Positions 1-64,000 of a DNA stretch of 64,000 nucleotides are shown piece after piece. Both the position numbers and the translations under genes were made by a program. How positions within the stretch are numbered: the first letter of the stretch is position 1; every line of letters begins with the position of its first letter. Location: positions 1 to 64,000 of IMG/VR virus record IMGVR_UViG_3300033551_000003; one strand, written 5' to 3'. The notes under the pieces are model-generated. The model worked only from the letters and a program-made list of their open reading frames with translations. It ran no database searches and was not told the DNA's origin. The DNA comes from a virus.

Positions 1-95
1 AACCGGTTGGACGGGGCTGGTCCCGGCATGAAGCTGTGGATTTCCCGCCGAGGCGGTGTGACGTAGCCAACGTTGCGGCGGGGTACGCTAGCCAT
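1..95 (-). CDS. Partial ORF at left edge, unknown function
   Basis: The ATG lies at 95 on the minus strand and overlaps the TAA of the upstream gene (TAATG), with GAGGAG as ribosome-binding site. Only 31 residues are in the window (start MASVPRRNVGY, rich in Pro and Arg) and the frame is open to the edge. The position downstream of an ADP-ribosyltransferase polyprotein would suit a virion or head gene, but nothing in the visible residues identifies a family. Confidence 0.5.
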   Translation of the reverse strand, partial: MASVPRRNVGYVTPPRREIHSFMPGPAPSNR

Positions 96-283
96 TATTT
101 TCCGCTCCTCTTACGCTTGAGCGCAGCGACTAGCTGCTTCTCAACCTTCTTCACCCGCGCCCGCAGGTCGTTGAGGGTATCCTCGGGATCCGCCTCTGGC
201 TCCATAGGCTTATCGCGCACGCGCACGACCTCGAAGCCGGTGCGCAGCAGCATGGGCAGGTTAACCTTGGGAGTCCTAGGCAT
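95..283 (-). CDS. Small charged protein with C-terminal helix
   Basis: A 62-residue ORF whose first half is basic/proline containing and whose second half (about residues 32-58) is a heptad-like amphipathic helix ending KRKRSGK. It begins 3 bp after the stop of the ADP-ribosyltransferase gene and ends overlapping the next start, so it belongs to the leftward operon. No family recognised. Confidence 0.55.
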   Translation of the reverse strand: MPRTPKVNLPMLLRTGFEVVRVRDKPMEPEADPEDTLNDLRARVKKVEKQLVAALKRKRSGK

Positions 284-285
284 GT

Positions 286-2805
286 CTATTTATCCTTTAC
301 GACCGTGGTCTTGATAACGGTCACACTTCCTTCCAGCTTGAAGTTGGGATCGCGAAGCTGTCCGTAGGTACTGTACTGACTTGATGCCTTCTTGGGTACG
401 TTAGTGATACTATCTACACGCAATTTAGTACCCCGTGGTAAAATCCACTCCCCTTCAATAATGTCTTGTATTTCCTCCTCGTCCTCAAGTAGCTCTGGGT
501 CCGTAACAGCTACGGCCCGCACACCCGGAGTGCCCTTCGGTGCAGTCACCTCCAACAGAACCCCCCTGGTCGAGCGTTGGGTTAGTTCCGCAATAGGCAT
601 AACATCTATATCAGCATTTGTTCGCAAGGCGTAGCTAACAGCTACACCTTCGTCGTCACTAGTACTAGCCGATTTGCTTAATTCAAATATTTCACCAGGC
701 TTTGCGCTAGCAACCTGTTCTGCATAGTCCCCAAATACCCCACGGTACAACTTACTGTCCTCTGGTAGAGCAAAGTTACGAACAATCTCTTCTAGCTGGT
801 CCTCGTTGATACGGTCTCTACGGGATTCCGGATCCCAGGTTGTAACTGCCTGTATTGCTGTAACTGGAACCTGACCCCAAACTCCACCCCCATCCTTAGC
901 TCGGGGGTCCGTGAAGACATTTAGATTAAATTTAACACTGTCCTTCTCGTCGTAGACACGATCCAACTGGGCATTTAGGCGCGCGTTGGCTTCATACTCT
1001 GGTGTGCCTGGCATCCAAGCGCCTCTTGCAGGTTTGGCTTGCCACAAACGTCTCGACTCATCCATTAATCGTGCTTCCTCCAACTCCAAATCTTTCAGTT
1101 TGGCCCGTAACTCTCCTTCGGTTAACCCACCACCCGAGCTAGTCCACTGACCGCTATCGTCCCGGGGCTGGTCGGGATCATAACCGGCCTTCTCTACAGG
1201 CTCGTCCTCGTCGCCCATCTCTTCGAGCAGGCGCTGTATCCTTAGCAACACCTCCAGGACCGGGTCGTCCTCCTCAACAGGCCCACCCCCGTTGTGGGCC
1301 TTCTTTATGGGTTGCTTGCGTAGGTTGACCAAGGCATCAACACTCCGCTTCAGTAGCTTCTTGGCGTCTGCCTTCGTGACGGCCGCCACCACGCCTATGT
1401 TGTTAATCACCTCGTCAATATACTGATTAGTGATATTCTCAGTACCACCCAGATTACCTGAGGCCTGGTCCACAATGGCAGCAATACCTTTTGAGATAGC
1501 ATCCTTGACCTTCTGGGACTTAGCAATGCTACTCAAGACGTTAACAACATCGTCAGTCCGGGACCAGTCCTTGTACTGGTTGGGTGCGCTACCCCCAGAC
1601 ACTCGTGGGACGCTGCTCCCACTGCTAGCACCACCCCCACCCCCAGACTCCGACCACTGGCCGTCCTCGCCACGGGGTTGGTTGGGGTCGAAGCCTGCTT
1701 TGATAACCTGTATCTGATTGCTGCTGTTAAATTTAGGCAGTGGGTTGGGCGTTGTGGGGATCTTAGCCCGCACAATGAATTCATGAAGGGTGTATTCCTT
1801 AAGCGTACCCTTCGCATCTATAGCTACAGTACGCTTGCGAGGGATGTACTTAACTGGTTCCAGGATTGTATTACGGGGTAGGATAATCTCGCTCTCCTCA
1901 CTGGGCTCCACTTTACCCGACACTGCCACCGAAGGGACAGAGTACTTGCCACCACGCGGTACCATAATCTTCAGCAGTATACCGTCCCTAACCTCGTCCG
2001 GGGCCTGCTTCATAACTCCACCAGTAGCAAAATCCACCGCCACGTCCTTATCCAGTGACGCAGACATGTAGCTACGGTCGAGTATTTGCGCAGAGTTCTT
2101 AATATGATCCAGCATATCCAAGTCAACACCCCGGAACAGCAGCATTGGCTTGTCAGTTGTTACGAACGACTTATCAATCGCCTTCACCATGCCGTCCTTA
2201 CCTAAGGAACTGGACACCCCGTACCTAAGGTAGTCGTTCACCGAGTCCGACCCTGCTATAGCATAGTCAGCTAGCTCCCCACGCTCTAGCGGGTCGAACC
2301 TAAGCATCTTGGACCGGTACTCACTAGCCGCGTCCAGGAAGTCCCGGGCATTGGGTATCTCACGCAATAGAGCAATATCCCCGGGCTTAGGACTGACCTC
2401 TGGTAGCTCGATCCTGTTCTCTGGTAGGGAGACCCACACCTTGCGCGTTGGCTCCAGATAAGTCAGGTTCTCCAACTCGTCCTTAATGTCTAAATTGAGC
2501 TTGACCTGCTGGTTCCATTCTGCCAGCATACGCTTATGCTCAGGGTCGTTAATATCCGGGATGGCCTTCATACCGGCACTTAGTTCGTCTATACGAGCAC
2601 GTATCTTGGGTTGGTCGGCAATAATCTGCCTGGCCCGGGCTAGTCCCTCGGGAGTCATGATCGTTGCGGCATCTATAGGTTTGCCAGGCTTATAGGAGCC
2701 CCCACCCCCAACGACCCACTTACCGCCTTCATCACGTGGCTGCTCGGGATTGAAGCCTGCCTTATTGATCAACCCTTCAGGGAGCTTGAGAATCCCTACT
2801 GGCAT
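286..2805 (-). CDS. Double ADP-ribosyltransferase polyprotein
   Basis: 839 residues. It contains two domains with the R-S-E pattern of ADP-ribosylating exotoxins. Domain 1 has Arg225 in LLFRGVD, the STS-like SYMSAS at 245-250 and ESE at 304-306. Domain 2 has Arg688 in KLYRGV, STS at 714-716 and EGE at 784-786. A conserved motif of type KAGFxPxQPRxxxGxW occurs three times (15-30, 369-384, 539-554), each followed by a Gly-rich linker, dividing the chain into ART1, a helical middle piece of about 170 residues and ART2. Motifs of this sort sit at domain borders in phage head proteins. I infer a virion-packaged, host-modifying enzyme comparable in role to T4 Alt, perhaps proteolytically separated. 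Catalytic residues appear intact in both domains. The start overlaps the upstream stop. Confidence 0.8.
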   Translation of the reverse strand: MPVGILKLPEGLINKAGFNPEQPRDEGGKWVVGGGGSYKPGKPIDAATIMTPEGLARARQIIADQPKIRARIDELSAGMKAIPDINDPEHKRMLAEWNQQVKLNLDIKDELENLTYLEPTRKVWVSLPENRIELPEVSPKPGDIALLREIPNARDFLDAASEYRSKMLRFDPLERGELADYAIAGSDSVNDYLRYGVSSSLGKDGMVKAIDKSFVTTDKPMLLFRGVDLDMLDHIKNSAQILDRSYMSASLDKDVAVDFATGGVMKQAPDEVRDGILLKIMVPRGGKYSVPSVAVSGKVEPSEESEIILPRNTILEPVKYIPRKRTVAIDAKGTLKEYTLHEFIVRAKIPTTPNPLPKFNSSNQIQVIKAGFDPNQPRGEDGQWSESGGGGGASSGSSVPRVSGGSAPNQYKDWSRTDDVVNVLSSIAKSQKVKDAISKGIAAIVDQASGNLGGTENITNQYIDEVINNIGVVAAVTKADAKKLLKRSVDALVNLRKQPIKKAHNGGGPVEEDDPVLEVLLRIQRLLEEMGDEDEPVEKAGYDPDQPRDDSGQWTSSGGGLTEGELRAKLKDLELEEARLMDESRRLWQAKPARGAWMPGTPEYEANARLNAQLDRVYDEKDSVKFNLNVFTDPRAKDGGGVWGQVPVTAIQAVTTWDPESRRDRINEDQLEEIVRNFALPEDSKLYRGVFGDYAEQVASAKPGEIFELSKSASTSDDEGVAVSYALRTNADIDVMPIAELTQRSTRGVLLEVTAPKGTPGVRAVAVTDPELLEDEEEIQDIIEGEWILPRGTKLRVDSITNVPKKASSQYSTYGQLRDPNFKLEGSVTVIKTTVVKDK

Positions 2806-3002
2806 GTTTGCAGCACCCGCTCATGGTCGTCGGGTAGTCTACCCGTACCACCGCACACTGGGCAAGGCTTCTGCGCACGCCCAGTACCAGCTTCGTCGTC
2901 GGCACCATCATCTATCCAGCTGGTGCCGCCGCAGCGCCAGCAGGTAGTCTCATTAGCCATACCCCATCTGCGCATTTTGCGTATCCTCTCCCCTAGCTTC
3001 AC
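2796..3002 (-). CDS. Small zinc-ribbon protein (two CxxCGG knuckles)
   Basis: 68 residues starting at a GTG that overlaps the upstream TAG; internal ATGs at residues 10 and 15 are alternatives. Two CxxCGG pairs (CWRCGG and CPVCGG) separated by about 24 residues form a probable zinc-binding pair similar to DnaJ-type knuckles. Partner unknown. It overlaps the ADP-ribosyltransferase start by 10 bp. Confidence 0.55.
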   Translation of the reverse strand: MKLGERIRKMRRWGMANETTCWRCGGTSWIDDGADDEAGTGRAQKPCPVCGGTGRLPDDHERVLQTCQ

Positions 3003-3181
3003 TAGTTGATGTCGCCGTTACCCTTGAACACTTCTGCTGCACGCACGATACTCGCAACTGCCTCCCGCAGCAAGGAGGACAGTTGCTCTACCTCACGGAC
3101 AGTTGCCGGTGAGTCTGCCTGACGGCGCGAGAGACTACGCTCCAGCTTCCAGCATTCGTCCACAATCTCTCGCAGCGTCAT
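3002..3181 (-). CDS. Small coiled-coil protein
   Basis: A 59-residue ORF (start MTLREIVDECWKLERS) below the usual length cutoff. It is almost entirely amphipathic helix. The ATG overlaps the end of the upstream membrane/coiled-coil gene and its TAG overlaps the next GTG, a translational-coupling arrangement seen throughout this operon, which supports it being real. Confidence 0.5.
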   Translation of the reverse strand: MTLREIVDECWKLERSLSRRQADSPATVREVEQLSSLLREAVASIVRAAEVFKGNGDIN

Positions 3182-3789
3182 TTCTTGCGTTCCTCCTCCA
3201 GATGGACTACCGCCGCAGCACTGTTCTGCCTTTGACGCTCACCTAGTTCTGCTCGCAGTTCTTCTAGCTTGACGACAGTTTTCTGGATGTCAGCCGCCAA
3301 CGCAGGGCTGGGCTCCTGTCCCAGCCGCTTAGCAGTATCGGCCATCTCGCGCATGTAGATCAGCTTGGCCTCGACCGCCTCGAACAATGCTACGGTCACC
3401 TTGGTCAGGTTGGAGTTGACAAGCGTATGAACCTCCTTCAGATCGCCCTTCAACCCATCAATCTTTCCAGCCAACTCTGACCTTGCAAGGACTGTCGTGT
3501 CGTTTGTTTCCTTGGCGACCTGTGCGACCTTGTCGTTCGATGCCAGCAGAAGCTCCGCAGCCTCGGAGGTCTTGTCAACCATGTCCTGCTGCTGAGCACC
3601 GAGCTTGGCGGCCGCGTCCCTTGCTTCCTTCTGACTCACTCTGAGTCGCTCGGCGACTAGGTCCTCGCGAGCACGGTCCTCCCGCTTGTCCATCCTGCGG
3701 CTGCGCTCCATGAGCAGCGGAGCGACGAACGACGTGAGCGCTGTCGGAATAGCCACGATCAGCGCCACCCACATTGCCTCGGAGATCAT
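3178..3789 (-). CDS. Membrane-anchored coiled-coil protein
   Basis: 203 residues from the ATG at 3789, chosen because it overlaps the TGA of the upstream gene; the longer reading frame would bury 84 bp in that gene. Residues 1-25 (start MISEAMWVALIVAIPTALTS) form one membrane segment, followed by a long charged coiled coil (about 30-200). This layout fits an i-spanin-like or envelope-tethered phage protein, but no second spanin component is evident, so the function is open. Confidence 0.6.
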   Translation of the reverse strand: MISEAMWVALIVAIPTALTSFVAPLLMERSRRMDKREDRAREDLVAERLRVSQKEARDAAAKLGAQQQDMVDKTSEAAELLLASNDKVAQVAKETNDTTVLARSELAGKIDGLKGDLKEVHTLVNSNLTKVTVALFEAVEAKLIYMREMADTAKRLGQEPSPALAADIQKTVVKLEELRAELGERQRQNSAAAVVHLEEERKK

Positions 3790-4598
3790 CACACGCTCCA
3801 CGATGTTGGATAGCCCCACCAGCGATAGCTTGGTGACCACTCGAAGCTGCGGTTGAGCAGCATGGCCCACCACGGCGTACGGAGGTTTAGGCCACCAGCC
3901 ACCCAGATGGGCTGCGATCTGAAGTCATATGCGCAGTTGGTTATGCGAATATTGGCATAGGTGCCAGGGCTTCCATTGACACCTATGCAGGAGCCTTCGT
4001 TGCCGAAGAACTTGCATCTGTCTACCAAGACGTTCCTGATAGCCTGCTCGGGAAGATCACACTCCATGTCAATACCATCACCGGGAGGCGTTCCACCCGT
4101 ATTGGAAAATACACAATTCGAAACCAGTAAACCCTCGACCGCAATTGCGCTCAAGCCTTGACGACGGTTGCCATCGGAGATCACGCTATCGATCACCACG
4201 TTGGTTGCCTCTTGGACGTAGAGCCCGTCCGCGAAGCAGCGTGACACATGGGTTCCGAATACCTTGATTGTATGCGCCTTGCGAATATCGATGCCGTGTC
4301 CGAATCCACCAACGTCCCACTTTGTGGACGCCAGGTGCGTGTCGCGCTCTCCTATAATCCTGCCACCGATAATGCTGACGTTATCAACGTCCCAGAGCTT
4401 GAAGATACGATAGCCGAGTTCTGCAGTAGGCAGCGCCCTGACAGTGGCGTCCGTCAGGTCCAGGGTGATGCCCGACTTGAGGGTTATGCCACTGTTGGCG
4501 TTGTCATTGGTGACGTTGACGTCATACGTCCCAGCTGGGACCTTGACAGTGTCGCCAACTCTGGCGGCGTCGATCATTGCTTGAATAGTCATGTTCAT
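3789..4598 (-). CDS. Right-handed beta-helix protein
   Basis: 269 residues. An N-terminal segment (IQAMIDAARVGDTVKVPAGTY) is the classic entry to pectate-lyase-like parallel beta-helix folds. It is followed by regularly spaced short beta rungs with Gly/Asn turns (about 35-235). Phage proteins of this fold are commonly tail spikes, depolymerases or capsid decorations. No catalytic residues could be assigned. It may act on host surface glycans, by family analogy only. Confidence 0.65.
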   Translation of the reverse strand: MNMTIQAMIDAARVGDTVKVPAGTYDVNVTNDNANSGITLKSGITLDLTDATVRALPTAELGYRIFKLWDVDNVSIIGGRIIGERDTHLASTKWDVGGFGHGIDIRKAHTIKVFGTHVSRCFADGLYVQEATNVVIDSVISDGNRRQGLSAIAVEGLLVSNCVFSNTGGTPPGDGIDMECDLPEQAIRNVLVDRCKFFGNEGSCIGVNGSPGTYANIRITNCAYDFRSQPIWVAGGLNLRTPWWAMLLNRSFEWSPSYRWWGYPTSWSV

Positions 4599-4639
4599 TC
4601 ACCCGTTGTGTTTGATCGACGCCACCAGCGCTCTGCAAA

Positions 4640-4741
4640 CTACCGCAGTTCTTCGATGGCGTAGTCAGCAGTATTCACCGTACACTTGTTGGCACCCAAC
4701 CCGAGCCCCAACAAGCTAGCGATCAGTAGGATCTTAAGCAT
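4640..4741 (-). CDS. Tiny secreted or lipoprotein-like peptide
   Basis: 33 residues (start MLKILLIASLLGLGLG) preceded by a strong AAAGGAGG site. A signal-peptide-like hydrophobic stretch is followed by GANKC, resembling a lipobox only loosely. It could be an outer-membrane spanin (Rz1-like) subunit next to the coiled-coil membrane protein, but the mature part is very short. Confidence 0.5.
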   Translation of the reverse strand: MLKILLIASLLGLGLGANKCTVNTADYAIEELR

Positions 4742-4754
4742 AAGTAGCCTCCTT

Positions 4755-4958
4755 TCACTTCGTCTTGTCGCAAATGATGCAGACACTGTAAGGTGTCGCA
4801 TCAGAGACCGGCGTGTCCTTCCGTATAGCAGGATACACCGCCCGCCATTCGTGGCCGAGCAGCCAGCACCACCTAGCGCGATCGAAGAAGGCCCTACGCG
4901 GTGGTAGTTCCTTCATATCACGCCTGTGACGCCTTATCCGCTCTTGCCACTTGTCCAT
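4755..4958 (-). CDS. Small basic protein with Cys pair
   Basis: 67 residues from ATG 4958, one base after the stop of the upstream gene; the in-frame upstream extension overlaps that gene. Rich in Arg and Trp in the first half, with a CIIC pair at the C-terminus. No family recognised. Confidence 0.5.
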   Translation of the reverse strand: MDKWQERIRRHRRDMKELPPRRAFFDRARWCWLLGHEWRAVYPAIRKDTPVSDATPYSVCIICDKTK

Positions 4959-4959
4959 G

Positions 4960-5271
4960 CTATTTAACCGGTACGACCCCGTATTCCGCTGGGTCCATCG
5001 CAACCTCCTTGATCTCGGGCGCTGCGTTGGGGCGGACCTCGATTGTGACGCCGGTCTGCGACCCAGCCTGCTGGGTAACAGCCTTGCCTCTATTCGAAAT
5101 CCAGTCCAGTGCTGCCGACCCTAGCATGGGAACTAGCACAACCAGCGTTTCGGTCACAGGACCAGCTAGCTCAACCGGCATGTAGTTCCTGGCAACCAAC
5201 CAAGCGATCGCGGACGGGAGCACAACCCGCATCACGCCCGCGATCTGGTTGGATAGGATAGTGTTGTTCAT
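4960..5271 (-). CDS. Two-helix membrane protein, holin candidate
   Basis: 103 residues with two predicted membrane segments (about 13-29 and 40-58) and a hydrophilic C-terminal tail. Size and topology match class II holins and the gene sits among other small membrane genes. No lysin gene is visible beside it, so holin is an inference. Confidence 0.5.
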   Translation of the reverse strand: MNNTILSNQIAGVMRVVLPSAIAWLVARNYMPVELAGPVTETLVVLVPMLGSAALDWISNRGKAVTQQAGSQTGVTIEVRPNAAPEIKEVAMDPAEYGVVPVK

Positions 5272-5456
5272 GCCCGAACAACCTTGAAGCCTCGTGCCAC
5301 GATGCGGTCGACGACATCGGACGCGCCGCGCGCAGTCAGTCTCTCGGTGCGGCTTCCCGATATGCCCTCAACTCCTACGTCGGCCCCGGTCAGGGCTTCG
5401 ACAACGGACTTGCGCAGCGCCACCAGTTCAGTCTCGGTAGGGGCTCCATTGCTCAT
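5268..5456 (-). CDS. Small hypothetical protein
   Basis: 62 residues (start MSNGAPTETELVALR) with a probable helix-strand-helix pattern and a conserved-looking ARGASDVVDRIVARGF ending. It overlaps both neighbours by 4 bp, indicating translational coupling. No function assigned. Confidence 0.5.
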   Translation of the reverse strand: MSNGAPTETELVALRKSVVEALTGADVGVEGISGSRTERLTARGASDVVDRIVARGFKVVRA

Positions 5457-5680
5457 TTTACACTCCTGTTGGTTGGTCTTCGCTTCTGCTTCCTTAAGTC
5501 CACGGCCGCATCCCTGAACATTCTAGCACATGACCACACCCAGTCGTAGTCAGCACCATTTGCAGCACACAGGTCACTAGCTATGCGCTCACAGTCCAAG
5601 GCCGCCGTCTCCATAGCATCATTCCAAGTCTTATCGACCAGTGATAGCGTACCGTCCAGTTTAGAGTTTACGACCTGCAT
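5453..5680 (-). CDS. Small helical protein
   Basis: 75 residues, acidic helical body with four Cys-containing or Trp-containing helices and a basic C-terminal tail (RKQKRRPTNRS). Coupled to the next gene by a 4-bp overlap. Unrecognised. Confidence 0.5.
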   Translation of the reverse strand: MQVVNSKLDGTLSLVDKTWNDAMETAALDCERIASDLCAANGADYDWVWSCARMFRDAAVDLRKQKRRPTNRSVK

Positions 5681-5688
5681 TACGTAGT

Positions 5689-6012
5689 CTAAGTCCTGAG
5701 GCTGTCCGGCACCTTCCCCCCACTCTCGGCAAGCTTGGTCATGACCTGCTTGTGAAGCCAGATGTTCATTTCCGCAGACCCGTCCAGGTCACCGCTGTAG
5801 CCTAGCTCCTTAGCGAGCTCCTTGCGGGCCGACAGGCTGCTGTCGAGCTTGAGAACCTTCATCAAGTCGACGATAGACTGCCTCCAGTTGAGATTCTCGT
5901 CTTGGTCGTCGGCTAGGTCCTTGATCTTCGCCTCAACCTCACTCCTGGTGATGGGAGTAGGTTTCGACAACGTTCCGAAGATTGCACGTACGATATCGCC
6001 TAGGATGCTCAT
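5689..6012 (-). CDS. DUF3597 family protein
   Basis: 107 residues. The stretch NWRQSIVDLMKVLKLDSSLS and the following KELAKELGYSGD...SAEMNIWLHKQVMTKLAESGG match the highly conserved core of DUF3597, a small helical family of Pseudomonadota and their phages. The N-terminus MSILGDIVRAIFG is also typical. Biochemical role is unknown for the family. Confidence 0.85.
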   Translation of the reverse strand: MSILGDIVRAIFGTLSKPTPITRSEVEAKIKDLADDQDENLNWRQSIVDLMKVLKLDSSLSARKELAKELGYSGDLDGSAEMNIWLHKQVMTKLAESGGKVPDSLRT

Positions 6013-6030
6013 CTTAGGTCCCTTATCATG

Positions 6031-6150
6031 TCATGCGAAGAACCACACGCTGACGAGAACAACCGCCGTCAAACCGACGCCCCACATCATGCCTTTGATG
6101 AAGGCAACAGTCTCGGGTGGTTCAGGGCCACTGCCATGCGGTCCTTCCAT
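6031..6150 (-). CDS. 39-residue single-pass membrane peptide
   Basis: Start MEGPHGSGPEPPETV followed by one hydrophobic segment (about 18-38) running to the C-terminus. It lies between coupled genes with conventional spacing. Too short for homology; might be a lysis regulator or envelope peptide. Confidence 0.45.
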   Translation of the reverse strand: MEGPHGSGPEPPETVAFIKGMMWGVGLTAVVLVSVWFFA

Positions 6151-6153
6151 CAC

Positions 6154-6390
6154 TCAGACTCCCTTACCCTCCTTGTAGTGCGTAGCCTCACGCACATCGG
6201 CAGCTTCACCAGCCGCTATCGCGTTCTTGATTATCTTGCGCAGTATGGCCTGCCCATCGGGGGATCTCAGTTGACGCATCGCCACGCTCTGCTCGTCGAC
6301 GAACGGGATGTCTGGCAGTAGCCGCACCAAGCCATGCGCATCACGCATCGCGGATTCGAAAGCTGCGTTGAGAAAGTGTTCGCTTGCCAT
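6154..6390 (-). CDS. Small helical protein
   Basis: 78 residues from ATG 6390 (MASEHFLNAAFESAM), two bases from the upstream stop; the longer reading frame is an artefact overlapping the upstream gene. Conserved-looking motif RSPDGQAILRKIIKNAI. No family recognised. Confidence 0.5.
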   Translation of the reverse strand: MASEHFLNAAFESAMRDAHGLVRLLPDIPFVDEQSVAMRQLRSPDGQAILRKIIKNAIAAGEAADVREATHYKEGKGV

Positions 6391-6391
6391 C

Positions 6392-6595
6392 TCACGTACC
6401 CTTGCCTTCTGCCTTTTCCTTCGCCGCAGCCTCTGCCGCCCGCCGCACATCCTCGGCGGCCTGCAAGGCGTCCTGCACGACACCGACCAGCTTGTCGTCG
6501 GGGATGTACTTGCTTGCTGGCTGACCGAATACGTGGATTTCGGCAAGCGCCGCCTTTGCGACAGCCACGGCAGCGTCGAGTTCTTTCTGGGTCAT
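6392..6595 (-). CDS. Small Ala-rich helical protein
   Basis: 67 residues with Ala/Glu/Lys-rich helices at both ends and a central DDKLVGVVQDALQAAEDV segment. Starts inside the end of the upstream membrane-protein gene by 4 bp. Unknown function. Confidence 0.5.
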   Translation of the reverse strand: MTQKELDAAVAVAKAALAEIHVFGQPASKYIPDDKLVGVVQDALQAAEDVRRAAEAAAKEKAEGKGT

Positions 6596-6894
6596 AGGAT
6601 CAGCGCTCTTCCCGCATTATGTTGGGTGGACGCGGCGACGGTCCAGGTAAGGGGCAGCACGACTCCTGATCTGCCATAAAAGCTAGGCCCGCGTAATTTT
6701 GGGCCACCTCCTGCCAGGAGGGTTATGACCGCGATAACGACCAGGAGTAGGATGACAAACCAGATGCCCTTTTCGAGCTTGTCGGGGATCTGGTAGACGA
6801 AGGTATTGAACCCGTAGAGCACGAGGTAGACGACGCCACATAGGATTATGACGCCGATCAGTAGCCACAGTACGTCAATGGCGAGAGCTAGCAT
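6592..6894 (-). CDS. Two-helix membrane protein
   Basis: 100 residues with hydrophobic segments at about 3-30 and 44-62, then a polar tail. It is the first gene of the 3-6.9 kb block and sits downstream of a non-coding gap with a short hairpin, so it may begin a transcript. A second holin/antiholin-like candidate, by topology only. Confidence 0.5.
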   Translation of the reverse strand: MLALAIDVLWLLIGVIILCGVVYLVLYGFNTFVYQIPDKLEKGIWFVILLLVVIAVITLLAGGGPKLRGPSFYGRSGVVLPLTWTVAASTQHNAGRALIL

Positions 6895-6999
6895 AGCGAA
6901 CCTCCCTTATCCCTTAAAAGGGTGTGTCTAATCGACTACTACTGGGAAACCCAGTGGCTAGCTACTACCCTCTACAGATTGCTTGCCTTAAATCACGTC
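6895..6999 (-). other. Non-coding gap with small hairpins
   Basis: About 105 bp without an ORF. It contains a near-palindrome CCCTTAAAAGGG (6915-6926) and a perfect hairpin ACTGGG-aaa-CCCAGT near 6942-6956. Neither is followed by a clear U-run on the minus strand, so this may be an operator or weak terminator rather than a strong terminator. Confidence 0.3.
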
Positions 7000-7281
7000 T
7001 TACGCTGCCAGGCCCACAGGGACCATCTTGGCGTAGCCTGCTTCCACCAGGGCGGCGATGCTTTCCAACACTTCGGAAGGGGTCATCTTACGCTTCCAGG
7101 TGAAGCGCTTCTCACGTCGCCCAACCTCGAGCAGGATCTCAAGTACAGACTGGGGTTTGTTGAAGGACAACGTACAGCCTATCAGGCCGTGGGTCCTCCA
7201 GATCTTATCCACCTTAGCTCCCCGCGTCTCAGGCACCCGGCGTAGGAACTGCCGGTCTAGTACCGGTACGTTGGCACTCAT
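7000..7281 (-). CDS. Hypothetical protein
   Basis: 93 residues with a basic helical middle and a helix-turn-like C-terminal part (TPSEVLESIAALVEAGYAKM) reminiscent of a small winged-helix. Preceded by AAAGGA. DNA binding is possible but not demonstrated. Confidence 0.5.
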   Translation of the reverse strand: MSANVPVLDRQFLRRVPETRGAKVDKIWRTHGLIGCTLSFNKPQSVLEILLEVGRREKRFTWKRKMTPSEVLESIAALVEAGYAKMVPVGLAA

Positions 7282-7348
7282 GATCTAGTCCTTTCATGAT
7301 GTGTTTCACTCTACCTGCACAACTCTCCTTTGCTGGTGGGTTGTAAAC

Positions 7349-7552
7349 CTAATCCTGAACGCCATCGTCGACCTCACCGTCCTCCAGCAACGCCTCCTTA
7401 GCAGCTGCTAGAGCAATCCTTCTAATCAACCTATGACCCAGTATCCTACCCAGGCGTGGAGGTGGTGTCATCTGGGAGGATATACCAGTATTCACCCGTA
7501 GGCGGGTTAGGCGTTTTATGACTCTCTCGACAACCTCGTCAGACGGCCTCAC
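7349..7552 (-). CDS. Small basic helical protein, paralogue of 62399 gene
   Basis: 67 residues. The pattern ERVIKRLTR ... LIRRIALAAAKEALLEDGE resembles the protein at 62399-62629 (ERIIKRIST ... LIRKIAEEVVEETGEYL), so the two appear to be diverged copies located about 55 kb apart in opposite operons. Overlaps the terminase start region by 4 bp. Function unknown. Confidence 0.55.
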   Translation of the reverse strand: MRPSDEVVERVIKRLTRLRVNTGISSQMTPPPRLGRILGHRLIRRIALAAAKEALLEDGEVDDGVQD

Positions 7553-9345
7553 TTTAGTGCCTTTCCATCTACAAAGACCTTGGGCCCCATCCCCACCATA
7601 ACGAAGTCACTGGCCCTGGGCATGGGCCAGTAGGCCATCACAATAGCGTCAGCTAGGTTAGGGCTCCGGGTGCCATCAGGGGACTTATCAACAACTAGCT
7701 TCAGGCGCGAGCCTGTGCTAGCAGTGGCCTGGCACAGTTCCTTAATCACCTTATGTAGCAAAGGTAGGCGACTGTCGATGGAAAAGATGTCATCAGGGTC
7801 TGCTGATATCTTGGTTATTACCCCATTGGCATCAGGGATGCCAACTACAGCTTGGTAGGTTCGTAGTACACGCCCGCGCAAGGCCCACCAGGCTTGTGCC
7901 TTCAAGTTGGCGAAGAAATCCTTATTACGCACTGAGTCCCGATCATCAGCGTTAACCCGCTCCGCAGCATGTAGTACCTTGCCCCCAGCATTCCAGGGTA
8001 CTACACGTAGCTTGTCAGGTAGGAGGTTATCATCCTTAAGGCGATTGACCTCACTCTTCACATTGGAGCCTATGGCGACAGCGTCATACTGAAGCTCAGG
8101 CACCTTCTGCGCTACGCAATTAGCAATAGCCTTGCGCGCCGTCACACCAGGATCCCTTGCCACCCATTCATCAGCGAAGGTCAGTACCACACCGGAGCGA
8201 ACCACCTGGGCGTTACGATCACCATCCTCGCTGTCACCTATGTCTAGTCCCGAAATACGGTTCTGTCCAACATCAAAGCCAAGCTTAAGATGAGCATCAA
8301 TGCAAGCATCCAACCACTCCTTGGGTAGTATTGTACCGGTTAGCGAAGCAGCATAGTTACGCTCAATCTCCTGTGCGTAAATATGTGGCGTACCCTGGCT
8401 GAGGTGGTAGGCCTTCTTCTCCCTATGCCACTCCTCGCCAAACTCTGGGTGCTCATGGGAATCCATGACAAAGATACGGGTAATGCCCCTGGGTATCTGT
8501 GCGCCAGGGTACCAGTCCTGCCCTACCTCACGCTTCCTATGGAACAGATTACCCAGCCCATTCACCGAGGAGATGTCTATGGGCACCTTGGTGGTCTCGG
8601 ACAGGGAGGCTTCAATCAGTTCAGGGCGCTGATAGTGTGCGCTCTCGTCCTTGAAGAACAAACGTGTACGACCACCACGGCCGATCTTATCACCAACCTC
8701 ACCCACAATAGAGGAACCAGTAGCCCGGTTATAGCACACGTACTGCTTGATGTCACTGTCGGTTAGGCCCTGTGGCTTAAATATCTCAGGCAGGCGATCA
8801 ATCAATCCTCGTATCTTGAAGAATATACTCTTAGGGTTGCCAATCTGATCCACCGAGTCCGCATCCTGGGATCCCCAACCTATAGCAACACCAGGGTAGA
8901 ACAGCCATAGCCAGACACTGATACAGACACACACCCATGTGGCCCCCATGGTGCGGCACTTCTCGACCAGGCCTGGCTGGTCCGTCTCCAGGCAGTCCTG
9001 CACGAAGTGTACAAGCTCCTCCTGGCGCTTAAAGAGTATAAACGGCATCCACACGGGCTTGGTGGTGCCAGCGTTACGGGGATCATGCGTATCGCACCAG
9101 TGGTTAATAAACGACACACAGTCCTGCGCGTAGTAGGCCTTGGCCGCAGGTATCAGATGTGGATTAGTCTCCAGCGTAGCCAGCTGCCCCCTACGCCACA
9201 GCAACGCATCATCGTAGTTGGGAGGCCACTCATGGTTAGCCAGGGTACGGGGTGCACGTAAGGCCGAGTTCCGGGCCGAGCGCTGTAGCCGTTCAATACG
9301 GACAGCCGCAATCGCATCAGATACATCAACTGGCGCAGGCAGCAT
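7549..9345 (-). CDS. terL: Terminase large subunit
   Basis: 598 residues. Packaging ATPase/nuclease. An ATPase domain with an atypical Walker A (CRTMGATW, 130-137) and Walker B DE at 233-234 in LFFKDESAHY is followed by an RNaseH-like nuclease domain with Asp368 in GLDIGDSEDGD and a late acidic motif in NLADAIVMAYWP (about 565-575). Length and order are normal for phage TerL. The adjacent 9607-10092 gene would be its small subunit partner. Acts at the prohead portal to cut and pump DNA. Confidence 0.92.
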   Translation of the reverse strand: MLPAPVDVSDAIAAVRIERLQRSARNSALRAPRTLANHEWPPNYDDALLWRRGQLATLETNPHLIPAAKAYYAQDCVSFINHWCDTHDPRNAGTTKPVWMPFILFKRQEELVHFVQDCLETDQPGLVEKCRTMGATWVCVCISVWLWLFYPGVAIGWGSQDADSVDQIGNPKSIFFKIRGLIDRLPEIFKPQGLTDSDIKQYVCYNRATGSSIVGEVGDKIGRGGRTRLFFKDESAHYQRPELIEASLSETTKVPIDISSVNGLGNLFHRKREVGQDWYPGAQIPRGITRIFVMDSHEHPEFGEEWHREKKAYHLSQGTPHIYAQEIERNYAASLTGTILPKEWLDACIDAHLKLGFDVGQNRISGLDIGDSEDGDRNAQVVRSGVVLTFADEWVARDPGVTARKAIANCVAQKVPELQYDAVAIGSNVKSEVNRLKDDNLLPDKLRVVPWNAGGKVLHAAERVNADDRDSVRNKDFFANLKAQAWWALRGRVLRTYQAVVGIPDANGVITKISADPDDIFSIDSRLPLLHKVIKELCQATASTGSRLKLVVDKSPDGTRSPNLADAIVMAYWPMPRASDFVMVGMGPKVFVDGKALK

Positions 9346-9605
9346 CAGCGCTCTACGGTTCTAGTATTGGACCGACAGTTGGCAGAGTACCAGGCCGTAG
9401 CCTGTCGCTTGAATACCTTCTGGGAAGGGGTCAGGGATACATTCGCGTATTGTACAGCCAGCTGCTCGAGTTGGGTACAACGTGAATCACGGGCCTGGGC
9501 TGGTAGCGACTGTAAGAATAGCAACAACATCACCAGGATGAGGATGATTATCCAGGTCAGGTAGCCCACTTCCGCCAGGTATCTTAATACGTCAAACTTT
9601 GCCAT
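9345..9605 (-). CDS. Single-pass membrane protein
   Basis: 86 residues from ATG 9605 (MAKFDVLRYLAEVGYL), 1 bp from the upstream stop. A membrane segment (about 14-34) is followed by a periplasm-type domain with two Cys (RDSRC, SANCRS) that could form a disulfide. It sits between TerS-like and TerL genes, an odd place for a membrane protein. Confidence 0.5.
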   Translation of the reverse strand: MAKFDVLRYLAEVGYLTWIIILILVMLLLFLQSLPAQARDSRCTQLEQLAVQYANVSLTPSQKVFKRQATAWYSANCRSNTRTVER

Positions 9606-9606
9606 A

Positions 9607-10092
9607 TCAGTGCCTGGTTCCATCCTTGGGATCAGGGCTCTCGAGCAGGGCAGCATAGGAATTAGCATCAGCCTCCAGTACCGGGGTGCCTGCAGTCAGT
9701 AGTCCAGCAGCCACCTGGGAGTAGAGGGATTCGAGCAAGGCCAGCTGCTCCTCTGTTGCACCCTTCAGCACAGCAGTGGGTAGGGCCATGATCTTTATAG
9801 GTCCATCAGCAGGACCAGTCAGCTGGGTAGGCATGCACTTCTCAATCAAGCGCACCATGAGGCCAGTGTCCTCACCAGCAATCTTCAGGAAGTATCCTAC
9901 AGCACCCATGTAGCCCTTGCCATCCTTCCCAAAGATATGGATGGCTTCCTCAATGGCAGCACGTAATCCAGCACTCCACCTATTCGGAGTACCCTTCTTG
10001 CGACCACCACGCTTCTTGTGGTTCTTTCTGTACTGCCCAGCATGCGTCTTTGTACGAGGCTTCCAGGGTTTGGTGATTCTTCTCGCAACCAT
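9607..10092 (-). CDS. terS: Putative terminase small subunit
   Basis: 161 residues. A very basic N-terminus (MVARRITKPWKPRTK ... HKKRGGRKKGTPNRW) precedes a helical region and an acidic tail. GTPNRWSAGLRAAIEEAI is similar in style to TerS-like/DUF5681 phage proteins. Its location upstream of terL is the main argument. The start MVARR recurs on other proteins here. Confidence 0.5.
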   Translation of the reverse strand: MVARRITKPWKPRTKTHAGQYRKNHKKRGGRKKGTPNRWSAGLRAAIEEAIHIFGKDGKGYMGAVGYFLKIAGEDTGLMVRLIEKCMPTQLTGPADGPIKIMALPTAVLKGATEEQLALLESLYSQVAAGLLTAGTPVLEADANSYAALLESPDPKDGTRH

Positions 10093-10209
10093 GTTGGTTC
10101 TGTTACTCTCAATTCTTCACTAGGATGGTGGCATATATAACGAATAATAACAGGGTCGTATAGCCACAATATCAGTTTAATTTAGACATAAAAACAATTA
10201 GACAAAAAA
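10093..10209 (-). promoter_or_regulatory. AT-rich gap, likely leftward promoter region
   Basis: About 115 bp, markedly AT-rich compared with its surroundings, lying in front of the terminase genes. The minus strand contains several TATA-like hexamers (around 10131-10140) and TTG-starting hexamers upstream. I infer a promoter for the terminase block but cannot fix a single -35/-10 pair. Confidence 0.3.
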
Positions 10210-10386
10210 TCAAAGAATGCTAAAATCACGACCAGCAATTTTGCCTAGAGCGCGGCACGCATCATCTAGTTCTTTCTCGGTGTATCCAAGCCGATTAAGC
10301 GCACGCATAGCAGTCTCATGATAGCTCTTGCTTTCCAGGGTTTCGATGTAGTCAATCAAGGCATCAGCCTGTTCACTAGTTAGCAT
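10210..10386 (-). CDS. Small helical protein
   Basis: 58 residues (start MLTSEQADALIDYIETLE), all helical, ending GRDFSIL. It abuts the next upstream gene with no gap. No family recognised; missed by length filters but codon structure and spacing support it. Confidence 0.5.
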   Translation of the reverse strand: MLTSEQADALIDYIETLESKSYHETAMRALNRLGYTEKELDDACRALGKIAGRDFSIL

Positions 10387-10809
10387 CTAACTCTCCACAG
10401 TCCACGTCTTCACAACCTGGGCAGGCTGGGGCTTGATGATCTCACCCTTGATAATCAGGGTACCGACCGTATACTCGATACCACGCCTATCAATACTATC
10501 CAGGAACACCTTGTCTACCTGATCGGCATAGTTCTCATTCAGGTAGGCTGGAAGGCGGTGTTCCTCGATGACATCCAGGCTGACCTCACCATCCTCAGAG
10601 AAGTCAAATACAAACACCTGTGGGCCACGAGACATTTCAATCCTCCTCGTCAATTTCCTCACCAGATATGACCGAGCCGTCCGTGCGATTTGCTCGTCCG
10701 TCATGCAGGAGATACCAAATTCGCTCTCGGCCAACTGCTTCTCGGTAATGAGACAGCGCTCGCAGACGTGAGTCAGCGGCGAAAATTGGTGTCTCGGCGG
10801 TTCACTCAT
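10387..10809 (-). CDS. Hypothetical protein with CxxC motif
   Basis: 140 residues from ATG 10809 (an ATG two codons upstream is equally possible); both overlap the stop of the upstream gene. N-terminal CERC plus a further Cys may bind zinc. The C-terminal part (about 60-140) is a beta-rich domain. Function unknown. Confidence 0.5.
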   Translation of the reverse strand: MSEPPRHQFSPLTHVCERCLITEKQLAESEFGISCMTDEQIARTARSYLVRKLTRRIEMSRGPQVFVFDFSEDGEVSLDVIEEHRLPAYLNENYADQVDKVFLDSIDRRGIEYTVGTLIIKGEIIKPQPAQVVKTWTVES

Positions 10810-10990
10810 CGGCATGACTCCTACGCATGATATCCTTGCCGCTACAGTACTCCGCTGCCAATTGTAGCAGCCGGTTTATCACCCGCTGGTCCCGGGGCTC
10901 AAACCTGGTGGCCGCCGCGCGCAGGAACAGATCAATATCCTGCTTCAGGTGACTCATCTCCATCAGTTCTTCCTTAGTCATTATCATCAC
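10802..10990 (-). CDS. Small helical protein
   Basis: 62 residues starting MMIMTKEELMEMSHLK, with a helical core FEPRDQRVINRLLQLAAEY. Lies just downstream (in transcription terms) of the large repeat array. Unrecognised. Confidence 0.45.
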   Translation of the reverse strand: MMIMTKEELMEMSHLKQDIDLFLRAAATRFEPRDQRVINRLLQLAAEYCSGKDIMRRSHADE

Positions 10991-10998
10991 TCCCTGTT

Positions 10999-11885
10999 AG
11001 AGTACGCTGGTGGTTATTGGGTTGCTAATTTGTAGTGGCACGCTAACTGGTCCTGGGTTACTATGCTTTAACGGCACGCTGACTTGTCTTGGATTTGGTT
11101 AATGGCATGTTGGCACGCTTCCTTTCATTGGGTTTCCAATACGTGATGGCGCGCTAGACTTCTCTTGGATTACTGCTTGGAGTTGGCGCGCTGATTTGAT
11201 CTGGGTTGCTCTTACGCGATGGCACACTTGCCTTCTTTGGGTTGCTGTTGGCCGTTGGTACGCTAGTGAGTTCCGGGCTGCTTCTCCTCAACGACACACT
11301 ACAAGCCTTTGGGTTATTGGGAGGGTATGGCACACTACGCGGTGTTGGGCTTCTCCTAGCTTTTGGCACACTGATAGTCCTCGGATTGCTAGCTTAGAGT
11401 TGGCACACTCGACGATATTGGTTTCCTGCCTTTCAGTGGCACGCTGTACAACGTTGGGTTACTGGGCGGGTCTGGCACACTGGATTCTTGTGGATTGAAC
11501 ATCTTCGGCTTCGGCGCGCTGACTTGTCCTGGATTACTAGAGTTGCCTCTGACACACTGACCTGTCCCGGGTTACTTCTTCAAGAAGGCACGCTCCTTCA
11601 TAGTGGGCTACTGTCACATACTGGCCCGCTAGCTTGGTCTGGGCTGCTTGAGGCGACTTGACACGCTCTTTTGTCCTGGGTTGCTGGTTACCAATAGCAC
11701 GCTACGGCTCTTTGTACTCCATTCGATGCATTGGCGCGCTGTCCCTAATGGATTACTTGGCTTGTGTGGCTCACTAAACCTCCATGGGTTACTCGCGCTG
11801 GTGTGGCACACTAGTTGCTTTGGGTTTCCTGAGGTTTTGTGGCACGCTTACCCCTCAATGGGTTGCTTACACGGATTGGCTCGGG
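10999..11885 (-). repeat. Alternating-box repeat array A1
   Basis: About 25 units with a 36-nt period. On the plus strand the units read TGGCACRCT, 9-10 variable nt, TGGGTTRCT, 9-10 variable nt; in the leftward transcript this is AGYAACCCA / AGYGYGCCA. Boxes are well conserved and spacers essentially unique. Short in-frame ORFs arise because 36 and 18 are multiples of 3, but stops break every frame, so this is not coding. Neither a CRISPR (repeats too short and alternating) nor a known iteron family. Confidence 0.85.
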
Positions 11886-11888
11886 CCG

Positions 11889-12134
11889 CTATGACCTCCG
11901 CTTCGTACCGAATAAGTAATCCACCCACGAGCGCCCGAGCTCCGGACTGACAGCATCGGCGGGGATCACTGCGACCGAATCGTGGTCTGGTGATACGACT
12001 ACGACAGGGTGCTTAGGCACCGCGATTTGCAGCACGGTATCAGCCGGTAGCCTGACCTTCTTCATCTTGGTCTTGGTCTTGATCCGGGTCTTGACCTTGC
12101 GCTTGCTAGCAGTCTTACGCTTCTTCTTTGCCAT
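11889..12134 (-). CDS. Lysine-rich basic protein between repeat arrays
   Basis: 81 residues. N-terminal 27 residues are almost all Lys/Arg/Thr (MAKKKRKTASKRKVKTR), followed by a small beta-rich domain (VVVVSPDHDSVAVIPAD). Preceded by AAAGGAGA. It lies inside the repeat region, splitting arrays A1 and A2, which makes it a candidate nucleic-acid-binding partner of the arrays. That link is inference. Confidence 0.6.
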   Translation of the reverse strand: MAKKKRKTASKRKVKTRIKTKTKMKKVRLPADTVLQIAVPKHPVVVVSPDHDSVAVIPADAVSPELGRSWVDYLFGTKRRS

Positions 12135-12152
12135 GATCAGTCTCCTTTGGTT

Positions 12153-12926
12153 AGCACACTGTTAGTGTTTGGGTTACTCAGATTATCTGGCACACTGGCG
12201 ATCAACGGGTTACTATCATAGTGCGGCACACTGTTCCACGTTGGGCTTCTATTACGGCCTGGCACACTTTACCCCTTTGGGCTTATAAATCATACAGGGC
12301 TCGCTATCGAACAAGGGGTTTCTGTTATCCATCGGCTCGCTGGCTACGAGTGGAGGTCTCTCGAACCCTGGCACACTAGGCACTTTTGGGTTGCTTTCCA
12401 AAACCTGGCACACTAGTTCATTTTGGGTTTGCTCATGGCAGATGGCTCGCTGTCAACCTTAGGGTTGCTGGGAATTGACGGCACACTACTCGCATCCGGG
12501 CTACTTACGCTGCATGGCACGCATCGGCGGCTTGGAGTTCTCACCGGCAGTTGGCACACTGTCACGTTATGGGTTCCTCGCAATCTGATGGCACACTACC
12601 GGGCCTTTGGGTTGCTTCATTGCCGTGGCACGCTATGAGGATTTGGGTTACTGCCTAATTTTGGCCCACTATAGTCCCACGGGATACTGGGAGGTCTTGG
12701 CACGCTGAACTTCCATGGGCTACTACTAGGGGGTGGTGGCACGCTGGGCTTTCTCGGGTTACTAACCTTAATAGCACGCTTACGCATTTTGGTTTACTGA
12801 GTCCCTATAGCACGCTGCCGGTTCCTGGCTAGTTAGCTTTGTTACCTCGGCACGCTGATCTCTTCTGGATTTGCTGGCTGATCAAAGGCGCGCTCACCTG
12901 TTTTGGGTTACTGAGTTCTTGTGGCA
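12153..12926 (-). repeat. Alternating-box repeat array A2
   Basis: About 21 further units of the same 36-nt alternating-box repeat as A1 and in the same orientation, separated from it only by the 11889-12134 gene and its ribosome-binding site. Some boxes vary (for example GGCTCGCT, GGCCCACT for the first box; GGATTTGCT for the second). Spacer lengths drift by 1-2 nt in places. Confidence 0.85.
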
Positions 12927-13019
12927 CTATTCTCCACCTTCTCCTGGGTCCACCACCATCAATACGATGGCCGCCGCGAGCACCAGCACTAGATATGCCG
13001 CCAGGTCAGGCCCTGTCAT
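12927..13019 (-). CDS. 30-residue membrane peptide
   Basis: Start MTGPDLAAYLVLVLAAAIVL, one membrane helix with an acidic-Gly tail. Its ATG overlaps the end of the upstream gene by 14 bp, a spacing used by other genes here, and its stop lies at the border of array A2. Small size makes it tentative. Confidence 0.4.
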   Translation of the reverse strand: MTGPDLAAYLVLVLAAAIVLMVVDPGEGGE

Positions 13020-13209
13020 CCGATTGGGTTGCTCGCAACTTGGCCGCTATGATCCTGGCCGCTGTGGACTCCGCCTGGTACTTGTTTATCAACGGCTGGG
13101 GGGCCTTGATCTTACGCATTTGAACGGCTAGCCCCTCATCGGTAGCGGCCTCCTGCTCCAGGTAGGCCGCGAACCGATCCCGTTCCTCCGCCGTCAGCCG
13201 TAAACCCAC
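13006..13209 (-). CDS. Small helical protein
   Basis: 67 residues (start MGLRLTAEERDRFAAYLEQ), predicted all helical with heptad spacing (AESTAARIIAAKLRATQ). Unknown function; position immediately upstream of the repeat arrays in the leftward operon. Confidence 0.5.
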   Translation of the reverse strand: MGLRLTAEERDRFAAYLEQEAATDEGLAVQMRKIKAPQPLINKYQAESTAARIIAAKLRATQSDDRA

Positions 13210-13274
13210 AGCAGTTCTCCGATTATGTAGATGATCGTCACCACCAACACTAGCGCAACCAGGCCATAGGTCAT
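13194..13274 (-). CDS. 26-residue membrane peptide
   Basis: Start MTYGLVALVLVVTIIYIIGE: one hydrophobic helix spanning nearly the full length. It overlaps the next gene start by 16 bp. Together with the 12927 peptide it suggests a pair of micro-membrane proteins, but translation is uncertain. Confidence 0.3.
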   Translation of the reverse strand: MTYGLVALVLVVTIIYIIGELLWVYG

Positions 13275-13281
13275 AACACTG

Positions 13282-13716
13282 TCATTCACGACCGTACACC
13301 TTAAATACGCCATTGGGCCAGAGCACGTAGACGACCTTGCCCACCCTCTTAGCATAACGCACAGTCGCCCAAGTACCCGACCGAAGCTTTTCCTTAAAGC
13401 CAGCGGGGGCTGCTATCAAGTAATCAACAGCATCCACTATGTCGTGGTTACGCTCCAAGTAGGGTTTTGGGGGCAGTACACGCTTGGCCTGCTTATAGGC
13501 ACGGGCGCGGGGGTTATCAGGCGGGTGGATCACTGGCTTTAGACGTAAGGCCGTACAGATATCATGCGCCTCTGCGTCCGCCCCAATACAATCACCGTGA
13601 TGTAATTCAGTCCCAACGGAATAGTCATTCAGGCACACACGCAGAGCGTCCAACTGCGCAGCAGTCATTCCGCGCTTGGTACCTGTAAAACCTATCCTAT
13701 ACACGGGGCGATCCAT
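13282..13716 (-). CDS. SLOG-superfamily (DprA/YspA-like) protein
   Basis: 144 residues from ATG 13716 (MDRPVYRIGFTGTKRGMT); the longer frame is excluded because it would cover two other genes. GFTGTKRG at the start and HHGDCIGADAEAHDIC about 35 residues later are the two nucleotide-binding signatures of SLOG Rossmann folds, followed by a PPDNPRARAYKQ segment. SLOG proteins bind nucleotides or their derivatives and some sense immune signals. Here it directly follows an Acb2-like gene. Confidence 0.7.
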   Translation of the reverse strand: MDRPVYRIGFTGTKRGMTAAQLDALRVCLNDYSVGTELHHGDCIGADAEAHDICTALRLKPVIHPPDNPRARAYKQAKRVLPPKPYLERNHDIVDAVDYLIAAPAGFKEKLRSGTWATVRYAKRVGKVVYVLWPNGVFKVYGRE

Positions 13717-13912
13717 CGGCCTGTCGCGTAATAGCAACATTGGCCCACATCGCAGTCGTACGATGGTTCCTAACCACCCAGGTCTTATCGGGGCCGTCCG
13801 GGAGCTCCTTCTCCAACACCTCACTAAATACCTTAGCAGCTTCCCGTACGCGCTGCATGCGCTCCACCTGCTCAGGGGTCGGTTGAAGATAATCGTAGGC
13901 TGACGTATGCAT
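13697..13912 (-). CDS. Small helical protein, Acb2/Tad1-like candidate
   Basis: 71 residues: an N-terminal helix (PEQVERMQRVREAAKVFSEV) and a C-terminal helix containing RTTAMWANVAITR. This bipartite helical pattern with an invariant MWAN-A-I helix is shared by a widespread phage family annotated with the Acb2/Tad1 domain (cyclic-nucleotide sponges against CBASS/Thoeris). Assignment rests on recalled pattern only. It overlaps the SLOG gene by 20 bp. Confidence 0.45.
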   Translation of the reverse strand: MHTSAYDYLQPTPEQVERMQRVREAAKVFSEVLEKELPDGPDKTWVVRNHRTTAMWANVAITRQADGSPRV

Positions 13913-13948
13913 GGTTTATCTCCCTTTTCCACGCCTATACATACAAAG

Positions 13949-14479
13949 CTAGGCCGCCGATGCAGCCTCCAGATCATTACCGCCAATCAATATTGTGGCC
14001 TTACGTCCAAGGTAATCCAACAACACTCGTTCCCGATCCTTAGGACCAGTACCATCATAGATACCGACAAACCCTGTCAGGTGACCATTCACTACTCGCA
14101 CAGTCTCACCCACGCGGAACCGGCTGTCCTCTCCATTGTACTTGGGAAGGTTAACAAAGCCATCCGACCCCTCTAGCAGGTGTAGCCGCTCAATCTCTGC
14201 ATCGGGCATGATAGCGGGTAGGCCGCCCTGTAGTACAACAGTCAATACCCCAAAGGTGCCTAGCAGGAACCGCCAGCGCCCCTCGTTCTTCACAAATATG
14301 TAGCCCGGGAACAGGCTACTGACCTTCTTCTCGGCAACAGCCTTTGCCCGGGCTTTCTTACGCACAGCGATCCGTGGGTAGTAGAACGTACCCCCCTGAT
14401 TAGCAATATTCTCGCAGGCCCAGGCCTCCCGCTGACTATGTGTCCGAACAACCAGCCAGCCACGCACCTCTAGAAGCAT
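13949..14479 (-). CDS. NusG/RfaH-like transcription elongation factor
   Basis: 176 residues from ATG 14479 (MLLEVRGWLVVRTHSQREAW). The NGN domain carries an RfaH-type core KKVSSLFPGYIFVK (about 50-63). It is followed by a KOW domain with GETVRVVNGHLTGFVGIYDG (about 123-142). Phage copies can act as antiterminators. Such a factor would help RNA polymerase through the many hairpins of this genome, especially the ribozyme operon; that link is inference. Confidence 0.8.
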   Translation of the reverse strand: MLLEVRGWLVVRTHSQREAWACENIANQGGTFYYPRIAVRKKARAKAVAEKKVSSLFPGYIFVKNEGRWRFLLGTFGVLTVVLQGGLPAIMPDAEIERLHLLEGSDGFVNLPKYNGEDSRFRVGETVRVVNGHLTGFVGIYDGTGPKDRERVLLDYLGRKATILIGGNDLEAASAA

Positions 14480-14560
14480 GCAGATGGTCCTCACCAGGGA
14501 TAAAATCCCCAAATCCTTAAACCTGGTGAGGATGGAAGTCAACGACCGATAGCAGAATCA

Positions 14561-14929
14561 TTACGTCAGGGTCAGAAACGGTCCCTGGATGATAAGTAAG
14601 TCACCATTGTGTACAGCGATGGGCTTACCATAATCCCTAGTAATATCAAACCGTAGCAGAAGGCGCTTACCCAGCACCGTTACGTCTAATATCGCATAGG
14701 AGACGTCGTAAATCTCCTCTGTAGTGTTCTCCCACCTAACATCGGCTGCCAGGTCGGTAAGTGGTATAGACACAATCTCCCGGTCGAGCGTGTCGTCGTA
14801 GAGATAGAGCCTAGCCAAGTTCGGATCAGGCAAAGCCGGTGGCTCTAGTGCAGCAATAGCTGGACTAGCAGCAGCAACCCCTGCCGTCACTCCCCCCACC
14901 AGCACCGCACGCCGATTAATCTCTACCAT
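14561..14929 (-). CDS. Exported protein with twin-arginine-type signal
   Basis: 122 residues. N-terminus MVEINRRAVLVGGVTAGVAA with PAIAA cleavage region resembles a Tat signal peptide (RR plus hydrophobic stretch). The mature part is an all-beta domain and resembles the protein at 16013 (both have an acidic-IPL...-VRW-N-T/S-EE pattern), so they may be paralogues. Function unknown. Confidence 0.5.
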   Translation of the reverse strand: MVEINRRAVLVGGVTAGVAAASPAIAALEPPALPDPNLARLYLYDDTLDREIVSIPLTDLAADVRWENTTEEIYDVSYAILDVTVLGKRLLLRFDITRDYGKPIAVHNGDLLIIQGPFLTLT

Positions 14930-15098
14930 GGGCTTCCCTTTCTACCCGCTTGGGCGTATATCGCTCAACCTCATATCTCAGGGCTGCGGTAGCCTGCTGG
15001 TAATAGGCTAACTCCGTCCGCAGCCGCACAATCTCGGCCATCAGATCGTCATACAGCGCCGCCTTGGCGCAGCACTCGCGCTCTATGATATCAGTCAT
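14916..15098 (-). CDS. Small coiled-coil protein
   Basis: 60 residues, MTDIIERECCAKAALYDDL then a long helix with heptads (MAEIVRLRTELAYYQQATAA). Couples to both neighbours by short overlaps. No family recognised. Confidence 0.5.
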   Translation of the reverse strand: MTDIIERECCAKAALYDDLMAEIVRLRTELAYYQQATAALRYEVERYTPKRVEREAHGRD

Positions 15099-15307
15099 GG
15101 GCTAAAGTCCTTGGTCCATCCAACGTGTGCTGGCTCGATAGGCCCACATTTGCTGCACCGTATCTTAGGGAACCTACACATCCCCGACCAATTTTCTTTC
15201 CACGTCATTGTCTCGGGGAATTTTAGGAAGCGGGCACACTGGGGGCACAGCCGCTCGAATGCCGGGCCATCCTCTCCATAGCAAATAAGCGGCGCTTCGC
15301 GGCCCAT
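15095..15307 (-). CDS. Small zinc-ribbon protein
   Basis: 70 residues with CPQC and CSKC pairs about 28 residues apart plus an additional Cys, a probable treble-cleft/zinc-ribbon. It is one of several zinc-ribbon mini-proteins in this phage. Unknown target. Confidence 0.5.
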   Translation of the reverse strand: MGREAPLICYGEDGPAFERLCPQCARFLKFPETMTWKENWSGMCRFPKIRCSKCGPIEPAHVGWTKDFSP

Positions 15308-15310
15308 CGC

Positions 15311-15589
15311 TCATGTCCCGCGAGTGCTGAGTTCTACGGCGGCTTCCCGTAGGAGCACTAAAAGTTCAGCGAGGTCCGGGGTGACGTGCGAGCCAATCTC
15401 GACGCACACCCGTTCGCCAGCAGCCCACTCACGTTCCGAGTAGTATCGGACGTGAGTGAACTCGCTGGTCCCGTCACGGTAGTTATGCGGCTGCTTCTCA
15501 ATTACCCACGGCTCCGGGTACTTCGCAATCAACTCGCGGATACGGGCCGCTCTGGCTTCTGGGGTCATCTCACTAATCTCCATCGTCAT
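15311..15589 (-). CDS. Hypothetical protein
   Basis: 92 residues (or 90 from the second ATG). Mixed alpha/beta with PEPWVIEKQPHNYRDG and a C-terminal helix. It starts a few bases after the upstream stop. Unrecognised. Confidence 0.45.
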   Translation of the reverse strand: MTMEISEMTPEARAARIRELIAKYPEPWVIEKQPHNYRDGTSEFTHVRYYSEREWAAGERVCVEIGSHVTPDLAELLVLLREAAVELSTRGT

Positions 15590-15592
15590 CGC

Positions 15593-15787
15593 TCATGTCC
15601 TACGATTGCTCAATCTCTCCACCAAATCAAACGGTGGGCCTTGCACTCCGTATCTCGCCCCACAGACATCGCAACTCTCGCACCAATCATGACCGCCGTC
15701 CTCATAGAACCAAATGCCCACCGCTTTGCAGTTTCGGCATCGTGGCTTTCTTGAAAAGAAACCAAGTAGCTTTTTTATCAAACTCAT
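15593..15787 (-). CDS. Small zinc-ribbon protein
   Basis: 64 residues. Basic N-terminus (MSLIKKLLGFFSRKPRC) followed by CRNC and CESCDVCGARYG, a four-to-six-Cys zinc ribbon. Unknown function; similar in style to the 15095 and 50606 genes. Confidence 0.5.
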   Translation of the reverse strand: MSLIKKLLGFFSRKPRCRNCKAVGIWFYEDGGHDWCESCDVCGARYGVQGPPFDLVERLSNRRT

Positions 15788-15794
15788 CGCTCGC

Positions 15795-16013
15795 CTACCA
15801 CGAGATAGTAGAGACGCCGGAAGCTCGCAGCCGCTCTAGCCCTCGGATCAACGCCTGCATCTTGCGAGCGTGGCTATGGAGGTACTTGTCAGGGTTCTTG
15901 ACCTGTACGTCGGGAAAGCTCCAGTCGATCGAGCGACGATCCGCCCGCATACGCTTGCGGAAGGTGGAGTCCTTACCGATGGTTATTAAACCCTTAAACG
16001 GTCCTGAGCGCAT
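15795..16013 (-). CDS. Hypothetical basic protein
   Basis: 72 residues from the ATG at 16013, chosen because it overlaps the upstream TGA (TGATG); the longer frame overlaps that gene by 55 bp. Basic, with KDSTFRKRMRADRRSIDW and a C-terminal helix. No family. Confidence 0.45.
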   Translation of the reverse strand: MRSGPFKGLITIGKDSTFRKRMRADRRSIDWSFPDVQVKNPDKYLHSHARKMQALIRGLERLRASGVSTISW

Positions 16014-16339
16014 CACACCTTTGCCGTACTGTTGATAAAAAACAAGGGCTGGCTCCCCCAATCCCAAGTAATGTCAGCCCCCGCTATTACTGATGTGCTG
16101 TAGTGACAAGACCAGGCTACAATCGGGCCATCGGCTAGTGGCATCCCGTAGATGATCACGGCCTGCTTCGTCACCACCACAGTCTCCTCCGACTCATTGA
16201 CCCACCGTACCCAGGGCTTTTTGAGGCTAGCAATCGGTAGCTCAGCAATTATACGATCACCACTCCATAACACGAGGTCGGCGTTTACAACGTAAAGCGA
16301 CTCGAAGGTATCAGGTGTACTTGCGTCGTACAGGTTCAA
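16013..16339 (-). CDS. Hypothetical beta-rich protein, start uncertain
   Basis: About 108 residues. The reading frame is open far upstream but overlaps recA. No ATG lies near the recA stop, so the start is probably a TTG near 16339 or a GTG at 16273. The sequence is mainly beta, with a region similar to the 14561 protein. Function unknown. Confidence 0.4.
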   Translation of the reverse strand: MNLYDASTPDTFESLYVVNADLVLWSGDRIIAELPIASLKKPWVRWVNESEETVVVTKQAVIIYGMPLADGPIVAWSCHYSTSVIAGADITWDWGSQPLFFINSTAKV

Positions 16340-17402
16340 ATTGATGCTCGATGTCCGCCCACGCTTTGACAACGACTTGGCGGATCTGTTCCGCGCGCTT
16401 GGCGTACTCGGCATTGGGGAGGCCTTCCATTTCCTGGATGAACTTAACCACAGCGCTATCAGGCCTAGCATCACCGCCATCTCCCTTACGTTTTAGCTTT
16501 TCACCAGCACGCTCCGCCTTGCTACGCTTAGCAATACCGATGCGGTCACCCAAACCTTGCTCTACCAGGAACTCTACGGACGCCTGGATATCGTCAATGC
16601 CGTAGCCGAACCTAACCGGGAACATGCACTTGCGAAAGGGCACGCTGACCTTATTTTTCCGACAGTGGGCAAGCACCCGAATACCGGTGGCGCGCTTCTC
16701 CCCACGGATGGTCTGCGTCAGCGTCTTTATGTGCGACAACCACACAATATGCGTGGCGTAGAAGTCCAGGGACTTGCCCCCGGAGCGGCGCTGCTTCTCA
16801 CCGATGACGTAGCCTATCTTGTCCCGCACCTGGGACACGATGATAAGGCACAGGTTACCTCGCTTAAAGTCACCAATCATCTGCTCGAATAGCTGCCCCA
16901 ATATCTTTTGCTTCTCCAACGCGTAGGAGCCCTCCCCCGGGTCCCGGGCCAGCGCCGCCTTGGAGGTCAGCGCGTCCAGGGAGTCAATTATGTAGAGGCC
17001 TTCGGCATCGTTAGCGGCATGCCACTTACAAACCTTGCGTAGGTCTATAAAGACATCCTCGATGGTACGCCAATGCGTGTCAATGCCCTCCGGACCAAAG
17101 TCCACCCGATCCTCTGGCAGGCCCAGCCGTCCTGCGTAGGGAATGTCAAAGGCGGACTCGGCCTCCCGGTAGTAGATCCGTCCCTTGGGATAGGCCCGGG
17201 CAAAGTTAGCACAGGCCTCTATAGCCACCAGGGTCTTGCCAGTGGACTTATCACCGACGACGTTAGCTACCCGTTGCAGCACCCAACCCCCACCGAGTAT
17301 ACAATCTAGCAATGTACACCCGGTGGGGATAAACTGCTTGGGCTTACGTTCATCCGGGAAGTAATCACCCCCCACCCGGAGCGGTATGCGGCGCGCAACC
17401 AT
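16311..17402 (-). CDS. RecA/UvsX-like recombinase
   Basis: 363 residues. RecA fold with Walker A GDKSTGKT (50-57), a Walker B region in GLYIIDSLDAL (about 135-145), and an L1/L2-like segment including LIIVSQVRDKIG and GGKSLDFYATH. It catalyses ATP-dependent strand exchange on ssDNA coated by the neighbouring gp32-like protein. Followed by helical linker and a C-terminal region rich in Lys. Located directly downstream of the SSB gene (8-bp gap), the expected partnership. Confidence 0.85.
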   Translation of the reverse strand: MVARRIPLRVGGDYFPDERKPKQFIPTGCTLLDCILGGGWVLQRVANVVGDKSTGKTLVAIEACANFARAYPKGRIYYREAESAFDIPYAGRLGLPEDRVDFGPEGIDTHWRTIEDVFIDLRKVCKWHAANDAEGLYIIDSLDALTSKAALARDPGEGSYALEKQKILGQLFEQMIGDFKRGNLCLIIVSQVRDKIGYVIGEKQRRSGGKSLDFYATHIVWLSHIKTLTQTIRGEKRATGIRVLAHCRKNKVSVPFRKCMFPVRFGYGIDDIQASVEFLVEQGLGDRIGIAKRSKAERAGEKLKRKGDGGDARPDSAVVKFIQEMEGLPNAEYAKRAEQIRQVVVKAWADIEHQFEPVRRKYT

Positions 17403-17410
17403 TATAGGTT

Positions 17411-18790
17411 TTATTCCCTACGCAACCGGCCTAAGGCCCGCTGGGCCTGACGGCTAGGGGTTTCCTCGGCGTCAGCGGCCCGCACTGGCCGCCTCACTGT
17501 CTTGCCACCCCTAGCCTCCGCCCGCCTACCCCGGGGGGCGTCTTCCTCGCCCTCATCGTCCTCACGGCCCTTACCGTTGGTGGAAGCCTCGTCCTCCTCG
17601 TCGTCGTCCCTAGTACGACGGGCCTTAACGGTGCGGTCGCGGCGACCGGCCTCTTCCTCATCGTCATCCACCGGGGCAGCACGCCGTCGGCGAGGAGTGG
17701 GCTTCTCGGCCTCTTCCTCCTCGCCGGTCCCCTCGGTCGCGGCGTCATCATCGGCGTCCTCCTCCCGACGCCTAGCAGACCGGGGCTTATCCACATCAAA
17801 AGGGAGCTCCTCCTCATCGGGCTCCTTGCCCGTGCGCCGCCGCCGCGTGGGAGCAACCTCTTCCTCCTCACTAGCAGCAGAGCGAGGGCCAACTCTATGA
17901 AAGCGTGGATTGGGAGCTTCAGGTTCGTCCTTGGCCCGACGACGCTTCGAAGACGCAACCTCCTCGTCCTCAGCCTCTTCAGACCGGGCACGGCGGGAGC
18001 GGGCATCCTCCTCCTCATCCTCAGCATCCGGGCGAGCACGCCGCCGCTTCGTGGGGGCAACCTCTTCTTCCTCCTCGGTCTCGGTCTTGCGACGGTTCTC
18101 CGTCTTGCCTAGCAGGACCTTCTCGATATGCTCGTACTCGTAGAACTGGAGGATGGACGGCAGGGGGTTCTCCTCAATGTACTCCAGCCATTGGTTCTGC
18201 TTCTTCTCGCTCTTCTCGTTGATAGCCGATGCCTCCCGTGAGACCTCCAGCGCCGTGTACTGTGTCCGCAGGTCCCGGCCCTCGCGGTTGAACATGATAT
18301 CGTAACCGTCCTCGGGGTGATCGATCTTGATAACGCCCCCGAGCTTCTTGTCCTGTGCCCGATTGTTGACATCGCGGAACATACGCAGGGGCATGGCCCA
18401 CCACTGCGGACCGATCTGTTCGTTGTCGCGGTCGATGAGCCAGATCAGCCCTCGCCACTTGGGGGAGGCCTCCGCCCACTCATCATCGGTCATCTCGGCG
18501 CGCGCATCACACACCGGACAGGCCTTCTTCAACATCATCTTGGAGCAGAGATAGGCGCCACCATCCGCGCCCACCCTATAGTGCAGGAAAATGGGGATCT
18601 CCCAATTGTTCCCGTACTTATCCAGGTCGTCCCAGGTGGCCGGTAGGATACGGATCTGGTTCTCACCCTCGCGGGGCTTGAACATTGTAAAGTCCGGCAG
18701 CACGTAGCTGTCGTAGCCCCCACCCGACTGCTTCGCGCGCTTCATAACTGTTTCGACAGTGCGGCTGTTTCCACGGTACTTAAAAGCCAT
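17411..18790 (-). CDS. T4 gp32-like ssDNA-binding protein with long charged tail
   Basis: 459 residues. Residues 1-225 look like the gp32 OB-fold core: a basic N-terminus for cooperativity, YDSYVLPDFTMFKPREGENQ-type beta strands, and an H-C-C-C zinc set (HYRV...YLC...CPVC). Residues about 230-455 are a disordered tail with at least eight alternations of E/D blocks and RRR blocks. Gp32 has an acidic tail for partner binding; this tail is far longer and zwitterionic. Antisense ORFs over it are composition artefacts. Confidence 0.75.
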   Translation of the reverse strand: MAFKYRGNSRTVETVMKRAKQSGGGYDSYVLPDFTMFKPREGENQIRILPATWDDLDKYGNNWEIPIFLHYRVGADGGAYLCSKMMLKKACPVCDARAEMTDDEWAEASPKWRGLIWLIDRDNEQIGPQWWAMPLRMFRDVNNRAQDKKLGGVIKIDHPEDGYDIMFNREGRDLRTQYTALEVSREASAINEKSEKKQNQWLEYIEENPLPSILQFYEYEHIEKVLLGKTENRRKTETEEEEEVAPTKRRRARPDAEDEEEDARSRRARSEEAEDEEVASSKRRRAKDEPEAPNPRFHRVGPRSAASEEEEVAPTRRRRTGKEPDEEELPFDVDKPRSARRREEDADDDAATEGTGEEEEAEKPTPRRRRAAPVDDDEEEAGRRDRTVKARRTRDDDEEDEASTNGKGREDDEGEEDAPRGRRAEARGGKTVRRPVRAADAEETPSRQAQRALGRLRRE

Positions 18791-18791
18791 T

Positions 18792-18947
18792 TTACTTCTC
18801 TCCTTCTTTCGACTCTCTCTTGAACTGGCGCATATACTCGTACTTCGTCCTAAAGTAGGCGAACGAAGCGCTCCTTACAACAGCATACGCGAAGACCACT
18901 AGCATCAACCCCAGCAAAAACAAACGAGCAACCTCAGTCAGTTCCAT
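18792..18947 (-). CDS. 51-residue membrane protein
   Basis: Start MELTEVARLFLLGLMLVVFA: one membrane helix (about 5-24) then an Arg/Lys-rich cytoplasmic tail. Overlaps the end of the 18934 gene by 14 bp and lies within the replication operon just upstream of the SSB gene. Might tether replication proteins to the membrane, by context only. Confidence 0.5.
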   Translation of the reverse strand: MELTEVARLFLLGLMLVVFAYAVVRSASFAYFRTKYEYMRQFKRESKEGEK

Positions 18948-19512
18948 CGTTGTCACCTTCCAAGCGTAGCCGCCGCCGTTCCTCCCCCTCCATCAAGGAG
19001 CGTGAGCGCGCAATTATCTCATCGCGCGCCCCACCCATCGAACCGCGTGCTGATATACGTGATAGATGCGTACTAACTAATTCCTTAAGCATATAGGACC
19101 GTTGCTCGTAGGACTCCTTAAGTACACCCCAACGTGCCGCTAATGTCTTAAACTCCAGGTATTCCTGCCCCAGGCGCTTGACCTCCGGGGCCTGCTTTAT
19201 GGCCCGCTTTATCTCAGGCTCGGTGATCTTCTCCGCATGCTTGGCAGCTTGCGTACGCAGCCGATCATCCTCAGCGGCCTCAGCCTCCTCCAGCATGAGC
19301 TTAGTCGCATCACGGGAGGCGTTGGCCAGCACCTGGCCCTCCGACACCTGATAGAACAACTCCGGCTGCTCCTGTAGGCACAGGTCCAGGTCATCCCGAT
19401 CTATGGCTAGCTTCCGACGGTAACGCTCCAACGCATTCCGATCATAGGCCTGGGCCTGGCCCGCCTTGGCCTGAAGCTGGACGGGTTCGGTAGACATACG
19501 TGGCTTAGGCAT
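18934..19512 (-). CDS. Helical protein of replication operon
   Basis: 192 residues, predicted almost all helical, highly charged (ERYRRKLAIDRDDLDLC, KLMLEEAEAAEDDRLR). Sits between the clamp-loader and SSB genes with tight spacing. In T4-like phages comparable slots hold recombination mediators or helicase loaders, but I see no diagnostic motif. Confidence 0.5.
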   Translation of the reverse strand: MPKPRMSTEPVQLQAKAGQAQAYDRNALERYRRKLAIDRDDLDLCLQEQPELFYQVSEGQVLANASRDATKLMLEEAEAAEDDRLRTQAAKHAEKITEPEIKRAIKQAPEVKRLGQEYLEFKTLAARWGVLKESYEQRSYMLKELVSTHLSRISARGSMGGARDEIIARSRSLMEGEERRRLRLEGDNDGTD

Positions 19513-19513
19513 G

Positions 19514-20443
19514 CTACTCTCCTCCTAGGCATATTTTACCGCAGGCCATCACCAATGGGCTTACACCATCGGAGGAATGGAAGGGCTGCGAGAAGACATC
19601 TAGTATCTCCAGAGCCCCACCAGCCGCCTGCTCGGTCTTAGCGTTGAGCACCACCGTCGTCATATAGGCACGGATGATGTGCCGCACCGACTCCGGGTTA
19701 TCCTCCTTCAACCGCGCCAGCAGGCTTTGTATCTCCTTCCAACCGGCCCGCTTCATCAAGGCCCGGGCCAGCTGAATAGCCTCAGCCGACTCCCCCGCCG
19801 ACCGTAGCAGCTTGCGGGCGTCATCAACGGTGGCACTAGCGCACAGCGCCAGGTTGGAGATAGCCTGACGGGGGGAGCCACCAGCCGCCTCCGCACAAAG
19901 CACCAGGATGTCGCTATCGGTCTTGAATTTCTCTTCCTCCGATATAAACGACAATAGCTCTATCAGCTTGCGACTAGTCACAGGCCTCAGGTCGCAATGG
20001 ACGCAACGGGTCTTAACGGTGGGTAGTATACGATTGGCCTCTGTAGTACACAGGAACCAATAGACCCAATCCGGGGGCTTCTCGAGGATCTTGAGTAGGG
20101 ACTGGATGGCCGCCTTGCTCAAGGCGTGGGCCTCGTCCACGATCACAGCCTTAATAGTACCAGCACCGATAGGACGGTACATGAGCCCACTGGTGACGTT
20201 CCGCATGTCCTCTATACCGGTATTGGTGGCGGCATCTATGTCCACTAGGTCCCCAGGCAGGCAACCGAGCTCATTCGCCATTATGTAGGCCAGAGTAGTC
20301 TTACCCACACCCGATGGACCGGTGAATAGGAACGCTCGCGCCAATCCCTTCTTAAGGGCAAGCTGGAGCGCCTGCACCACGGCATCATGACCCACAACCG
20401 CGTCGAAGCGGGTCGGTCGGTACTTATCAATTAATGCAGTCAT
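19514..20443 (-). CDS. Sliding-clamp loader AAA+ subunit
   Basis: 309 residues. AAA+ ATPase with Walker A GPSGVGKTT (42-50), DEAH box (103-106), a sensor region LCTTEANRILPTVKTRC containing the SRC-like arginine-finger site, and a C-terminal helical collar. Length is that of RFC-small/T4 gp44 subunits. It opens and loads the clamp encoded at 23222. The stop overlaps nothing; the start overlaps the polymerase stop by 4 bp. Confidence 0.88.
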   Translation of the reverse strand: MTALIDKYRPTRFDAVVGHDAVVQALQLALKKGLARAFLFTGPSGVGKTTLAYIMANELGCLPGDLVDIDAATNTGIEDMRNVTSGLMYRPIGAGTIKAVIVDEAHALSKAAIQSLLKILEKPPDWVYWFLCTTEANRILPTVKTRCVHCDLRPVTSRKLIELLSFISEEEKFKTDSDILVLCAEAAGGSPRQAISNLALCASATVDDARKLLRSAGESAEAIQLARALMKRAGWKEIQSLLARLKEDNPESVRHIIRAYMTTVVLNAKTEQAAGGALEILDVFSQPFHSSDGVSPLVMACGKICLGGE

Positions 20444-23007
20444 TTCCAGGTATCCGATGAGAAGGTTCCGAACTCTTTCATATCCAGCCAGTTATCACCG
20501 ATGCTCATTTCAGCGGTAATGGGTACGTTCACCCAACGAAACGGCACGCGTATCATAGCACCGATGATCTTTTCCGCTACATCGTCCACACGCTTCAACG
20601 GTACACTAGTGAACGTGAGATCGTCGTGTATGTTAATCTCTGGCTGGAGATCCCAGTCCCCCACCTCGCTTAACCTAGACATACCGTCTAGGACTATTTC
20701 CGCAGCTGTACCCTGAACGGGCGTGTTTATTTGCTGGTTAGGCGAGAGTGGCCCCCGGCGACGGCGGCCTGTAAGACACTCCACGTAGTTATGTTCCTGA
20801 TAGAAGCCCATAAGGCTTTCTTGCCAGTCCTTGACGCCCGAGAAGACCCTCCAAAACTCCTCGTATTCAGGACGCAGGTCCTCCACGGGTATCTGGAGGT
20901 ACTCGGACGCCGACTCTAGCCGCGCCCCGAAGAACAGTGGGAAGGTCCACTGGTTCTTGATATCGGTGCGGAAGTCCTTCATTACCTTCTTATCGTAGAA
21001 GTTCTTCTTACCCCCGACCCGTGCTGGGTAGGCCCGTGATATACGCTGCGCCCACTCCATATGGACATCGTACTTTTCCCACAGCGCCTTGCAGAACGCT
21101 TTGTCCTTGGAGAACATCGCAATGACGCGGGCCTCTATCTGGCCGTAGTCAAACGACAACAGCACGCAGCCCGGGGGCGCTATGATCTGCTTACGAACCT
21201 CCTTGGCCTCATCGTCACGCTTGGGGAAGTTCTGAAGGTTTGGTCCTTCGCTAGACAACCTGCCTGTTTCCGCAAAAATCGTATTAAAGATCGTATGAAG
21301 CTTCCCATCCTCAAAGACGACTGAGAACTCGTTGTCCACGTCCAACGGATCAATGTAAGTAGCCTTCTGCTTATTAGTCTCGCGCAGACTAATAAGTAGT
21401 GACGCCAACGGATGGTCTATCTTGTCCAATATCTTCTTGTCAGCCGAATACTTTGCCGTCTTGGAATACTTATCTACCACCCGACACTCGGGGCGGTTAA
21501 GCATGTCCCTAAATATGTACATCACATCGGGATTTGAGAACGGCTTGAAGGTATAGCCCCGATTAGCCTTAAATTGACGGATGATTGGTAGCGAGTAGAC
21601 CCTAGCAATAGTGTCGCTGTAGCGCGTCTGGTACTTAGTACTTAGTCGTTGATTCTCAACGCCGTCGACCATAACCCCCTTAATCTGACTGAGCACTACG
21701 GTGGGAACGCGCCGCTGCTGTAGTCGGTTAGCCTCCACCAGACCCTGCTGCTGTATCTCGGCCTCCTGCTCCAGACCGAGCAGGCAATGGAACTTCGCAT
21801 CACCCCCGTTGTAGCGCAGGACTACGTCCAACGTGGTCTGGGCCAGCCATTTGGTGTCAATCATACTGATCTTTTTAAGATTGAAGCCAAAGTACTGCTG
21901 TACCAGGAACTCCAGGGAGAACGGTCCGGGCTTCTGCTTACCACGCCGCTCGTCTAGGATACAGGCCTGTCCCGCCGTATCCATCCACCGAGCAGCCCGC
22001 AGCAAGGACGGATCATCAAAGTACACGCCTGTCCACTCCAACTCGAAGGCCAGGTTATGTACCCACAAGCGTCCCTTAGCACGCCGTAAAAAATTTGTGA
22101 ACCGATCGCGTACAGTATCCTTCTCCGCCTTGGTCCATTCGGCCTCAGGGTGGTCGATGGGGAAGGCAACCCCCTTCGTACCCGTAGCGACGGCCACTGT
22201 TAGCAAGCGTGCGCTCTTATCATAGGGACGTAGCCGATCAGTCTCGTAGTCCACCCCAACATCTGGCTGCTCAGCCGCCCACGCCAACGCTTCAGTAATT
22301 TGGTCAATGCCCTCCTGACCGAACGTCGTGATACAGTCTATACCCTTGAAGACATCCTTGATGTCGTAGGGTTCGGGCTTGGGTAGACCTTGCGCTACCT
22401 CCGCGAAGGCCCGCTTCAGATCAAACCCGAACAACCGCTCCACCTCGTAGTTACCACGCATCTGCTCGTATAGCAGATAGGCCGGGTGTAGTATCGGGTA
22501 GTACCAGCAGGCGTGCGTCCCAATCCGGACGGGCATCCGCCGCCCTCGCCATAGAGTTATACCCGTAAAGCCGCTCACCCAACGCAGGGCCACGTCCCCC
22601 AAGCCGAAGATAGCCTGGGGCCTAGACTGCTCTATATCACGGATGACGGAGGGGCGGCAGGCCTCGATCTCAATAGGCGCGGGCGTACGATTATCGGGTG
22701 GGCGAGTACGGACCGTGTTATTGAACCGCACCTTGTTCTTAAACTCCCGGGGAATGCGCGCCCGCAATAGCTGCCCACTCTTACCGATGAGTTGTACACC
22801 TGCGTCATCCTCCTCCTCGCCAGGAGCCTCTGCGATGATATACACCAATGGCTTGGTGGCCCCAGTGGGGGCCATATCCGGATGACGGTTGCCAGTGACG
22901 TGCGCCAAGGGGCAAGCCTTACACTCCAGGCGATGGACCTCCCGTATGTCCATGCCTCCAAACTTAGCGCCCTTACGCCGATCGGGCAGGTCACCAAACA
23001 ACGACAT
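20440..23007 (-). CDS. UDG-DNA polymerase A fusion
   Basis: 855 residues from ATG 23007, which overlaps the upstream TGA. The N-terminal 220 residues are a uracil-DNA-glycosylase superfamily domain (CxxC, EAPGEEEDDAGVQLIGKSG, late HPA motif), with Cys pairs suggesting a family-4-like Fe-S type. Then a 3'-5' exonuclease domain (DYETD, HNLAFE) and a family A polymerase with motif A LLSFDYGQIEAR, motif B region KNQWTFPLFFGA and motif C IHDD (usual form HDE). Family A polymerases with N-terminal UDG-like domains are known from SPO1-like phages. In a phage with modified thymine the UDG part may recognise altered bases. Confidence 0.88.
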   Translation of the reverse strand: MSLFGDLPDRRKGAKFGGMDIREVHRLECKACPLAHVTGNRHPDMAPTGATKPLVYIIAEAPGEEEDDAGVQLIGKSGQLLRARIPREFKNKVRFNNTVRTRPPDNRTPAPIEIEACRPSVIRDIEQSRPQAIFGLGDVALRWVSGFTGITLWRGRRMPVRIGTHACWYYPILHPAYLLYEQMRGNYEVERLFGFDLKRAFAEVAQGLPKPEPYDIKDVFKGIDCITTFGQEGIDQITEALAWAAEQPDVGVDYETDRLRPYDKSARLLTVAVATGTKGVAFPIDHPEAEWTKAEKDTVRDRFTNFLRRAKGRLWVHNLAFELEWTGVYFDDPSLLRAARWMDTAGQACILDERRGKQKPGPFSLEFLVQQYFGFNLKKISMIDTKWLAQTTLDVVLRYNGGDAKFHCLLGLEQEAEIQQQGLVEANRLQQRRVPTVVLSQIKGVMVDGVENQRLSTKYQTRYSDTIARVYSLPIIRQFKANRGYTFKPFSNPDVMYIFRDMLNRPECRVVDKYSKTAKYSADKKILDKIDHPLASLLISLRETNKQKATYIDPLDVDNEFSVVFEDGKLHTIFNTIFAETGRLSSEGPNLQNFPKRDDEAKEVRKQIIAPPGCVLLSFDYGQIEARVIAMFSKDKAFCKALWEKYDVHMEWAQRISRAYPARVGGKKNFYDKKVMKDFRTDIKNQWTFPLFFGARLESASEYLQIPVEDLRPEYEEFWRVFSGVKDWQESLMGFYQEHNYVECLTGRRRRGPLSPNQQINTPVQGTAAEIVLDGMSRLSEVGDWDLQPEINIHDDLTFTSVPLKRVDDVAEKIIGAMIRVPFRWVNVPITAEMSIGDNWLDMKEFGTFSSDTWK

Positions 23008-23162
23008 CAGGGAACGTCCTTCCCATCTATATCCCACTCGTTCACTAGTGACTCGGCATCGCGTGGAGCGTACCCAAGCATCTCGAGCCGCGAAACGGCA
23101 TCAATAAGCTCGATCCTGCCGTTGAGGAAGTCCTGCCTGATAGCATCCTCACTGTCCATCAT
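23007..23162 (-). CDS. Small helical protein
   Basis: 51 residues from the ATG at 23162 (MMDSEDAIRQDFLNGRIEL), preceded by AAGGAGAG. The pattern FLNGRIELIDAVSRLEMLGY-type is common in small phage ORFs and looks like a two-helix SHOCT-like or UBA-like unit. Translationally coupled to the polymerase. Confidence 0.5.
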   Translation of the reverse strand: MMDSEDAIRQDFLNGRIELIDAVSRLEMLGYAPRDAESLVNEWDIDGKDVP

Positions 23163-23221
23163 CACTCTCCTTGATCTCTGAGAGGATAGGTGTCTAAAGA
23201 GCAATTGCATGTTAGCTATCT

Positions 23222-24316
23222 TCAACGCGCACCCCCATCCACTGCCGCCACTATATACATAAACCGATCCTCATCACCAAACAGCATGATAGAGGTGGCA
23301 TCCATCGCGAACCGATTAGCCTCCCCAAACCCCCGCATAAGCACTGTAGCATTGTACCTAGCCGCCGCATTGGGGAGCTTACCATTCAACGTAATGTTCC
23401 CATTAACCGCACCCAACCGATACTTACCACTAAGCGTCAAGATGTTGCCCTTACAGGATAGATCACCATTGGCGTCCTCCTCACCCGCCAGGATACTTAC
23501 ACGCTCCAGCAGCGGACGCAGCCCGGGAGGCAGGTCAGCCCGATCACGGGCCGCCTTTCGGTACTTGCCGGCCAGCACGGCTAGGTCCGGTTCACTCTGC
23601 TCCTCAAGTAGGTTGCTGAAGAGACGAACCCCGTCCCCACCCTCCACCATAAGGTAGTCACCGATATGCAGCGTGGCCCCAGGCTCAACCAGGTCCAGGA
23701 CGCAACTCACCAACCCCCACGGTATGATCACCCGCTCCAGCCCCTTGGGAGGCTCCTCCTCAACGACGGCCTGTGCCAGACTGCGGCTATCGGTGGCATA
23801 CAACTCCATCTTGTCCTTCTGAGCCACCAACGTGATCCCGTGGTGCATAGGCTGATCGCCACCGGACTTCCTGACAAAGCGAAGCTTATTGAATGCCCCC
23901 ACCATAGCCTCGCTAAGGATGACGCGCGTACCGCCTTTAGGCTTACCCGCGAGGAGGAAAGGCCACAACCCCGCCTTATCCGCCTCACCAACGACCTCAC
24001 CGAAGAAGATATCGCCCGGAAGGGAGACGAGGGTGACTTTGGCCTTGCCCATCTGGAGGACGACGTCATCCTTGACCTGGTCCAGGAAGACTTCCTTGAG
24101 TGTAGAAGTCTTGAGTAACTCGAGCAGGGGCTTGCCCGGTAAGCCGCAGTCCAATTCCGTCTTGAGCGGCAGGCGAATTCCCAACCCCCCATCGTAGGCG
24201 TAGACGTTCTTGTTATCAAACCAGAAGTGCTTGTAGCCCTCCAGCATAGCCGTGCGGGCTACCGCAGGGCTGGCGTCGTTCAGGACGGATAGCAATTCCT
24301 CGCGATCGAAGGTCAT
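23222..24316 (-). CDS. Sliding-clamp-like protein
   Basis: 364 residues, length of a bacterial beta clamp. An alternating beta-alpha-beta pattern (LLELLKTSTLKEVFLDQVKDD..., LGAVNGNITLNGKLPN...) and position upstream of polymerase and clamp loader support the call. Similarity to DnaN is weak at the sequence level, so the identification leans on length, composition and neighbourhood. Confidence 0.6.
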   Translation of the reverse strand: MTFDREELLSVLNDASPAVARTAMLEGYKHFWFDNKNVYAYDGGLGIRLPLKTELDCGLPGKPLLELLKTSTLKEVFLDQVKDDVVLQMGKAKVTLVSLPGDIFFGEVVGEADKAGLWPFLLAGKPKGGTRVILSEAMVGAFNKLRFVRKSGGDQPMHHGITLVAQKDKMELYATDSRSLAQAVVEEEPPKGLERVIIPWGLVSCVLDLVEPGATLHIGDYLMVEGGDGVRLFSNLLEEQSEPDLAVLAGKYRKAARDRADLPPGLRPLLERVSILAGEEDANGDLSCKGNILTLSGKYRLGAVNGNITLNGKLPNAAARYNATVLMRGFGEANRFAMDATSIMLFGDEDRFMYIVAAVDGGAR

Positions 24317-25813
24317 CTATGCACGCTCCGCATGCTTGTTGCTGTCACTAATCGGTACGGGACGGGGCTCCTGCTCCTCTGGATCCTCTGGCTCCTCAGC
24401 ATCCGGGTCCAACAGCAGAAGGCGGTCCATAAGCCCCCGGACCTCAATCAGATCGGCCACAGCCGACCACGTGGCTAGCTGAAAGACGATGTCCTCCTCC
24501 TCCTTCCACAGCTTGTTGGCCTGCGCAAAGCTAACTACCTGCTGCGCCACGGCCGCCTCATTCATTGAAGCACGGGGCGGGGCAACAAATTCAACGCTCT
24601 CTATCAGCTTATCGACGTAGTGCATTGCCTTTTGCAGGTCATCCTTACCGCCCTTCTTACGCCAGCGTGATAGGTACTTCGTTGCGTTGCCCTCGAAGTA
24701 GCCCAAGTTAAGCTGGAGCACCAGGTCCCAGTGCTCGTAAGCTGTCTTGTAGTGCTGACCACCAATCTGGCGCTTGTTGGCCTCCCCATTTATTGGGGCC
24801 GCCCTTTCCTCAGGCTTCATCCGACGCTCCATCCATTCCTGGGCGGCCCGCTTCCAGTCCGGGGATATCTTAGAACCCACAAGCTTGTCCCAGGCCTCCA
24901 GACGGTGCTTTGCCTTCCATAATCGGTTAATAGTAAATAACGGGGCCGCCGTTTCCTCGAACCAGGTGTTCCTTAAGAACGGTAGGGGTCCCCCAGGCAG
25001 CTTGGTCCATTCCATAAAATCGGCTAGGTCGGAGTCAAACGCCAGGGAGCGATGGATCAAAGGCGTGGGCGTGTAGCCCTCGCTCTCGTACGGCTGAACG
25101 AATATTTGGCGGCCCCCGTTAGCAATCAGCTTGTCGATGATTTCAGTGTAGGCATGGAAGTTGTTGCTGACCTGGTAGTACTTACCTACACCCACACCAA
25201 TCATTCGCGCCAGGTACTCCAGTAGCACCGAGAAGTGCACGGCGTTCGCCCCGTACGCCCCCCAGATGGCGTCGTTGGAGCGGCAGCATACGGTTATATC
25301 CAGCACGGGACCAGACGACTCCTTACGCACCCGTAAGAAAGCCTGTGAGTTACATGGGATGTCCTTCTTGTCCTGCACACCCAGGTCCGAAGCCGGATCC
25401 CACATCGTCAACACTGCCCGCCGGTCGTTGTTGTTAGTCCTTAGTATACGGATCAGGACCGGTAGCTGATCACTGTAGAAGTGATTCCTCCACCGATAGC
25501 CGTACGCCCCATGCTGCATCCCATCATCCTCAGCAAAGCGCGCCGAGAAGTCACTAACAAACTGGTCAAGCCAAGTAGCGTCGTTACGACCCGAGAGCAT
25601 CCACAAACTCTCAAATAAGTGGAAGAACGGATTGGCGTCCCGCACGGGGTCGAACAACACCCGCTCAGTAGGCTTCTCATAGACGGTCGTCAGTGGATAC
25701 GGCAGCACAATGACCTGGCCCGCCCGCGTGTCCTGCACCTCACCCTCCTTAAGCAGGTGGATCAGACCCTGGTCATAAGCATCGTTAACGTTCCGCGCGT
25801 TGATTACGTACAT
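24317..25813 (-). CDS. Thymidylate synthase-like protein fused to DUF3310
   Basis: 498 residues from ATG 25813 (ribosome-binding site GGAGG). The N-terminal ~330 residues are a ThyA-family domain: catalytic Cys at about 154 in DIPCNSQAF and the RSNDAIWGAYGAN substrate loop. The C-terminal segment (about 348-405: QIGGQHYKTAYEHWD ... GNATKYLSRWR) is DUF3310, normally a stand-alone phage protein. An acidic tail follows. Beside hypermodification enzymes, the ThyA part is likely a dUMP hydroxymethylase making 5-hydroxymethyl-dUMP; plain thymidylate synthase is the alternative. Confidence 0.8.
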   Translation of the reverse strand: MYVINARNVNDAYDQGLIHLLKEGEVQDTRAGQVIVLPYPLTTVYEKPTERVLFDPVRDANPFFHLFESLWMLSGRNDATWLDQFVSDFSARFAEDDGMQHGAYGYRWRNHFYSDQLPVLIRILRTNNNDRRAVLTMWDPASDLGVQDKKDIPCNSQAFLRVRKESSGPVLDITVCCRSNDAIWGAYGANAVHFSVLLEYLARMIGVGVGKYYQVSNNFHAYTEIIDKLIANGGRQIFVQPYESEGYTPTPLIHRSLAFDSDLADFMEWTKLPGGPLPFLRNTWFEETAAPLFTINRLWKAKHRLEAWDKLVGSKISPDWKRAAQEWMERRMKPEERAAPINGEANKRQIGGQHYKTAYEHWDLVLQLNLGYFEGNATKYLSRWRKKGGKDDLQKAMHYVDKLIESVEFVAPPRASMNEAAVAQQVVSFAQANKLWKEEEDIVFQLATWSAVADLIEVRGLMDRLLLLDPDAEEPEDPEEQEPRPVPISDSNKHAERA

Positions 25814-26319
25814 TTTGCCTCCATCCATTCAACATAACGCTGGGCGGTTGCCCGATAATACTCTGGTAGCTGCTCGATGATATTCTTGATCACCGGCGCT
25901 AGGTCCCTGACAATAGGTTCCGCGAAGCGGTTACCCATCGCCACCTCCAACATACCAAACTCCCACATCTCGATATAGTCGCAGAGCTTGGCCCGCACGC
26001 AGTCACCGGGACTGAGCTCCTCCATCCGACCACCCATATCCAACACCGCGTCAGCCTCCAAGTCATCAACCATAGCCTTAAGTTTCGGGTTTTGGCTCTT
26101 GACCGGATAGGGCAGGTCACCGACCACTAACTCACCCGCGTCGTGCCAGATAAAGTGGGTACTCACTCGGGGCGGCAACTCACCCCACATCTGGAACCAT
26201 ATTCGCATAGCGTGGTAGCTGTGCTCACCGACCGTCTGCTGTCGGAGAATAGGCCACGTGTGGTACCGACGCACCATTCCTGCTACGCGGGGGTTAGTAC
26301 GTATTTGGTCGCGGTACAT
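25804..26319 (-). CDS. HD-domain 5'-deoxynucleotidase (YfbR-like)
   Basis: 171 residues from ATG 26319, overlapping the upstream TAA. HD motifs are GEHSYH, IWHDAGELVVGD and LCDYIEMWEF, matching YfbR-type deoxyribonucleoside 5'-monophosphatases. In phages with modified bases such enzymes clear the unmodified nucleotide (here likely dTMP) from the pool. Couples by 10-bp overlap to the thymidylate synthase-like gene. Confidence 0.8.
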   Translation of the reverse strand: MYRDQIRTNPRVAGMVRRYHTWPILRQQTVGEHSYHAMRIWFQMWGELPPRVSTHFIWHDAGELVVGDLPYPVKSQNPKLKAMVDDLEADAVLDMGGRMEELSPGDCVRAKLCDYIEMWEFGMLEVAMGNRFAEPIVRDLAPVIKNIIEQLPEYYRATAQRYVEWMEAKCT

Positions 26320-26768
26320 TATAGCCACCAGAGTCCCGACGAGGGTTTGCGCTTGATCGTACGGGGAGGACTGGTACGGCGCTTGGCACGTTTGTACGCA
26401 TCCACAGAGCGTTTAGGCGCGACCTGTAGCGGATGGCTCAACTCCAGAATAACCTTGCCGTCCACCCGCCCAATCCAGGCCTGTAGTTCCTTGATCGGTT
26501 GAAAGCGCGGGGCGGGAGTAATACTAGGATCCTTCAACCGCAGGCGGGACCGCCCCACCAAAGGACCACCAGCAATAGCAGCACGCCGCTTCCACTCTCG
26601 ACCAAACGGATCACGTCGCAACTCCGCAATCAAGAAACCAACCTTCCAGGCCGTCAAAAAGCGCACACCCTCATTGTATCCCAACCGATGCTGTACCCTA
26701 AGCGGGACGTATAGCTCGGGCTTCATATTCCTGTGCACAGTAACTGCACAGTTAGACTTCCTAATCAT
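26319..26768 (-). CDS. Hypothetical basic protein
   Basis: 149 residues, Arg/Lys-rich C-terminus (KRAKRRTSPPRTIKRK). Lies inside the hypermodification cassette between the HD nucleotidase and the pyrophosphorylase-like gene, so a role there is possible, but no family is recognised. Confidence 0.5.
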   Translation of the reverse strand: MIRKSNCAVTVHRNMKPELYVPLRVQHRLGYNEGVRFLTAWKVGFLIAELRRDPFGREWKRRAAIAGGPLVGRSRLRLKDPSITPAPRFQPIKELQAWIGRVDGKVILELSHPLQVAPKRSVDAYKRAKRRTSPPRTIKRKPSSGLWWL

Positions 26769-26770
26769 GA

Positions 26771-27658
26771 CTAGTACTCCGTTTCAGGTTTGTAGGTCGC
26801 ACGAGGGCGGCCCTCTCCAGCAGCAACGCGCAGCATCTTATCCGTTTCACACAGCGCGTTCTGAACGTCCATAAGCGTCAACGTAACATACTCCGGCCCC
26901 AAAGCCCGGATAATCTGATGGCGCCAAACCTTAAGCTGGCTACACCACACATCCTCCGGAACGCTTTGCTTGAGCGGGTTACCCATCAGACGATTGTACC
27001 CACGGATGGAGCCAGGCCCCTGTGGAGCCCACGCACACAGGTCACCGGCCCGCTCTAGCATCGGCGTGTAGGTCCAATCGGTGACCACTTGCCCCGCCAT
27101 GAAGCGGCCCCAGTACTTGGCCTTGGTCAGAGCCCCCCACACCAACCGTTGCTGCTTCACCACAATCGCATGCTCCAAGGACCCACGCACACTAGCCAGA
27201 CCATCCCCGATGACAACCTCAGCTACGAAGCGCCCCTTCCCCATCTTGCCGTGCAACGCAGGCTTAGGTGCACGGATCATGTACGCACCAGTCCAGGTCT
27301 TTAGATTAGAGGCGCAGCGCTGGTCTATAAAATCACCGATGGCCCGCAAGTCCAGCTTAGACTGGGGCCACAACCCCTCCTCCATAATAGCCGCGATTGT
27401 CGGGGGCCAGTTTACCCATCGGCACAAAGCCGTGAACTGCACGAAGCTCCATCCCAGTCTTACAGACTTACTTAGAACGTTGCGTATCAACCACTGACTG
27501 ACCCGATCATCACGGCGTCTAAGGTTGGTAAATCTGTACTTAGCCAGGATGGGATCGGTAGTCCAGGGTTCTACACCCTGCTCCTTACGCTTGCGGATGG
27601 CCTCCCGCTCCGACGCCCAATATATCAATGCAGCACTAGAAGGACGACGGTCAACCAT
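26771..27658 (-). CDS. Alpha-glutamyl/putrescinyl thymine pyrophosphorylase-like enzyme
   Basis: 295 residues. The N-terminal pattern YWASEREAIRKRKEQG ... PWTTDPILAKYRFTN-LRRRDDRV is characteristic of the aGPT-PPlase family, described in phages with hypermodified thymine. These act on the pyrophosphoryl-hydroxymethyl-uracil intermediate in DNA. A helical, HhH-glycosylase-like body follows. Neighbouring kinases would supply its substrate. Assignment by motif memory, supported by context. Confidence 0.75.
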   Translation of the reverse strand: MVDRRPSSAALIYWASEREAIRKRKEQGVEPWTTDPILAKYRFTNLRRRDDRVSQWLIRNVLSKSVRLGWSFVQFTALCRWVNWPPTIAAIMEEGLWPQSKLDLRAIGDFIDQRCASNLKTWTGAYMIRAPKPALHGKMGKGRFVAEVVIGDGLASVRGSLEHAIVVKQQRLVWGALTKAKYWGRFMAGQVVTDWTYTPMLERAGDLCAWAPQGPGSIRGYNRLMGNPLKQSVPEDVWCSQLKVWRHQIIRALGPEYVTLTLMDVQNALCETDKMLRVAAGEGRPRATYKPETEY

Positions 27659-28208
27659 CGGCTAGGAGCTTCTTGATAAGGGTTGGCGCGTTACCCGCAC
27701 TAGTCGAGTAGGCCCGCATGATGCCGTCGGCCAGGACCTTCTTCCTTATCCGCTCGGCAGTCTTGAACTTGAGCGTGACGTTCTTAACCAAACGCTCGTC
27801 ACGGGAATTGCCACTGCGGGCTTCCACCCGCTTAAGGCACGTCTCCAGTGACGTATTCAGGAAGACAAAGACCGAATCCTTCTTGTATTTCTCCATCAAC
27901 GCCCCAACCCTGCCGTATACGGATGTAATGATCACCCCCTCGAAGATCACGTGCCCCTTGGGCTCGTACTTCTCCAGCAGTCGCAAGACGGTGTCATACT
28001 TGAACCGATCACACCCCCCACACTCCGTTAGGTGATACGGTCCAAGTATGAACACCGGTCGGCTCACGCCCCGAACCTCTAGCTGATACGCTTCCGGCAG
28101 GCGGCTACCCAACGCCCCATAGATAGCATGGTTGTGGCAGGAGGCTATAAGCGTACGGATCACCGTACTCTTAGCACTACCGTTAGTTCCTCGAAGAGAG
28201 ATTAGCAT
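27651..28208 (-). CDS. 5-hydroxymethyl-dU DNA kinase-like P-loop protein (copy 1)
   Basis: 185 residues from ATG 28208. P-loop GTNGSAKST near the N-terminus, then LGPYHLTECGGCDRFKYD and VIFEGVIIT, matching the layout of phage 5-hmdU DNA kinases (P-loop, GGCD motif, EG motif). Would phosphorylate the hydroxymethyl group in DNA. Similar to the gene just upstream; the two are probably tandem paralogues. Tail overlaps the pyrophosphorylase-like gene by 8 bp. Confidence 0.7.
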   Translation of the reverse strand: MLISLRGTNGSAKSTVIRTLIASCHNHAIYGALGSRLPEAYQLEVRGVSRPVFILGPYHLTECGGCDRFKYDTVLRLLEKYEPKGHVIFEGVIITSVYGRVGALMEKYKKDSVFVFLNTSLETCLKRVEARSGNSRDERLVKNVTLKFKTAERIRKKVLADGIMRAYSTSAGNAPTLIKKLLADG

Positions 28209-28770
28209 CGACCGCACCTTCAACGAGCTCTAATAATTTTTCTAGCGCCGCGTCACGGCGAACCTTTATCACCCTAGCACCCTGCGCCTGCATCTTGGTA
28301 CAATAGTTGGCCGCCCGCACAAAGTTACCCTTGGTATTTTTCTTATCCAATAGCCGACCCTGCCCGCGCGCCGATCGGCGACTGTTGATAGATGCGACGC
28401 ACGTCGCGTAGGGCACGTCAAGCTGTAGGATAACGAACTCCTTCCCATACTCGGCGGCCAGCTGTGGACCACGAGTATGGTTCATAACAATCAGCCCCTC
28501 GTAGATAACATGATACCGTTTAGCCTTCTCCCGGATCAGGTCGAATATCTGGACCACGTCACGGATAGTATCACAGCCCGCCGTGTCAGCATCCTCATAC
28601 GCCCCCATAAGGAAGAAGAGCACCCCCTCTATCCCAAAGGTGTACCCGATGGGGGGTTTGCGCCCCGCAATATACTGCGGCTTACAGGTGGCCTCCCCCA
28701 CCCAGGATAGAAACTCGCGGATCAGGTGGGTCTTACCCGATCCGGATGTGCCAGCTATATTGATTATCAC
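28183..28770 (-). CDS. 5-hydroxymethyl-dU DNA kinase-like P-loop protein (copy 2)
   Basis: 195 residues from a GTG at 28770 that overlaps the upstream TGA (GTGA). P-loop AGTSGSGKT, then MGAYEDADTAGCDTIRDVV and HVIYEGLIV, the same order as copy 1. The GCDT motif is closer to the canonical kinase than GCDR in copy 1, so this may be the primary enzyme and copy 1 a specialised or partner version. Confidence 0.72.
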   Translation of the reverse strand: MIINIAGTSGSGKTHLIREFLSWVGEATCKPQYIAGRKPPIGYTFGIEGVLFFLMGAYEDADTAGCDTIRDVVQIFDLIREKAKRYHVIYEGLIVMNHTRGPQLAAEYGKEFVILQLDVPYATCVASINSRRSARGQGRLLDKKNTKGNFVRAANYCTKMQAQGARVIKVRRDAALEKLLELVEGAVDANLSSRN

Positions 28771-30191
28771 TTGATCACGTCCAGCGCGTACCAGAACGAC
28801 CATTCGTTAGCGATCACCATAGACCAGAACAGCCAGGCCCACAGACCGCAAGCCACCGCGCAGATGCCCCCATAGAGTGGCAACCGGAAGTGGCTCCGTC
28901 CACCTAAGGCATACAAAACACCAATCGTGCCTGTAGCCGTAGGGGCCATGAAGCTAAAGTCAACGGAGAAGCCTGTCATCATAATCCAGGGCACAGGGTT
29001 GAGCCCCACCGATGGTAATGCTGTCGTCAGCAACGGGATCAGCATGCCGGCCGTTCCAGTATCGGAAGCAACCTGGGCCATACTAATACACAACGCCACC
29101 CAGAGACCCACCGATACGAAGGGCTCGTAGCTCCAGATATTCCCAACCAGGTCCAGTACCTGCTGGCCCGCCCCGACCACACCAACCAGCGTGGATACAC
29201 TCATCGCAATCGGCCACACACTAACCGCGTGGATAGGGAACTGCTTCAAAGCTTTAAGCGGCAGCACCATACCTACCTTTGGGACCCAAAGCGCCAACGT
29301 GACAACCAACAAACCTACGTATATCCACGGCAGGCTGAATGGCAACCAAGGCCGGACGTAGGGGAGACCAACGGCTAGCGCGAGCAGGACAGCCACCACC
29401 TTCTCGTGACGCGACCAGGGCTTAGGATGTGCGATCATATTAACCCGATCAGCAAACCTAAAATGCCTCCCACCCAAGGCCAGCACCCAAAATACAGCAG
29501 CGATGATTATCAAGCAGACCGTGGTTGGAAGCAGCATCCTAAGCGTAAATGACAGGGCCGTCACTTCGCCACCTAGCACCTTGTTTAGGCCCGCCCAGGT
29601 TATCGCGGCCTGGCCCCCTGCCATCGGTGTGAGGATGCCCCCTAGGGACGCTCCAATAGCCGTAGCGATAATAAGCAGCATAGCATCCTTGGAGCCTGCC
29701 ACCGAGTCCAAGTCGTGATAGCCTGCCCGGTCAAGGATCTTCATAACGATCGGTATCAGTGCTAGGGCCACCACCACGTCCGCCGCGAAGTCCGAGATGA
29801 TCGTGGAGAACACCAACCAGAACAGGGTCTGGGCACGCACGCTCGTACCGATCCGGGCAATGAAGAAGAGCGCCATACGCTCCATCAATCCACAGTGGAC
29901 GGCCGCCACAATAACTACAGTTGGACCCACGATCAGCAGCAACGCCGGATGGAAGAAGCTCAGCAGTATTGTCGTTATTGGCACCCCCATCAGACCGAAG
30001 CCGATGATGGGAATAGCTGCAGTCCAGAGCACAGGCACCGCCCCACTAGCCCAGTAGATTGCTGCCCAAGCCATCACCCCAATAGCCGCGTAGCTAGGAG
30101 CAAGGCTCCAGGTCATCAGGAACACCGCTGGACCGATGAAGGCTCCTATTATACGACCAGTCTCGAACCTCTGCAGTACGTTCTCAATCAT
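28767..30191 (-). CDS. DASS/SLC13-type sodium:anion symporter
   Basis: 474 residues from ATG 30191. About 11-12 membrane helices. Two internally repeated signature loops, ISDFAADVVVALALIPIV and SDTGTAGMLIPLL / MAPTATGTIG, correspond to the SNT-type motifs of divalent-anion:Na+ symporters. Family substrates are dicarboxylates, sulfate or tricarboxylates. A full-length ion symporter is rare in phages. It is embedded in the DNA hypermodification cassette with overlapping genes, which argues against recent random insertion. Confidence 0.8.
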   Translation of the reverse strand: MIENVLQRFETGRIIGAFIGPAVFLMTWSLAPSYAAIGVMAWAAIYWASGAVPVLWTAAIPIIGFGLMGVPITTILLSFFHPALLLIVGPTVVIVAAVHCGLMERMALFFIARIGTSVRAQTLFWLVFSTIISDFAADVVVALALIPIVMKILDRAGYHDLDSVAGSKDAMLLIIATAIGASLGGILTPMAGGQAAITWAGLNKVLGGEVTALSFTLRMLLPTTVCLIIIAAVFWVLALGGRHFRFADRVNMIAHPKPWSRHEKVVAVLLALAVGLPYVRPWLPFSLPWIYVGLLVVTLALWVPKVGMVLPLKALKQFPIHAVSVWPIAMSVSTLVGVVGAGQQVLDLVGNIWSYEPFVSVGLWVALCISMAQVASDTGTAGMLIPLLTTALPSVGLNPVPWIMMTGFSVDFSFMAPTATGTIGVLYALGGRSHFRLPLYGGICAVACGLWAWLFWSMVIANEWSFWYALDVIK

Positions 30192-30202
30192 GGGATCCTC
30201 AC

Positions 30203-31225
30203 TTACAGCCAAAAGCCTTTGCGAATACGGATAGTCTTGTGATCCGCGATCTCTTTAGTAACCTTATAGTGCTGGAGCGCGTAGTCCTGACGACCATCCC
30301 ACTTCTGAACCTCTCCCAGGTAGCGCGGCGCGAACACCCGCCCTCGGGCCTCCCACACCTCACTAAGCGACATACGAATATTCTGAAGCTGTAACAATTC
30401 CTCAGCCTGCTTAATGCGTTCCTGGTCGCGATCAATATCCCGACCGATGTAGTATCGACCCTTAGTCAGGGAGTTAAAGTCACAAAGTTGGCTCTCCATC
30501 ATCGCGTAGTCGTAGTGGCCTTTGGGCAGATACGGAATGCGGGTCTTCATCTTGCCACGCATATACCTAAATAACCGATCCGCCAGCGGGTCCAGGATAT
30601 CCGGGGTCTGATCCACCGCCGCCACCCCGAAGAGCTTCGACAGGCCAGCGGCCGGACCAGTGCTGTCATCGTTCATAATATCACAAGGCCAGACCGGCAG
30701 CTTGTTAGCCTTCTGATATAGTTCCGCCGTCGTGTAGATACTCCAACGCCCATTGCCCCACGGCTCGCTTACGTTGGCCTTAAGCTGCGTCCAATCCTTC
30801 TTAGGGTCACCGATGAACCCCTTGGTCAAGAAGGCATATGCAGACCCATACAGACGTGTGAGGCGGATAAAATCATCCAGGTGGTGGAGCACCTTACCCC
30901 CACGTAGATTACGGCGCTGCACCCCCACCGGCAGGACGCCTGTCCAGGCCGGGAGCTCCCGCCAGGGCGGGGACGCTTGAAAAGCCGCGTAGGCGCTACC
31001 GATATTGTAGAAGGCCATGTAGAGGGTTGACAGCCAAAGCCCTTCCTCCATAGGAAGACCCCTCCCCAAGTCCACAATCATAGGATGGAACGGATCGTAG
31101 TCCAGGCAGTCATACTGCTGTTGGGAGAAGCTTACAAAGTCCCGCAGGAGTATTTCATCAAACTCATGTGATTGGTGGGCCACCGATAGTGACCCACCAA
31201 CCTGCACACCCCACCGGGCGACCAC
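30203..31225 (-). CDS. Putative amino acid:DNA transferase (hypermodification)
   Basis: 340 residues. The motif MEEGLWLSTLYMAFYNIGSAY (about 59-79) and the all-helical character agree with the AADT family predicted to attach amino-acid groups to modified thymine in phage DNA. Context (kinases, pyrophosphorylase, hydroxymethylase) is strong, sequence recognition moderate. Starts at a GTG (MVARWGVQ). Confidence 0.55.
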   Translation of the reverse strand: MVARWGVQVGGSLSVAHQSHEFDEILLRDFVSFSQQQYDCLDYDPFHPMIVDLGRGLPMEEGLWLSTLYMAFYNIGSAYAAFQASPPWRELPAWTGVLPVGVQRRNLRGGKVLHHLDDFIRLTRLYGSAYAFLTKGFIGDPKKDWTQLKANVSEPWGNGRWSIYTTAELYQKANKLPVWPCDIMNDDSTGPAAGLSKLFGVAAVDQTPDILDPLADRLFRYMRGKMKTRIPYLPKGHYDYAMMESQLCDFNSLTKGRYYIGRDIDRDQERIKQAEELLQLQNIRMSLSEVWEARGRVFAPRYLGEVQKWDGRQDYALQHYKVTKEIADHKTIRIRKGFWL

Positions 31226-31229
31226 GTTG

Positions 31230-31862
31230 CTAGGCCAACGTGAGCACGCCCCGCTTCATATGCCGGTAAAGCTTCGCCCGAGGCACCCCCGCCTCAATGA
31301 TCTGATCGACGGTCCGACCCACCTTGTACTGGGCAAAACATTTTGCCGCCTTGGAGCCCTCCCGGAACGGGCACTCCTTTGCCACCTTCGCCACCTTAGC
31401 GGTGGGCTCGAAGGAGCCCTTCCGGCCACGCTTGCCGGTCGATGCGCCGTTGCCTTTTGCAGCCTTGGCGGCCTTCCCATTCTTTGCCTTTTTCGTCGCA
31501 CGCACAACCTTCTCCTTCTTTTCGACTGTTGACGTTTTGGCCTTCTTTTTCTTAGCGGTGGGTTCGGTCTCCGCCTTCGACTTCTTGGCCTCCTTCTCCG
31601 CGTCGTACTCTGCCATCTCGACCAAGAGCTTCTTGACGGCAGAGGCATCGGACGGCTCAGGAATATCCTGGCCGGTCTGGCCGCAGTAGTTGGCCACGTT
31701 CACCCAATTCTGAGAGGCTTCGCTCAGATTGCCCCAATCTTCCTCAGGCACACGCCCCGCCGCCTGGGCCAGTGAGATCAGAAAGTCCTGGTCTTCCTGG
31801 TCCTCGGCCTGTTCGAGTTCGGTCAACTCAGTAAGTTCCTTCAACACCTTATCGTTCGGCAT
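31230..31862 (-). CDS. Histone H1-like protein with C-terminal helix-turn-helix
   Basis: 210 residues. Acidic N-terminus, a Lys/Ala-rich linker (about 90-150; KKKKAKTS, KAAKAAKGN), then a ~50-residue C-terminal domain CPFREGSKAAKCFAQYKVGRT...GVPRAKLYRHMKRG. The same domain ends the 46229 protein (CPSKKGTNRAKRWSK...GVPSSYLNRMADAGHL). Likely a DNA-condensing or regulatory protein. Confidence 0.6.
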   Translation of the reverse strand: MPNDKVLKELTELTELEQAEDQEDQDFLISLAQAAGRVPEEDWGNLSEASQNWVNVANYCGQTGQDIPEPSDASAVKKLLVEMAEYDAEKEAKKSKAETEPTAKKKKAKTSTVEKKEKVVRATKKAKNGKAAKAAKGNGASTGKRGRKGSFEPTAKVAKVAKECPFREGSKAAKCFAQYKVGRTVDQIIEAGVPRAKLYRHMKRGVLTLA

Positions 31863-31949
31863 AGCTTATCACTCCGACCGTTTCACCCGGGTAGGCACGG
31901 CTCATTCCGGGCCCACCTATATAACTACATACATAACCCATGCAAAGCA
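31863..31949 (-). other. Short non-coding gap
   Basis: 87 bp between the sigma-like gene and the histone-like gene, with an AT-rich run (TATATAACTACATACATAA, 31918-31936) that could hold a promoter -10 region for the histone-like gene. No ORF seen. Confidence 0.25.
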
Positions 31950-32561
31950 CTATTTGGACAGGAAGTGGGATTCCACAAGCTCCCGGATTGGCGTGTCTTC
32001 TATCCCTAATAGCCGGCAAAACATCTGGTTTGTAGTCTCCCGGCGCGCAAAGGGAGTTCGACCTAGCCGCCGATGCCCGGTTAGCTCCAGCGCATCGTCT
32101 ATCAGCAGGGTGAACAACCGGGTAATTTCCTTGGGAGCCGACCGTAGCAGTACCACCGCCGTCATAACCTCCTGGACCGGGGGCAACACTGCCTCAAACG
32201 CCTGCTCGATTGTCTGGTCCCCCGCCAGGTCCGTCCCCAAAACCTCTAACCGGCGCGGGTAACGCAAGGCGAGGGTTTCTATCCGATTGAAGAACGCCCG
32301 CTTCACCAGCATCATAAAATGCCTGTGGGCCACCGCATCAGGGTCGGTGGCCGGTAGGAAGCGTCTCAAGGAACCATCCGGGCGACGGGTCGGGGGTTGC
32401 CCCACGTAACGCCGCCTACAGTTGCAGTAGCAGATAAGTCCCTCCTGGACTAGATCCTCAATCTCAAACCCAGCGATCCGTCTATAGTGCTTGCTTGCCG
32501 TTTTGTAGATATAACCACGCATACCTTTGTCTAGATACGGGTCCTCGTGCTTCATTGGCAT
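31950..32561 (-). CDS. Phage sigma-70-like factor (region 2)
   Basis: 203 residues from ATG 32561. YIYKTASKHYRRIAGFEIEDLVQEGLICY resembles sigma region 2.1-2.2 (core-binding helix with DLVQEG). The remaining two thirds are helical with little similarity to region 4. Probably directs host RNA polymerase to phage promoters. No matching promoter consensus was derived here. Confidence 0.7.
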   Translation of the reverse strand: MPMKHEDPYLDKGMRGYIYKTASKHYRRIAGFEIEDLVQEGLICYCNCRRRYVGQPPTRRPDGSLRRFLPATDPDAVAHRHFMMLVKRAFFNRIETLALRYPRRLEVLGTDLAGDQTIEQAFEAVLPPVQEVMTAVVLLRSAPKEITRLFTLLIDDALELTGHRRLGRTPFARRETTNQMFCRLLGIEDTPIRELVESHFLSK

Positions 32562-32653
32562 ACCCTTCCGTGTTGGATTCCCAGCGAAGAGACGCACAAC
32601 TAACTATCTGGAACATAAAAACCCTACCCCCGCTGCGCTACACGATCAAGCTT

Positions 32654-33646
32654 TTAATTAGCTAGTCTAACGCACATGTCTATTACATCCTGGGCTGGCA
32701 TCTCACCAGGATCCTTGATACTGGTCGGCAGGTATTCGATCTCCAAGTCCAGGCCCGCGTGAGCCATACTGAACGCCTGAAACGAGGCCTCCGCGTCTAG
32801 CAGCAAAACCTGTCGGGGGAACCGGGCACGAAGCTCTGCCAACAGGTTCATCTGAGAGGACTGTAGGCTCAACCCGAATAGGCAGGTGCCGTACACACCG
32901 AAGAACCGTCCAAAGGTCGTGACCCGCATCGCGTCGAACGGACCCTCACAGATCACGAGAACCTGCGGGTCCTCGCACTCCCACAGCAACGGCAACCCTA
33001 GCAAAGTCTCCTTCGGGGCGCAGACCTGCTCGCGCTTACTTAGCGTCAAATAGCGGACCTCCTCCTTGGCTAGGATCGTGCGTGCCGTCCACGTCAGGAG
33101 CACCCCCTTCCGCGAGTACACCGGCACGATGACCCGATAGCGGAAGCGCCCCTGGGTGGCGTAGCGCAGGTCGTAGGCCTCACACAACCATTCCGCCTGT
33201 AGCTGGCGGTAGCCCCGCCCCCGCAGGTAGCGCTGGAACTGCTCCGCAAAGCGTGAGGCCCCTAGCAGGGGCTTGAACTCTTTAGGCATCCGCAACGCCT
33301 TAGGAGCAGATGGGCTGGCGTCCAACCCTAGCTGCGCCCGCACCCGATCAAATAGTTCCGCGTCCGTGGGGATGTCTGTACCCCCGCCCTCCCCGAGCAG
33401 GCGTTGGGCCTCATCCTCCGTACAGTGTAGCAGCAATTGGATTAGTCGCAGCCCCGTATGAGGAATGCCCCGATGGGCACTACGCCAGCAGTTCCACTTT
33501 CCAGTACGAAGGTAGACCCCCAGATGCTGGCTAGGGTCCGCCGGACCGCAGAGCGGACAGTGTAGGCTCACCCAGCCACGCGCAATAGGCCGGGTGCCGT
33601 ACTCGATACGGTGCTGGCGTAGGAACTTTTGCCAGTCAAGCGCCAT
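32654..33646 (-). CDS. DnaG-type primase
   Basis: 330 residues from ATG 33646 (MALDWQKFLRQHRIEYG). CHC2-like zinc finger (HCPLCG at about 29-34, C53, H58) followed by a TOPRIM domain with LVICEGPFDAMR and LLLDAEASFQ. Synthesises primers on the strand opened by the DnaB-like helicase encoded two genes upstream. Shorter than bacterial DnaG because the helicase-binding domain is absent. Confidence 0.85.
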   Translation of the reverse strand: MALDWQKFLRQHRIEYGTRPIARGWVSLHCPLCGPADPSQHLGVYLRTGKWNCWRSAHRGIPHTGLRLIQLLLHCTEDEAQRLLGEGGGTDIPTDAELFDRVRAQLGLDASPSAPKALRMPKEFKPLLGASRFAEQFQRYLRGRGYRQLQAEWLCEAYDLRYATQGRFRYRVIVPVYSRKGVLLTWTARTILAKEEVRYLTLSKREQVCAPKETLLGLPLLWECEDPQVLVICEGPFDAMRVTTFGRFFGVYGTCLFGLSLQSSQMNLLAELRARFPRQVLLLDAEASFQAFSMAHAGLDLEIEYLPTSIKDPGEMPAQDVIDMCVRLAN

Positions 33647-33899
33647 TCGACTTTTTCTTCCTCTTCTTACTCGGCTTCCTATCCCGTAGCAAAAACTCCG
33701 GTATGCCCCCAAGCGCCTGGTGCTCCTCCTCCGTCATAAAAGTCTTACGATAATTCAGCTGGAAACCCCGGGGCCAGCCCTCGTCGCTGATTAGCGTCTG
33801 ATCCTTAGCCGCAGCCGCCAAGACACGCGGTTCGACCTCAGCAAAATCCTGGGTCATAAGCGTAGGCGTGGGAGCCGGAATTGGACGACGAGCAACCAT
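33636..33899 (-). CDS. Small basic protein of replication operon
   Basis: 87 residues, start MVARRPIPAPTPTLM, C-terminus KPSKKRKKKSNGA. Between helicase and primase genes, overlapping the primase start by 11 bp. The MVARR start recurs on RecA and TerS-like proteins. Function unknown. Confidence 0.5.
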   Translation of the reverse strand: MVARRPIPAPTPTLMTQDFAEVEPRVLAAAAKDQTLISDEGWPRGFQLNYRKTFMTEEEHQALGGIPEFLLRDRKPSKKRKKKSNGA

Positions 33900-33901
33900 G
33901 A

Positions 33902-35479
33902 TTACATTCCTTTCAGCACCGATTGAGGATCACGCAGCAGGGCTTTCATCATATCCTCGCCCTCCTGGTGGTAGTATAGTATACGGGCATCCATAGACCC
34001 CCGTACGACTAGATCAAATTGAAACACTCGACGGGTTTGGCCCTGGCGGCGCAATCGCTTCTCAGCCTGCTCGCGATCAATCACCGATACCGGGCTCTCG
34101 TAGAAGAAGCAGTAGTTAGCAACCTTGAGCTCATCCAGCGAGTAGGCCCCCACCTTGTTCTGGACCACGGCCAGGCGGCACTGCGGTTTCGTCTCAAAGT
34201 TGTGGATATCGGTGCGGTAGTCCTTGGTCCCGGCCCATACCCAGATAGGGTTAAGGCCCATCTCCTTCGCCCTAGCTGCGATCAATCGCCCCGACCAGGT
34301 GAAATCATAGAACACCACCGCCTTGCGATCCACCGGGAGCTCCTCCAATAGCTCCAATAACCGATCCAGCTTAGGGTTCTCCTCAAACTCCACCTGCGCC
34401 TTCTCCCCGGTATCGTCATCCATGAAGCCCATGAAGCCCGACGACAGCTGTCGCATCCGTAGGAAGATGTTACTGACCGCCCGGGCGTTGCCCTTGGACT
34501 CGATGATGGTCTTGATGGCCCGTTGGTAATAGGCCGCTGCCTCCTCCGGGAAGGAGACCTCCTCCAGTATGGACGTGAACTTGGGAACGTCCAGGCACTC
34601 CTTCTCCTCATAGGCGATAGACCGATGCTGTAGCATACGGCGCAGGATAGGCTCCTTGCGCCGGTCAAAGACGTACTCGCGTATGTATTTTTGCCTGTGT
34701 ACTGGCACGAAGGGGTTAGGCTTATCGGTGAAGAAGGCCGCCCTAAACATACCCAACGTCGGCCCCAAGCTCGCCCCACCATCCACCAGGTAGTGCTGCG
34801 CCCACAACAGCGTGGGGTCCCGCCCGAACGGCCGCCCCGCTAGCGCGTAGCGTATCTTGGCGTGGTTACCTAGCTTCTCCACCAACCAATGGGCTAGCGA
34901 ACCGTGGCCCGCCACGGAGGTGCTCTCATCCAGGACGATAGCATCGACATCCTTAGCTAGCCGCGCCACCCGGTCCGGGTCCAGCGTCCATTTATTCTTA
35001 CGCTTCTTACGTACGGTTTTGCTAACCAAGGCCACCGCCCCAGGGTAGGTTAGGATCACAATACCGTGGACGAACTCATCTAGCTGCTGCCACTTATGCG
35101 TCGAGGACCCGTCCAGCATCACGTACGGTACGCCGATATCGTAGCGCTTGATCTGCTTCTCCCAGGTAGTGAATGCCTTGTCCGATCGCACGAAGACCAA
35201 CACCCGCCGCATCCGTCCACACTTCCACCAGTACTTAATCAACTCCAGGGTTATCAGGGTCTTGCCCAGACCCATATCCAACCAGAAGCAGAACTGTGGG
35301 TAGCTCACGCCTAGCAGGAAGCAGGCCAGCTGGTGGTTGTGCAGCTTTGGGAAGAGCTCCGGCTTGGGCTTCAGCCGATCGATGGCGGCCTGAAGCTCCT
35401 CCCGATCCAGGCTCTTCATCCAAAGGTGATTGTCGCGCTTCTGCGCGATATATTTCTTAACTGCGCCGCTAGGTATCAT
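33902..35479 (-). CDS. SNF2-family DNA helicase
   Basis: 525 residues from ATG 35479, which overlaps the DnaB stop. Motif I LDMGLGKTL (about 67-75), motif II VLDEST, motif III region ALAGRPF, and helicase C motifs with KAVVFYDFTWS and a final QAEKRLRRQGQTRRV (motif VI). Compact SNF2-like helicase of phage type, probably remodelling forks or recombination intermediates. Confidence 0.85.
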   Translation of the reverse strand: MIPSGAVKKYIAQKRDNHLWMKSLDREELQAAIDRLKPKPELFPKLHNHQLACFLLGVSYPQFCFWLDMGLGKTLITLELIKYWWKCGRMRRVLVFVRSDKAFTTWEKQIKRYDIGVPYVMLDGSSTHKWQQLDEFVHGIVILTYPGAVALVSKTVRKKRKNKWTLDPDRVARLAKDVDAIVLDESTSVAGHGSLAHWLVEKLGNHAKIRYALAGRPFGRDPTLLWAQHYLVDGGASLGPTLGMFRAAFFTDKPNPFVPVHRQKYIREYVFDRRKEPILRRMLQHRSIAYEEKECLDVPKFTSILEEVSFPEEAAAYYQRAIKTIIESKGNARAVSNIFLRMRQLSSGFMGFMDDDTGEKAQVEFEENPKLDRLLELLEELPVDRKAVVFYDFTWSGRLIAARAKEMGLNPIWVWAGTKDYRTDIHNFETKPQCRLAVVQNKVGAYSLDELKVANYCFFYESPVSVIDREQAEKRLRRQGQTRRVFQFDLVVRGSMDARILYYHQEGEDMMKALLRDPQSVLKGM

Positions 35480-36899
35480 CCGCTGAAAGCTCTTCACGCT
35501 TGGCGTCGTCAGGCAACAGGTCCCAGTAATTCTTAGGCAGGGGGTAGCTATCCAATACATACTGCCCGGTTTCATATGATTGCGTTAAAAGCAAAGTCAA
35601 ACCCGCACGAGTTGTACGGCTGTGCTCAACGCTTAGACGCCCCAGCCCCTTGCGCTCCTCGGCCTCCGTCTGCGAGTAGGCCAACACCAAATCCGCCGTC
35701 TGGATGACACTAATATCCTCCGAGGCCATACTGGACCGCACACGCCGCGCCCCAATGGAGGCCCGGGTGCCCTGGTGCGGACACACCAAGGCTAGCCCAC
35801 GCGCCGCCGCGATGCCTCGAAGCTCCTCCATATTACGCCCGATGCTGATACGGGGGTCCCGTCGATCTAGCTTCATGAGCTTGGGGTAGTCCACAATAAG
35901 CAGATTAGGCGTGAAGCCCTCCACCAACTCCAGGTAGTCCAGGTAGCCGATCAGCTGGTCTATTGTCAGGGAGCCCGTCGGGAAGTCCTTCACGACCAGC
36001 CGCCCCAAACGCAGCCCCCACTCCCCGATCTTGTTCTTAAGGATATTCCTGATGTTGGGGTGCTCAAAGTTTATGCGGGGCTTCACAGACTCACTCGGCA
36101 GGCCAACCAACTTATCGGTTATGATCTTGTCGAACTTAAGCGCCGTGATATCCACCGACCCCTTCTCGGTAGCCGCCCCGAACAGGGCCTGGAAGTAACG
36201 CCCCATCACTTCCTCGGTGGGCATCTCCAGGCTGACGTGGGCTACACTCATACGCTGTAGCAGAGCCTGCTTCCCACAGTGGACGGCAAACCATGACTTG
36301 CCCGAACCCTTAGCAGCGACGTACAGCAACAACGTCTTGGGCACCAACCCGATGCGCTTGGCGTCCAATTCCTTTATACCGAGCGGTATAAAGTCCACGT
36401 TACTGCGATCCAGGAACCGCAGGGCCTTGGAATCAGTCAGGAACGTACCAGCGTCCAGCACCGTCTGGCGTGCAGTTAGAACCTCGTGGAAGATATGGTC
36501 CAGGTCCTCCAGCAGCTTCTCGTCGTCCTGCTGGTAACGCTCCCCGGCCTCCGCAATAGCACGCTTGTAGGTCTGGCGACGGATGAACTCGTTTACACGC
36601 TGCGCGACGTACTCGGCATTGACGGTAGGCCCCTCCGCCAGCAGCGTTGGTACCAGACGCTTTAGGACCAGGGAGTCCTCCCGCGCCCCGGTCTGGATTG
36701 CCAGATCCTCTACATGATTGACACCCGGAGGGCGGTGGTGCTTGCGCCGATAGTTCAGGACCCTAGCCGCAAAGTCCCGGAATACCGCATCAAAATGGTC
36801 GGGCTGGACCTGGGCGGCGATCACCGCACCCCATGTATCATCGAAGCACAGCGCAGACAGCACTGATTGCTGTAGCGACGACGCTAACCGATCCGCCAT
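35469..36899 (-). CDS. Replicative DnaB-like helicase
   Basis: 476 residues. N-terminal helical domain (about 1-140), linker, then a RecA-type motor with Walker A AAKGSGKS (195-202), Walker B LLIVDYPKLM, and LVCPHQGTRAS near the sensor. Normal length for DnaB. Operon order helicase-SNF2-small protein-primase is a coherent replication-initiation module. Confidence 0.88.
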   Translation of the reverse strand: MADRLASSLQQSVLSALCFDDTWGAVIAAQVQPDHFDAVFRDFAARVLNYRRKHHRPPGVNHVEDLAIQTGAREDSLVLKRLVPTLLAEGPTVNAEYVAQRVNEFIRRQTYKRAIAEAGERYQQDDEKLLEDLDHIFHEVLTARQTVLDAGTFLTDSKALRFLDRSNVDFIPLGIKELDAKRIGLVPKTLLLYVAAKGSGKSWFAVHCGKQALLQRMSVAHVSLEMPTEEVMGRYFQALFGAATEKGSVDITALKFDKIITDKLVGLPSESVKPRINFEHPNIRNILKNKIGEWGLRLGRLVVKDFPTGSLTIDQLIGYLDYLELVEGFTPNLLIVDYPKLMKLDRRDPRISIGRNMEELRGIAAARGLALVCPHQGTRASIGARRVRSSMASEDISVIQTADLVLAYSQTEAEERKGLGRLSVEHSRTTRAGLTLLLTQSYETGQYVLDSYPLPKNYWDLLPDDAKREELSADDT

Positions 36900-36906
36900 G
36901 AGCTAG

Positions 36907-37407
36907 CTACTTAGGTTTGAACCAGCATAGAGACAGTAAGCCTGCCGCCAGGTAGCCTGGGAAGGAATGGTCTAGGCCCACCGGTATATTGCCTACGTTC
37001 AGCAACATAATCCGGGGGGTTATGACAATGGGGTTGTTACGGCTCTCCAGCCAGTGCGCCAACGCCCATGCCGATAGCTGACCGAGTGCGGCCTGCTCCT
37101 CGGACCGTAGTCTTGGCAGGTAGCGCGCAAACAGCGCCCGGACCTCCAAGGATGTACGTTGGTAGTTCGGTGGAAAGATCCGCTTCGGCAGGCGGTAGGC
37201 TGTCCCTAGCAAGCCCCGCCGCCGGAGCTCAGTGTGGATACCCTCCAGGAGGTAGTCGTAGGCCTGCGCTGTAGTATCGAGGGCCTCCGTATCCCCCAGG
37301 GGAAGAGTTCCCAGGAGGGACTTAATACGGAGCGCCACCGCCTGGAGATCGTTATTATCTAGTACCGGTAGGACCTTTAGAACGGCGTGAACGTCCCTAG
37401 ACGCCAT
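36907..37407 (-). CDS. Hypothetical protein, first gene of replication block
   Basis: 166 residues, mostly helical, with a central basic RRRGLLGTAYRLPKRIF segment and a hydrophobic C-terminal stretch (PGYLAAGLLSLCWF). Possibly a helicase loader by position directly upstream of dnaB, but no motif supports this. Confidence 0.5.
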   Translation of the reverse strand: MASRDVHAVLKVLPVLDNNDLQAVALRIKSLLGTLPLGDTEALDTTAQAYDYLLEGIHTELRRRGLLGTAYRLPKRIFPPNYQRTSLEVRALFARYLPRLRSEEQAALGQLSAWALAHWLESRNNPIVITPRIMLLNVGNIPVGLDHSFPGYLAAGLLSLCWFKPK

Positions 37408-37455
37408 GATAAACCCCGCAAGGTTTTTCTAAGGTTATTATTAGCCTGATAACGA

Positions 37456-37484
37456 ACCATACACGCTGGGTCTTACCCTAACAA
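37456..37484 (-). promoter_or_regulatory. Candidate leftward promoter
   Basis: On the minus strand TTGTTA, 17 nt, TATGGT, about 50 bp ahead of the 36907-37407 gene in a 93-bp gap between genes. Fits a sigma70-type promoter and would drive the helicase-primase operon. Not tested against a genome-wide consensus. Confidence 0.35.
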
Positions 37485-37500
37485 GAGGGCCAACCCATCT

Positions 37501-37725
37501 TCATTGTCGATCTAGGAGGTCGCTTTTCCGCGACCACGCCTTCAACAAGTTTAACGCCTTTCCATACGCCTTGTATTTAATAAGTGTCCGAACCGAATGC
37601 TCTACGTACGTATAGGAACCAGTCAACCAATACTCGTAACGCACTCCGTCTATCATCACAGTGATCGTGTGATCCTGGTTATCAACGGCAACGAGCTTTA
37701 GATTTTTAACCACAGGTCTACCCCG
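37501..37725 (-). CDS. Small beta-rich protein
   Basis: 74 residues from ATG 37725 (MRGRPVVKNLKLVAVDN), with GAAGGA upstream. The frame is open a further 230 bp, so a longer form with a non-ATG start cannot be excluded. Contains VDNQDHTITVMIDGVRYEYW, a likely beta-sheet. Unknown. Confidence 0.45.
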   Translation of the reverse strand, partial: RGRPVVKNLKLVAVDNQDHTITVMIDGVRYEYWLTGSYTYVEHSVRTLIKYKAYGKALNLLKAWSRKSDLLDRQ

Positions 37726-37852
37726 CATGATTGGTGGTCCTTCAGCACGCACGAGGATGAACGCCGAAGGACCACCGGGAGGTAACGGAAGGGCAGCGAC
37801 CAACCGCTGGGAGAAGTCAGCCCCGGCCCAACACCCGTTACATACTAGACGA

Positions 37853-38281
37853 CTATTTACCTGTAAAGGACGCCTTAGCGATAGCGGCGCGGGCTTCCTT
37901 GCGCCAAACATCCAGCACGGTGATGCCACCGTCAGCAGCCAGTTCATTCGGATCATTTTCTAGCAGGGTACAAATTAACCCACGCAGCCGCTCCTCTGCA
38001 CCTTGAGCCTCCGCCAACTTGGCGCGAAGCTCCTCCACCTCATCACGAAACTCCCTCCGCAGATTTGCCTCCACCTTGACGTTATCTTGTAATCGCTCTA
38101 CCTGCGCTTTCAGCCGCTCGATCTCGGCCATCAGTTCCTTGTTCTCGTCATTGATATCGTGTCCCATGGAAATAATACGGCGGTTTTCGCTCTCCAGCCG
38201 CTCGATCTCGTCTGCGGCCTCTGCGCGCTCATGACGAATGCGCCGTTGAAGGGTGCGCAGCCGCTCTTCGATGTCAGTCAT
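37853..38281 (-). CDS. Coiled-coil protein
   Basis: 142 residues from ATG 38281 (MTDIEERLRTLQRRI), overlapping the upstream stop. Residues 5-110 are continuous heptads (Glu/Arg/Leu), then a short globular end with CTLLENDPNELAADGGI. Unknown, perhaps structural or regulatory. Confidence 0.5.
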   Translation of the reverse strand: MTDIEERLRTLQRRIRHERAEAADEIERLESENRRIISMGHDINDENKELMAEIERLKAQVERLQDNVKVEANLRREFRDEVEELRAKLAEAQGAEERLRGLICTLLENDPNELAADGGITVLDVWRKEARAAIAKASFTGK

Positions 38282-38498
38282 CGGCCCCCCACACCATGCG
38301 CTTGATCTCGGCCCGTAGCCGCTTGATCTCGGCCTCTGCGCCCGCAATGAACTCGGCATTCGCCACGTCCGTCTCATGCGTATTGCCGTAGTAGCCGTGC
38401 AACTCCGGCCTAGCACACCAGCAGATCGCATGCCCGGTCGATTGTTGGCGAACCACTGTATCATCCACTATCCAAGGTCCTGGTGTTCGTTCTGTCAT
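38274..38498 (-). CDS. Conserved small phage protein (TPGPW type)
   Basis: 74 residues. Start MTERTPGPWIVDDTVV and the later TDVANAEFIAGAEAEI segment match a common small phage protein pattern (PGPW near the start and a NA-x-FIA helix). No function known. It is the first gene downstream of array A3. Confidence 0.6.
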   Translation of the reverse strand: MTERTPGPWIVDDTVVRQQSTGHAICWCARPELHGYYGNTHETDVANAEFIAGAEAEIKRLRAEIKRMVWGADD

Positions 38499-38517
38499 TG
38501 CTAATCTCCTTCCACCG

Positions 38518-38840
38518 ATGGCACGCTTTCGAGCAAGGGGTTACTATTCTGATAAGGCACGCTTCACCGTTTTAGGATTCCTGTAACGTCGTGGCACGCT
38601 TTCGAGAAGGGGGTTACTAGACCGTTGAGGCACGCTTTCCCGTTTTGGGTTACTAGCAATCTCATGACACACTCGATTCCTGTGGATTTGTTTTGGTTTT
38701 GTGGCTCGCTATCCCGTTGTTGGGTTACTGACTGGTACCGGCGCGCTTCCTTTCGATGGTGTACTATTCCTGAACGGCACGCTGACGGACCTCGGTTTTG
38801 CTAACGAATGCTGACACGCTGGTGGCTTCTGGGTTTCTAC
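38518..38840 (-). repeat. Alternating-box repeat array A3
   Basis: About nine units of the same 36-nt alternating-box repeat (plus-strand GGCACGCT and GGGTTACT boxes). Two units share the spacer start TTCGAG and a GGGGTTACT box (38522 and 38599 region), indicating internal duplication. Placed between two leftward genes, oriented as A1 and A2. Confidence 0.82.
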
Positions 38841-39097
38841 ATCGAATCATGGCGTGTACCTTCATTCTCCGGGATTATCATGTAGTCGTCACCATTCACC
38901 TCCCCCGCAAACGCTCCGGGCTCCATGCTAAACAACCGCATCAACTCGGTCGCCGCATCACCCTTGCAGTATACGCAGTCATCGGTGGCGAACACCCTTA
39001 GCCGTGCCGCCAACAGGTCGCGGGCCGCCCACCAGGACAGTCCCGTGACCCGCAGACTCTCAGAGGCTGGATTACCGATGTACACCAGGTAGGTCAT
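38837..39097 (-). CDS. Hypothetical protein
   Basis: 86 residues from ATG 39097 (MTYLVYIGNPASESL), overlapping the upstream TGA. Contains a helix WWAARDLLAARLRVF and a CVYC pair. Unrecognised. Confidence 0.5.
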   Translation of the reverse strand: MTYLVYIGNPASESLRVTGLSWWAARDLLAARLRVFATDDCVYCKGDAATELMRLFSMEPGAFAGEVNGDDYMIIPENEGTRHDSM

Positions 39098-39267
39098 GAC
39101 ACCCCAGCGGGCTTCTCCACGAGCTCTATGCACTTAGCACGCACCATCGGGCCGTGTCCGGCCTCCACTGCGACAACCGCGCGCCGACAACCAGCCTCTG
39201 TCTCAAACGAAAAGCTCGCATCTAACTGACCAGTGGCTACCCAAAGTACAAGCATAACCCATTTCAT
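39094..39267 (-). CDS. Small exported protein
   Basis: 57 residues (start MKWVMLVLWVATGQ) with a signal-peptide-like N-terminus and two Cys in the mature part; GAGGAG ribosome-binding site. ATGA-type overlap with the next gene. Function unknown. Confidence 0.5.
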   Translation of the reverse strand: MKWVMLVLWVATGQLDASFSFETEAGCRRAVVAVEAGHGPMVRAKCIELVEKPAGVS

Positions 39268-39560
39268 GATTCCACTCCTCTGTCCCCATCCTCTACATCG
39301 TCAGGGTCGTTGTCCTCTGCCCACTGGCGGGCCAGTTCCTCGCTCTCTAGGGGTTCCGACGAGAAGGCCACGATGGCAGACTTACGGCGCGTCTTCCAAC
39401 CTGTACCGTCCCAGTACGTCGCCCCCGGGAAGCGCCCCTCCAGGGGTTCCCAGCAGGTCAGCGTAGCGTACCAGCCCACTTCCACCGGATTGTACTGATA
39501 CAGCCAGCGCTTCGAGTCGAAGGGCCGTATAACGACAATCGGTGGGAAGGTTCTAGTCAC
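39264..39560 (-). CDS. Hypothetical protein
   Basis: 98 residues from a GTG start (MTRTFPPIVVIRPFDSK). Beta-rich N-terminal half with many aromatics, acidic C-terminal helix. Unrecognised. Confidence 0.5.
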   Translation of the reverse strand: MTRTFPPIVVIRPFDSKRWLYQYNPVEVGWYATLTCWEPLEGRFPGATYWDGTGWKTRRKSAIVAFSSEPLESEELARQWAEDNDPDDVEDGDRGVES

Positions 39561-39567
39561 CCTAAGG

Positions 39568-39729
39568 CTATCCTAGCGGACCCCCCTCATCTAGGTACTG
39601 CTTGATGACCCTCCAGCGCTGCCACATATTGCTGCTTACCCAGCCAATAGCGAAACCCACAACGCAGCAGGCAATGATCCAAACCACGATCCAGTTAACC
39701 CCCGACAGTACAAACTCGATAGCGTCCAT
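39568..39729 (-). CDS. 53-residue membrane protein
   Basis: Start MDAIEFVLSGVNWIVVWIIA: a membrane helix (about 5-30) followed by an amphipathic basic segment MWQRWRVIKQYL. Not in standard ORF lists because of length. Function unknown. Confidence 0.5.
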   Translation of the reverse strand: MDAIEFVLSGVNWIVVWIIACCVVGFAIGWVSSNMWQRWRVIKQYLDEGGPLG

Positions 39730-39734
39730 AGGGA

Positions 39735-39881
39735 TCACCCCATCCTGCTCGCGACCAACTCACGCTTGTACACATTGCAGCGCGAGCACTGATGCTGCTC
39801 GATCCACCAGCCCTTTGGTGCTTCCTCGTAAGGAAGCTGCACCCAGACGTGCCCGCGCAACCAGCATATTAGTCGTTTCAT
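39735..39881 (-). CDS. DUF1660-like small protein
   Basis: 48 residues. MKRLICWLRGHVWVQLPY plus a later HQCSRC resembles the prophage family DUF1660 (CxxxGHxW...CxxC). The ATG overlaps the upstream TAA (TAATG). Function unknown. Confidence 0.5.
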   Translation of the reverse strand: MKRLICWLRGHVWVQLPYEEAPKGWWIEQHQCSRCNVYKRELVASRMG

Positions 39882-40138
39882 TAGTGCCAAGCTCCACAAC
39901 TACACGGACCGGAATTTGTGTCGCAGACTATTCCGCCGTTACGTCCATAATCTCGGTGTCCCTGTACAGTGTCAGCTACTTCCCTACACACAGGACATTT
40001 CTCATCAGCAAGCTGGGCGCGGAACGCCACGGTGCCTTCCCCCTTATTGTAGCCTTCGGTGGCAAAGTTGATCCTCATCCGCTTGCCGTTGCGGAACGTG
40101 GCCATGCCAAACGGGTGGGAGATCAGGTTCACTTGCAT
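39881..40138 (-). CDS. Small zinc-binding protein
   Basis: 85 residues from ATG 40138 (MQVNLISHPFGMATF), overlapping the upstream gene's end. CPVC and CSCG pairs suggest a zinc ribbon. Unknown role. Confidence 0.5.
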   Translation of the reverse strand: MQVNLISHPFGMATFRNGKRMRINFATEGYNKGEGTVAFRAQLADEKCPVCREVADTVQGHRDYGRNGGIVCDTNSGPCSCGAWH

Positions 40139-40317
40139 TTCGGCAGCTCCATCTTGGGAGCAATAAGCGCTGCAGTGAAAAGCGCTGGCCACACGGCAAC
40201 GGCCGCGACCAACACGAAAGGGTCAATCTCATTGCCGGGGCACCGCTTGAGCTGCGCGCCGAACGCGCCGCCAGCGATCAGACATCCCATGATCCAGTAG
40301 AGGAGCAGCCCGCGCAT
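40129..40317 (-). CDS. Two-helix membrane protein
   Basis: 62 residues with hydrophobic helices at about 4-21 and 32-53 linked by a short polar loop with Cys. A typical phage micro-membrane protein; role unknown. Confidence 0.5.
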   Translation of the reverse strand: MRGLLLYWIMGCLIAGGAFGAQLKRCPGNEIDPFVLVAAVAVWPALFTAALIAPKMELPKCK

Positions 40318-40331
40318 CCCTCACTCCAGCG

Positions 40332-40613
40332 TCAAGATCGGCCTTGCATGCGGTTGAGTAGCGCCGCAACCGCTTCGGCTTGTTCCTTGGTAAACTTGAC
40401 GCCTTGCACATCGGCTACAAAAGGCCCTACGTGCCAGTCCTGGCAGGCGCGATGGCCGCAGTTACACCGGATAGCCTGGTAGTGGGTTGTGGTCATGGCG
40501 GCGCGCTCCATGTTATACATACGCGCCGCCACCCAGTAGCTTAAGTGGCCATTCGGATCATGGCGTCGACACCAATTGATAAAATCCAACATGGTGGAGG
40601 CTGAGACCGCCAT
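40332..40613 (-). CDS. Hypothetical protein with Cys/His cluster
   Basis: 93 residues; ATG 40613 lies two bases past the upstream TGA. RCNCGHRACQDWHVGPF is a common small-phage-protein motif with potential metal ligands, followed by a helix FTKEQAEAVAALLNRM. An internal ATG at 40496 would leave only this part. Confidence 0.5.
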   Translation of the reverse strand: MAVSASTMLDFINWCRRHDPNGHLSYWVAARMYNMERAAMTTTHYQAIRCNCGHRACQDWHVGPFVADVQGVKFTKEQAEAVAALLNRMQGRS

Positions 40614-40614
40614 A

Positions 40615-40770
40615 TCACTTCCGTGTCATCTTGATGCGGAAGGCTTCTTCCTCTTCGGTCAGCTGCCTGCGCTTGCAAGGGGCGTACTTGATTAGCCTGT
40701 AGAGTGCGAGCAGCAGTACTGGTGTAGCTATCATCAGGTAGACCATAAAGATGCCTGTGCTCAGCGCCAT
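40615..40770 (-). CDS. 51-residue membrane protein
   Basis: From ATG 40770 (MALSTGIFMVYLMIATPVLL), which overlaps the upstream stop by 10 bp; a longer version from 40848 would overlap the neighbouring gene almost completely. One or two membrane helices and a charged tail. Unknown. Confidence 0.45.
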   Translation of the reverse strand: MALSTGIFMVYLMIATPVLLLALYRLIKYAPCKRRQLTEEEEAFRIKMTRK

Positions 40771-40910
40771 GGACCCTGACCCTTCGGCTGTTGTATTGGA
40801 CGCCGTGTAGCGGCATCCCGCCATGTTGGCAGCAACCAACGCCGACATAGTGGCGCCTTAGTCTTGCCACGCGGGCGCTTGATCTTTACATGGATTTGCC
40901 TATGGGTCAT
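40761..40910 (-). CDS. 49-residue basic peptide
   Basis: Start MTHRQIHVKIKRPRGKTKAP; strongly basic. The ATG overlaps the upstream TGA (ATGA) and the end overlaps the next start, the coupling pattern of this operon. Possibly nucleic-acid or ribosome binding, but no family. Confidence 0.4.
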   Translation of the reverse strand: MTHRQIHVKIKRPRGKTKAPLCRRWLLPTWRDAATRRPIQQPKGQGPWR

Positions 40911-41071
40911 TGCGGCGGCAACTCCGTGCTAGGCAACCGTACCACCCACTCTAGGATACGCTGTGCCACCCGCTCCAACTGGGACTGCCTGATTGCCAAC
41001 TCGGGATCTTGCGATGCCAGCAAGGCGACTGCTGCCTCCATGCATCGCATCCGCAGTTCTTGCTCGGGCAT
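40907..41071 (-). CDS. First gene of leftward block, small helical protein
   Basis: 54 residues (start MPEQELRMRCMEAAVALLAS), helical, with a good AAGGAG site. It is the first coding region encountered by leftward transcripts from the 41.1-41.3 kb control region. Function unknown. Confidence 0.5.
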   Translation of the reverse strand: MPEQELRMRCMEAAVALLASQDPELAIRQSQLERVAQRILEWVVRLPSTELPPQ

Positions 41072-41342
41072 GACATCTCCTTCCCTAGATACGTTGTAGT
41101 GCTGCTACGAGCCCCTGACTTTCCATCCGTCCTCCGTTCCACCTAGCCACTACAACTAAAGCATACTGGGGCCAGGTCAAAGGCTATTTTGGTTCCATCA
41201 TCTTCGGATAGACTGAAATAATCAAATTTTACCTGCAAGTATATCCTGGAATATCAATCATAGAATCTCATGAGAATCTTCATAGAATCCTTGAAATCAT
41301 CTATTCTTCTCTATTCCTCTTTGGTTCCTTATTCCTGAACCT
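41072..41342 (-). promoter_or_regulatory. Leftward control region with 11-bp-spaced repeats
   Basis: About 270 bp, no ORF, very AT-rich. Three AGAATC hexamers at 41262-41267, 41273-41278 and 41284-41289 are spaced exactly 11 bp, about one helical turn apart, with a TCTCATGAGA palindrome between them. This looks like an operator or UP-type regulatory array for the leftward operon. No single -35/-10 pair is decisive. Confidence 0.4.
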
Positions 41343-41677
41343 GGGGTTAATTATGTCTCGGAGCATAGTGAGGCCTCCCCAGTGTGCTGCAAAAGCACAA
41401 CTAGGGATCCTCACTATGTGGAAGGAGTTAACCACGCCCCGTCACACAGTGTCGCTACATTTAATGTACACCCCGGAGGGTGTCCACCGCCGCGCAGGTC
41501 GTAGCGATTCGGCCGACCCTGCCTTGTGCGCAGCCTGCCCTTCGGTAGGCATTTCAACGCTGAGCCCCCAAGGTTACGAACCCCCAAGCTAGCTTCAGCG
41601 TCACCCTGCGTAGGACCGATCAGTGCGTCAGTGCAAGAGTGGCAATCCGCCTATATGCTAAGTGCGCTATGGTCCTA
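41343..41677 (+). ncRNA. Candidate highly structured non-coding RNA
   Basis: About 335 nt with at least eight stems. CATAGTGAGG/CCTCACTATG (41364-41373, 41409-41418) is enclosed by GGTTAA/TTAACC (41345-41350, 41428-41433) and itself contains a TGTGCT/AGCACA hairpin. ACACCC-CGGA-GGGTGT is at 41468-41483. A possible pseudoknot combines TCGCTAC/GTAGCGA with GCAGGTC/GACCCTGC. Further stems are GCCTGCC/GGTAGGC (41533-41550), ACGCTGA/TCAGCGT (41557-41601) with an inner GGTT/AACC, and TAGGACC/GGTCCTA (41611-41677). It is not a tRNA, tmRNA or RNase P RNA by any signature I can see. Strand is assumed. Confidence 0.5.
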
Positions 41678-41719
41678 GCCGCCTATTACATACTAGAGGG
41701 CTTTTGGGGGTACAAACCC

Positions 41720-41749
41720 TTGATTTCTTGCCGAAAATCACTATATTAT
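41720..41749 (+). promoter_or_regulatory. Candidate rightward promoter
   Basis: TTGATT at 41720, 16 nt, TATATT at 41742 (or TATTAT at 41744 with 18 nt). It lies about 45 bp ahead of the 41791 start in an AT-rich stretch and would begin rightward transcription of the first small gene. Confidence 0.5.
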
Positions 41750-41790
41750 ATGAGGCTAGCATCCCGCTAGCTAACTTAGGAGATTTGCCT

Positions 41791-41943
41791 ATGGAAAAGC
41801 GTTCTTGGCCGAGTGAGCGCGGCGTCGAAGATGCCGTTTATAAGCTCGTTACGGTGACCCCTCTTGATGAGGAAGAAATGCTGAACCTACTAAAGCGAGT
41901 GGCGGCGCGGGTCGCCGCTATCCCTAAGGTTAAAATCCGCTAG
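41791..41943 (+). CDS. Small helical protein, first rightward gene
   Basis: 50 residues (start MEKRSWPSERGVEDAVYKL), preceded by TTAGGAGA, the same ribosome-binding site used by the ribozyme operon, but with no ribozyme. Followed at once by two strong terminator hairpins, so it is likely expressed alone, perhaps early and at high level. Function unknown. Confidence 0.65.
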   Translation: MEKRSWPSERGVEDAVYKLVTVTPLDEEEMLNLLKRVAARVAAIPKVKIR

Positions 41944-41951
41944 TTAGCTCG

Positions 41952-42015
41952 GCCCCCGGCCTCGTGCTGGGGGCTTGGCTTTTAAGGTCCTCTGGACCCC
42001 TCCAGGGGGCCTTTT
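41952..42015 (+). terminator. Tandem rho-independent terminators
   Basis: First hairpin GCCCCCGGC-ctcgt-GCTGGGGGC (41952-41974) followed by TTGGCTTTT. Second hairpin of 13 bp with CCCC loop (41984-42013, arms AAGGTCCTCTGGA and TCCAGGGGGCCTT) ending in TTTT. They isolate the 41791 gene from the ribozyme operon. Confidence 0.85.
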
Positions 42016-42121
42016 CACACACCCGCCCGTGTATGACTAGGTGAAGGGGGTCAGGACGGTGAAAATGGAGAAAATGCCCTAAAATGTGGGGTTTTTTGAA
42101 ACATTTTTCTGTCTAAATCGA

Positions 42122-42162
42122 CTAATATATACTTGTTTTTTATCCAAAAAATCATATATTAG
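42122..42162 (+). promoter_or_regulatory. AT-rich inverted repeat with promoter-like hexamers
   Basis: CTAATATAT (42122-42130) and ATATATTAG (42154-42162) form a perfect 9-bp inverted repeat enclosing TTTTTT-atcc-AAAAAA. Within it TTGTTT (42133), 16 nt, TATATT (42155) could be a promoter. The surrounding 42060-42180 is the most AT-rich stretch of the window and lies where transcription diverges, so a replication-origin unwinding element is an alternative. Confidence 0.4.
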
Positions 42163-42200
42163 GTGTATTAAAATCGTGGCAGGCACCCACGTTAAAAACA

Positions 42201-42262
42201 TAGCCCAAGGCCCCTGTGAGGGGGCTACGCCCCTGATCTACAGGGGTGGGCGGCCCCCGCCC
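42201..42262 (+). other. Cluster of three GC-rich hairpins
   Basis: TAGCCC/GGGCTA (42201-42227), CCCCTG-atcta-CAGGGG (42230-42246) and GGGCGG-ccc-CCGCCC (42248-42262) stand in tandem, followed by GGTTTAAGTGTTATTAGTT. Terminator-like or the start of a structured leader. The rest of 42263-42530 has no convincing ORF and contains smaller hairpins (for example CGGTTT/AAACCG at 42411-42432). Confidence 0.4.
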
Positions 42263-42531
42263 GGTTTAAGTGTTATTAGTTAGCGTACAGCGGGGGCAGG
42301 CGGGCGGTTCCCGTGAGCGTCCCACCTGATCCAGGGTGCGTTTCGCCGGTCGTCCCGGAAGAGAAACGGTCCCGGGCGTTGCCAAGAGAAGAAAAACAGT
42401 GTGACTAGAACGGTTTTGGATAGTGTAAACCGATTATCTGAAGCCGCGAGGGTCAGGCGATAGGACACCGAGAGGTGCACGCAAGATAGCGTGTTCTAGG
42501 CTGGACTGAAATATCCAGGCCGACAACTATC

Positions 42532-42572
42532 TTGGGCCAGTGTGTTGGTAGGTGGTCCGCGATTTCTCTCTA
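42532..42572 (+). repeat. Left copy of 41-bp perfect inverted repeat
   Basis: Begins TTGGGCCAGTGTGTTGGTAG and ends GCGATTTCTCTCTA. The exact reverse complement occurs at 62354-62394. The two copies flank the entire ribozyme operon. This copy lies 40 bp ahead of the first ribozyme. Confidence 0.9.
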
Positions 42573-42573
42573 T

Positions 42574-42610
42574 ACCTAGAGGGACGTGTGGACAAGCACA
42601 CCCTTTAGGT
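42574..42610 (+). other. Leader hairpin of ribozyme operon
   Basis: ACCTAGAGGG ... CCCTTTAGGT arms plus inner GTGTG-gacaag-CACAC give a long hairpin directly before the first hammerhead. It may cap the short 5' fragment released by that ribozyme. Confidence 0.5.
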
Positions 42611-42611
42611 A

Positions 42612-42676
42612 GCGAAACCGGGATAAAACCCGGTCTGCCGGTAAAGACCCTAGTCCGGCACCGATGAGCAAGGGTC
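42612..42676 (+). ncRNA. Type II hammerhead ribozyme HH1
   Basis: Order is GC-GAAA, stem III ACCGGG/CCCGGT, cleavage C at 42635, stem I TGCCGG/CCGGCA, core CCGATGA, GC, so stem II is open and pairs GC/GC. Loop I GACCCT pairs with AGGGTC just before AGGAG. U4 of the core is C, which may slow cleavage. Would free the first gene from the leader. Confidence 0.85.
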
Positions 42677-42692
42677 AATTAGGAGCAAAATC

Positions 42693-42935
42693 ATGACTAC
42701 CAAATCTGATGACGTTTACGGCCTCATTACCTGGGGCGTGGACGTGAAGGAATTCAATACCTTGAAAGCCGCCCAAAAGGCACTCGCTACCAGCGAGTAT
42801 TCGGCGGCGATCTTCAAAGGTCCGCGTGGCGAAGTCTGCGGTGGCGAGCAAATCGCCGAGAACGACAAGCCCGAGGCCCCTTGGGAACTGACGAGGAAGA
42901 CCATCGCGAAGAACCTCAAGGTCGAGCGAATCTGA
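42693..42935 (+). CDS. Small protein of ribozyme operon
   Basis: 80 residues (start MTTKSDDVYGLITWGVDVKE). Beta-alpha pattern with a KAAQKALATSEYSAAIFKG segment; ends TIAKNLKVERI. Ribosome-binding site AGGAG 7 nt upstream, directly after HH1. No family recognised. Confidence 0.65.
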   Translation: MTTKSDDVYGLITWGVDVKEFNTLKAAQKALATSEYSAAIFKGPRGEVCGGEQIAENDKPEAPWELTRKTIAKNLKVERI

Positions 42936-42949
42936 CCTCGCCCCAAGAA

Positions 42950-43015
42950 GCGAAACCGGGGTACGCCCCGGTCTGCCGGTAATGATCCTAGTCCGGCACT
43001 GATGAGCACGGATCA
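42950..43015 (+). ncRNA. Type II hammerhead ribozyme HH2
   Basis: Consensus core GAAAC...CTGATGA, stem II GC/GC, stem III ACCGGGG/CCCCGGT, cleavage C 42973, stem I TGCCGG/CCGGCA. Pseudoknot TGATCC (loop I) with GGATCA before TTAGGAG. All catalytic positions intact. Confidence 0.92.
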
Positions 43016-43030
43016 ATTAGGAGAATACCA

Positions 43031-43228
43031 ATGAAAGTCGTTCTATTTAACGCAACAAAGACGTTGATGACTGAACTTCATATACCAGTCAACAGAAAGG
43101 CTGAGATAATTGTCTATGATGGAGCAGTATTTGTGCTCGCTGAGACTCCGGCAGAGATTAAGGAAATCTGCTACGTCCAAGAGTCCAACACTGTATTCGT
43201 AGACCCTTATGAGCAGCCTGTACATTGA
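43031..43228 (+). CDS. Small beta-rich protein
   Basis: 65 residues (start MKVVLFNATKTLMTELHIPV). Predicted mostly beta strands; ends VFVDPYEQPVH. Flanked by HH2 and HH3. No family. Confidence 0.62.
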   Translation: MKVVLFNATKTLMTELHIPVNRKAEIIVYDGAVFVLAETPAEIKEICYVQESNTVFVDPYEQPVH

Positions 43229-43294
43229 GCGAAACCGGGGTAAAACCCGGTCTGCCGGTAATGATCCTAGTCCGGCACTGATGAGCACGGATCA
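43229..43294 (+). ncRNA. Type II hammerhead ribozyme HH3
   Basis: Nearly identical to HH2: stem II GC/GC, stem III ACCGGG/CCCGGT, cleavage C 43252, stem I TGCCGG/CCGGCA, core CTGATGA, pseudoknot TGATCC/GGATCA. Begins on the last base of the upstream stop codon. Confidence 0.92.
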
Positions 43295-43309
43295 ATTAGG
43301 AGAATTAAA

Positions 43310-43567
43310 ATGACTTATTATCCAAGATTGAGTGTTACCACACCAATTAGTCTTGAGTACCTCAACAACCACGTACCCCAAAAGGTCGTGAAGGAGGTCC
43401 TCAAAAAGTTCGGAATAAGCGATCAGGTGATAAGCCTGGTCGACTGGAACAAATCGCGATTCCCCGGAGTCGCGTTTGAGCAGGCCTGCCCACGCTTGAA
43501 GAACGTGTGGGACTGGCCGACCTATGACACACCATTTATGAGCAGCCTGAAGCGAAACCGGGTTTAA
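43310..43567 (+). CDS. Hypothetical protein ending inside HH4
   Basis: 85 residues (start MTYYPRLSVTTPISLEYLNN), helical middle QKVVKEVLKKFGISDQV. The last codons (KRNRV-stop) are the GCGAAACCGG strand of HH4 and the TAA lies in its stem III loop. Unknown function. Confidence 0.62.
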   Translation: MTYYPRLSVTTPISLEYLNNHVPQKVVKEVLKKFGISDQVISLVDWNKSRFPGVAFEQACPRLKNVWDWPTYDTPFMSSLKRNRV

Positions 43568-43616
43568 CCCGGTCGCCAGAGAAACTGATCCCACCCTGGC
43601 CTGATGAGCAGGGATC
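43552..43616 (+). ncRNA. Type II hammerhead ribozyme HH4
   Basis: Stem II GC/GC, stem III ACCGGG/CCCGGT with the upstream TAA in its loop, cleavage C 43574, shorter stem I GCCAG/CTGGC with a 16-nt loop, core CTGATGA. Pseudoknot GATCCC/GGGATC. Confidence 0.9.
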
Positions 43617-43635
43617 GTTTTAGGAGAAGAAAACC

Positions 43636-43779
43636 ATGACTACGAAGGAAAAGGTTGTTACCGCGTCCACCGCTCTGGGCGGATTCCTGGCCTACATCAT
43701 CGTGGCGACCACCATCAATCAGGTCATCGCGAGTGTGGTCAACGGAGCCGTCCAGAAGTACGTGTTCAAGACGAGCTAA
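43636..43779 (+). CDS. 47-residue membrane protein
   Basis: Start MTTKEKVVTASTALGGFLAY. One hydrophobic helix (about 12-36, LGGFLAYIIVATTINQVIAS) and a basic tail. Good TTAGGAG site from HH4. Below usual ORF length limits. Possible inner-membrane peptide. Confidence 0.6.
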   Translation: MTTKEKVVTASTALGGFLAYIIVATTINQVIASVVNGAVQKYVFKTS

Positions 43780-43783
43780 CAAC

Positions 43784-43866
43784 GGGGCCAGGAGGCCCCC
43801 GGCCACAATGATCCACCTCTACGCGGTGTGGCTAGAAACGGTTCAAGGGAACCGGCTAACGGATCA
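43784..43866 (+). ncRNA. HDV-like ribozyme HDV1 with upstream capping hairpin
   Basis: Nested double pseudoknot: P1 GGCCAC (43801-43806) with GTGGCT (43828-43833) including the diagnostic first-position G-U wobble; P2 TGATCC with GGATCA (43861-43866); P3 ACC/GGT with L3 TCTACGC; P4 CGGTTC/GAACCG; J4/2 GCTAA with the putative catalytic C at 43856. Predicted cleavage is just 5' of G43801. A GGGGCC-AGGA-GGCCCC hairpin (43784-43799) ends one base before the cut, mimicking hammerhead stem III. Replaces a hammerhead at this position. Confidence 0.82.
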
Positions 43867-43882
43867 ATTTAGGAGAAGTAAA

Positions 43883-44155
43883 ATGTGCAATACACACTTA
43901 ACGCAGTTTAAGCTGCGTTGCACCCGAGGGGATGTTGATATTTTTGACGGCCCCGATGGAGTGTACTGGCAGAGTATCATCTACCGAGAGGAAGACGGGT
44001 ACTTCTGCGAGCCGTGCAACGGCCCCTTCAAAACGGCGGCCGAAGCACTAATGCATGCCTACCCCATCTTGGAGCATACCAGATGGCTGTTGGCAAACGA
44101 TGTTTTCGAATTCAAAGCCTACAATGAAGTGGGCACAACCAAAATGGGGGAATAA
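43883..44155 (+). CDS. Hypothetical protein with Cys motif
   Basis: 90 residues (start MCNTHLTQFKLRCTRGDVDI). Contains YFCEPCNGPFKTAAEALMHAY, a CxxC followed by a helix. Its TAA lies in the loop of the hairpin preceding HDV2. Unknown function. Confidence 0.6.
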   Translation: MCNTHLTQFKLRCTRGDVDIFDGPDGVYWQSIIYREEDGYFCEPCNGPFKTAAEALMHAYPILEHTRWLLANDVFEFKAYNEVGTTKMGE

Positions 44156-44226
44156 ACCCCCTGGCAGCAACGATCCACCTCTACGTGGTGTGGCTAGAAA
44201 CGGTTCAAGGGAACCGGCTAACGGAT
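44146..44226 (+). ncRNA. HDV-like ribozyme HDV2, weakened P1
   Basis: Nearly identical to HDV1 from P2 onward (P3 ACC/GGT, L3 TCTACGT, P4 CGGTTC/GAACCG, J4/2 GCTAA). P2 is GATCC/GGATC. The P1 5' strand is GGCAGC opposite GTGGCT, giving one A-G mismatch and two wobbles, so activity may be reduced. A GGGGG-aataaa-CCCCC hairpin (44146-44161) with the upstream stop codon in its loop precedes the predicted cut at 44162/44163. Confidence 0.68.
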
Positions 44227-44244
44227 CAATTTAGGAGAAACCAG

Positions 44245-44397
44245 ATGACTAAGAATAGTCGTGAGACCAAGCCGCAGAAGCGGGAGGATCTCAAACTGGA
44301 AAGACCAGATTACACGCTTTCGGTGAAGGAAGAGCAAAAAAGCCCAACCGAGATATGGATGAGGCTTACATTCAAACCAAAGCGAAACCCGCAGTAA
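44245..44397 (+). CDS. 50-residue basic protein
   Basis: Start MTKNSRETKPQKREDLKLER; Lys/Arg/Glu-rich. Last codons KRNPQ-stop are encoded by the 5' half of HH5, with TAA in its stem III loop. Unknown. Confidence 0.55.
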   Translation: MTKNSRETKPQKREDLKLERPDYTLSVKEEQKSPTEIWMRLTFKPKRNPQ

Positions 44398-44446
44398 GCG
44401 GGTCTGCCGGTAAAGACCCTAGTCCGGCACTGATGAGCAAGGGGTC
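44382..44446 (+). ncRNA. Type II hammerhead ribozyme HH5
   Basis: Stem III is ACCCGC/GCGGGT rather than ACCGGG/CCCGGT, a compensatory change supporting pairing. Cleavage C 44404, stem I TGCCGG/CCGGCA, core CTGATGA, stem II GC/GC, pseudoknot GACCC/GGGTC. Upstream stop sits in the stem III loop. Confidence 0.92.
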
Positions 44447-44461
44447 AATTAGGAGAAACCA

Positions 44462-44725
44462 ATGCCTACAGAAATCGAAGTTGAGTTCGACTGTGACAGC
44501 GAACTGGTGACCAGAGCCAAGGCTGTCGTTGGAGCCTTCGGAGGTGTGGTTTTGGACGTATTCCACGTTACCGCTGATAATGAGATCGTTGACGATCAGC
44601 CAGCGGATGATGGGTGGACTTTTATGTCCTTTAACATTTCCGACGACCAGGCCCATAACGCCGCCGTAGCTTTGAGCGCTGCCGGGTACGACGTGGTCGT
44701 CCACGTGTACCCAGCTGAGCACTAA
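44462..44725 (+). CDS. Ferredoxin-like fold protein, paralogue 1
   Basis: 87 residues (start MPTEIEVEFDCDSELVTRAK). Beta-alpha-beta repeats with AKAVVGAFGGVVLD and AHNAAVALSAAGYDVVV. Same layout as the next two genes and the start of the 45479 gene, so a local duplication family. Function unknown. Confidence 0.62.
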   Translation: MPTEIEVEFDCDSELVTRAKAVVGAFGGVVLDVFHVTADNEIVDDQPADDGWTFMSFNISDDQAHNAAVALSAAGYDVVVHVYPAEH

Positions 44726-44727
44726 AA

Positions 44728-44787
44728 GTCGAAACCGGGAACCAACCCGGTCGCCTGGTTAGAACCAGGCCTGATGAGACTTAACCC
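44728..44787 (+). ncRNA. Type II hammerhead ribozyme HH6 (short loop)
   Basis: Stem II GTC/GAC, stem III ACCGGG/CCCGGT, cleavage C 44752, stem I GCCTGG/CCAGGC with only a 6-nt loop (TTAGAA), core CTGATGA. The loop-leader pseudoknot is poor here (TTA with TAA at best), the one member lacking a clear one. Confidence 0.85.
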
Positions 44788-44806
44788 AAATTTAGGAGAA
44801 TGAAAC

Positions 44807-45055
44807 ATGACAAAACGATCAACCGTTGAACTTACCTTCCAGGGTTACGACCCTAAGAAGGACGACAAGGCGATTAAGATCGCCGAGAAGTTCGGTGGGG
44901 AGCTTCTGGGAACCGGCGTGTGGATCAATGGTCCGCAAGCCGACCTACGGGACATGGAGTTTGCATTTCCAACCACGAAGGCCAAGGCAGCAGCCAAGGC
45001 CCTTAAGGAGGCAGGCTTCAAAGTCGAGGCTCCCCGGACTTACGAAGACGACTGA
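44807..45055 (+). CDS. Ferredoxin-like fold protein, paralogue 2
   Basis: 82 residues (start MTKRSTVELTFQGYDPKKDD). Contains AIKIAEKFGGELLGTGVW and AKAAAKALKEAGFKVEAP, matching paralogue 1. The ATG 7 nt past AGGAG is chosen. Unknown role. Confidence 0.62.
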   Translation: MTKRSTVELTFQGYDPKKDDKAIKIAEKFGGELLGTGVWINGPQADLRDMEFAFPTTKAKAAAKALKEAGFKVEAPRTYEDD

Positions 45056-45061
45056 AAAATC

Positions 45062-45130
45062 GTCGAAACCGGGATAAAACCCGGTCTGCCGGTGAGAGAC
45101 CCTATTCCGGCACTGATGAGACACGGGTCT
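45062..45130 (+). ncRNA. Type II hammerhead ribozyme HH7
   Basis: Stem II GTC/GAC, stem III ACCGGG/CCCGGT, cleavage C 45086, stem I TGCCGG/CCGGCA, core CTGATGA, pseudoknot AGACCC/GGGTCT before TTAGGAG. Confidence 0.93.
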
Positions 45131-45144
45131 TTTAGGAGAATACC

Positions 45145-45396
45145 ATGAAAAGCAAACGAAAGACTATTGACGTGTCATACCCTCTTCCGCTTAACGAGGA
45201 ATACGATGATGCTGTCTGTGACGTGGCCAAGGACCACTACGGACAGGAGCTTGGAAGCGGTGCAGGTTTTGGATTTCGAGATCACGATTTTTCGTTCTCG
45301 GCCAAACGCGCCGACCAGGCTTACAAAGCCTTCAAAGCGCTGCCCATCAAGGGCATCGAGGTTTCCGAACCTTATGAAGAAGAGGATGATGACTAA
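45145..45396 (+). CDS. Ferredoxin-like fold protein, paralogue 3
   Basis: 83 residues (start MKSKRKTIDVSYPLPLNEEY). Segments VAKDHYGQELGSGAGFGF and ADQAYKAFKALPIKGIEV align with paralogues 1 and 2; acidic C-terminus EEEDDD. Unknown role. Confidence 0.62.
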   Translation: MKSKRKTIDVSYPLPLNEEYDDAVCDVAKDHYGQELGSGAGFGFRDHDFSFSAKRADQAYKAFKALPIKGIEVSEPYEEEDDD

Positions 45397-45398
45397 AA

Positions 45399-45460
45399 GT
45401 CGAAACCGGGCTAGTCCCGGTCGCGTGGAGATGGTCTCCCACGCCTGATGAGACAGACCA
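45399..45460 (+). ncRNA. Type II hammerhead ribozyme HH8
   Basis: Stem III ACCGGG/CCCGGT, cleavage C 45422, stem I changed to GCGTGG/CCACGC (compensatory), core CTGATGA, stem II GTC/GAC, pseudoknot TGGTCT/AGACCA. Confidence 0.92.
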
Positions 45461-45478
45461 ATTTAGGAGAACACAAAC

Positions 45479-46129
45479 ATGAAAATAATACACGTTAGAT
45501 TCGTCTACACGCCCACCGAGAGAAGGCCCGAAAAAGAACGCGAAGTTCTGAAAGCCATCAAGCAACTCGGGGGCAAGGACATCAAACAGGAAACCGAAGA
45601 AATTAGCCTCGTGTACTCCCACGAAATTCGCTTCTCCATCGAGGACGAGGCGAGTGAGGTGGCAACTGCTGCTATGCGGCAGTTCGTAACCAAGGAGAGT
45701 AGAGGGGGTTGGGGTAACTACAAGTCGTTTAGTATTGTTGTATTCGGCCCCTACTCCCCAGAAGAGGACCCTGACGCTCCTGCCCGGCTCCCGCCAAAGG
45801 TTGCGCTGGCTCTTGAAGCCACTGCGCGCTACGAGGCGCGTGACGGGTCGGAGGAGGAGCTTAAATCCTGGATGGACAGCCTAACCAACGGCGACATCCC
45901 GAAGCACCAGGGTTCCAATCCCAAGAACGCGGTGATTGACTATCAACGCGCCGAGCGGTTTTTACAGACCCTCACCGATGAGCAAATCTCGACGATGGCA
46001 CTAGGCGTTTACGACTACTCCGAAGGGGAGCGTTGGAAACGCGCCTTGCCTCTGTTCGAGCATTCGGAAGAGGGTGTGTATGCTGCTTGGGCGCTACACG
46101 CCATGTTCTGGGAAGTTTGGGGCTCCTAA
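45479..46129 (+). CDS. Two-domain protein with N-terminal ferredoxin-like unit
   Basis: 216 residues (start MKIIHVRFVYTPTERRPEKE). Residues 1-100 resemble the preceding paralogues. Residues about 110-216 (QRAERFLQTLTDEQISTMAL and following) form a helical domain of unknown type. Largest of the paralogue cluster. Confidence 0.62.
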   Translation: MKIIHVRFVYTPTERRPEKEREVLKAIKQLGGKDIKQETEEISLVYSHEIRFSIEDEASEVATAAMRQFVTKESRGGWGNYKSFSIVVFGPYSPEEDPDAPARLPPKVALALEATARYEARDGSEEELKSWMDSLTNGDIPKHQGSNPKNAVIDYQRAERFLQTLTDEQISTMALGVYDYSEGERWKRALPLFEHSEEGVYAAWALHAMFWEVWGS

Positions 46130-46139
46130 AGCCCCAAAT

Positions 46140-46203
46140 GTCGAAACCGGGCTTAGTCCCGGTCGTCGGGAACCTGATCCTACCCGGCTTGAAAAGACAG
46201 GAT
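46140..46203 (+). ncRNA. Type II hammerhead HH9 with C3U/G8A core
   Basis: Stem III ACCGGG/CCCGGT, cleavage C 46164, stem I GTCGGG/CCCGGC, stem II GTC/GAC, pseudoknot GATCC/GGATC. The core reads TTGAAAA instead of CTGATGA: positions 3 and 8 change together from C-G to U-A, keeping the C3-G8 tertiary pair geometry. Confidence 0.82.
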
Positions 46204-46228
46204 CATAACCTCCACTTAGGAGAGAACT

Positions 46229-46579
46229 ATGTCTAATATCGAAAGCACGACCACGAAGCCGACCAAGAAGGCCTCGCCCCCGAAGAAGGTGAAGGACGTG
46301 GCTCCGGTCCCCCAGACCGAGCCCAAGGCAACGCCCCCCAAGGCTGAGCCCAAGGTGTCGCCCCCCAAGGCCGAGACCAAGGCCGACGGCAAGGCCGCTC
46401 CGAAGAGCCCCAAGATCACGCTCCTCGCGAAGGAGTGCCCCTCCAAGAAGGGCACCAATCGTGCGAAGCGCTGGTCCAAGCTCGAGAACGGCATGACCGT
46501 CGCCGAGGCTCGCGAGGAGGGCGTTCCGTCCAGCTACCTTAATCGTATGGCGGATGCCGGCCACCTCAAGATCGGCTGA
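46229..46579 (+). CDS. Histone-like protein with C-terminal helix-turn-helix
   Basis: 116 residues. Lys/Pro/Ala-rich N-terminal 65 residues with repeated PPKAE-K units, then a C-terminal domain (LAKECPSKKGTNRAKRWSK ... GVPSSYLNRMADAG) shared with the 31230 protein on the other operon. Likely DNA binding. Confidence 0.65.
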   Translation: MSNIESTTTKPTKKASPPKKVKDVAPVPQTEPKATPPKAEPKVSPPKAETKADGKAAPKSPKITLLAKECPSKKGTNRAKRWSKLENGMTVAEAREEGVPSSYLNRMADAGHLKIG

Positions 46580-46583
46580 GCGT

Positions 46584-46663
46584 GTCGAAACCCTGGGAGG
46601 GGGCAATCCCCCTCCCTTGGTTTGCTGGAACCTGGTCCTACCAGCACTGATGAGACAGGACCA
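46584..46663 (+). ncRNA. Type II hammerhead ribozyme HH10, long stem III
   Basis: Stem II GTC/GAC; stem III extended by GGGAGGGGG-caat-CCCCCTCCC; H17 is U, so the cut follows 46622; stem I TGCTGG/CCAGCA; core CTGATGA; pseudoknot TGGTCCT/AGGACCA. The long stem would leave a very stable 3' end on the histone-like mRNA. Confidence 0.9.
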
Positions 46664-46678
46664 ATTTAGGAGTTTCAC

Positions 46679-47047
46679 ATGAAACAGGAAGTTGCCGAAG
46701 CGTGGGTCAAGGACCTACGCGAAACTACTGCAAAGCAAACCTCGGGCATGCTATTCGACGGTGTAGGCTATTGTTGCCTGGGCCGTTTGTGCGTCGTGCT
46801 CGGCGTTGGGTTCACACGTGCCCCCGATGACTCCGAGTGGTATTGGCTAATCGACGACGGCTCTGGAAAGGGCGACGTTTTGTCCCAGTCCGTTACAGAC
46901 GAGGCCGGGATGAAGTCGAAGACTGGAATATTCTGCGAGCCTGATAAGCCGGAATACCAGCCATTCGACCTTGCCCAGCTTAACGACCAGGGCAAGACGT
47001 TCAAAGAGATTGCCGACATCATCGAAAAGTATTGGGAGCAGATATGA
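46679..47047 (+). CDS. Conserved phage protein with CCLG motif
   Basis: 122 residues. WVKDLRETTAKQTSGMLFDG-VGYCCLGRLCVVLG is a pattern found in many small phage proteins (W-hxxLR...CCLGxLC). No biochemical role known. Unlike most neighbours it is a recognisable widespread family. Confidence 0.7.
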   Translation: MKQEVAEAWVKDLRETTAKQTSGMLFDGVGYCCLGRLCVVLGVGFTRAPDDSEWYWLIDDGSGKGDVLSQSVTDEAGMKSKTGIFCEPDKPEYQPFDLAQLNDQGKTFKEIADIIEKYWEQI

Positions 47048-47050
47048 ACC

Positions 47051-47116
47051 GTCGAAACCGGGGTACACCCCGGTCTGCTGGAACCTGGTCCTACCAGCAC
47101 TGAGGAGACAGGACCA
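47051..47116 (+). ncRNA. Type II hammerhead ribozyme HH11
   Basis: Stem II GTC/GAC, stem III ACCGGGG/CCCCGGT, cleavage C 47075, stem I TGCTGG/CCAGCA, core CTGAGGA (N7 is G, allowed), pseudoknot TGGTCCT/AGGACCA. Leader SD is TTAGGGGA here. Confidence 0.92.
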
Positions 47117-47132
47117 ATTTAGGGGATACACA

Positions 47133-47231
47133 ATGATTCGTGATATCGTAACTGAACTGGCCGCGTTGTGCTACATCGTGGCCATCACTGGCGCCATCGT
47201 ACTAACGGTGGTTGCCTTCCTCGGACAATAG
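47133..47231 (+). CDS. 32-residue membrane peptide
   Basis: Start MIRDIVTELAALCYIVAITG, one membrane helix to the C-terminus. AGGGGA site from the HH11 leader. Micro-protein of unknown function, co-transcribed with the next gene without a ribozyme between them. Confidence 0.5.
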   Translation: MIRDIVTELAALCYIVAITGAIVLTVVAFLGQ

Positions 47232-47244
47232 AGGAGAAGACAAA

Positions 47245-47406
47245 ATGGAAATTCGAATGAGCCCTGCGGACTTGGAGATGGTAATTGATGCACTGGCGTA
47301 TGCACGTTGGTACTCTGCCACTAGCAAAGAGGAAGAGGACGGCTACTCCGTGCTTATCGAACATCTCAAGCTCCAACAGGACAACCAGTCGAAACCGGGG
47401 GAATAA
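47245..47406 (+). CDS. 53-residue helical protein
   Basis: Start MEIRMSPADLEMVIDALAYA. Own GAGGAGA site 13 bp after the previous stop. One of the few genes in 42.6-61.3 kb with no ribozyme in front. C-terminal SKPGE is encoded by the 5' strand of HH12. Confidence 0.55.
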   Translation: MEIRMSPADLEMVIDALAYARWYSATSKEEEDGYSVLIEHLKLQQDNQSKPGE

Positions 47407-47453
47407 CCCCGGTCTGTCAGGAATGAGCGCCCTGGCACCGATGAGACAGCTCA
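47388..47453 (+). ncRNA. Type II hammerhead ribozyme HH12
   Basis: Stem II GTC/GAC, stem III ACCGGGG/CCCCGGT with the upstream TAA in its loop, cleavage C 47414, stem I TGTCAGG/CCTGGCA, core CCGATGA (U4 is C), pseudoknot TGAGC/GCTCA. Confidence 0.85.
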
Positions 47454-47471
47454 AAATTAGGAGAATGAAAC

Positions 47472-47966
47472 ATGAATACCGCTGTACAAGACAGCACACC
47501 AAACACAATAGCCACCATCACAAAGTGGTGGCAAGGCATAATCGAGGCGAGTACTGCGTGTCTGTTCGGCTGGGCGTTCAGATTCCCAGACGTGCAGGAA
47601 GCAGTACTCATTCGCATCAAGTGTGGGACACCGTTGGGCGAGGCCCTTGACAGCTTTGTCGAAGACAAGCTCGTCGACCTCGACGCTCGCGACATCAACG
47701 GGTTCGAGGAGTCCGTCGAAAAGATAGTCGATTCGGCTGTCGACGACGCTCTCAAGAACCTGGACGACGACATCGACACCGCCGTGGCAAACGCGCTCGG
47801 CGATATTGATGAGAAGGTCGAAGATGCTGTCGAGGAAGCATTCAATAAACTGGCTATCACCGATACGGTGACACGGATTATTGAAGGCATGGCCGCGAAT
47901 AAGGACCACGACCTGGTCCGGCTGATCGCCCACCGTGTCTCTGAATTGTCGAAACCGGGGGAGTAA
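47472..47966 (+). CDS. Acidic helical protein with Asp-rich repeats
   Basis: 164 residues. N-terminal hydrophobic segment (ASTACLFGWAFRFPDVQEAV) then about 90 residues of acidic heptads (FEESVEKIVDSAVDDALKNL, DIDTAVANALGDIDEKVED). Ends SKPGE from the HH13 sequence. Unknown; looks like a coiled-coil. Confidence 0.58.
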   Translation: MNTAVQDSTPNTIATITKWWQGIIEASTACLFGWAFRFPDVQEAVLIRIKCGTPLGEALDSFVEDKLVDLDARDINGFEESVEKIVDSAVDDALKNLDDDIDTAVANALGDIDEKVEDAVEEAFNKLAITDTVTRIIEGMAANKDHDLVRLIAHRVSELSKPGE

Positions 47967-48012
47967 CCCCGGTCTGCCAGAGATGAGCGCCTGGTACTGA
48001 TGAGACTGCTCA
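47948..48012 (+). ncRNA. Type II hammerhead ribozyme HH13
   Basis: Stem II GTC/GAC, stem III ACCGGGG/CCCCGGT with the upstream stop in the loop, cleavage C 47974, stem I TGCCAG/CTGGTA (one G-U), core CTGATGA, pseudoknot TGAGC/GCTCA. Confidence 0.92.
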
Positions 48013-48030
48013 AATTAGGAGGTAAGACCA

Positions 48031-48462
48031 ATGGCAAAGACTAAGCCAGCTTACATCACTCGTAAGCTAACGGTCGCCGACGCGGTTAGCGAAGCCTACT
48101 CAATTCTAGAGGAGCTCGCTGGCGAAATGCGGGAGGCCTTTGATAACACTCCCGAGAGTCTTCAGCAGAGTGCCGTGGGCGAAGCCCGCGAAGCTGCTGC
48201 CGATGCTCTCGAGGGGTTGTCAGAGCCCAACGTACTTGATGAATTGGGCCGACTGGAGTTCGAATACACCGAACCCCCACCCAAGCGCAAGCAGTCCCGC
48301 CGCGATCGTCGTGATCAAGCCACCGCCTTGTTGGGTGCCGTTATAGCGGTAGTTGACAATGTCGATGACGAGAACGCCGATGACGCCGTCGAGCTCCGCG
48401 ATGAATTGGATGACTTGACGTCAGAAGCAGATGCCGTCGAGTTTCCAGGCATGTACGGCTAA
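48031..48462 (+). CDS. Acidic helical protein
   Basis: 143 residues (start MAKTKPAYITRKLTVADAVS), mostly helical and acidic with a basic patch PKRKQSRRDRRDQA in the middle. Very strong AGGAGG site. Function unknown. Confidence 0.58.
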   Translation: MAKTKPAYITRKLTVADAVSEAYSILEELAGEMREAFDNTPESLQQSAVGEAREAAADALEGLSEPNVLDELGRLEFEYTEPPPKRKQSRRDRRDQATALLGAVIAVVDNVDDENADDAVELRDELDDLTSEADAVEFPGMYG

Positions 48463-48465
48463 CCA

Positions 48466-48533
48466 GTCGAAACCGGGGTAAGTCCCCCGGTCACCTGGAA
48501 ACCGGTCCTACCAGGTCTGAGGAGACAGGACCG
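48466..48533 (+). ncRNA. Type II hammerhead ribozyme HH14
   Basis: Stem II GTC/GAC, stem III ACCGGGG/CCCCGGT, cleavage C 48492, stem I ACCTGG/CCAGGT, core CTGAGGA, pseudoknot CGGTCCT/AGGACCG. Confidence 0.92.
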
Positions 48534-48548
48534 ATTAGGAGAATGAAA

Positions 48549-49055
48549 ATGAAACTATGGACCGCCGGAGGCTGGCACAGAAAGCCAACCAACTGGCAAG
48601 AAGTCGGGATGCCAATCCCAAATGAGGAACTGGAGGCTCTGCCCCAGTACACCTCCAAGGAATTGGGGATCGAGCGGCATATTTCTGCCGCTTTCAAGAT
48701 CCCCGTAGAACATAACTACTTCCTGGTCGCCCACGAGGGTGGCCTGTACGTGGTTAACACTGAGGGTGCTACGTACGCACGTTACGTGCGGTATGTGGGC
48801 ACGGGTTTGCCGATCGAGGGACTTAAGCACGAGTCCTTCCGGTCCGGCGACGATACCACCAAGTATGTCCGAGATGTTCTAAAGCAATCGGGGTACGATC
48901 CAGAAGAGATTATGGCGGCCTCGTTTGTTCACATGAACCAGACCGGCAAGGAAGTGCATATGATTGCCTTCCCCAACCCGGAGGACGAAGATTTATTCGA
49001 TCACGGGTATGTCTATATCTGGGAGGAAGATGGTCGCAAGCGCGCAGATTTCTAG
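48549..49055 (+). CDS. Hypothetical protein
   Basis: 168 residues from ATG 48549, which is 7 nt from AGGAG (the ATG at 48543 is only 1 nt away). Start MKLWTAGGWHRKPTNWQEVG; mixed alpha/beta with GGLYVVNTEGATYARYVRYV. Followed directly by array A4. Unknown. Confidence 0.58.
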   Translation: MKLWTAGGWHRKPTNWQEVGMPIPNEELEALPQYTSKELGIERHISAAFKIPVEHNYFLVAHEGGLYVVNTEGATYARYVRYVGTGLPIEGLKHESFRSGDDTTKYVRDVLKQSGYDPEEIMAASFVHMNQTGKEVHMIAFPNPEDEDLFDHGYVYIWEEDGRKRADF

Positions 49056-49071
49056 ACTTTCTTGACCACGC

Positions 49072-49327
49072 CGACGTGCATAAGTAACCCTATCAACGCC
49101 AGCGTGTCAGAACTATACAGAAGTCCAAGGAATTCTAGCGCGTCAATACACACCAGAAACCCAAACAGCCCGAGCGTGTCAGGACGTACCACAAAACCCG
49201 TGGAATGAGAGCGTGCCGTCTATACGAAGTAACCCTGAGTGGTTTAGTGCGCTAAGAGAGGGGAGCAATCCATGACACAGGAGCGCGCCGTTAGGAATAA
49301 GCAACCCAAACTTCAGTAGCGCGCCAA
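49072..49327 (+). repeat. Alternating-box repeat array A4
   Basis: About seven 36-nt units, plus-strand sense AGTAACCC / AGCGTGCC boxes with variable spacers, some boxes degenerate (AGAAACCC, AGCGCGTC). The last unit, from CGCCGTTAGGAATAAG to TAGCGCGCCA, is identical to one in array A6. Ends 8 bp before HH15. Confidence 0.82.
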
Positions 49328-49334
49328 ACAAAAA

Positions 49335-49398
49335 GTCGAAACCGGGGTACGCCCCGGTCTGCTGGATTGAGCATTCCAGCACCGATGAGACTGCTCAA
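49335..49398 (+). ncRNA. Type II hammerhead ribozyme HH15
   Basis: Stem II GTC/GAC, stem III ACCGGGG/CCCCGGT, cleavage C 49359, stem I TGCTGG/CCAGCA, core CCGATGA (U4 is C), pseudoknot TTGAGC/GCTCAA. Its 5' product would carry array A4 at the 3' end of the 48549 message. Confidence 0.86.
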
Positions 49399-49412
49399 AT
49401 TAGGAGAATGAA

Positions 49413-49943
49413 ATGACAATAACTGGTAAAGCACCAGAACTAGCCAACCTCAATGATGAGGTAGACTTAAGAGATGCTACAATATTCTGCGACAGCGCGG
49501 CTGGGGTCTATATCCCGCAGCGCTTCGCACGAGAAGTGAGACGTGAGCTCGTTACCGGTGTGAGCAGCAAGGACTATGAAGTCCTTGAGGCCGGACCGGA
49601 TCACGAGCACTACTGGGACGCCTGGGCAGACGTCCTGGATAACGCTTTGATTAACGACCCAGTCCGGGGCGAGTGCCACCTGCACCAAGACCAGGACCTT
49701 TGGGTCGTGCCCACCGAGAATCGAAGGATCATGGGTTATTGGTTCCACCCGATGACCCAGGAGGACTGGGATGGTTTTGCCGGAGCAGACGCAGGAAGTT
49801 GGATACATCACTGCTCGGACGGCCGGACCATTCTGATCTACTCGCCGCAGTCCGGCCTGCTGTCTGAGATCGTTGTCAAGGATGACGGTCTCAGCGCAGA
49901 GATCCTATGGACGCCCCAACAGATAACCTCTCAAGGGCGGTGA
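49413..49943 (+). CDS. Hypothetical protein
   Basis: 176 residues (start MTITGKAPELANLNDEVDLR), acidic, with aromatic-rich middle (HYWDAWADVLDNALI, MGYWFHPMTQEDWDGF). Unrecognised; TTAGGAG leader of HH15. Confidence 0.58.
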   Translation: MTITGKAPELANLNDEVDLRDATIFCDSAAGVYIPQRFAREVRRELVTGVSSKDYEVLEAGPDHEHYWDAWADVLDNALINDPVRGECHLHQDQDLWVVPTENRRIMGYWFHPMTQEDWDGFAGADAGSWIHHCSDGRTILIYSPQSGLLSEIVVKDDGLSAEILWTPQQITSQGR

Positions 49944-50007
49944 GTCGAAACCGGGATAAAACCCGGTCTGCCGGATTGAGCATTCCGGCACTGATGAGAC
50001 TGCTCAA
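49944..50007 (+). ncRNA. Type II hammerhead ribozyme HH16
   Basis: Stem II GTC/GAC, stem III ACCGGG/CCCGGT, cleavage C 49968, stem I TGCCGG/CCGGCA, core CTGATGA, pseudoknot TTGAGC/GCTCAA. Confidence 0.93.
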
Positions 50008-50022
50008 TTTAGGAGACAAAAC

Positions 50023-50304
50023 ATGATGCAATTGAGAGTGACCTTAAACGGCACCGATCGCAACCCTTGGCATAGGTGGGGGTTAACGCAAAACCCGTTC
50101 CCCCAGCTGGGCAAGGCAGAGTACGACGCCCATTGCTTAAGGCTTCAGTCCTTAGGCGGGGACCCAATTCCCGACACCGATTACATTCGTAAGGTGTTGG
50201 AGGGTTGGAGCCCGGAGTTTGTTGAACTCTGCTGCCAACGCTTTAAGAAGGGTGCGATCGTACAGTTCCACGTGGCGTTTAACGAGTCGAAACTGGGGGT
50301 GTAG
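50023..50304 (+). CDS. Hypothetical protein ending inside HH17
   Basis: 93 residues (start MMQLRVTLNGTDRNPWHRWG). Contains DYIRKVLEGWSPEFVELCCQ helix. The last residues ESKLGV derive from the hammerhead sequence and its TAG is in the stem III loop. Unknown. Confidence 0.58.
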   Translation: MMQLRVTLNGTDRNPWHRWGLTQNPFPQLGKAEYDAHCLRLQSLGGDPIPDTDYIRKVLEGWSPEFVELCCQRFKKGAIVQFHVAFNESKLGV

Positions 50305-50350
50305 CCCCCAGTCTGCCGGATTGAGCATTCCGGCACTGATGAGACTGCTC
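50286..50350 (+). ncRNA. Type II hammerhead ribozyme HH17
   Basis: Stem III changed to ACTGGGGG/CCCCCAGT (compensatory C/T and G/A), cleavage C 50313, stem I TGCCGG/CCGGCA, core CTGATGA, stem II GTC/GAC, pseudoknot GAGC/GCTC. Confidence 0.92.
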
Positions 50351-50369
50351 CAACTTAGGAGATTAAAAC

Positions 50370-50591
50370 ATGACTGTTAAGGAGTTGATCGAACTGCTCC
50401 AACAGGAGGACCCCGAAGCTCAAGTCCACATCACCTACAACTACGGTGATTATTGGAGGACAATCGTTGCCCCTCGCGTTAACCACGTCGAGGAGGGCAG
50501 CGTGGCCTTTTCCAAATATCACAATATGCCAAAGGTGAGTGAAGGTGGGGACGAATCCCCAATTGAGATCGTGGTCCTACTGGGAGCATAG
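50370..50591 (+). CDS. Conserved-type small phage protein
   Basis: 73 residues. TVKELIELLQQEDPEAQVHI is the start of a widespread small phage protein type (KELIxxLxxxDPxxxV) of unknown function, followed by a beta hairpin. Stop is 14 bp before the next ATG. Confidence 0.65.
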   Translation: MTVKELIELLQQEDPEAQVHITYNYGDYWRTIVAPRVNHVEEGSVAFSKYHNMPKVSEGGDESPIEIVVLLGA

Positions 50592-50605
50592 GAGGCTCCA
50601 AAGCC

Positions 50606-50776
50606 ATGGAAGTCAGAGAGCATACCTGCTTAACCTGCGAGCACCAATGGGTGAGCCCCGTGGTGTTCTCGCAGTATACGCAGAACCTGAGCGGTGAACG
50701 CACAGAGTTCTGCCCAAAATGCAACGGCCGGACCGTGTGGTCTGGCCCAGCCAAAACTGTCGAAACCGGGGATTAA
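50606..50776 (+). CDS. 56-residue zinc-ribbon protein
   Basis: Start MEVREHTCLTCEHQWVSPVV; CLTC and CPKC pairs 28 residues apart form a probable zinc ribbon. GGAGG site, no ribozyme in front (co-transcribed with the 50370 gene). C-terminal VETGD and the TAA lie within HH18. Not listed by ordinary length-limited ORF calling. Confidence 0.65.
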   Translation: MEVREHTCLTCEHQWVSPVVFSQYTQNLSGERTEFCPKCNGRTVWSGPAKTVETGD

Positions 50777-50824
50777 CCCGGTCTGCTGGAACCCGGTCCT
50801 ACCAGCACTGATGAGACAGGACCG
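50759..50824 (+). ncRNA. Type II hammerhead ribozyme HH18
   Basis: Stem II GTC/GAC, stem III ACCGGG/CCCGGT with the upstream TAA in its loop, cleavage C 50783, stem I TGCTGG/CCAGCA, core CTGATGA, pseudoknot CGGTCCT/AGGACCG. Confidence 0.93.
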
Positions 50825-50839
50825 ATTAGGAGAATGGAA

Positions 50840-51451
50840 ATGAAAACAGTGAGATTAGGTTTTGATGTACGACTCGCATGCGCGCGGGCCTGGGAGCTCA
50901 TTTGGGCTTCCAAGCTCGAGGCACGTGCCAAGGAGAAACATCCACGATGGGCAGGGGCGACGTACTACACCACTGCCAACGACATGGTCAATCAGGTACG
51001 AGCCTTCGCGTCATGTCACGCCGAGGGCAAGCCCTGGACCGACAAGGTCGTGTACGGCAAGTGGTTTGGGTCTCCCGTAAGATTGCCCTTCAGACTGGAG
51101 ACAGTCGTTCGCGACTGGCTCTTCGAGCAGGCCAGAAACGGCAAGCTCGAGTATCACAATTTTGGACGGGGCCACATCAGTGGTGCCCGCTTCCGCCCGT
51201 ACGGTGAGCCGATGGGGCCATCAGAGATAAAGACGATGGTCAACAATCTAAAGCAGCGTACCGATCCCAAACCCAAACCCAAGCATTATAGTAAGCAGGG
51301 GATACATGGTCGCCCGCTTTGCACCGCCCGTCAGCGCAGCGGGTTCTATAGTCGTCCGGACCCCCACGTTCGGACTACCAAGGACCTCCAAGAAGTGACG
51401 TGCCCGCGCTGCCAGAAGGCGCTGGCCTTAATCGCAGAAACCGGGAGGTAA
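50840..51451 (+). CDS. Basic protein with C-terminal CxxC
   Basis: 203 residues from ATG 50840 (7 nt after AGGAG). Trp/Arg-rich helical N-terminal half, Lys/Pro linker (DPKPKPKHYSKQG), then a C-terminal segment with TCPRCQKAL. Last codons AETGR-stop lie in HH19. Possibly nucleic-acid binding. Confidence 0.58.
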   Translation: MKTVRLGFDVRLACARAWELIWASKLEARAKEKHPRWAGATYYTTANDMVNQVRAFASCHAEGKPWTDKVVYGKWFGSPVRLPFRLETVVRDWLFEQARNGKLEYHNFGRGHISGARFRPYGEPMGPSEIKTMVNNLKQRTDPKPKPKHYSKQGIHGRPLCTARQRSGFYSRPDPHVRTTKDLQEVTCPRCQKALALIAETGR

Positions 51452-51498
51452 TCCCGGTCTGCCGGATTGAGCATTCCGGCACTGATGAAGCTGCTCAA
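51434..51498 (+). ncRNA. Type II hammerhead ribozyme HH19
   Basis: Stem II is GC/GC with an extra A on both sides (GCA-GAAA and CTGATGA-AGC), giving an A-A mismatch at the stem base. Stem III ACCGGG/CCCGGT, cleavage C 51459, stem I TGCCGG/CCGGCA, pseudoknot TTGAGC/GCTCAA. Confidence 0.86.
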
Positions 51499-51514
51499 TT
51501 TAGGAGAACCACAA

Positions 51515-51808
51515 ATGGCTAAAGCAAAGAAGAGATTCCCCGTGATCACCGAAGCGATCCGGGATCTATGTACCGACAGCGGCTGTTGCTTGGAGTTCCA
51601 AACCATAGTCCGCTGGCTACCACAACTTGCAAGAGTAGAGGCACAGCTGAAAAGGCTATCGCGTAAGCAGGACGGAACTGGCTTTTCCGAATTCAACCAC
51701 TTTGTATTTGGTGATGAGGAAGACCAGAAGCGTCTGCGCACCAAATACAAAATTCAGCTTGCCCACAAGTTCCTCAACGACGTGTTCCATGGCCGGTGGG
51801 TGGCATGA
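51515..51808 (+). CDS. Small helical basic protein
   Basis: 97 residues (start MAKAKKRFPVITEAIRDLCT). Helical, with EFQTIVRWLPQLARVEAQLK. Stop overlaps the next start (ATGA). Unknown. Confidence 0.58.
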   Translation: MAKAKKRFPVITEAIRDLCTDSGCCLEFQTIVRWLPQLARVEAQLKRLSRKQDGTGFSEFNHFVFGDEEDQKRLRTKYKIQLAHKFLNDVFHGRWVA

Positions 51809-52182
51809 AGCGAACCAAGCTAGGCGTGGAAATCCCGGTCCAACGGGATCACCGCCGCAACACCATAAATAAACTGGCCAGAACCGAAGTGAGGGGCCAG
51901 GACAACCCCCCTAGCCCGAGCTACGGCCCGGGTTTTAGGCGGATGAAGGCGCGTTTGGGAGCCTCTAAGATGGAGGACATGCGCCAGGATACCATCGCGC
52001 AGCAATTCAAGAAGCGCGAGGAGGTGTCTGGCGAGTCCGTTCCCGAGCGTGACCGCTCATCCTACAAGGATTATCCAACCCCGCGCCAGCGCGCCGTACG
52101 CCGAATGGCTGAAGAAGCTATCGGCAAGGTGCTTGGTACGGTTGAGCCCCATACTGACAAAAAGTCGAAACGCCGCAAGTGA
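51805..52182 (+). CDS. Basic protein ending inside HH20
   Basis: 125 residues from the ATG that overlaps the upstream TGA; a GTG 9 bp upstream is the alternative. Arg/Lys-rich, probably extended. The last codons (DKKSKRRK-stop) run through the GTCGAAACGCCGC strand of HH20. Unknown. Confidence 0.55.
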   Translation: MKRTKLGVEIPVQRDHRRNTINKLARTEVRGQDNPPSPSYGPGFRRMKARLGASKMEDMRQDTIAQQFKKREEVSGESVPERDRSSYKDYPTPRQRAVRRMAEEAIGKVLGTVEPHTDKKSKRRK

Positions 52183-52231
52183 GCGGCGTCGCCTGGAACC
52201 CGGTCCTACCAGGCCTGACGCGACAGGACCG
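52164..52231 (+). ncRNA. Type II hammerhead HH20, A9 changed
   Basis: Stem III is ACGCCGC/GCGGCGT (fully compensatory), cleavage C 52190, stem I GCCTGG/CCAGGC, stem II GTC/GAC, pseudoknot CGGTCCT/AGGACCG. The core reads CTGACGC, so A9 is C; this should weaken the G12-A9 sheared pair and activity. Confidence 0.8.
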
Positions 52232-52245
52232 ATTAGGAGACAAGC

Positions 52246-52821
52246 ATGACTCAAGAAGAGAAATTCAAACTACACATGTCCAAACTAGACGTACCGGAGG
52301 GCTTCTCCGGGGAGTTCCGGAGGGATATGCCGGAGTGTCTTCACACCGTGAATTACCTTCTCAAGAAGGAGGGCGTGGAGATAATGTTCGACATAACCGG
52401 CTCCGGCCACACCCGGTTCAAGGCCAACGGCGAATGGTACACCTTTGACAGGTTGGGAGTGGAGGATTCGTTCTACCACCTCCCGATGTACAAGGGTCAG
52501 AAGGTACCGAGCCTGAACGAAATCGTCGCCGAGCAGCTTGCGCGTGTCGAGAACCGCATCGCCTACCACAAGACGGCGGTGAAGGTGCCCGGTCTGCCGG
52601 GCACCTGGACGGTGGCACACGATAAGGTGCAGGAGTTGAAGGACCAGCTGAAGGCCAATGGCCATATTACCTTCACTCCGGCCGGTTTCGGAACCGGATA
52701 CTGCGTCACCAGAAGGCGGCCGGCAGGCCCCCTGAAGTACGGGCGCAGTCGTGCCAAGCCGGAGCTCGAGGAGTTCCTGGAGTTCAGCCCCCTCTACGTC
52801 GAGAACATGGACTGCGACTGA
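52246..52821 (+). CDS. Hypothetical protein
   Basis: 191 residues (start MTQEEKFKLHMSKLDVPEGF). Alpha/beta, with a helical centre (NEIVAEQLARVENRIAYHKT) and a C-terminal segment containing YCVTRRRPAG. No family recognised. Confidence 0.58.
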   Translation: MTQEEKFKLHMSKLDVPEGFSGEFRRDMPECLHTVNYLLKKEGVEIMFDITGSGHTRFKANGEWYTFDRLGVEDSFYHLPMYKGQKVPSLNEIVAEQLARVENRIAYHKTAVKVPGLPGTWTVAHDKVQELKDQLKANGHITFTPAGFGTGYCVTRRRPAGPLKYGRSRAKPELEEFLEFSPLYVENMDCD

Positions 52822-52824
52822 AAA

Positions 52825-52887
52825 GTCGAAACCGGGGTACGCCCCGGTCTGCCAGAGATGAGCTACTGGCACTGATGAGATAGCTCA
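52825..52887 (+). ncRNA. Type II hammerhead ribozyme HH21
   Basis: Stem II GTC/GAT (one G-U), stem III ACCGGGG/CCCCGGT, cleavage C 52849, stem I TGCCAG/CTGGCA, core CTGATGA, pseudoknot TGAGCT/AGCTCA. Confidence 0.92.
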
Positions 52888-52902
52888 AATAGGAGAAACA
52901 AA

Positions 52903-53175
52903 ATGCCAAAGAAGAAGGAGAAAGACTACAGTATACCAAAACTCAATGATCCTCGCATAATTGGCTATTACCCCAGCCTCAATAAATTAAGTACCGAGGA
53001 GTTGGGAGTAATCAGATTAGACGAATCACAGAAATTCTATAGACGATTAGCAGCCGCCCAAATACGTGCAAAAAGACTGGGCGAGGACCCACGTAAGTGC
53101 ATGTGGGGATTGGCCTGGACTGGCACGCCTGCCGAGCAGGCAGCGTTAGCCGATAGGCTGCAATGGAGCAAATAA
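52903..53175 (+). CDS. Hypothetical basic protein
   Basis: 90 residues (start MPKKKEKDYSIPKLNDPRII). Contains DESQKFYRRLAAAQIRAKRL helix. Unknown function. Confidence 0.58.
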   Translation: MPKKKEKDYSIPKLNDPRIIGYYPSLNKLSTEELGVIRLDESQKFYRRLAAAQIRAKRLGEDPRKCMWGLAWTGTPAEQAALADRLQWSK

Positions 53176-53177
53176 CC

Positions 53178-53241
53178 GTCGAAACCGGGAACCAACCCGG
53201 TCTGCTGGATTGAGCATTCCAGCACCGATGAGACTGCTCAA
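53178..53241 (+). ncRNA. Type II hammerhead ribozyme HH22
   Basis: Stem II GTC/GAC, stem III ACCGGG/CCCGGT, cleavage C 53202, stem I TGCTGG/CCAGCA, core CCGATGA (U4 is C), pseudoknot TTGAGC/GCTCAA. Starts 2 bp after the upstream stop. Confidence 0.86.
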
Positions 53242-53256
53242 CTTAGGAGAACTAAC

Positions 53257-53691
53257 ATGAGACAATTAGGTACAAAAGTTTATCTACTTAATCACCCAAA
53301 GCTGTCAATGGAACTACAACACGGCAGCGAGGGGCCACAATATGACCCCTACTCCTTTCAGGAGATTATCGTCAGGACCCCACAGGGTCGTACGGTACTC
53401 CACGAGGGGTTGGGGTCATGGCTTAAGTTCAATGGCAAGGAGGTCAAGCGCCTACCTGGGCAGGACTATGACGCCTACGAGCGTATGCTAAGGGACGAAG
53501 CGTTCCCTAGCTGCACGGGCTTCACCGTCACCCAGTTACACCGTATCGCGCGCAAGCTACGCTCGCGTTGCGCTCAGTGTGGTAGCCGAGACTTTCATTA
53601 TGAGTCCGGCTTCCCAGGCGAGACCTTTGAGGTTTGCAGTCGGTGCAACCATATCGTTTCCACCAGCTTCAACATCTCTGCCATAGAATGA
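53257..53691 (+). CDS. Protein with C-terminal zinc ribbon
   Basis: 144 residues (start MRQLGTKVYLLNHPKLSMEL). The C-terminal 45 residues hold CAQCGSRDFHYESG and CSRCNHI, a zinc ribbon. The N-terminal part is beta-rich. Unknown. Confidence 0.6.
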   Translation: MRQLGTKVYLLNHPKLSMELQHGSEGPQYDPYSFQEIIVRTPQGRTVLHEGLGSWLKFNGKEVKRLPGQDYDAYERMLRDEAFPSCTGFTVTQLHRIARKLRSRCAQCGSRDFHYESGFPGETFEVCSRCNHIVSTSFNISAIE

Positions 53692-53694
53692 AGA

Positions 53695-53760
53695 GTCGAA
53701 ACCGGGCTCAAACCCGGTCTGCTGGAAACCGGTCCTACCAGCACTGATGAGACAGGACCG
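53695..53760 (+). ncRNA. Type II hammerhead ribozyme HH23
   Basis: Stem II GTC/GAC, stem III ACCGGG/CCCGGT, cleavage C 53719, stem I TGCTGG/CCAGCA, core CTGATGA, pseudoknot CGGTCCT/AGGACCG. Confidence 0.93.
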
Positions 53761-53775
53761 ATTAGGAGATAGAAA

Positions 53776-54054
53776 ATGGCAAAAGAGGTAAGATACTATA
53801 CTGCAGGGGCCGCCATAAAGGCGGTTCTACTGCAAGTTGACTTATACTCACTGGAGCAGTGTAACCCTAACGAGGTTGGGGACTACCTGCAGTTCGAGTA
53901 CGACGACTATGGAAAATGCTATACCGTAACTGAGCAAATCGAAGGTATGGCCTTCGCAACAAGTCACGCGTATGGACCTGAATTCGACAGGAAGTTCGTC
54001 GTACGCTCTATTGTTGGTGCCCTTATGGCAGAATACATGGGCATCTACAACTGA
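53776..54054 (+). CDS. Small acidic protein
   Basis: 92 residues (start MAKEVRYYTAGAAIKAVLLQ). Beta-rich middle (YLQFEYDDYGKCYTVTEQIE) and a C-terminal helix. Stop abuts HH24. Unknown. Confidence 0.58.
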   Translation: MAKEVRYYTAGAAIKAVLLQVDLYSLEQCNPNEVGDYLQFEYDDYGKCYTVTEQIEGMAFATSHAYGPEFDRKFVVRSIVGALMAEYMGIYN

Positions 54055-54120
54055 GTCGAAACCGGGCTGAGTCCCGGTCGTCGGGAACCTGATCCTACCC
54101 GGCTTGAAGAGACAGGATCA
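54055..54120 (+). ncRNA. Type II hammerhead HH24, C3 changed to U
   Basis: Stem III ACCGGG/CCCGGT, cleavage C 54079, stem I GTCGGG/CCCGGC, stem II GTC/GAC, pseudoknot TGATCCT/AGGATCA. The core is TTGAAGA: C3 is U while G8 remains, giving a U-G pair; it is an intermediate between the consensus and HH9. Confidence 0.82.
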
Positions 54121-54143
54121 TAAATCTTAGGAGAATCAAAATA

Positions 54144-55028
54144 ATGGCAAATAACAATCCACTAAAGGACGTGGCCGTTATAGCGTCTGTAAGTATCAGT
54201 CGCTGGACCGGCCGCAAACTCGATCGGGAAGTTACCGACGAGGTAAACGAGCGTTACGGTGCCGAGATGGATGCCGGACGCTACAACAAGCAACTGATCG
54301 CGAAGAAAGCCTTCGCGGATATCAACAAGATCACCAGGGAAGCGCGCACGCTCCACAAGATCATGACGCAGCCCTGGGTAGGTGACAAGCGTCTGCTCGC
54401 CAATAAGCTGATTGAGAAGTTCACGAAGCGGATGGGCGAGTTGAGGCTGGGCTTCGAAGATGCCGCAGACGAGTTCGACACGAAGTACACAACCTTCATG
54501 GAGAACTCGAGGACGTCCCGCTTGAAGAAGATGTTCAAGGCCGAGGACTATCCGGATCCGCGCATCGTTCGCAAGAAGTTCTCGTTCCACTGCGCCATCG
54601 ACTCCATCACCGATAACGAAGACCTGCGCCCGAGTGCGTTGCAGGAGTTGTCGGATGATTGGTTGAAGGCGGCCGAGCGGGACTTCAAGGCGGGCCTCGA
54701 AGACGCCATGCGCGACCCAGTCGAGCGGATCATCGCGGTAGCCACCAAGATGTCCAATCGACTGAAGGAATACAAACCGGCCGTCAACGGCAGCATGGCC
54801 GAGAACACGTTCCGCGACTCCCTGGTCAACAATATCAGGGACCTCGCGGATATGTTGCCGGCGTTCAACCTCACGGGTGATAAGAAGCTCGAGGCTCTCA
54901 TTGATCGCGTGTCCCGCGACCTGTGTGAGATCGACGCTGACATCCTGCGGGAGAACGACGGGACTCGTGCCAAGGTTGCCAAGGCCGCCGATGATATCCT
55001 CAAGCAGGCCCACGCCTTAATGGCTTGA
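54144..55028 (+). CDS. Large helical protein of ribozyme operon
   Basis: 294 residues (start MANNNPLKDVAVIASVSISR). Long amphipathic helices throughout with Lys/Asp/Glu, e.g. KLIEKFTKRMGELRLGFEDA and NNIRDLADMLPAFNL. Unknown fold. Longer spacing (19 nt) from AGGAG than other genes. Confidence 0.6.
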   Translation: MANNNPLKDVAVIASVSISRWTGRKLDREVTDEVNERYGAEMDAGRYNKQLIAKKAFADINKITREARTLHKIMTQPWVGDKRLLANKLIEKFTKRMGELRLGFEDAADEFDTKYTTFMENSRTSRLKKMFKAEDYPDPRIVRKKFSFHCAIDSITDNEDLRPSALQELSDDWLKAAERDFKAGLEDAMRDPVERIIAVATKMSNRLKEYKPAVNGSMAENTFRDSLVNNIRDLADMLPAFNLTGDKKLEALIDRVSRDLCEIDADILRENDGTRAKVAKAADDILKQAHALMA

Positions 55029-55032
55029 GGCT

Positions 55033-55104
55033 GTCGAAACCAAAGGGGGGTATACTCCCTTTGGTCGGTGGGAACTGACCTACCCACCCTGATGAGACAG
55101 GTCA
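55033..55104 (+). ncRNA. Type II hammerhead ribozyme HH25
   Basis: Stem III ACCAAAGGG/CCCTTTGGT (compensatory), cleavage C 55066, stem I GGTGGG/CCCACC, core CTGATGA, stem II GTC/GAC, pseudoknot TGACCT/AGGTCA. Confidence 0.93.
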
Positions 55105-55118
55105 TTTAGGAGATGTAA

Positions 55119-55478
55119 ATGGCTGGAAACCCCAACAGCGCCCGTGCTCGCTTCAAAGCCTATTTGAAGGAGCATGGAGAGGAGGCCGCCCTAAAGTTCG
55201 GGGCGGAAATAGGGATGCAACCTGCCCGCATAAAGCGGCTTATTCGCGTATTCACCGGCCAGGCCCCGATCAAGCAGAAACCCTCCACCGTGGAGGTGAC
55301 TGTGGAACCCGTTAGGTTTGGTCGGTTTAAGCCGCAGGTTTACCTATTTGGAGACAAGACCTTGGTTGCTCGGTATGTAGCTAAAGGCCCCGAGCAGAGT
55401 GAGGTTAAGTTCCCGAATGGTAACGTGCAGACGGTTGACAATGATTGGCTAACGCCTTTCGAAACCGAGGAGGAGTAA
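55119..55478 (+). CDS. Hypothetical protein ending inside HH26
   Basis: 119 residues (start MAGNPNSARARFKAYLKEHG). N-terminal helix-turn-helix-like part (ALKFGAEIGMQPARIKRLIR), C-terminal beta domain (KPQVYLFGDKTLVARYVAKG). The last codons 'ETEEE-stop' lie in the stem III region of HH26. May bind DNA. Confidence 0.58.
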   Translation: MAGNPNSARARFKAYLKEHGEEAALKFGAEIGMQPARIKRLIRVFTGQAPIKQKPSTVEVTVEPVRFGRFKPQVYLFGDKTLVARYVAKGPEQSEVKFPNGNVQTVDNDWLTPFETEEE

Positions 55479-55530
55479 CTCCTCGGTCACTGGGGTGCTG
55501 ATCCGACCCCGGTCTGACGAGATAGGATCC
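55459..55530 (+). ncRNA. Type II hammerhead ribozyme HH26
   Basis: Stem II shortened to TC/GA, stem III ACCGAGGAG/CTCCTCGGT, cleavage C 55488, stem I ACTGGGGT/ACCCCGGT, core CTGACGA (N7 is C), pseudoknot GATCC/GGATC. Confidence 0.87.
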
Positions 55531-55547
55531 TTAGGAGACAAAGAAAG

Positions 55548-56564
55548 ATGGCTACAATAGACGATGTTGCTGCCTTGCGCCTGATGTGCAAGGGAGCGTA
55601 TGACCTGCAAAAGCTGAGAATGCAATGCGGGTTGAGACTTTGGGCGAACTTTAACGCCAAGCTCAAGCAGCAGGCCAACCCCGCTGCCGAAGACACAGAA
55701 ACCGATGCCGACGAGATGTCGGAGGAGGCCGAGAAGCTGATCGCTCAGCTAAAGGCCTCCTACGTGCGCCTTACCGATGGTATCGCGCGCAACCGCACAC
55801 TCCCGGCCCAGAAGGGCTTCAATGGAGACGAGTTGATCTCGACCTTCACGGAGCTCACACTGGTGGACCAATATATCCAACTGGAGAAGCAGGAGGCCCG
55901 CCACTTTCGCCAGATGACCCCGCTGCTGGAAGAGATACCGATCTACTCGACGTATCTCAAGCAGGAGCGTGGCATCGGCCCCGCGATGGCGTCCGTCCTT
56001 ATAAGCTACCTCGACCCCGCCAAAGCCGACCACATTTCCGCCTTCTGGCGGTATGCTGGCCTGGACGTGGGGCCGGATGGCATGGGCCGGTCGCGCCGCG
56101 AGGAGCACCTGGTCGAGCGAACCTACATCGACAAGAACGGACAGCAGAAGACGCGAATGGGCGTCACCTACAATCCGTTCCTGAAGACCAAGCTCGCCGG
56201 AGTGCTGGCGTCGTCCTTTCTGCGGCAAAAGTCGCGGTGGAGTGATGTGTACGGAAACTACAAGCATCGCATCACCACCGACCCGAACCGCACGAAGGTT
56301 ACGGTCACGGAATGGAAGCGTATGCACAAGGCAGGCGGCATGGACGCCGTCCGTGGGGTTTGGACCCCCGGGCGTATCCACAACGCCTCGTCTCGGTATA
56401 TGCTGAAGATGTTCCTGGCCGAACTCTGGACGAAGTGGCGCACGTTGGAAGGACTGCCCCTGACGCCCACGTATCACGAGGCCGTCATGGGTCACGTCCA
56501 CACGCCATCCGCGCAGGAGCAGCGCCGTAGCGCCGAGGGTGATGGGGCCACAACCCACACCTAA
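55548..56564 (+). CDS. IS110/IS116-type transposase C-terminal domain protein
   Basis: 338 residues. The segment ERGIGPAMASVLISYLDPAK...FWRYAGLDVGPDG (about 145-185) is the helix-hairpin-helix core of the IS110/IS116/IS902 C-terminal domain. The N-terminal RuvC-like DEDD catalytic domain of IS110 recombinases is not visible; instead there is a helical region with an acidic insert (EDTETDADEMSEEAE). It looks like a phage-domesticated DNA/RNA-binding derivative. Immediately followed by arrays A5 and A6. Confidence 0.72.
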   Translation: MATIDDVAALRLMCKGAYDLQKLRMQCGLRLWANFNAKLKQQANPAAEDTETDADEMSEEAEKLIAQLKASYVRLTDGIARNRTLPAQKGFNGDELISTFTELTLVDQYIQLEKQEARHFRQMTPLLEEIPIYSTYLKQERGIGPAMASVLISYLDPAKADHISAFWRYAGLDVGPDGMGRSRREEHLVERTYIDKNGQQKTRMGVTYNPFLKTKLAGVLASSFLRQKSRWSDVYGNYKHRITTDPNRTKVTVTEWKRMHKAGGMDAVRGVWTPGRIHNASSRYMLKMFLAELWTKWRTLEGLPLTPTYHEAVMGHVHTPSAQEQRRSAEGDGATTHT

Positions 56565-56584
56565 GGCAAAACGGCTCGCCACGG

Positions 56585-56882
56585 GAGCAAAGTAACCCAT
56601 CGCACCTCAGCGAGCCATATGTCGCATGTACTCCACAACTGGTTAGCGTGCCGATACAAGCACTAGCAACCCAGAGGATGCTAGCGTGCCAAAGCCACTT
56701 AGTAGCTCAGGCACTTTCAGCGTGTCATCTAGGTCCAGCAACCCAGGTGAGATCAGCGTGCCGTCAGGAGGAAAGTAACCCAAGATCGAAGAGCGCGCCA
56801 GCCTCTCACAGTAACCCGTGGCACGATAGCGTGCTAGGAATTGGGAGTAACCCAGATTTCCTCAGCGCGCCAGACCACCAGT
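56585..56882 (+). repeat. Alternating-box repeat array A5
   Basis: About seven to eight units, strict 9-9-9-9 blocks in places (for example TAGCGTGCC, 9 nt, box 2, 9 nt). The first part near 56585-56640 is degenerate. It begins 21 bp after the IS110-like stop and ends directly at HH27. Confidence 0.82.
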
Positions 56883-56949
56883 GTGTCGAAACCGGAGGTA
56901 CGCCTCCGGTCACCGGGAACCTGATCCTACCCGGTATGATTAGACAGGA
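56883..56949 (+). ncRNA. Type II hammerhead HH27 without downstream gene, C3A/G8U
   Basis: Stem III ACCGGAGG/CCTCCGGT (compensatory), cleavage C 56909, stem I ACCGGG/CCCGGT, stem II GTC/GAC, pseudoknot GATCC/GGATC. The core reads ATGATTA, so positions 3 and 8 form A-U instead of C-G. No TTAGGAG or ORF follows; array A6 does. It would separate A5-bearing mRNA from A6 RNA. Confidence 0.8.
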
Positions 56950-56965
56950 TCTGGCCTACCCGTTT

Positions 56966-57568
56966 TAGAAACCCAATGGCCAAAAGCGCACCGTGAAAGG
57001 ATAGTAAACCCTGTCCGTCTAGTGCGCCAAAAGATTTTAGCAACCCATTAAGAAACAGCGCACCGATAGGAGTTAGTAACCCAACGTCCTTACAGTGCGC
57101 CGTTAGGAATAAGCAACCCAAACTTCAGTAGCGCGCCATATTGGATTAGTAATCCAAACCCTCGTAGCGCGCCAACAAAACGAAGTAATCCATGTCACGC
57201 CAGCGTGCCAAAGGAAACTAGCAACCCATTGCGCAAGCCAGCGTGCCAGTCTGTGATAGTAACCCACAACAGAAAAGTGTACCGTGAAAGCAGAAGCTAA
57301 ACCCAATGACGCATAGTGGGCCATGAGTACGCAGTAACCCATGTGTACAAAGCTTGTCATAGAAAACAAGAAACCCGTCGCGCGACAGCGCGCCGTAGAA
57401 CACGAGAAATCCGTCAATCGACAGCGTGCCAGAAGTACGAAAGTAAACCAAAAAAGCATAGCGCGCCGAGAAGTCTTAGTTACCCACGGAAACGGAGCGC
57501 GCCAAAATTTCACAGTAACCCACAACAGAAAAGCGCGCCATAGCCATGTAGTAACCCACTAGCTCATA
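56966..57568 (+). repeat. Alternating-box repeat array A6
   Basis: About 17 units of the 36-nt repeat (transcript-sense AGTAACCC and AGCGCGCC boxes). Shares an identical stretch of about 40 nt with A4 (near 57099-57139) and repeats one spacer internally (after GTAACCCACAACAGAAAA at 57260 and 57512). Bounded by HH27 and HH28, so it would be released as an RNA of about 690 nt (56910-57595). Confidence 0.85.
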
Positions 57569-57570
57569 GT

Positions 57571-57637
57571 GTCGAAACCGGGGTACGCCCCGGTCGTCGG
57601 GAACCCGATCCTACCCGACCTGATGAAGACAGGATCG
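57571..57637 (+). ncRNA. Type II hammerhead ribozyme HH28
   Basis: Stem II GTC/GAC with one extra A after the core (CTGATGA-A-GAC), stem III ACCGGGG/CCCCGGT, cleavage C 57595, stem I GTCGGG/CCCGAC, pseudoknot CGATCCT/AGGATCG. Confidence 0.88.
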
Positions 57638-57667
57638 CAACTTAGGAGATAAACAAGGAAAACCACA

Positions 57668-58714
57668 ATGGCATCAATCAACATGGTTGAAGCAAGACAG
57701 ATGCTGATAGACATGTACGAGGCCAACGAGCCTTTCATGTTTCTCGGCAAGCCCGGAATGGGTAAGACCTCTATGGTCGAGGACGTCTGTCACTGCCTCG
57801 GCATCGGCTTCATCGACTTCCGCCTGACCCTTAAGGATCCGGTGGAGGTTGGTGGTATGCGCGTGCCGGACGTTAAGACGGGGATGCTCCGGCATTTTGT
57901 GCCGGAGGATATACCCGATGTAAAGCGCCACGGTCCCAAGGGGATCTTCTTGTTCGACGAAATCAATGTAGTTTCTATGCTACTCCAGTCCACGGCTTAT
58001 GGAATCATCCAGGAGCGCCGGATTGGGTCGTACAAGATTGATCTTGGTTGGGTACCGATGGCGTCGGGCAACCTCGTCACCGATCGGGCAGCGGCCCAAC
58101 GCCTATCCACGGCGCTGGCAAACCGCTTCAATGTCCAGGTCGTCGAGCCACACCTGCCGTCATGGCTGAAGCAATACGGGTCTGAGCACGTGGATTCGCG
58201 GGGAACTGCGTTTCTGCGGTTTAGGCCAGCGTTGTTCAGCTGCATGCCGGGCCAGGTCATAACGATCGACGACAAGACCCAGACCCCGGTCTCCAAGGAC
58301 GAGACGGCCTTTCCGTCGGCCCGCTCCTGGACCAAGGCGTTCAAGTTCATCGATAAGCCCCCGACCTATCGGCGCAAGATATTCGCTGGCTATGTTGGCG
58401 AAGTCCCGGCCGATGAGTTCGAGGCCTATTGGCGAATCATGGAGAACGCCGTGTCCGTCGAGCAGGTTATCGCCGACCCGAAGGGTGCGCCAATACCCAA
58501 GGAGGAGGATGCCGGCACCTACTATGCGGTGACCGGCATGCTGTCGAGGGCGATGGACTTGAAGAACATCAACCCGATCATGACCTACGTCGGCCGTATG
58601 CACAAGGACTACCAAGTCGTTTGTGTCACCGATGCGATGCGGCGTGATGAAGCGCTGCGTAACACGCGGGCGTACGGCAACTGGGCGGTCAACAACCAGG
58701 ACGTCATGATGTGA
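57668..58714 (+). CDS. MoxR-type AAA+ ATPase
   Basis: 348 residues. Walker A GKPGMGKT (27-34), Walker B GIFLFDEIN (about 96-104), sensor 1 region PMASGNLVTDR, and an arginine-rich helix AAAQRLSTALANRF. MoxR ATPases work with VWA-domain partners as chaperones. The VWA partner is encoded two genes downstream (59080). Likely remodels a target complex, in virion assembly or host takeover. Confidence 0.85.
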   Translation: MASINMVEARQMLIDMYEANEPFMFLGKPGMGKTSMVEDVCHCLGIGFIDFRLTLKDPVEVGGMRVPDVKTGMLRHFVPEDIPDVKRHGPKGIFLFDEINVVSMLLQSTAYGIIQERRIGSYKIDLGWVPMASGNLVTDRAAAQRLSTALANRFNVQVVEPHLPSWLKQYGSEHVDSRGTAFLRFRPALFSCMPGQVITIDDKTQTPVSKDETAFPSARSWTKAFKFIDKPPTYRRKIFAGYVGEVPADEFEAYWRIMENAVSVEQVIADPKGAPIPKEEDAGTYYAVTGMLSRAMDLKNINPIMTYVGRMHKDYQVVCVTDAMRRDEALRNTRAYGNWAVNNQDVMM

Positions 58715-58729
58715 CAAATCCCTGACCAT

Positions 58730-58794
58730 GTCGAAACCGGGGTACGCCCCGGTCGCCTGGAACCCGGTCCTACCAGGCCTGATGAGACAGGACC
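58730..58794 (+). ncRNA. Type II hammerhead ribozyme HH29
   Basis: Stem II GTC/GAC, stem III ACCGGGG/CCCCGGT, cleavage C 58754, stem I GCCTGG/CCAGGC, core CTGATGA, pseudoknot GGTCCT/AGGACC. Confidence 0.93.
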
Positions 58795-58810
58795 AATTAG
58801 GAGAACCAAT

Positions 58811-58984
58811 ATGCCGACACTTCGCTTCAACGATGGCGTTAGCATCAACACGGATGGACACCTTCGCATCATTCACCTGAAGGACGGCTACTACGTGGTG
58901 GGCGAGGGCTTGTGCATGCCCGTCGACACCCGGGCCGAGGGCGAGGAGTTCATCGCCGAGGAGAAGAAGCGCAACGCCAAGTGA
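58811..58984 (+). CDS. 57-residue protein between MoxR and VWA genes
   Basis: Start MPTLRFNDGVSINTDGHLRI; beta-rich with a charged helical end (GEEFIAEEKKRNAK). Resembles small phage ORFs with a GHLRI-type hairpin. Missed by length cut-offs. Unknown; might be an adaptor for MoxR-VWA. Confidence 0.6.
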   Translation: MPTLRFNDGVSINTDGHLRIIHLKDGYYVVGEGLCMPVDTRAEGEEFIAEEKKRNAK

Positions 58985-58991
58985 AACGTAT

Positions 58992-59065
58992 GTCGAAACT
59001 AGGGGGCCGAAAGGCCTCCTAGTCGGTGAGGAACTGACCGGCCTCGCCCTGATGAAGACAGGTCA
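58992..59065 (+). ncRNA. Type II hammerhead ribozyme HH30
   Basis: Long stem III ACTAGG...GGCC-gaaa-GGCC...CCTAGT closed by a GNRA loop, cleavage C 59024, stem I GGTGAGG/CCTCGCC, core CTGATGA plus one extra A, stem II GTC/GAC, pseudoknot TGACC/GGTCA. Confidence 0.9.
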
Positions 59066-59079
59066 TTTAGGAGAATAGA

Positions 59080-60585
59080 ATGCAGACAATCGAGATAAAC
59101 AACCCCTTATTGGCACGAGTAGTACGCGCGAGAGCGTTCCTACTCCGTAGCCACCCGTTCTTTGGAAACCTGGCCATGCGGCTAAGGATCCGGGAACACA
59201 ATGAGCTTAGAGTCAAAACCATGGCAACGGACGGGACATTCCTGTACTGGTGCCGTGAGTTCTTGGAGAAAGTTAGCGACAGCATGCTTTTGTTTGCTGT
59301 CGCCCACGAGGTACTCCACTGCGCGCTGTGCCATCATACCCGTCGTGGTACGAGGGACCCGCTGCTGTGGAATATCGCGTGCGATCACGTCGTTAACCTG
59401 CTGCTAAGGGCCGCAGGGTTCCGTCCACCGGACTGGGCCTACTGCGACCCCAAGTATACTGGTCTGAATGCGGAACAAGTTTACCGCCTTCTGTACGAGG
59501 AACGTAAGCAGCAGCAACAGCAACAACCGGAGCCAACGCCCCAACCTGGTCAGGACGACCAGCAGGCGACCGGCTCCGGCGACCAAGACCCCGATCAGGA
59601 GGCCGACCCCAAGGGCGGCTCCCCCGGGGATGACGATGAAGAAGGTGACGAAGGAGAAGAGCAATGCGGTTCCAACGGTGGAGCTTCATCCGACCAGGAT
59701 TCCAAGTCTGGTTCGGACAGCGAGGATGGGACGTCCGGTACCTCAACAGAGGACGATGCGCCCCAGGATGCTGGCTCTTCTTCCGAGGGCGGGTCTGCGG
59801 GGAGTCCCACATCCGACTCTTCGGATGGGACGCCTGGCCGATCTGGTCTCCCCCAATCCCATGGCGATCCTGGCGGATGCGGCGAAGTTCTAGACGCCGC
59901 GCCGTCCTATGATGACACCAAATTGTCAGAAGCCGAGGGTGAGTGGCAGACCTACGTCCGTCAAGCTATCAACGTTGCCCGCAAAGCGGGGGAAGGCCGG
60001 TTACCGGGCTTCCTCGAGGAAGTAATCGACACGTTGAACGACCCCCGCACCGATTGGCGTCAAGCCCTTCGGGAGTGGGTGGACTACTCTAATACCAAGG
60101 ACTACACCTGGACGACACCGAACCGCCGTATGTTCGCGTTGGGGTACATAACCCCCGGCATGGTCAGCGATGGACTTAACAAGGTGGCGTTTATCATCGA
60201 CTCCTCGGGGTCTGTTCACACCGAGTGGTTGAAGAAGTTCGGCGGTGAAGCCCAAGCCGCCCTCGACGATGGGGCAATCGACAACGCAATTGTAATCTTT
60301 GCCGATGATGGCATCCACCGTATTGAAGAATACAGTAAGGGTGACATCATCGACTGGACTGTCCAGGGGCGCGGCGGAACTAGCTTCAGCCCCGCCCTGG
60401 GTTGGCTGATGGAGAACGTTCCCGATCTGTCGGGGGCGGTCTACTTTACCGACCTGGACAGCACGGACTTTGGACCGCAGCCGACCTTCCCACTTCTGTG
60501 GGCGGCCTATGGTCCCGATCCGAATGAACTGCAGAGGTTAATTGCGCGGTTGCCGTTCGGCGAGTGTATCGAACTGGTCGACTAA
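59080..60585 (+). CDS. VWA-like metallopeptidase-domain protein (DUF2201-type)
   Basis: 501 residues. N-terminal domain with HEVLH (76-80) in an AHEVLHCALCHH helix, resembling DUF2201 putative metallopeptidases. A long low-complexity linker (about 145-275) rich in Gln, Asp, Ser and Gly follows. The C-terminal VWA-like domain has MIDAS motif DSSGS (about 373-377). This is the usual partner of MoxR ATPases, encoded two genes upstream. Catalytic HExxH-type residues look intact (HEVLH). Confidence 0.85.
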   Translation: MQTIEINNPLLARVVRARAFLLRSHPFFGNLAMRLRIREHNELRVKTMATDGTFLYWCREFLEKVSDSMLLFAVAHEVLHCALCHHTRRGTRDPLLWNIACDHVVNLLLRAAGFRPPDWAYCDPKYTGLNAEQVYRLLYEERKQQQQQQPEPTPQPGQDDQQATGSGDQDPDQEADPKGGSPGDDDEEGDEGEEQCGSNGGASSDQDSKSGSDSEDGTSGTSTEDDAPQDAGSSSEGGSAGSPTSDSSDGTPGRSGLPQSHGDPGGCGEVLDAAPSYDDTKLSEAEGEWQTYVRQAINVARKAGEGRLPGFLEEVIDTLNDPRTDWRQALREWVDYSNTKDYTWTTPNRRMFALGYITPGMVSDGLNKVAFIIDSSGSVHTEWLKKFGGEAQAALDDGAIDNAIVIFADDGIHRIEEYSKGDIIDWTVQGRGGTSFSPALGWLMENVPDLSGAVYFTDLDSTDFGPQPTFPLLWAAYGPDPNELQRLIARLPFGECIELVD

Positions 60586-60592
60586 TGGGTGA

Positions 60593-60658
60593 GTCGAAAC
60601 CGGGGTACGCCCCGGTCTGCTGGAACCTGGTCCTACCAGCACTGAGGAGACAGGACCG
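60593..60658 (+). ncRNA. Type II hammerhead ribozyme HH31
   Basis: Stem II GTC/GAC, stem III ACCGGGG/CCCCGGT, cleavage C 60617, stem I TGCTGG/CCAGCA, core CTGAGGA, pseudoknot GGTCCT/AGGACC. Confidence 0.93.
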
Positions 60659-60672
60659 ATTAGGAGAATGAA

Positions 60673-60954
60673 ATGAACAAGAGCAAAGACAAGGAGCGGG
60701 TAGCTTGGATGCACGCCGCCATCGAACTAAACGCCAAGCGTGAAGGCTGGTCGTTATTCGAGTGCGATGACGGTCGCCTACGCATCCAACGCCTGGATTT
60801 TCCATACGACTCTACGGGACGCCCCATCGATCCACTATTTGACAGCGACGAGTCCGCCGTGCAATTCGTCAAGGACCTCGCTGATACAGGGTCGTCCTTT
60901 CACCAAGTTACGCTTCGTCTGCACGGGATGAAGGTGTCGAAATCTGGAGAGTAA
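60673..60954 (+). CDS. Small protein ending in a decayed ribozyme
   Basis: 93 residues (start MNKSKDKERVAWMHAAIELN). Its last codons VSKSGE-stop come from GTGTCGAAATCTGGAGAGTAA-like sequence, which is the 5' edge of a hammerhead (GTCGAAA) with the rest missing. Unknown function. Confidence 0.58.
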   Translation: MNKSKDKERVAWMHAAIELNAKREGWSLFECDDGRLRIQRLDFPYDSTGRPIDPLFDSDESAVQFVKDLADTGSSFHQVTLRLHGMKVSKSGE

Positions 60955-60956
60955 AA

Positions 60957-61178
60957 ATGCACACGTACCGACATTCCTTCGATGCGTTAGAAGAGTTCCC
61001 AAGTAAATGGGAAACCGGCCTTTGGATTACCCACAAGGACGGTAATTATTGGCGTACGGTCGCCAGCTTTGACGCCGAGTGGAAGGCAGCGTTGTACGCC
61101 TCCTTCCTCAACGGCGGTAAGCCACCCATCGGTGTGCTGAACGAGCTCTTCGCAGGCGCCAATATCAGCTTCGAATGA
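60957..61178 (+). CDS. Small hypothetical protein
   Basis: 73 residues (start MHTYRHSFDALEEFPSKWET), Trp-rich, with AALYASFLNGGKPPIGVLNE. ATG only 2 bp after the upstream stop; GGAGAG site lies in the upstream coding end where a ribozyme seems to have been lost. Confidence 0.55.
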   Translation: MHTYRHSFDALEEFPSKWETGLWITHKDGNYWRTVASFDAEWKAALYASFLNGGKPPIGVLNELFAGANISFE

Positions 61179-61180
61179 AA

Positions 61181-61248
61181 GTCGAAACCGGGGGTGTAAC
61201 CCCGGTCACGGATGGGGTGGTTCCCCACCGTCTGATGAAGACAAACCA
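61181..61248 (+). ncRNA. Type II hammerhead ribozyme HH32 (last)
   Basis: Stem II GTC/GAC with an extra A, stem III ACCGGGG/CCCCGGT, cleavage C 61207, stem I ACGG...GGGG/CCCC...CCGT with one bulged A, small loop TGGTT pairing with AACCA upstream of TTAGGAG. The final ribozyme of the block. Confidence 0.87.
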
Positions 61249-61265
61249 ACTTAGGAGAATGAAAA

Positions 61266-61757
61266 ATGAAAACAAACGACCAAGACCGGAGCTCTGCTCC
61301 GGAGGAGAAATACGTCACTGAGTACATCCACGGCCGCGAGGTCAGGATGCATGAAGAGGACCACCGCGAGTACCTCGACCACTTGGCCGAGCGTGAGCTG
61401 TGGGACACGTTCATCGAATCTTTAGTAGGAGAACCGATGACACCAGACTATCTAGCCGTCGTCCTTATTGGCGGCGGTAGTTCCTGGGGCCGCGCCCCAG
61501 ACAAGGAAGCAGCAATCCAGAGGGCGATGAAAGCCCTCAAGGATTGGACGATCTACTTCGACCTCTCCAACACAGAGGTCGAGATAAACGTGATTGACGT
61601 GGCCGGTTACAGTGACTGCAACTGGGGTGGGAACCCTGGTGGGTGGTTACACGGTACTAACATAAAAACCGGCCAGGATGAGGCGATCAAGCGCCCCATC
61701 GAGATTGTCAAGCGCAGGACCCCCCGGTGGCGAATAAAGCGTCGGGGGCACCGATGA
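61266..61757 (+). CDS. Hypothetical protein
   Basis: 163 residues (start MKTNDQDRSSAPEEKYVTEY). Charged helical N-terminus, then an alpha/beta part with LAVVLIGGGSSWGRAPDKEA and a basic tail (KRRTPRWRIKRRGHR). Gene end overlaps the next start (ATGA). Unknown. Confidence 0.58.
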   Translation: MKTNDQDRSSAPEEKYVTEYIHGREVRMHEEDHREYLDHLAERELWDTFIESLVGEPMTPDYLAVVLIGGGSSWGRAPDKEAAIQRAMKALKDWTIYFDLSNTEVEINVIDVAGYSDCNWGGNPGGWLHGTNIKTGQDEAIKRPIEIVKRRTPRWRIKRRGHR

Positions 61758-62239
61758 CTGCGCAAGAGGAGCTAATTCAATATCTGAAGCAGATGGTGGA
61801 CTTCTTCGAAGCCCCCATGTGCCCCCTGGAACGTTTTATCCTCGAGTGCGGGCAGGACTTTAAGCCCGCCAAGCGGCCCAAGGGTCTACGGAAGATGACC
61901 GATAAGCAATGCTACCGGAACGCCACCGTGCTAAGCCGGGAGCGGGGACTACATTATGCTGAGGGCTTCGCCACCAGCATCATCCCCGTACTCCATGCCT
62001 GGTGCGTGGACGATAACGGTACGGTCGTCGACCCGACCTGGAGACATCCTGAGACTGCCGCCTATCGAGGATTCATCATTCCTCAGGAGATTCTAGCTAG
62101 GGAAATCCTACGGAACGGCTACTACGGAGTGCTCGGACAGGACATAATCGATATCAAGCTAATCGAGCGACTCCGCAAGTTCCACTTGGCTAATCAGCCA
62201 AAGTTGGCTAAAGCGGCCAGCGGCGGTATGACTAGCTGA
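61754..62239 (+). CDS. Cys-His-Asp (transglutaminase/papain-like) fold protein
   Basis: 161 residues from the ATG overlapping the upstream TGA. DKQCYRNATVLSRERGLHYAEG, later VLHAWCVDDNGTVVDPTWRH: a Cys in a CYxNA helix, His in HAW and Asp in VDPTW are arranged like the triad of transglutaminase-like cysteine enzymes. Could be a protease or amidase; substrate unknown. Last gene of the ribozyme operon. Confidence 0.6.
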   Translation: MTAQEELIQYLKQMVDFFEAPMCPLERFILECGQDFKPAKRPKGLRKMTDKQCYRNATVLSRERGLHYAEGFATSIIPVLHAWCVDDNGTVVDPTWRHPETAAYRGFIIPQEILAREILRNGYYGVLGQDIIDIKLIERLRKFHLANQPKLAKAASGGMTS

Positions 62240-62398
62240 GGCTAGGCAAGGGCGGTGCTTAGGGATGCGTTCTGGTAACAGCTTACGCGTCCCGATCTCC
62301 TAACCGTGTTGCAGGGTCCACGGTCCGCTCAGACCCTGCGGCTAATTCGCTACTAGAGAGAAATCGCGGACCACCTACCAACACACTGGCCCAATCAC
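62240..62398 (+). other. Non-coding end of operon with hairpins
   Basis: About 160 bp. Two perfect hairpins: GGGATGCGT/ACGCGTCCC (62262-62293, one G-U) and GCAGGGTC/GACCCTGC (62311-62339). No U-run follows, so termination is uncertain. The right copy of the inverted repeat follows. Confidence 0.55.
62354..62394 (-). repeat. Right copy of 41-bp perfect inverted repeat
   Basis: Exact reverse complement of 42532-42572. It lies after the last gene of the ribozyme operon and 5 bp before the start of the 62399 gene. Together the two copies bracket 19.8 kb. Confidence 0.9.
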
Positions 62399-62629
62399 AT
62401 GACCAACATAAGCAACCAACTAACCGAACGTATTATTAAACGCATAAGCACCATCCCGGCCAGTAACCCGATGATGATAGAAGCTATACCTGGTACTTTG
62501 AGTTCTGTACTTAGCCGCACGCTCATTCGTAAGATCGCCGAGGAGGTTGTTGAGGAGACTGGGGAGTATCTTAAGGAAATCACCGAAGCGTTGGTGAGAA
62601 AATCGCAGAGTGAGACGCCCTCTAACTAA
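62399..62629 (+). CDS. Small basic helical protein, paralogue of 7349 gene
   Basis: 76 residues (start MTNISNQLTERIIKRISTIP). Similar in pattern to the 7349-7552 protein (ERxIKR...LIRxIA...E). Starts 5 bp after the inverted repeat, without a clear Shine-Dalgarno, so possibly leaderless or started further in. Unknown. Confidence 0.5.
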   Translation: MTNISNQLTERIIKRISTIPASNPMMIEAIPGTLSSVLSRTLIRKIAEEVVEETGEYLKEITEALVRKSQSETPSN

Positions 62630-62640
62630 GGAGAACAACG

Positions 62641-62949
62641 ATGCTACACAACCCAAATTGGGACAAGCCCTCACTTGCAGGGTTCCTAGCTTTTTGTCGA
62701 TCCAAGTCAGAGGAGGTTTACTACTGGGGGAGCAACGACTCTTGCGCTTGCGCTCAGTACTACAAGTCTATTGGTATGTTTGCGCAATGGGAGCATCGCA
62801 TGGCACCTTCTTTGTTTAGCATCCCCGATGCAGAGCTACAACTAATGCACAATCTTGACAAGCTGGCATTCAAGACAGCGTGTGAAGGTATTTTTCTCGA
62901 GACCGTGACTTTTGGTAACCTTGCCGATTATATCGAGGCAAATACATGA
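62641..62949 (+). CDS. Hypothetical protein
   Basis: 102 residues (start MLHNPNWDKPSLAGFLAFCR). Contains CACAQYYKS and a helical C-terminal half. AAGGAG site. This pattern (TLAxFLxFCRSK...) occurs in small phage proteins but has no known function. Overlaps the next gene by 4 bp. Confidence 0.6.
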   Translation: MLHNPNWDKPSLAGFLAFCRSKSEEVYYWGSNDSCACAQYYKSIGMFAQWEHRMAPSLFSIPDAELQLMHNLDKLAFKTACEGIFLETVTFGNLADYIEANT

Positions 62950-63464
62950 GACGTGGTGGTGGCAAGAACAAGGGTTCTGCGTTCGAACGCAAAATCTGTA
63001 AACAGTTATCGCTCTGGGTGTCCTTCGGGAAGCAGTCAGATTGCTTCTGGAGGAGTGCCATTAGCGGGGGGCGTGCCACCGTCCAGCACCGCAAGGGTGT
63101 CAAGGTGCGCCAAAGCGGGGATATTGTATCGGTGAGTCCGGAGGGCCACGTCCTCACGAACTCATGGTACGTGGAGTGTAAGCACGTTCGTAGCCTAGAC
63201 CTAGCATCCTTCATCCTTAAGCGGAAGGGCAAGCTCGCTAAGTTCTGGCAGACCGCAACGCGCGAAGCTGAAAAGCACGACAAGGATGCCTTGCTGATTG
63301 CCAAGCAGAACAACCAGCCTGTCCTCGTAATGGCAACTGTCTTTCCCAGTGGCGTATGTCGTCTTGTTGCCACCGTTTATATCGGACGCGAGGAAGTCCA
63401 CATCGCCCTGTTCGATGATATGATAAAGGCCCACGACCCCCCGGGGTGGAAGAGGGAAATCTAG
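62946..63464 (+). CDS. PDDEXK-type nuclease (Holliday-junction resolvase-like)
   Basis: 172 residues. GSAFERKICKQLSLW near the start, GDIVSVS then WYVECKHVRSLDL (E-x-K after the D motif) give the PDDEXK core. Length matches phage resolvase/VRR-type nucleases. It would process recombination or packaging intermediates; it directly precedes an SbcD/gp47-like gene. Confidence 0.72.
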   Translation: MRRGGGKNKGSAFERKICKQLSLWVSFGKQSDCFWRSAISGGRATVQHRKGVKVRQSGDIVSVSPEGHVLTNSWYVECKHVRSLDLASFILKRKGKLAKFWQTATREAEKHDKDALLIAKQNNQPVLVMATVFPSGVCRLVATVYIGREEVHIALFDDMIKAHDPPGWKREI

Positions 63465-63465
63465 G

Positions 63466-64000
63466 ATGTCCTTCCTGGTTACAGGTGACCTGCACCTCAA
63501 CACCAATCCCCGGGACCGATACCGCCACGAGTTTCAGAAGCAGCTTAACACCCTCGCACGTCAATTCGATGTCGAGGGTATCATAATTCTAGGAGACCTA
63601 ACGGACGACGCTGACTGGCACCCGGCCGTGCTGGTTAACCAGGTCGTAGAGTACCTTTACCAATTAAGCAAGCACTGCCCGGTTATTATACCGATGGGGA
63701 ACCATGATTATACATCGCTAGCCGGGTCCGACACCCCCTACTTTTCGTTTGTCAGCCGATTGCAGCGCGTATTTTGGCTAGGGAGCCCCCGGGCTACCCC
63801 CGCCCCCAAGGACCCACTGAGCGACGTTGTGAGGGGGCTAGGCAAGGTGCTCTGGCTCCCCCATACCCCTAATTATAAGCGGGACTGGGCTGGGGTCGCT
63901 CCTAAGGGGGACTGGGACTGGATATTCACCCATAATACCTTTACGGGCGCTAGGGATCACGGGCACGTCCTGGAGGGCATTCCCACCGATGTATTCAAGC
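63466..64000 (+). CDS. SbcD/Mre11/gp47-like metallophosphoesterase (partial)
   Basis: At least 178 residues, running off the right edge. Starts MSFLVTGDLHLNTNPRDRYR; metal-site motifs GDLH, GDLTDD, GNHD and HN are in order. This is the nuclease subunit of the SbcCD/gp46-47 recombination complex; the SbcC/gp46 subunit should lie to the right. Function: end resection for phage recombination-dependent replication. Confidence 0.85.
   Translation, partial: MSFLVTGDLHLNTNPRDRYRHEFQKQLNTLARQFDVEGIIILGDLTDDADWHPAVLVNQVVEYLYQLSKHCPVIIPMGNHDYTSLAGSDTPYFSFVSRLQRVFWLGSPRATPAPKDPLSDVVRGLGKVLWLPHTPNYKRDWAGVAPKGDWDWIFTHNTFTGARDHGHVLEGIPTDVFK

Follow-up and report, generated by a model that had tools for sequence, protein, structure and literature searches.

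Organization of the Locus

The window, the whole 64-kb stretch of viral DNA that was analyzed, contains exactly 32 type II hammerhead ribozymes, all on the + strand within positions 42610–61256, and two HDV-like ribozymes, 43801 and 44163 (named by the first nucleotide after the predicted cut), which occupy the same type of position. A covariance model trained on 20 copies returned 32 full-length hammerhead matches at E ≤ 2.4e-8, and the next-best match had E = 0.21. With this model and Rfam RF02682, the set of 32 hammerheads and two HDV-like elements claimed in the earlier note is confirmed almost to the base. That note had proposed an Rfam search as a check. With RF02276 (gathering score 37 bits), seven copies exceed the gathering score in a scan of the 64 kb and eight in a single-record scan, at least 12 more fall below it, and 20 copies are found at E ≤ 10 in the single-record scan. 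The two HDV-like copies score 34.3 and 28.1 bits with RF02682, below its cut-off of 44. An independent descriptor matched nothing on the − strand, and none of 20 shuffles gave more than one match. The shuffles, the strand bias and the covariation described below rule out a chance or compositional artefact. An assembly artefact is unlikely, because the last hammerhead copy is identical in the independent contig L240. The left arm is covered by 99.9%-identical contigs, and for 42.6–61.1 kb there is no second contig. No ribozymes were found in the left arm by Rfam or by model R1, and tRNA genes are absent from the window.

The series is preceded by a structured leader (42240–42635, + strand) with an RNA fold z of −3.3, which holds one arm of a 41-bp inverted repeat and extends to the first predicted cut. 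Hammerheads are given here and below with the nucleotide after which the cut is predicted. They include the second and third copies of the series (42948–43022, C42973; 43227–43301, C43252) and those at 44727–44797 (C44752), 45061–45137 (C45086), 45398–45468 (C45422; the top Rfam score, 48 bits), 47050–47124 (C47075; followed by a 32-aa ORF with the Shine-Dalgarno (SD) sequence AGGGGA), 48465–48540 (C48492), 49943–50014 (C49968), 52824–52894 (C52849), 53694–53767 (C53719), 55032–55111 (C55066; long stem III), 58729–58802 (C58754), and 60592–60665 (C60617). The remaining copies are introduced with the features that distinguish them.

Hammerhead Structure and Covariation

All 32 hammerheads follow the type II order: the 5' strand of stem II, GAAA (present in every copy), a closed stem III, U16.1/H17, a closed stem I, CUGANGA, and the 3' strand of stem II. 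The order and the cut after C17 proposed in the earlier note are thus supported, with one copy having U17. Nineteen copies are fully canonical, and the other 13 have variants in the core, H17 or the stem II junction. U17 is found at position 46622 of the copy at 46583–46671, which also has a long stem III. U4C occurs in four copies: the first of the series (42610–42684, C42635), 47387–47462 (C47414), 49334–49405 (C49359; preceded by an array with a 36-nt period), and 53177–53248 (C53202). The stem II junction is altered in another four, with an extra A at 57570–57647 (C57595), 58991–59072 (C59024), and 61180–61256 (C61207; the last of the series) and an A-A mismatch at 10.1–11.1 in the copy at 51433–51505 (C51459). 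A9C is present once (52163–52238, C52190) and probably makes the weakest core. C3/G8 is changed in three copies. Two of these are compensated exchanges that reveal C3-G8 core covariation, namely UUGAAAA (C3U/G8A) at 46139–46221 (C46164) and AUGAUUA (C3A/G8U) at 56884–56955 (C56911); the third has UUGAAGA, a U3-G8 wobble (54054–54132, C54079). Several of the variants belong to known active types, and U3-A8 covariants are known to be active (PMC3088659). The A9C copy and the copy with the A-A mismatch are among those that may be slow or dead.

Mean identity among the copies is only about 62%, and 98.5% of stem cells are paired across the hammerheads. The covariation score is 0.462 against 0.120 in shuffles, and ten pairs show double changes. 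A pseudoknot between loop I and the 3' tail is also maintained: the copies' own pairings exceeded swapped ones in all 1000 shuffles, and the weakest pseudoknot of the set is that of the 44727 copy. Judged from these alignments, the hammerhead structure is under selection.

Placement Relative to Genes

ORFs contain none of the 34 predicted cuts, even though coding sequence makes up 78.9% of the stretch. Each cut is located 3' of a stop codon and 5' of the next SD, and the distance from the stop codon is 7–41 nt for most elements. The intergenic position described in the earlier note therefore holds throughout. Its further statement that nearly all elements are followed by TTAGGAG and a start codon is borne out with one exception to the gene. 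TTAGGAG follows 29 of the 32 hammerheads and both HDV-like ribozymes (31/34), and a gene lies directly 3' of 33 of the 34 predicted cuts. The exception is hammerhead 56884, which has no gene downstream and bounds a non-coding array RNA. Gene starts without a ribozyme are found at 47245, 50606, about 51805, and 60957, and include all those after 61266. The genes of the operon are mutually unrelated except for one paralogous pair, and no IMG/VR homologues were found for operon proteins 59080, 57668, and 54144.

The upstream stop codon is often part of the ribozyme itself. It lies within the loop of the hairpin 5' of the predicted cut in nine hammerheads and one HDV-like ribozyme. In the hammerheads this is the loop of stem III, in the fourth copy of the series (43550–43625, C43574), in those at 44380–44454 (C44404), 47947–48020 (C47974), 50285–50360 (C50313), 50758–50831 (C50783), and 55457–55536 (C55488), and in the variant copies 47387, 51433, and 52163. 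In nine hammerheads, GAAA and stem III belong to coding sequence as well, which suggests that upstream translation may suppress folding.

The two HDV-like ribozymes take the place of hammerheads in this arrangement. The first (43784–43866, + strand; predicted cut 43800/43801) has P1 with a G1-U wobble, P2, P4, and J4/2 GCUAAC all complete, and its P3/L3 matches the family consensus. The second (44146–44228, + strand; predicted cut 44162/44163) has one mismatch in P1. Both are HDV-like by structure and are not assigned to RF02682. Two ribozyme folds are interchanged here at one position. Both copies carry an added hairpin 5' of the predicted cut in place of hammerhead stem III, GGGGCC-AGGA-GGCCCC directly 5' of the cut in the first and GGGGG-AATAAA-CCCCC, with the upstream stop codon, in the second. 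The addition of this hairpin in both copies suggests selection for a 3' end that is closed by a hairpin.

Related Arrangements in Other Phages

Self-cleaving RNAs in the 5' UTR are known to control or insulate a gene, as in glmS and RiboJ-type insulators. Of these, glmS depends on a metabolite and RiboJ is an engineered element; unlike for glmS, no ligand is suggested for the present ribozymes.

Smaller hammerhead clusters in prophages were reported by Perreault et al. in 2011, who suggested that phages derive single-gene mRNAs from long transcripts by processing (PMC3088659). Triple hammerhead arrays were cleaved in vitro, and one of them in E. coli (PMC3088659). The present hammerheads resemble those clusters in being type II, intergenic, and co-directional, in having the loop-I pseudoknot, and in flanking genes of one presumed phage transcription unit. 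The experiments of 2011 concerned small arrays, whereas the 34 elements here serve nearly every gene. Unlike in the 2011 clusters, the slot is common to two ribozyme classes, and the terminal hairpin can hold the upstream stop codon. HDV-like and theta ribozymes of gut phages (Kienbeck et al. 2024, PMC10879173) are likewise small, encoded in phage DNA, in sense orientation, and mostly intergenic. However, where their role is clear, it is in trimming the 3' ends of tRNAs (PMC10879173), whereas the present pair lies in an mRNA operon in a hammerhead slot.

Comparable operons with 6–12 hammerheads are found in other phages, including cultured ones; the same ribozyme arrangement occurs in unrelated phages. 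The cultured Streptomyces phages R4, Hank144, Janus, and Pablito (Arquatrovirinae) have 8–11 type II hammerheads per genome, with nine in R4 (NC_019414). These lie between accessory genes, each flanked by a stop codon and an SD/start, and their covariation is equally strong. In contrast to the present operon, these phages have about one third of the hammerheads, are unrelated in sequence, and showed no HDV-like partners. No mention of hammerheads in these four phages was found in the literature searched. A connection with the action of aminoglycosides against phages was dropped, because the paper concerned only cites the binding of aminoglycosides to a hammerhead, and the S. coelicolor phages studied there were not sensitive. 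In cultured phages, no DNA near-matches were found for the ribozyme region or for clusters L007, L221, and L042. Of the hammerheads in phages other than these specialized ones, only about 31% precede a start codon, which indicates that an operon role is not general among phage hammerheads.

The earlier note had called an operon of this kind undescribed. This was overstated, given the clusters and the processing idea in PMC3088659 and the 6–12-copy operons of other phages. The operon is the most extreme case of this arrangement found; what is new is the ribozyme density, the interchange of hammerhead and HDV-like folds, and the design with the stop codon in the hairpin.

A Proposed Self-Cleaving Operon and Its Alternatives

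We consider it likely that one long + strand RNA cleaves itself at the 34 ribozymes into mRNAs of mostly one or two genes. The right arm of the phage would be transcribed as a single long RNA. The 32 hammerheads and the two HDV-like ribozymes would cut it between genes, mostly co-transcriptionally, releasing mostly single-gene and sometimes two-gene mRNAs. Each mRNA would carry a 5'-OH on a leader made of either the stem I hairpin/pseudoknot or the HDV fold, with TTAGGAG next, and its 3' end would be a stable hairpin bearing a 2',3'-cyclic phosphate. The geometry put forward in the earlier note, in which the stem III hairpin closes the upstream mRNA and stem I opens the downstream one, agrees with the intergenic position of all predicted cuts and the strong covariation. 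Cleavage in the cell, the single transcript, and stabilization of the products are what we infer beyond ribozyme identity, covariation, and placement, which the analysis establishes. The nuclease resistance that the earlier note expects of these ends is likewise putative. No strong internal promoters were found in the operon, and on the sense strand it has only a few, weak terminator-like sites. The phage encodes a NusG homologue, which could support long transcription. Several points weigh against this reading: the deviating core, H17 or junction of 13 hammerheads, the low scores of the HDV-like copies and the P1 mismatch in the second, the coding 5' parts of nine hammerheads, and the genes after 61266 without ribozymes. 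The likely benefit would be that each small early or accessory gene becomes an insulated message, with the same structured leader throughout, a 3' end cleanly closed by a hairpin, and an mRNA lifetime and dosage independent of the neighboring genes.

A broader version can be put forward only tentatively. Self-cleaving RNA may serve here as the standard means of forming mRNA 5' and 3' ends, with any fitting fold accepted and some cuts gated by translation. Equally tentatively, each message would then be a capsule bounded by ribozymes, with a 5'-OH structured leader and its stop codon in the 3' hairpin.

Alternatively, translation control might be what was selected, with the uniform structured 5' end (stem I/pseudoknot and TTAGGAG) setting or timing translation and gene separation arising as a by-product. 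We regard this as rather doubtful, and equally so its corollary that upstream ribosomes would gate cleavage where the 5' half is coding. TTAGGAG is essentially restricted to the ribozyme module, with only two sites elsewhere on the + strand, the pseudoknot strand adjoins the SD, and the upstream ORF extends into nine copies, all as expected for such control. However, the HDV-like copies keep the SD, yet the hairpin added on their upstream side could act on nothing but the 3' end of the preceding message. In other phages, such as L042, another SD (AATGGAG in L042) follows the same ribozyme, so the SD and the ribozyme are separable.

It is improbable that the elements are dispersed DNA repeats marking gene-cassette boundaries for phage recombination, with self-cleavage incidental or decaying. 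Similarity is slightly higher between adjoining copies than between distant ones (permutation p = 0.004), the genes between them are mostly unrelated, and copy quality varies, as such repeats would allow. However, the copies combine low mean identity with nearly complete pairing and many compensatory changes, and they share their slot with an unrelated ribozyme fold and lie on a single strand, none of which DNA repeats would need. Joining of the 5'-OH and cyclic-phosphate ends by an RNA ligase into circular or re-spliced mRNAs is highly improbable: the ends left by hammerheads are of the kind that RtcB joins, and theta-ribozyme phages show an enrichment of RNA ligase (PMC10879173), but no RNA ligase or end-healing enzyme was found among the approximately 45 window proteins scanned, and Perreault et al. 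sought circular or spliced products and saw none (PMC3088659).

Returning to the proposed self-cleaving operon, ribozymes at nearly every gene, a second ribozyme class in the same slot, and the upstream hairpin rebuilt where the class changes together point to the formation of mRNA ends as what has been selected. If self-cleaving RNA is indeed the standard end former, non-hammerhead elements in the same slot, for example in L221 and L042, could be undescribed ribozymes. The role of hammerheads in bacteria and phages has been a standing question since 2011. Because the same design is present in Streptomyces phage R4, a laboratory phage of S. coelicolor, this question is directly testable.

Ribozyme complement and structure

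In Rfam scans, type II hammerheads (RF02276) exceeded the cut-off seven times in the 64-kb window and eight times when the record was scanned singly. The full IMG/VR record has 64,814 bases, of which the window covers 1-64000. A permissive scan added further sub-cut-off hammerheads and two HDV-like matches (RF02682). A covariance model trained on 20 hammerhead copies from the window found exactly 32 full-length hammerheads, all on the + strand within 42610-61256 (E ≤ 2.4e-8), and the best match beyond these had an E of 0.21. An independent descriptor found no hammerheads on the - strand and practically none in shuffled sequence, and Rfam found no ribozymes in bases 1-42000. The earlier note, made from the sequence alone, had counted 34 self-cleaving elements and proposed a covariance-model search. 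With 32 type II hammerheads from that search and the two sub-cut-off RF02682 matches, the count is correct.

In the 32-copy alignment, standard pairs fill 98.5% of stem cells, with double changes at 10 of 15 pairs. Because this alignment was fitted to the structure, the controls outweigh the raw percentage. The covariation score was 0.462 vs 0.120 (SD 0.014) in shuffled alignments, and covariation was lost once pairing partners were slid. Loop I also pairs with the 3' tail immediately 5' of the Shine-Dalgarno (SD) sequence. The mean best pairing was 6.4 with own tails and 5.1 with swapped tails (maximum 5.7 over 1000 swaps). According to Perreault et al. (PMC3088659), this pseudoknot is required for fast hammerhead cleavage.

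GAAA is present in all 32 hammerheads, and 19 have a fully canonical core. The departures are U17 in one copy (46622), a stem II junction with one additional A in three and with an A-A mismatch in one, U4C in four, C3/G8 changes in three, and A9C in one. Additional stem II junction bases are present in Streptomyces phage hammerheads too. Two of the three copies changed at C3/G8 stay complementary (U3-A8 at 46143 and A3-U8 at 56888), which suggests that this pair is under selection in unusual copies as well. Active U3-A8 covariants are known, and a U4C hammerhead is weak, yet enough for a viroid (PMC3088659). The 34 predicted ribozymes need not be equally active.

The two remaining elements (43801 and 44163) score 34.3 and 28.1 bits against the RF02682 cut-off of 44 and are therefore termed HDV-like on structure. 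Copy 1 has a P1 of seven pairs starting with a G1-U wobble, P2 and P4 of six pairs each, and a J4/2 of GCUAAC that includes the presumed catalytic C. Copy 2 has the same fold, with mismatches removing one P1 and one P2 pair.

Placement between genes

Each of the 34 predicted cuts comes after a stop codon and before the following SD/start, and none falls within the called ORFs, although coding sequence fills 78.9% of the stretch. The intergenic position claimed earlier is thus borne out. So is the TTAGGAG and start codon said to follow nearly all elements: the motif stands 3' of 29 of the 32 hammerheads and of both HDV-like elements. Elsewhere it occurs twice on the window's + strand and never on the left arm's - strand. 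A gene immediately follows 33 of the 34 ribozymes. Cut-to-cut intervals mostly hold one gene; four hold two and one holds none. The stop-to-cut distance is 7-41 nt in most cases, the exceptions coming after two non-coding arrays.

Arrays with a 36-nt period are found at 49060-49335 and 56590-57572 (+) and at 11044-12912 and 38545-38747 (-). The units AG[CT]G[CT]GCC and AG[CT]AACCC alternate every 18 nt with variable spacers of about 10 nt, and none of the four arrays is coding in an open frame. About 15 more viral contigs carry the units (4-18 exact; e.g. L123, L133, L171, L187 and L193). The hammerheads at 56884 and 57570 delimit a predicted array-only RNA of ~685 nt, and binding sites or decoy RNA are possible roles.

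A perfect 41-bp inverted repeat (42532-42572/62354-62394) brackets the operon, and its right arm is also present in an independent contig, L240. The first cut would free a leader RNA carrying 41 nt that complement the 5' region of the 62399 gene.

Hairpins upstream of the predicted cuts

In nine hammerheads, the stem III loop holds the stop codon of the upstream gene, so that GAAA and the stem III 5' strand specify the C-terminus of that gene's protein. The predicted cut lies 7-10 nt past the stop. Ribosomes completing the upstream gene would unfold such a ribozyme, and cleavage may therefore await upstream translation.

HDV-like ribozymes fold without any upstream sequence. In both copies, a GC hairpin abuts the predicted cut on its 5' side: GGGGCC-AGGA-GGCCCC-C in copy 1 and GGGGG-AATAAA-CCCCC-T in copy 2, whose loop contains the stop codon. 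Where the ribozyme class changes, the hairpin that comes free with hammerhead stem III is thus rebuilt. This is taken as the best sequence evidence for selection on the upstream message's hairpin 3' end itself. The earlier note reported neither the stop codon in the stem III loop nor the HDV-like upstream hairpin.

Genes of the phage and the operon

The phage is divergent, with a DNA polymerase that shares 36% identity with its counterpart in Edwardsiella phage vB_EpM_ZHS. Since a thymidylate-synthase-like protein, 5-hmdU DNA kinases and amino-acid:DNA-transferase homologues are encoded at 24317-31225 (-), its DNA is likely hypermodified at thymine. This region also encodes a citrate-transporter-like protein, and 286-2805 (-) encodes a large protein that carries an Alt-like ADP-ribosyltransferase domain. 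The operon encodes mainly small proteins outside known families, together with a MoxR-like ATPase and a DUF2201 metallopeptidase/VWA protein. Its genes are mutually unrelated except for one pair; the ribozymes are related to one another.

Relatives in other phages

A pattern scan of IMG/VR found type II hammerheads in at least 120 stretches. In searches of whole records and local loci, clusters of 12 (G001/L007), 9 (G031/L111), 8 (G008/L042), 6-7 (G015/L221) and 6 copies (G013; L044, by Rfam) were found. The largest falls far short of the 32 in the window. L042 and L221 keep the ribozyme-SD-start design with different leader sequences. Structured non-hammerhead elements (L221 3961-4035 and 4248-4325; L042 11885-11955; fold z -2.2 to -3.3) lie directly 5' of SD/starts inside these operons and are candidates for another ribozyme class. 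Across 80 viral loci, 34 of 111 distinct hammerheads have both an SD and a start in the 60 nt that follow (11.5% at random positions). The operon design is therefore a specialised use of hammerheads and no general rule.

Among cultured Arquatrovirinae, Streptomyces phage R4 has 9 hammerheads, Hank144 (L079) 8-9, Janus 11 and Pablito 9, nearly every one preceded by a stop codon and followed by an SD/start. Their covariation score is 0.635 vs 0.159, in an alignment that includes the single close copy of Anoxybacillus phage A403 (71.6 bits, directly 5' of a gene). The annotated R4 genes gp75.1, gp67.1 and gp60.1 (3898-3999, 6855-6947 and 9227-9310 of the R4 locus L243) are probably spurious, because hammerheads underlie them.

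Probable processing of the operon transcript

The earlier note called a ribozyme-built operon undescribed. The processing principle was already proposed in 2011 by Perreault et al., who demonstrated cleavage of small arrays (PMC3088659); the completeness of the system is new. Also new are the way in which two ribozyme classes replace each other and the placing of stop codons within hairpins. So is the recognition that cultured Streptomyces phages have comparable operons, on which no publications were found in the open-access literature (few subscription papers, no preprints). The phage encodes a NusG homologue (13949-14542, -) that possibly acts as an antiterminator, and a structured leader lies upstream of the first cut (fold z -3.3). 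Both would be consistent with a long unit transcribed under antitermination. Judged from the operon's sequence, a single long transcript is very likely cleaved into short messages whose ends are structured.
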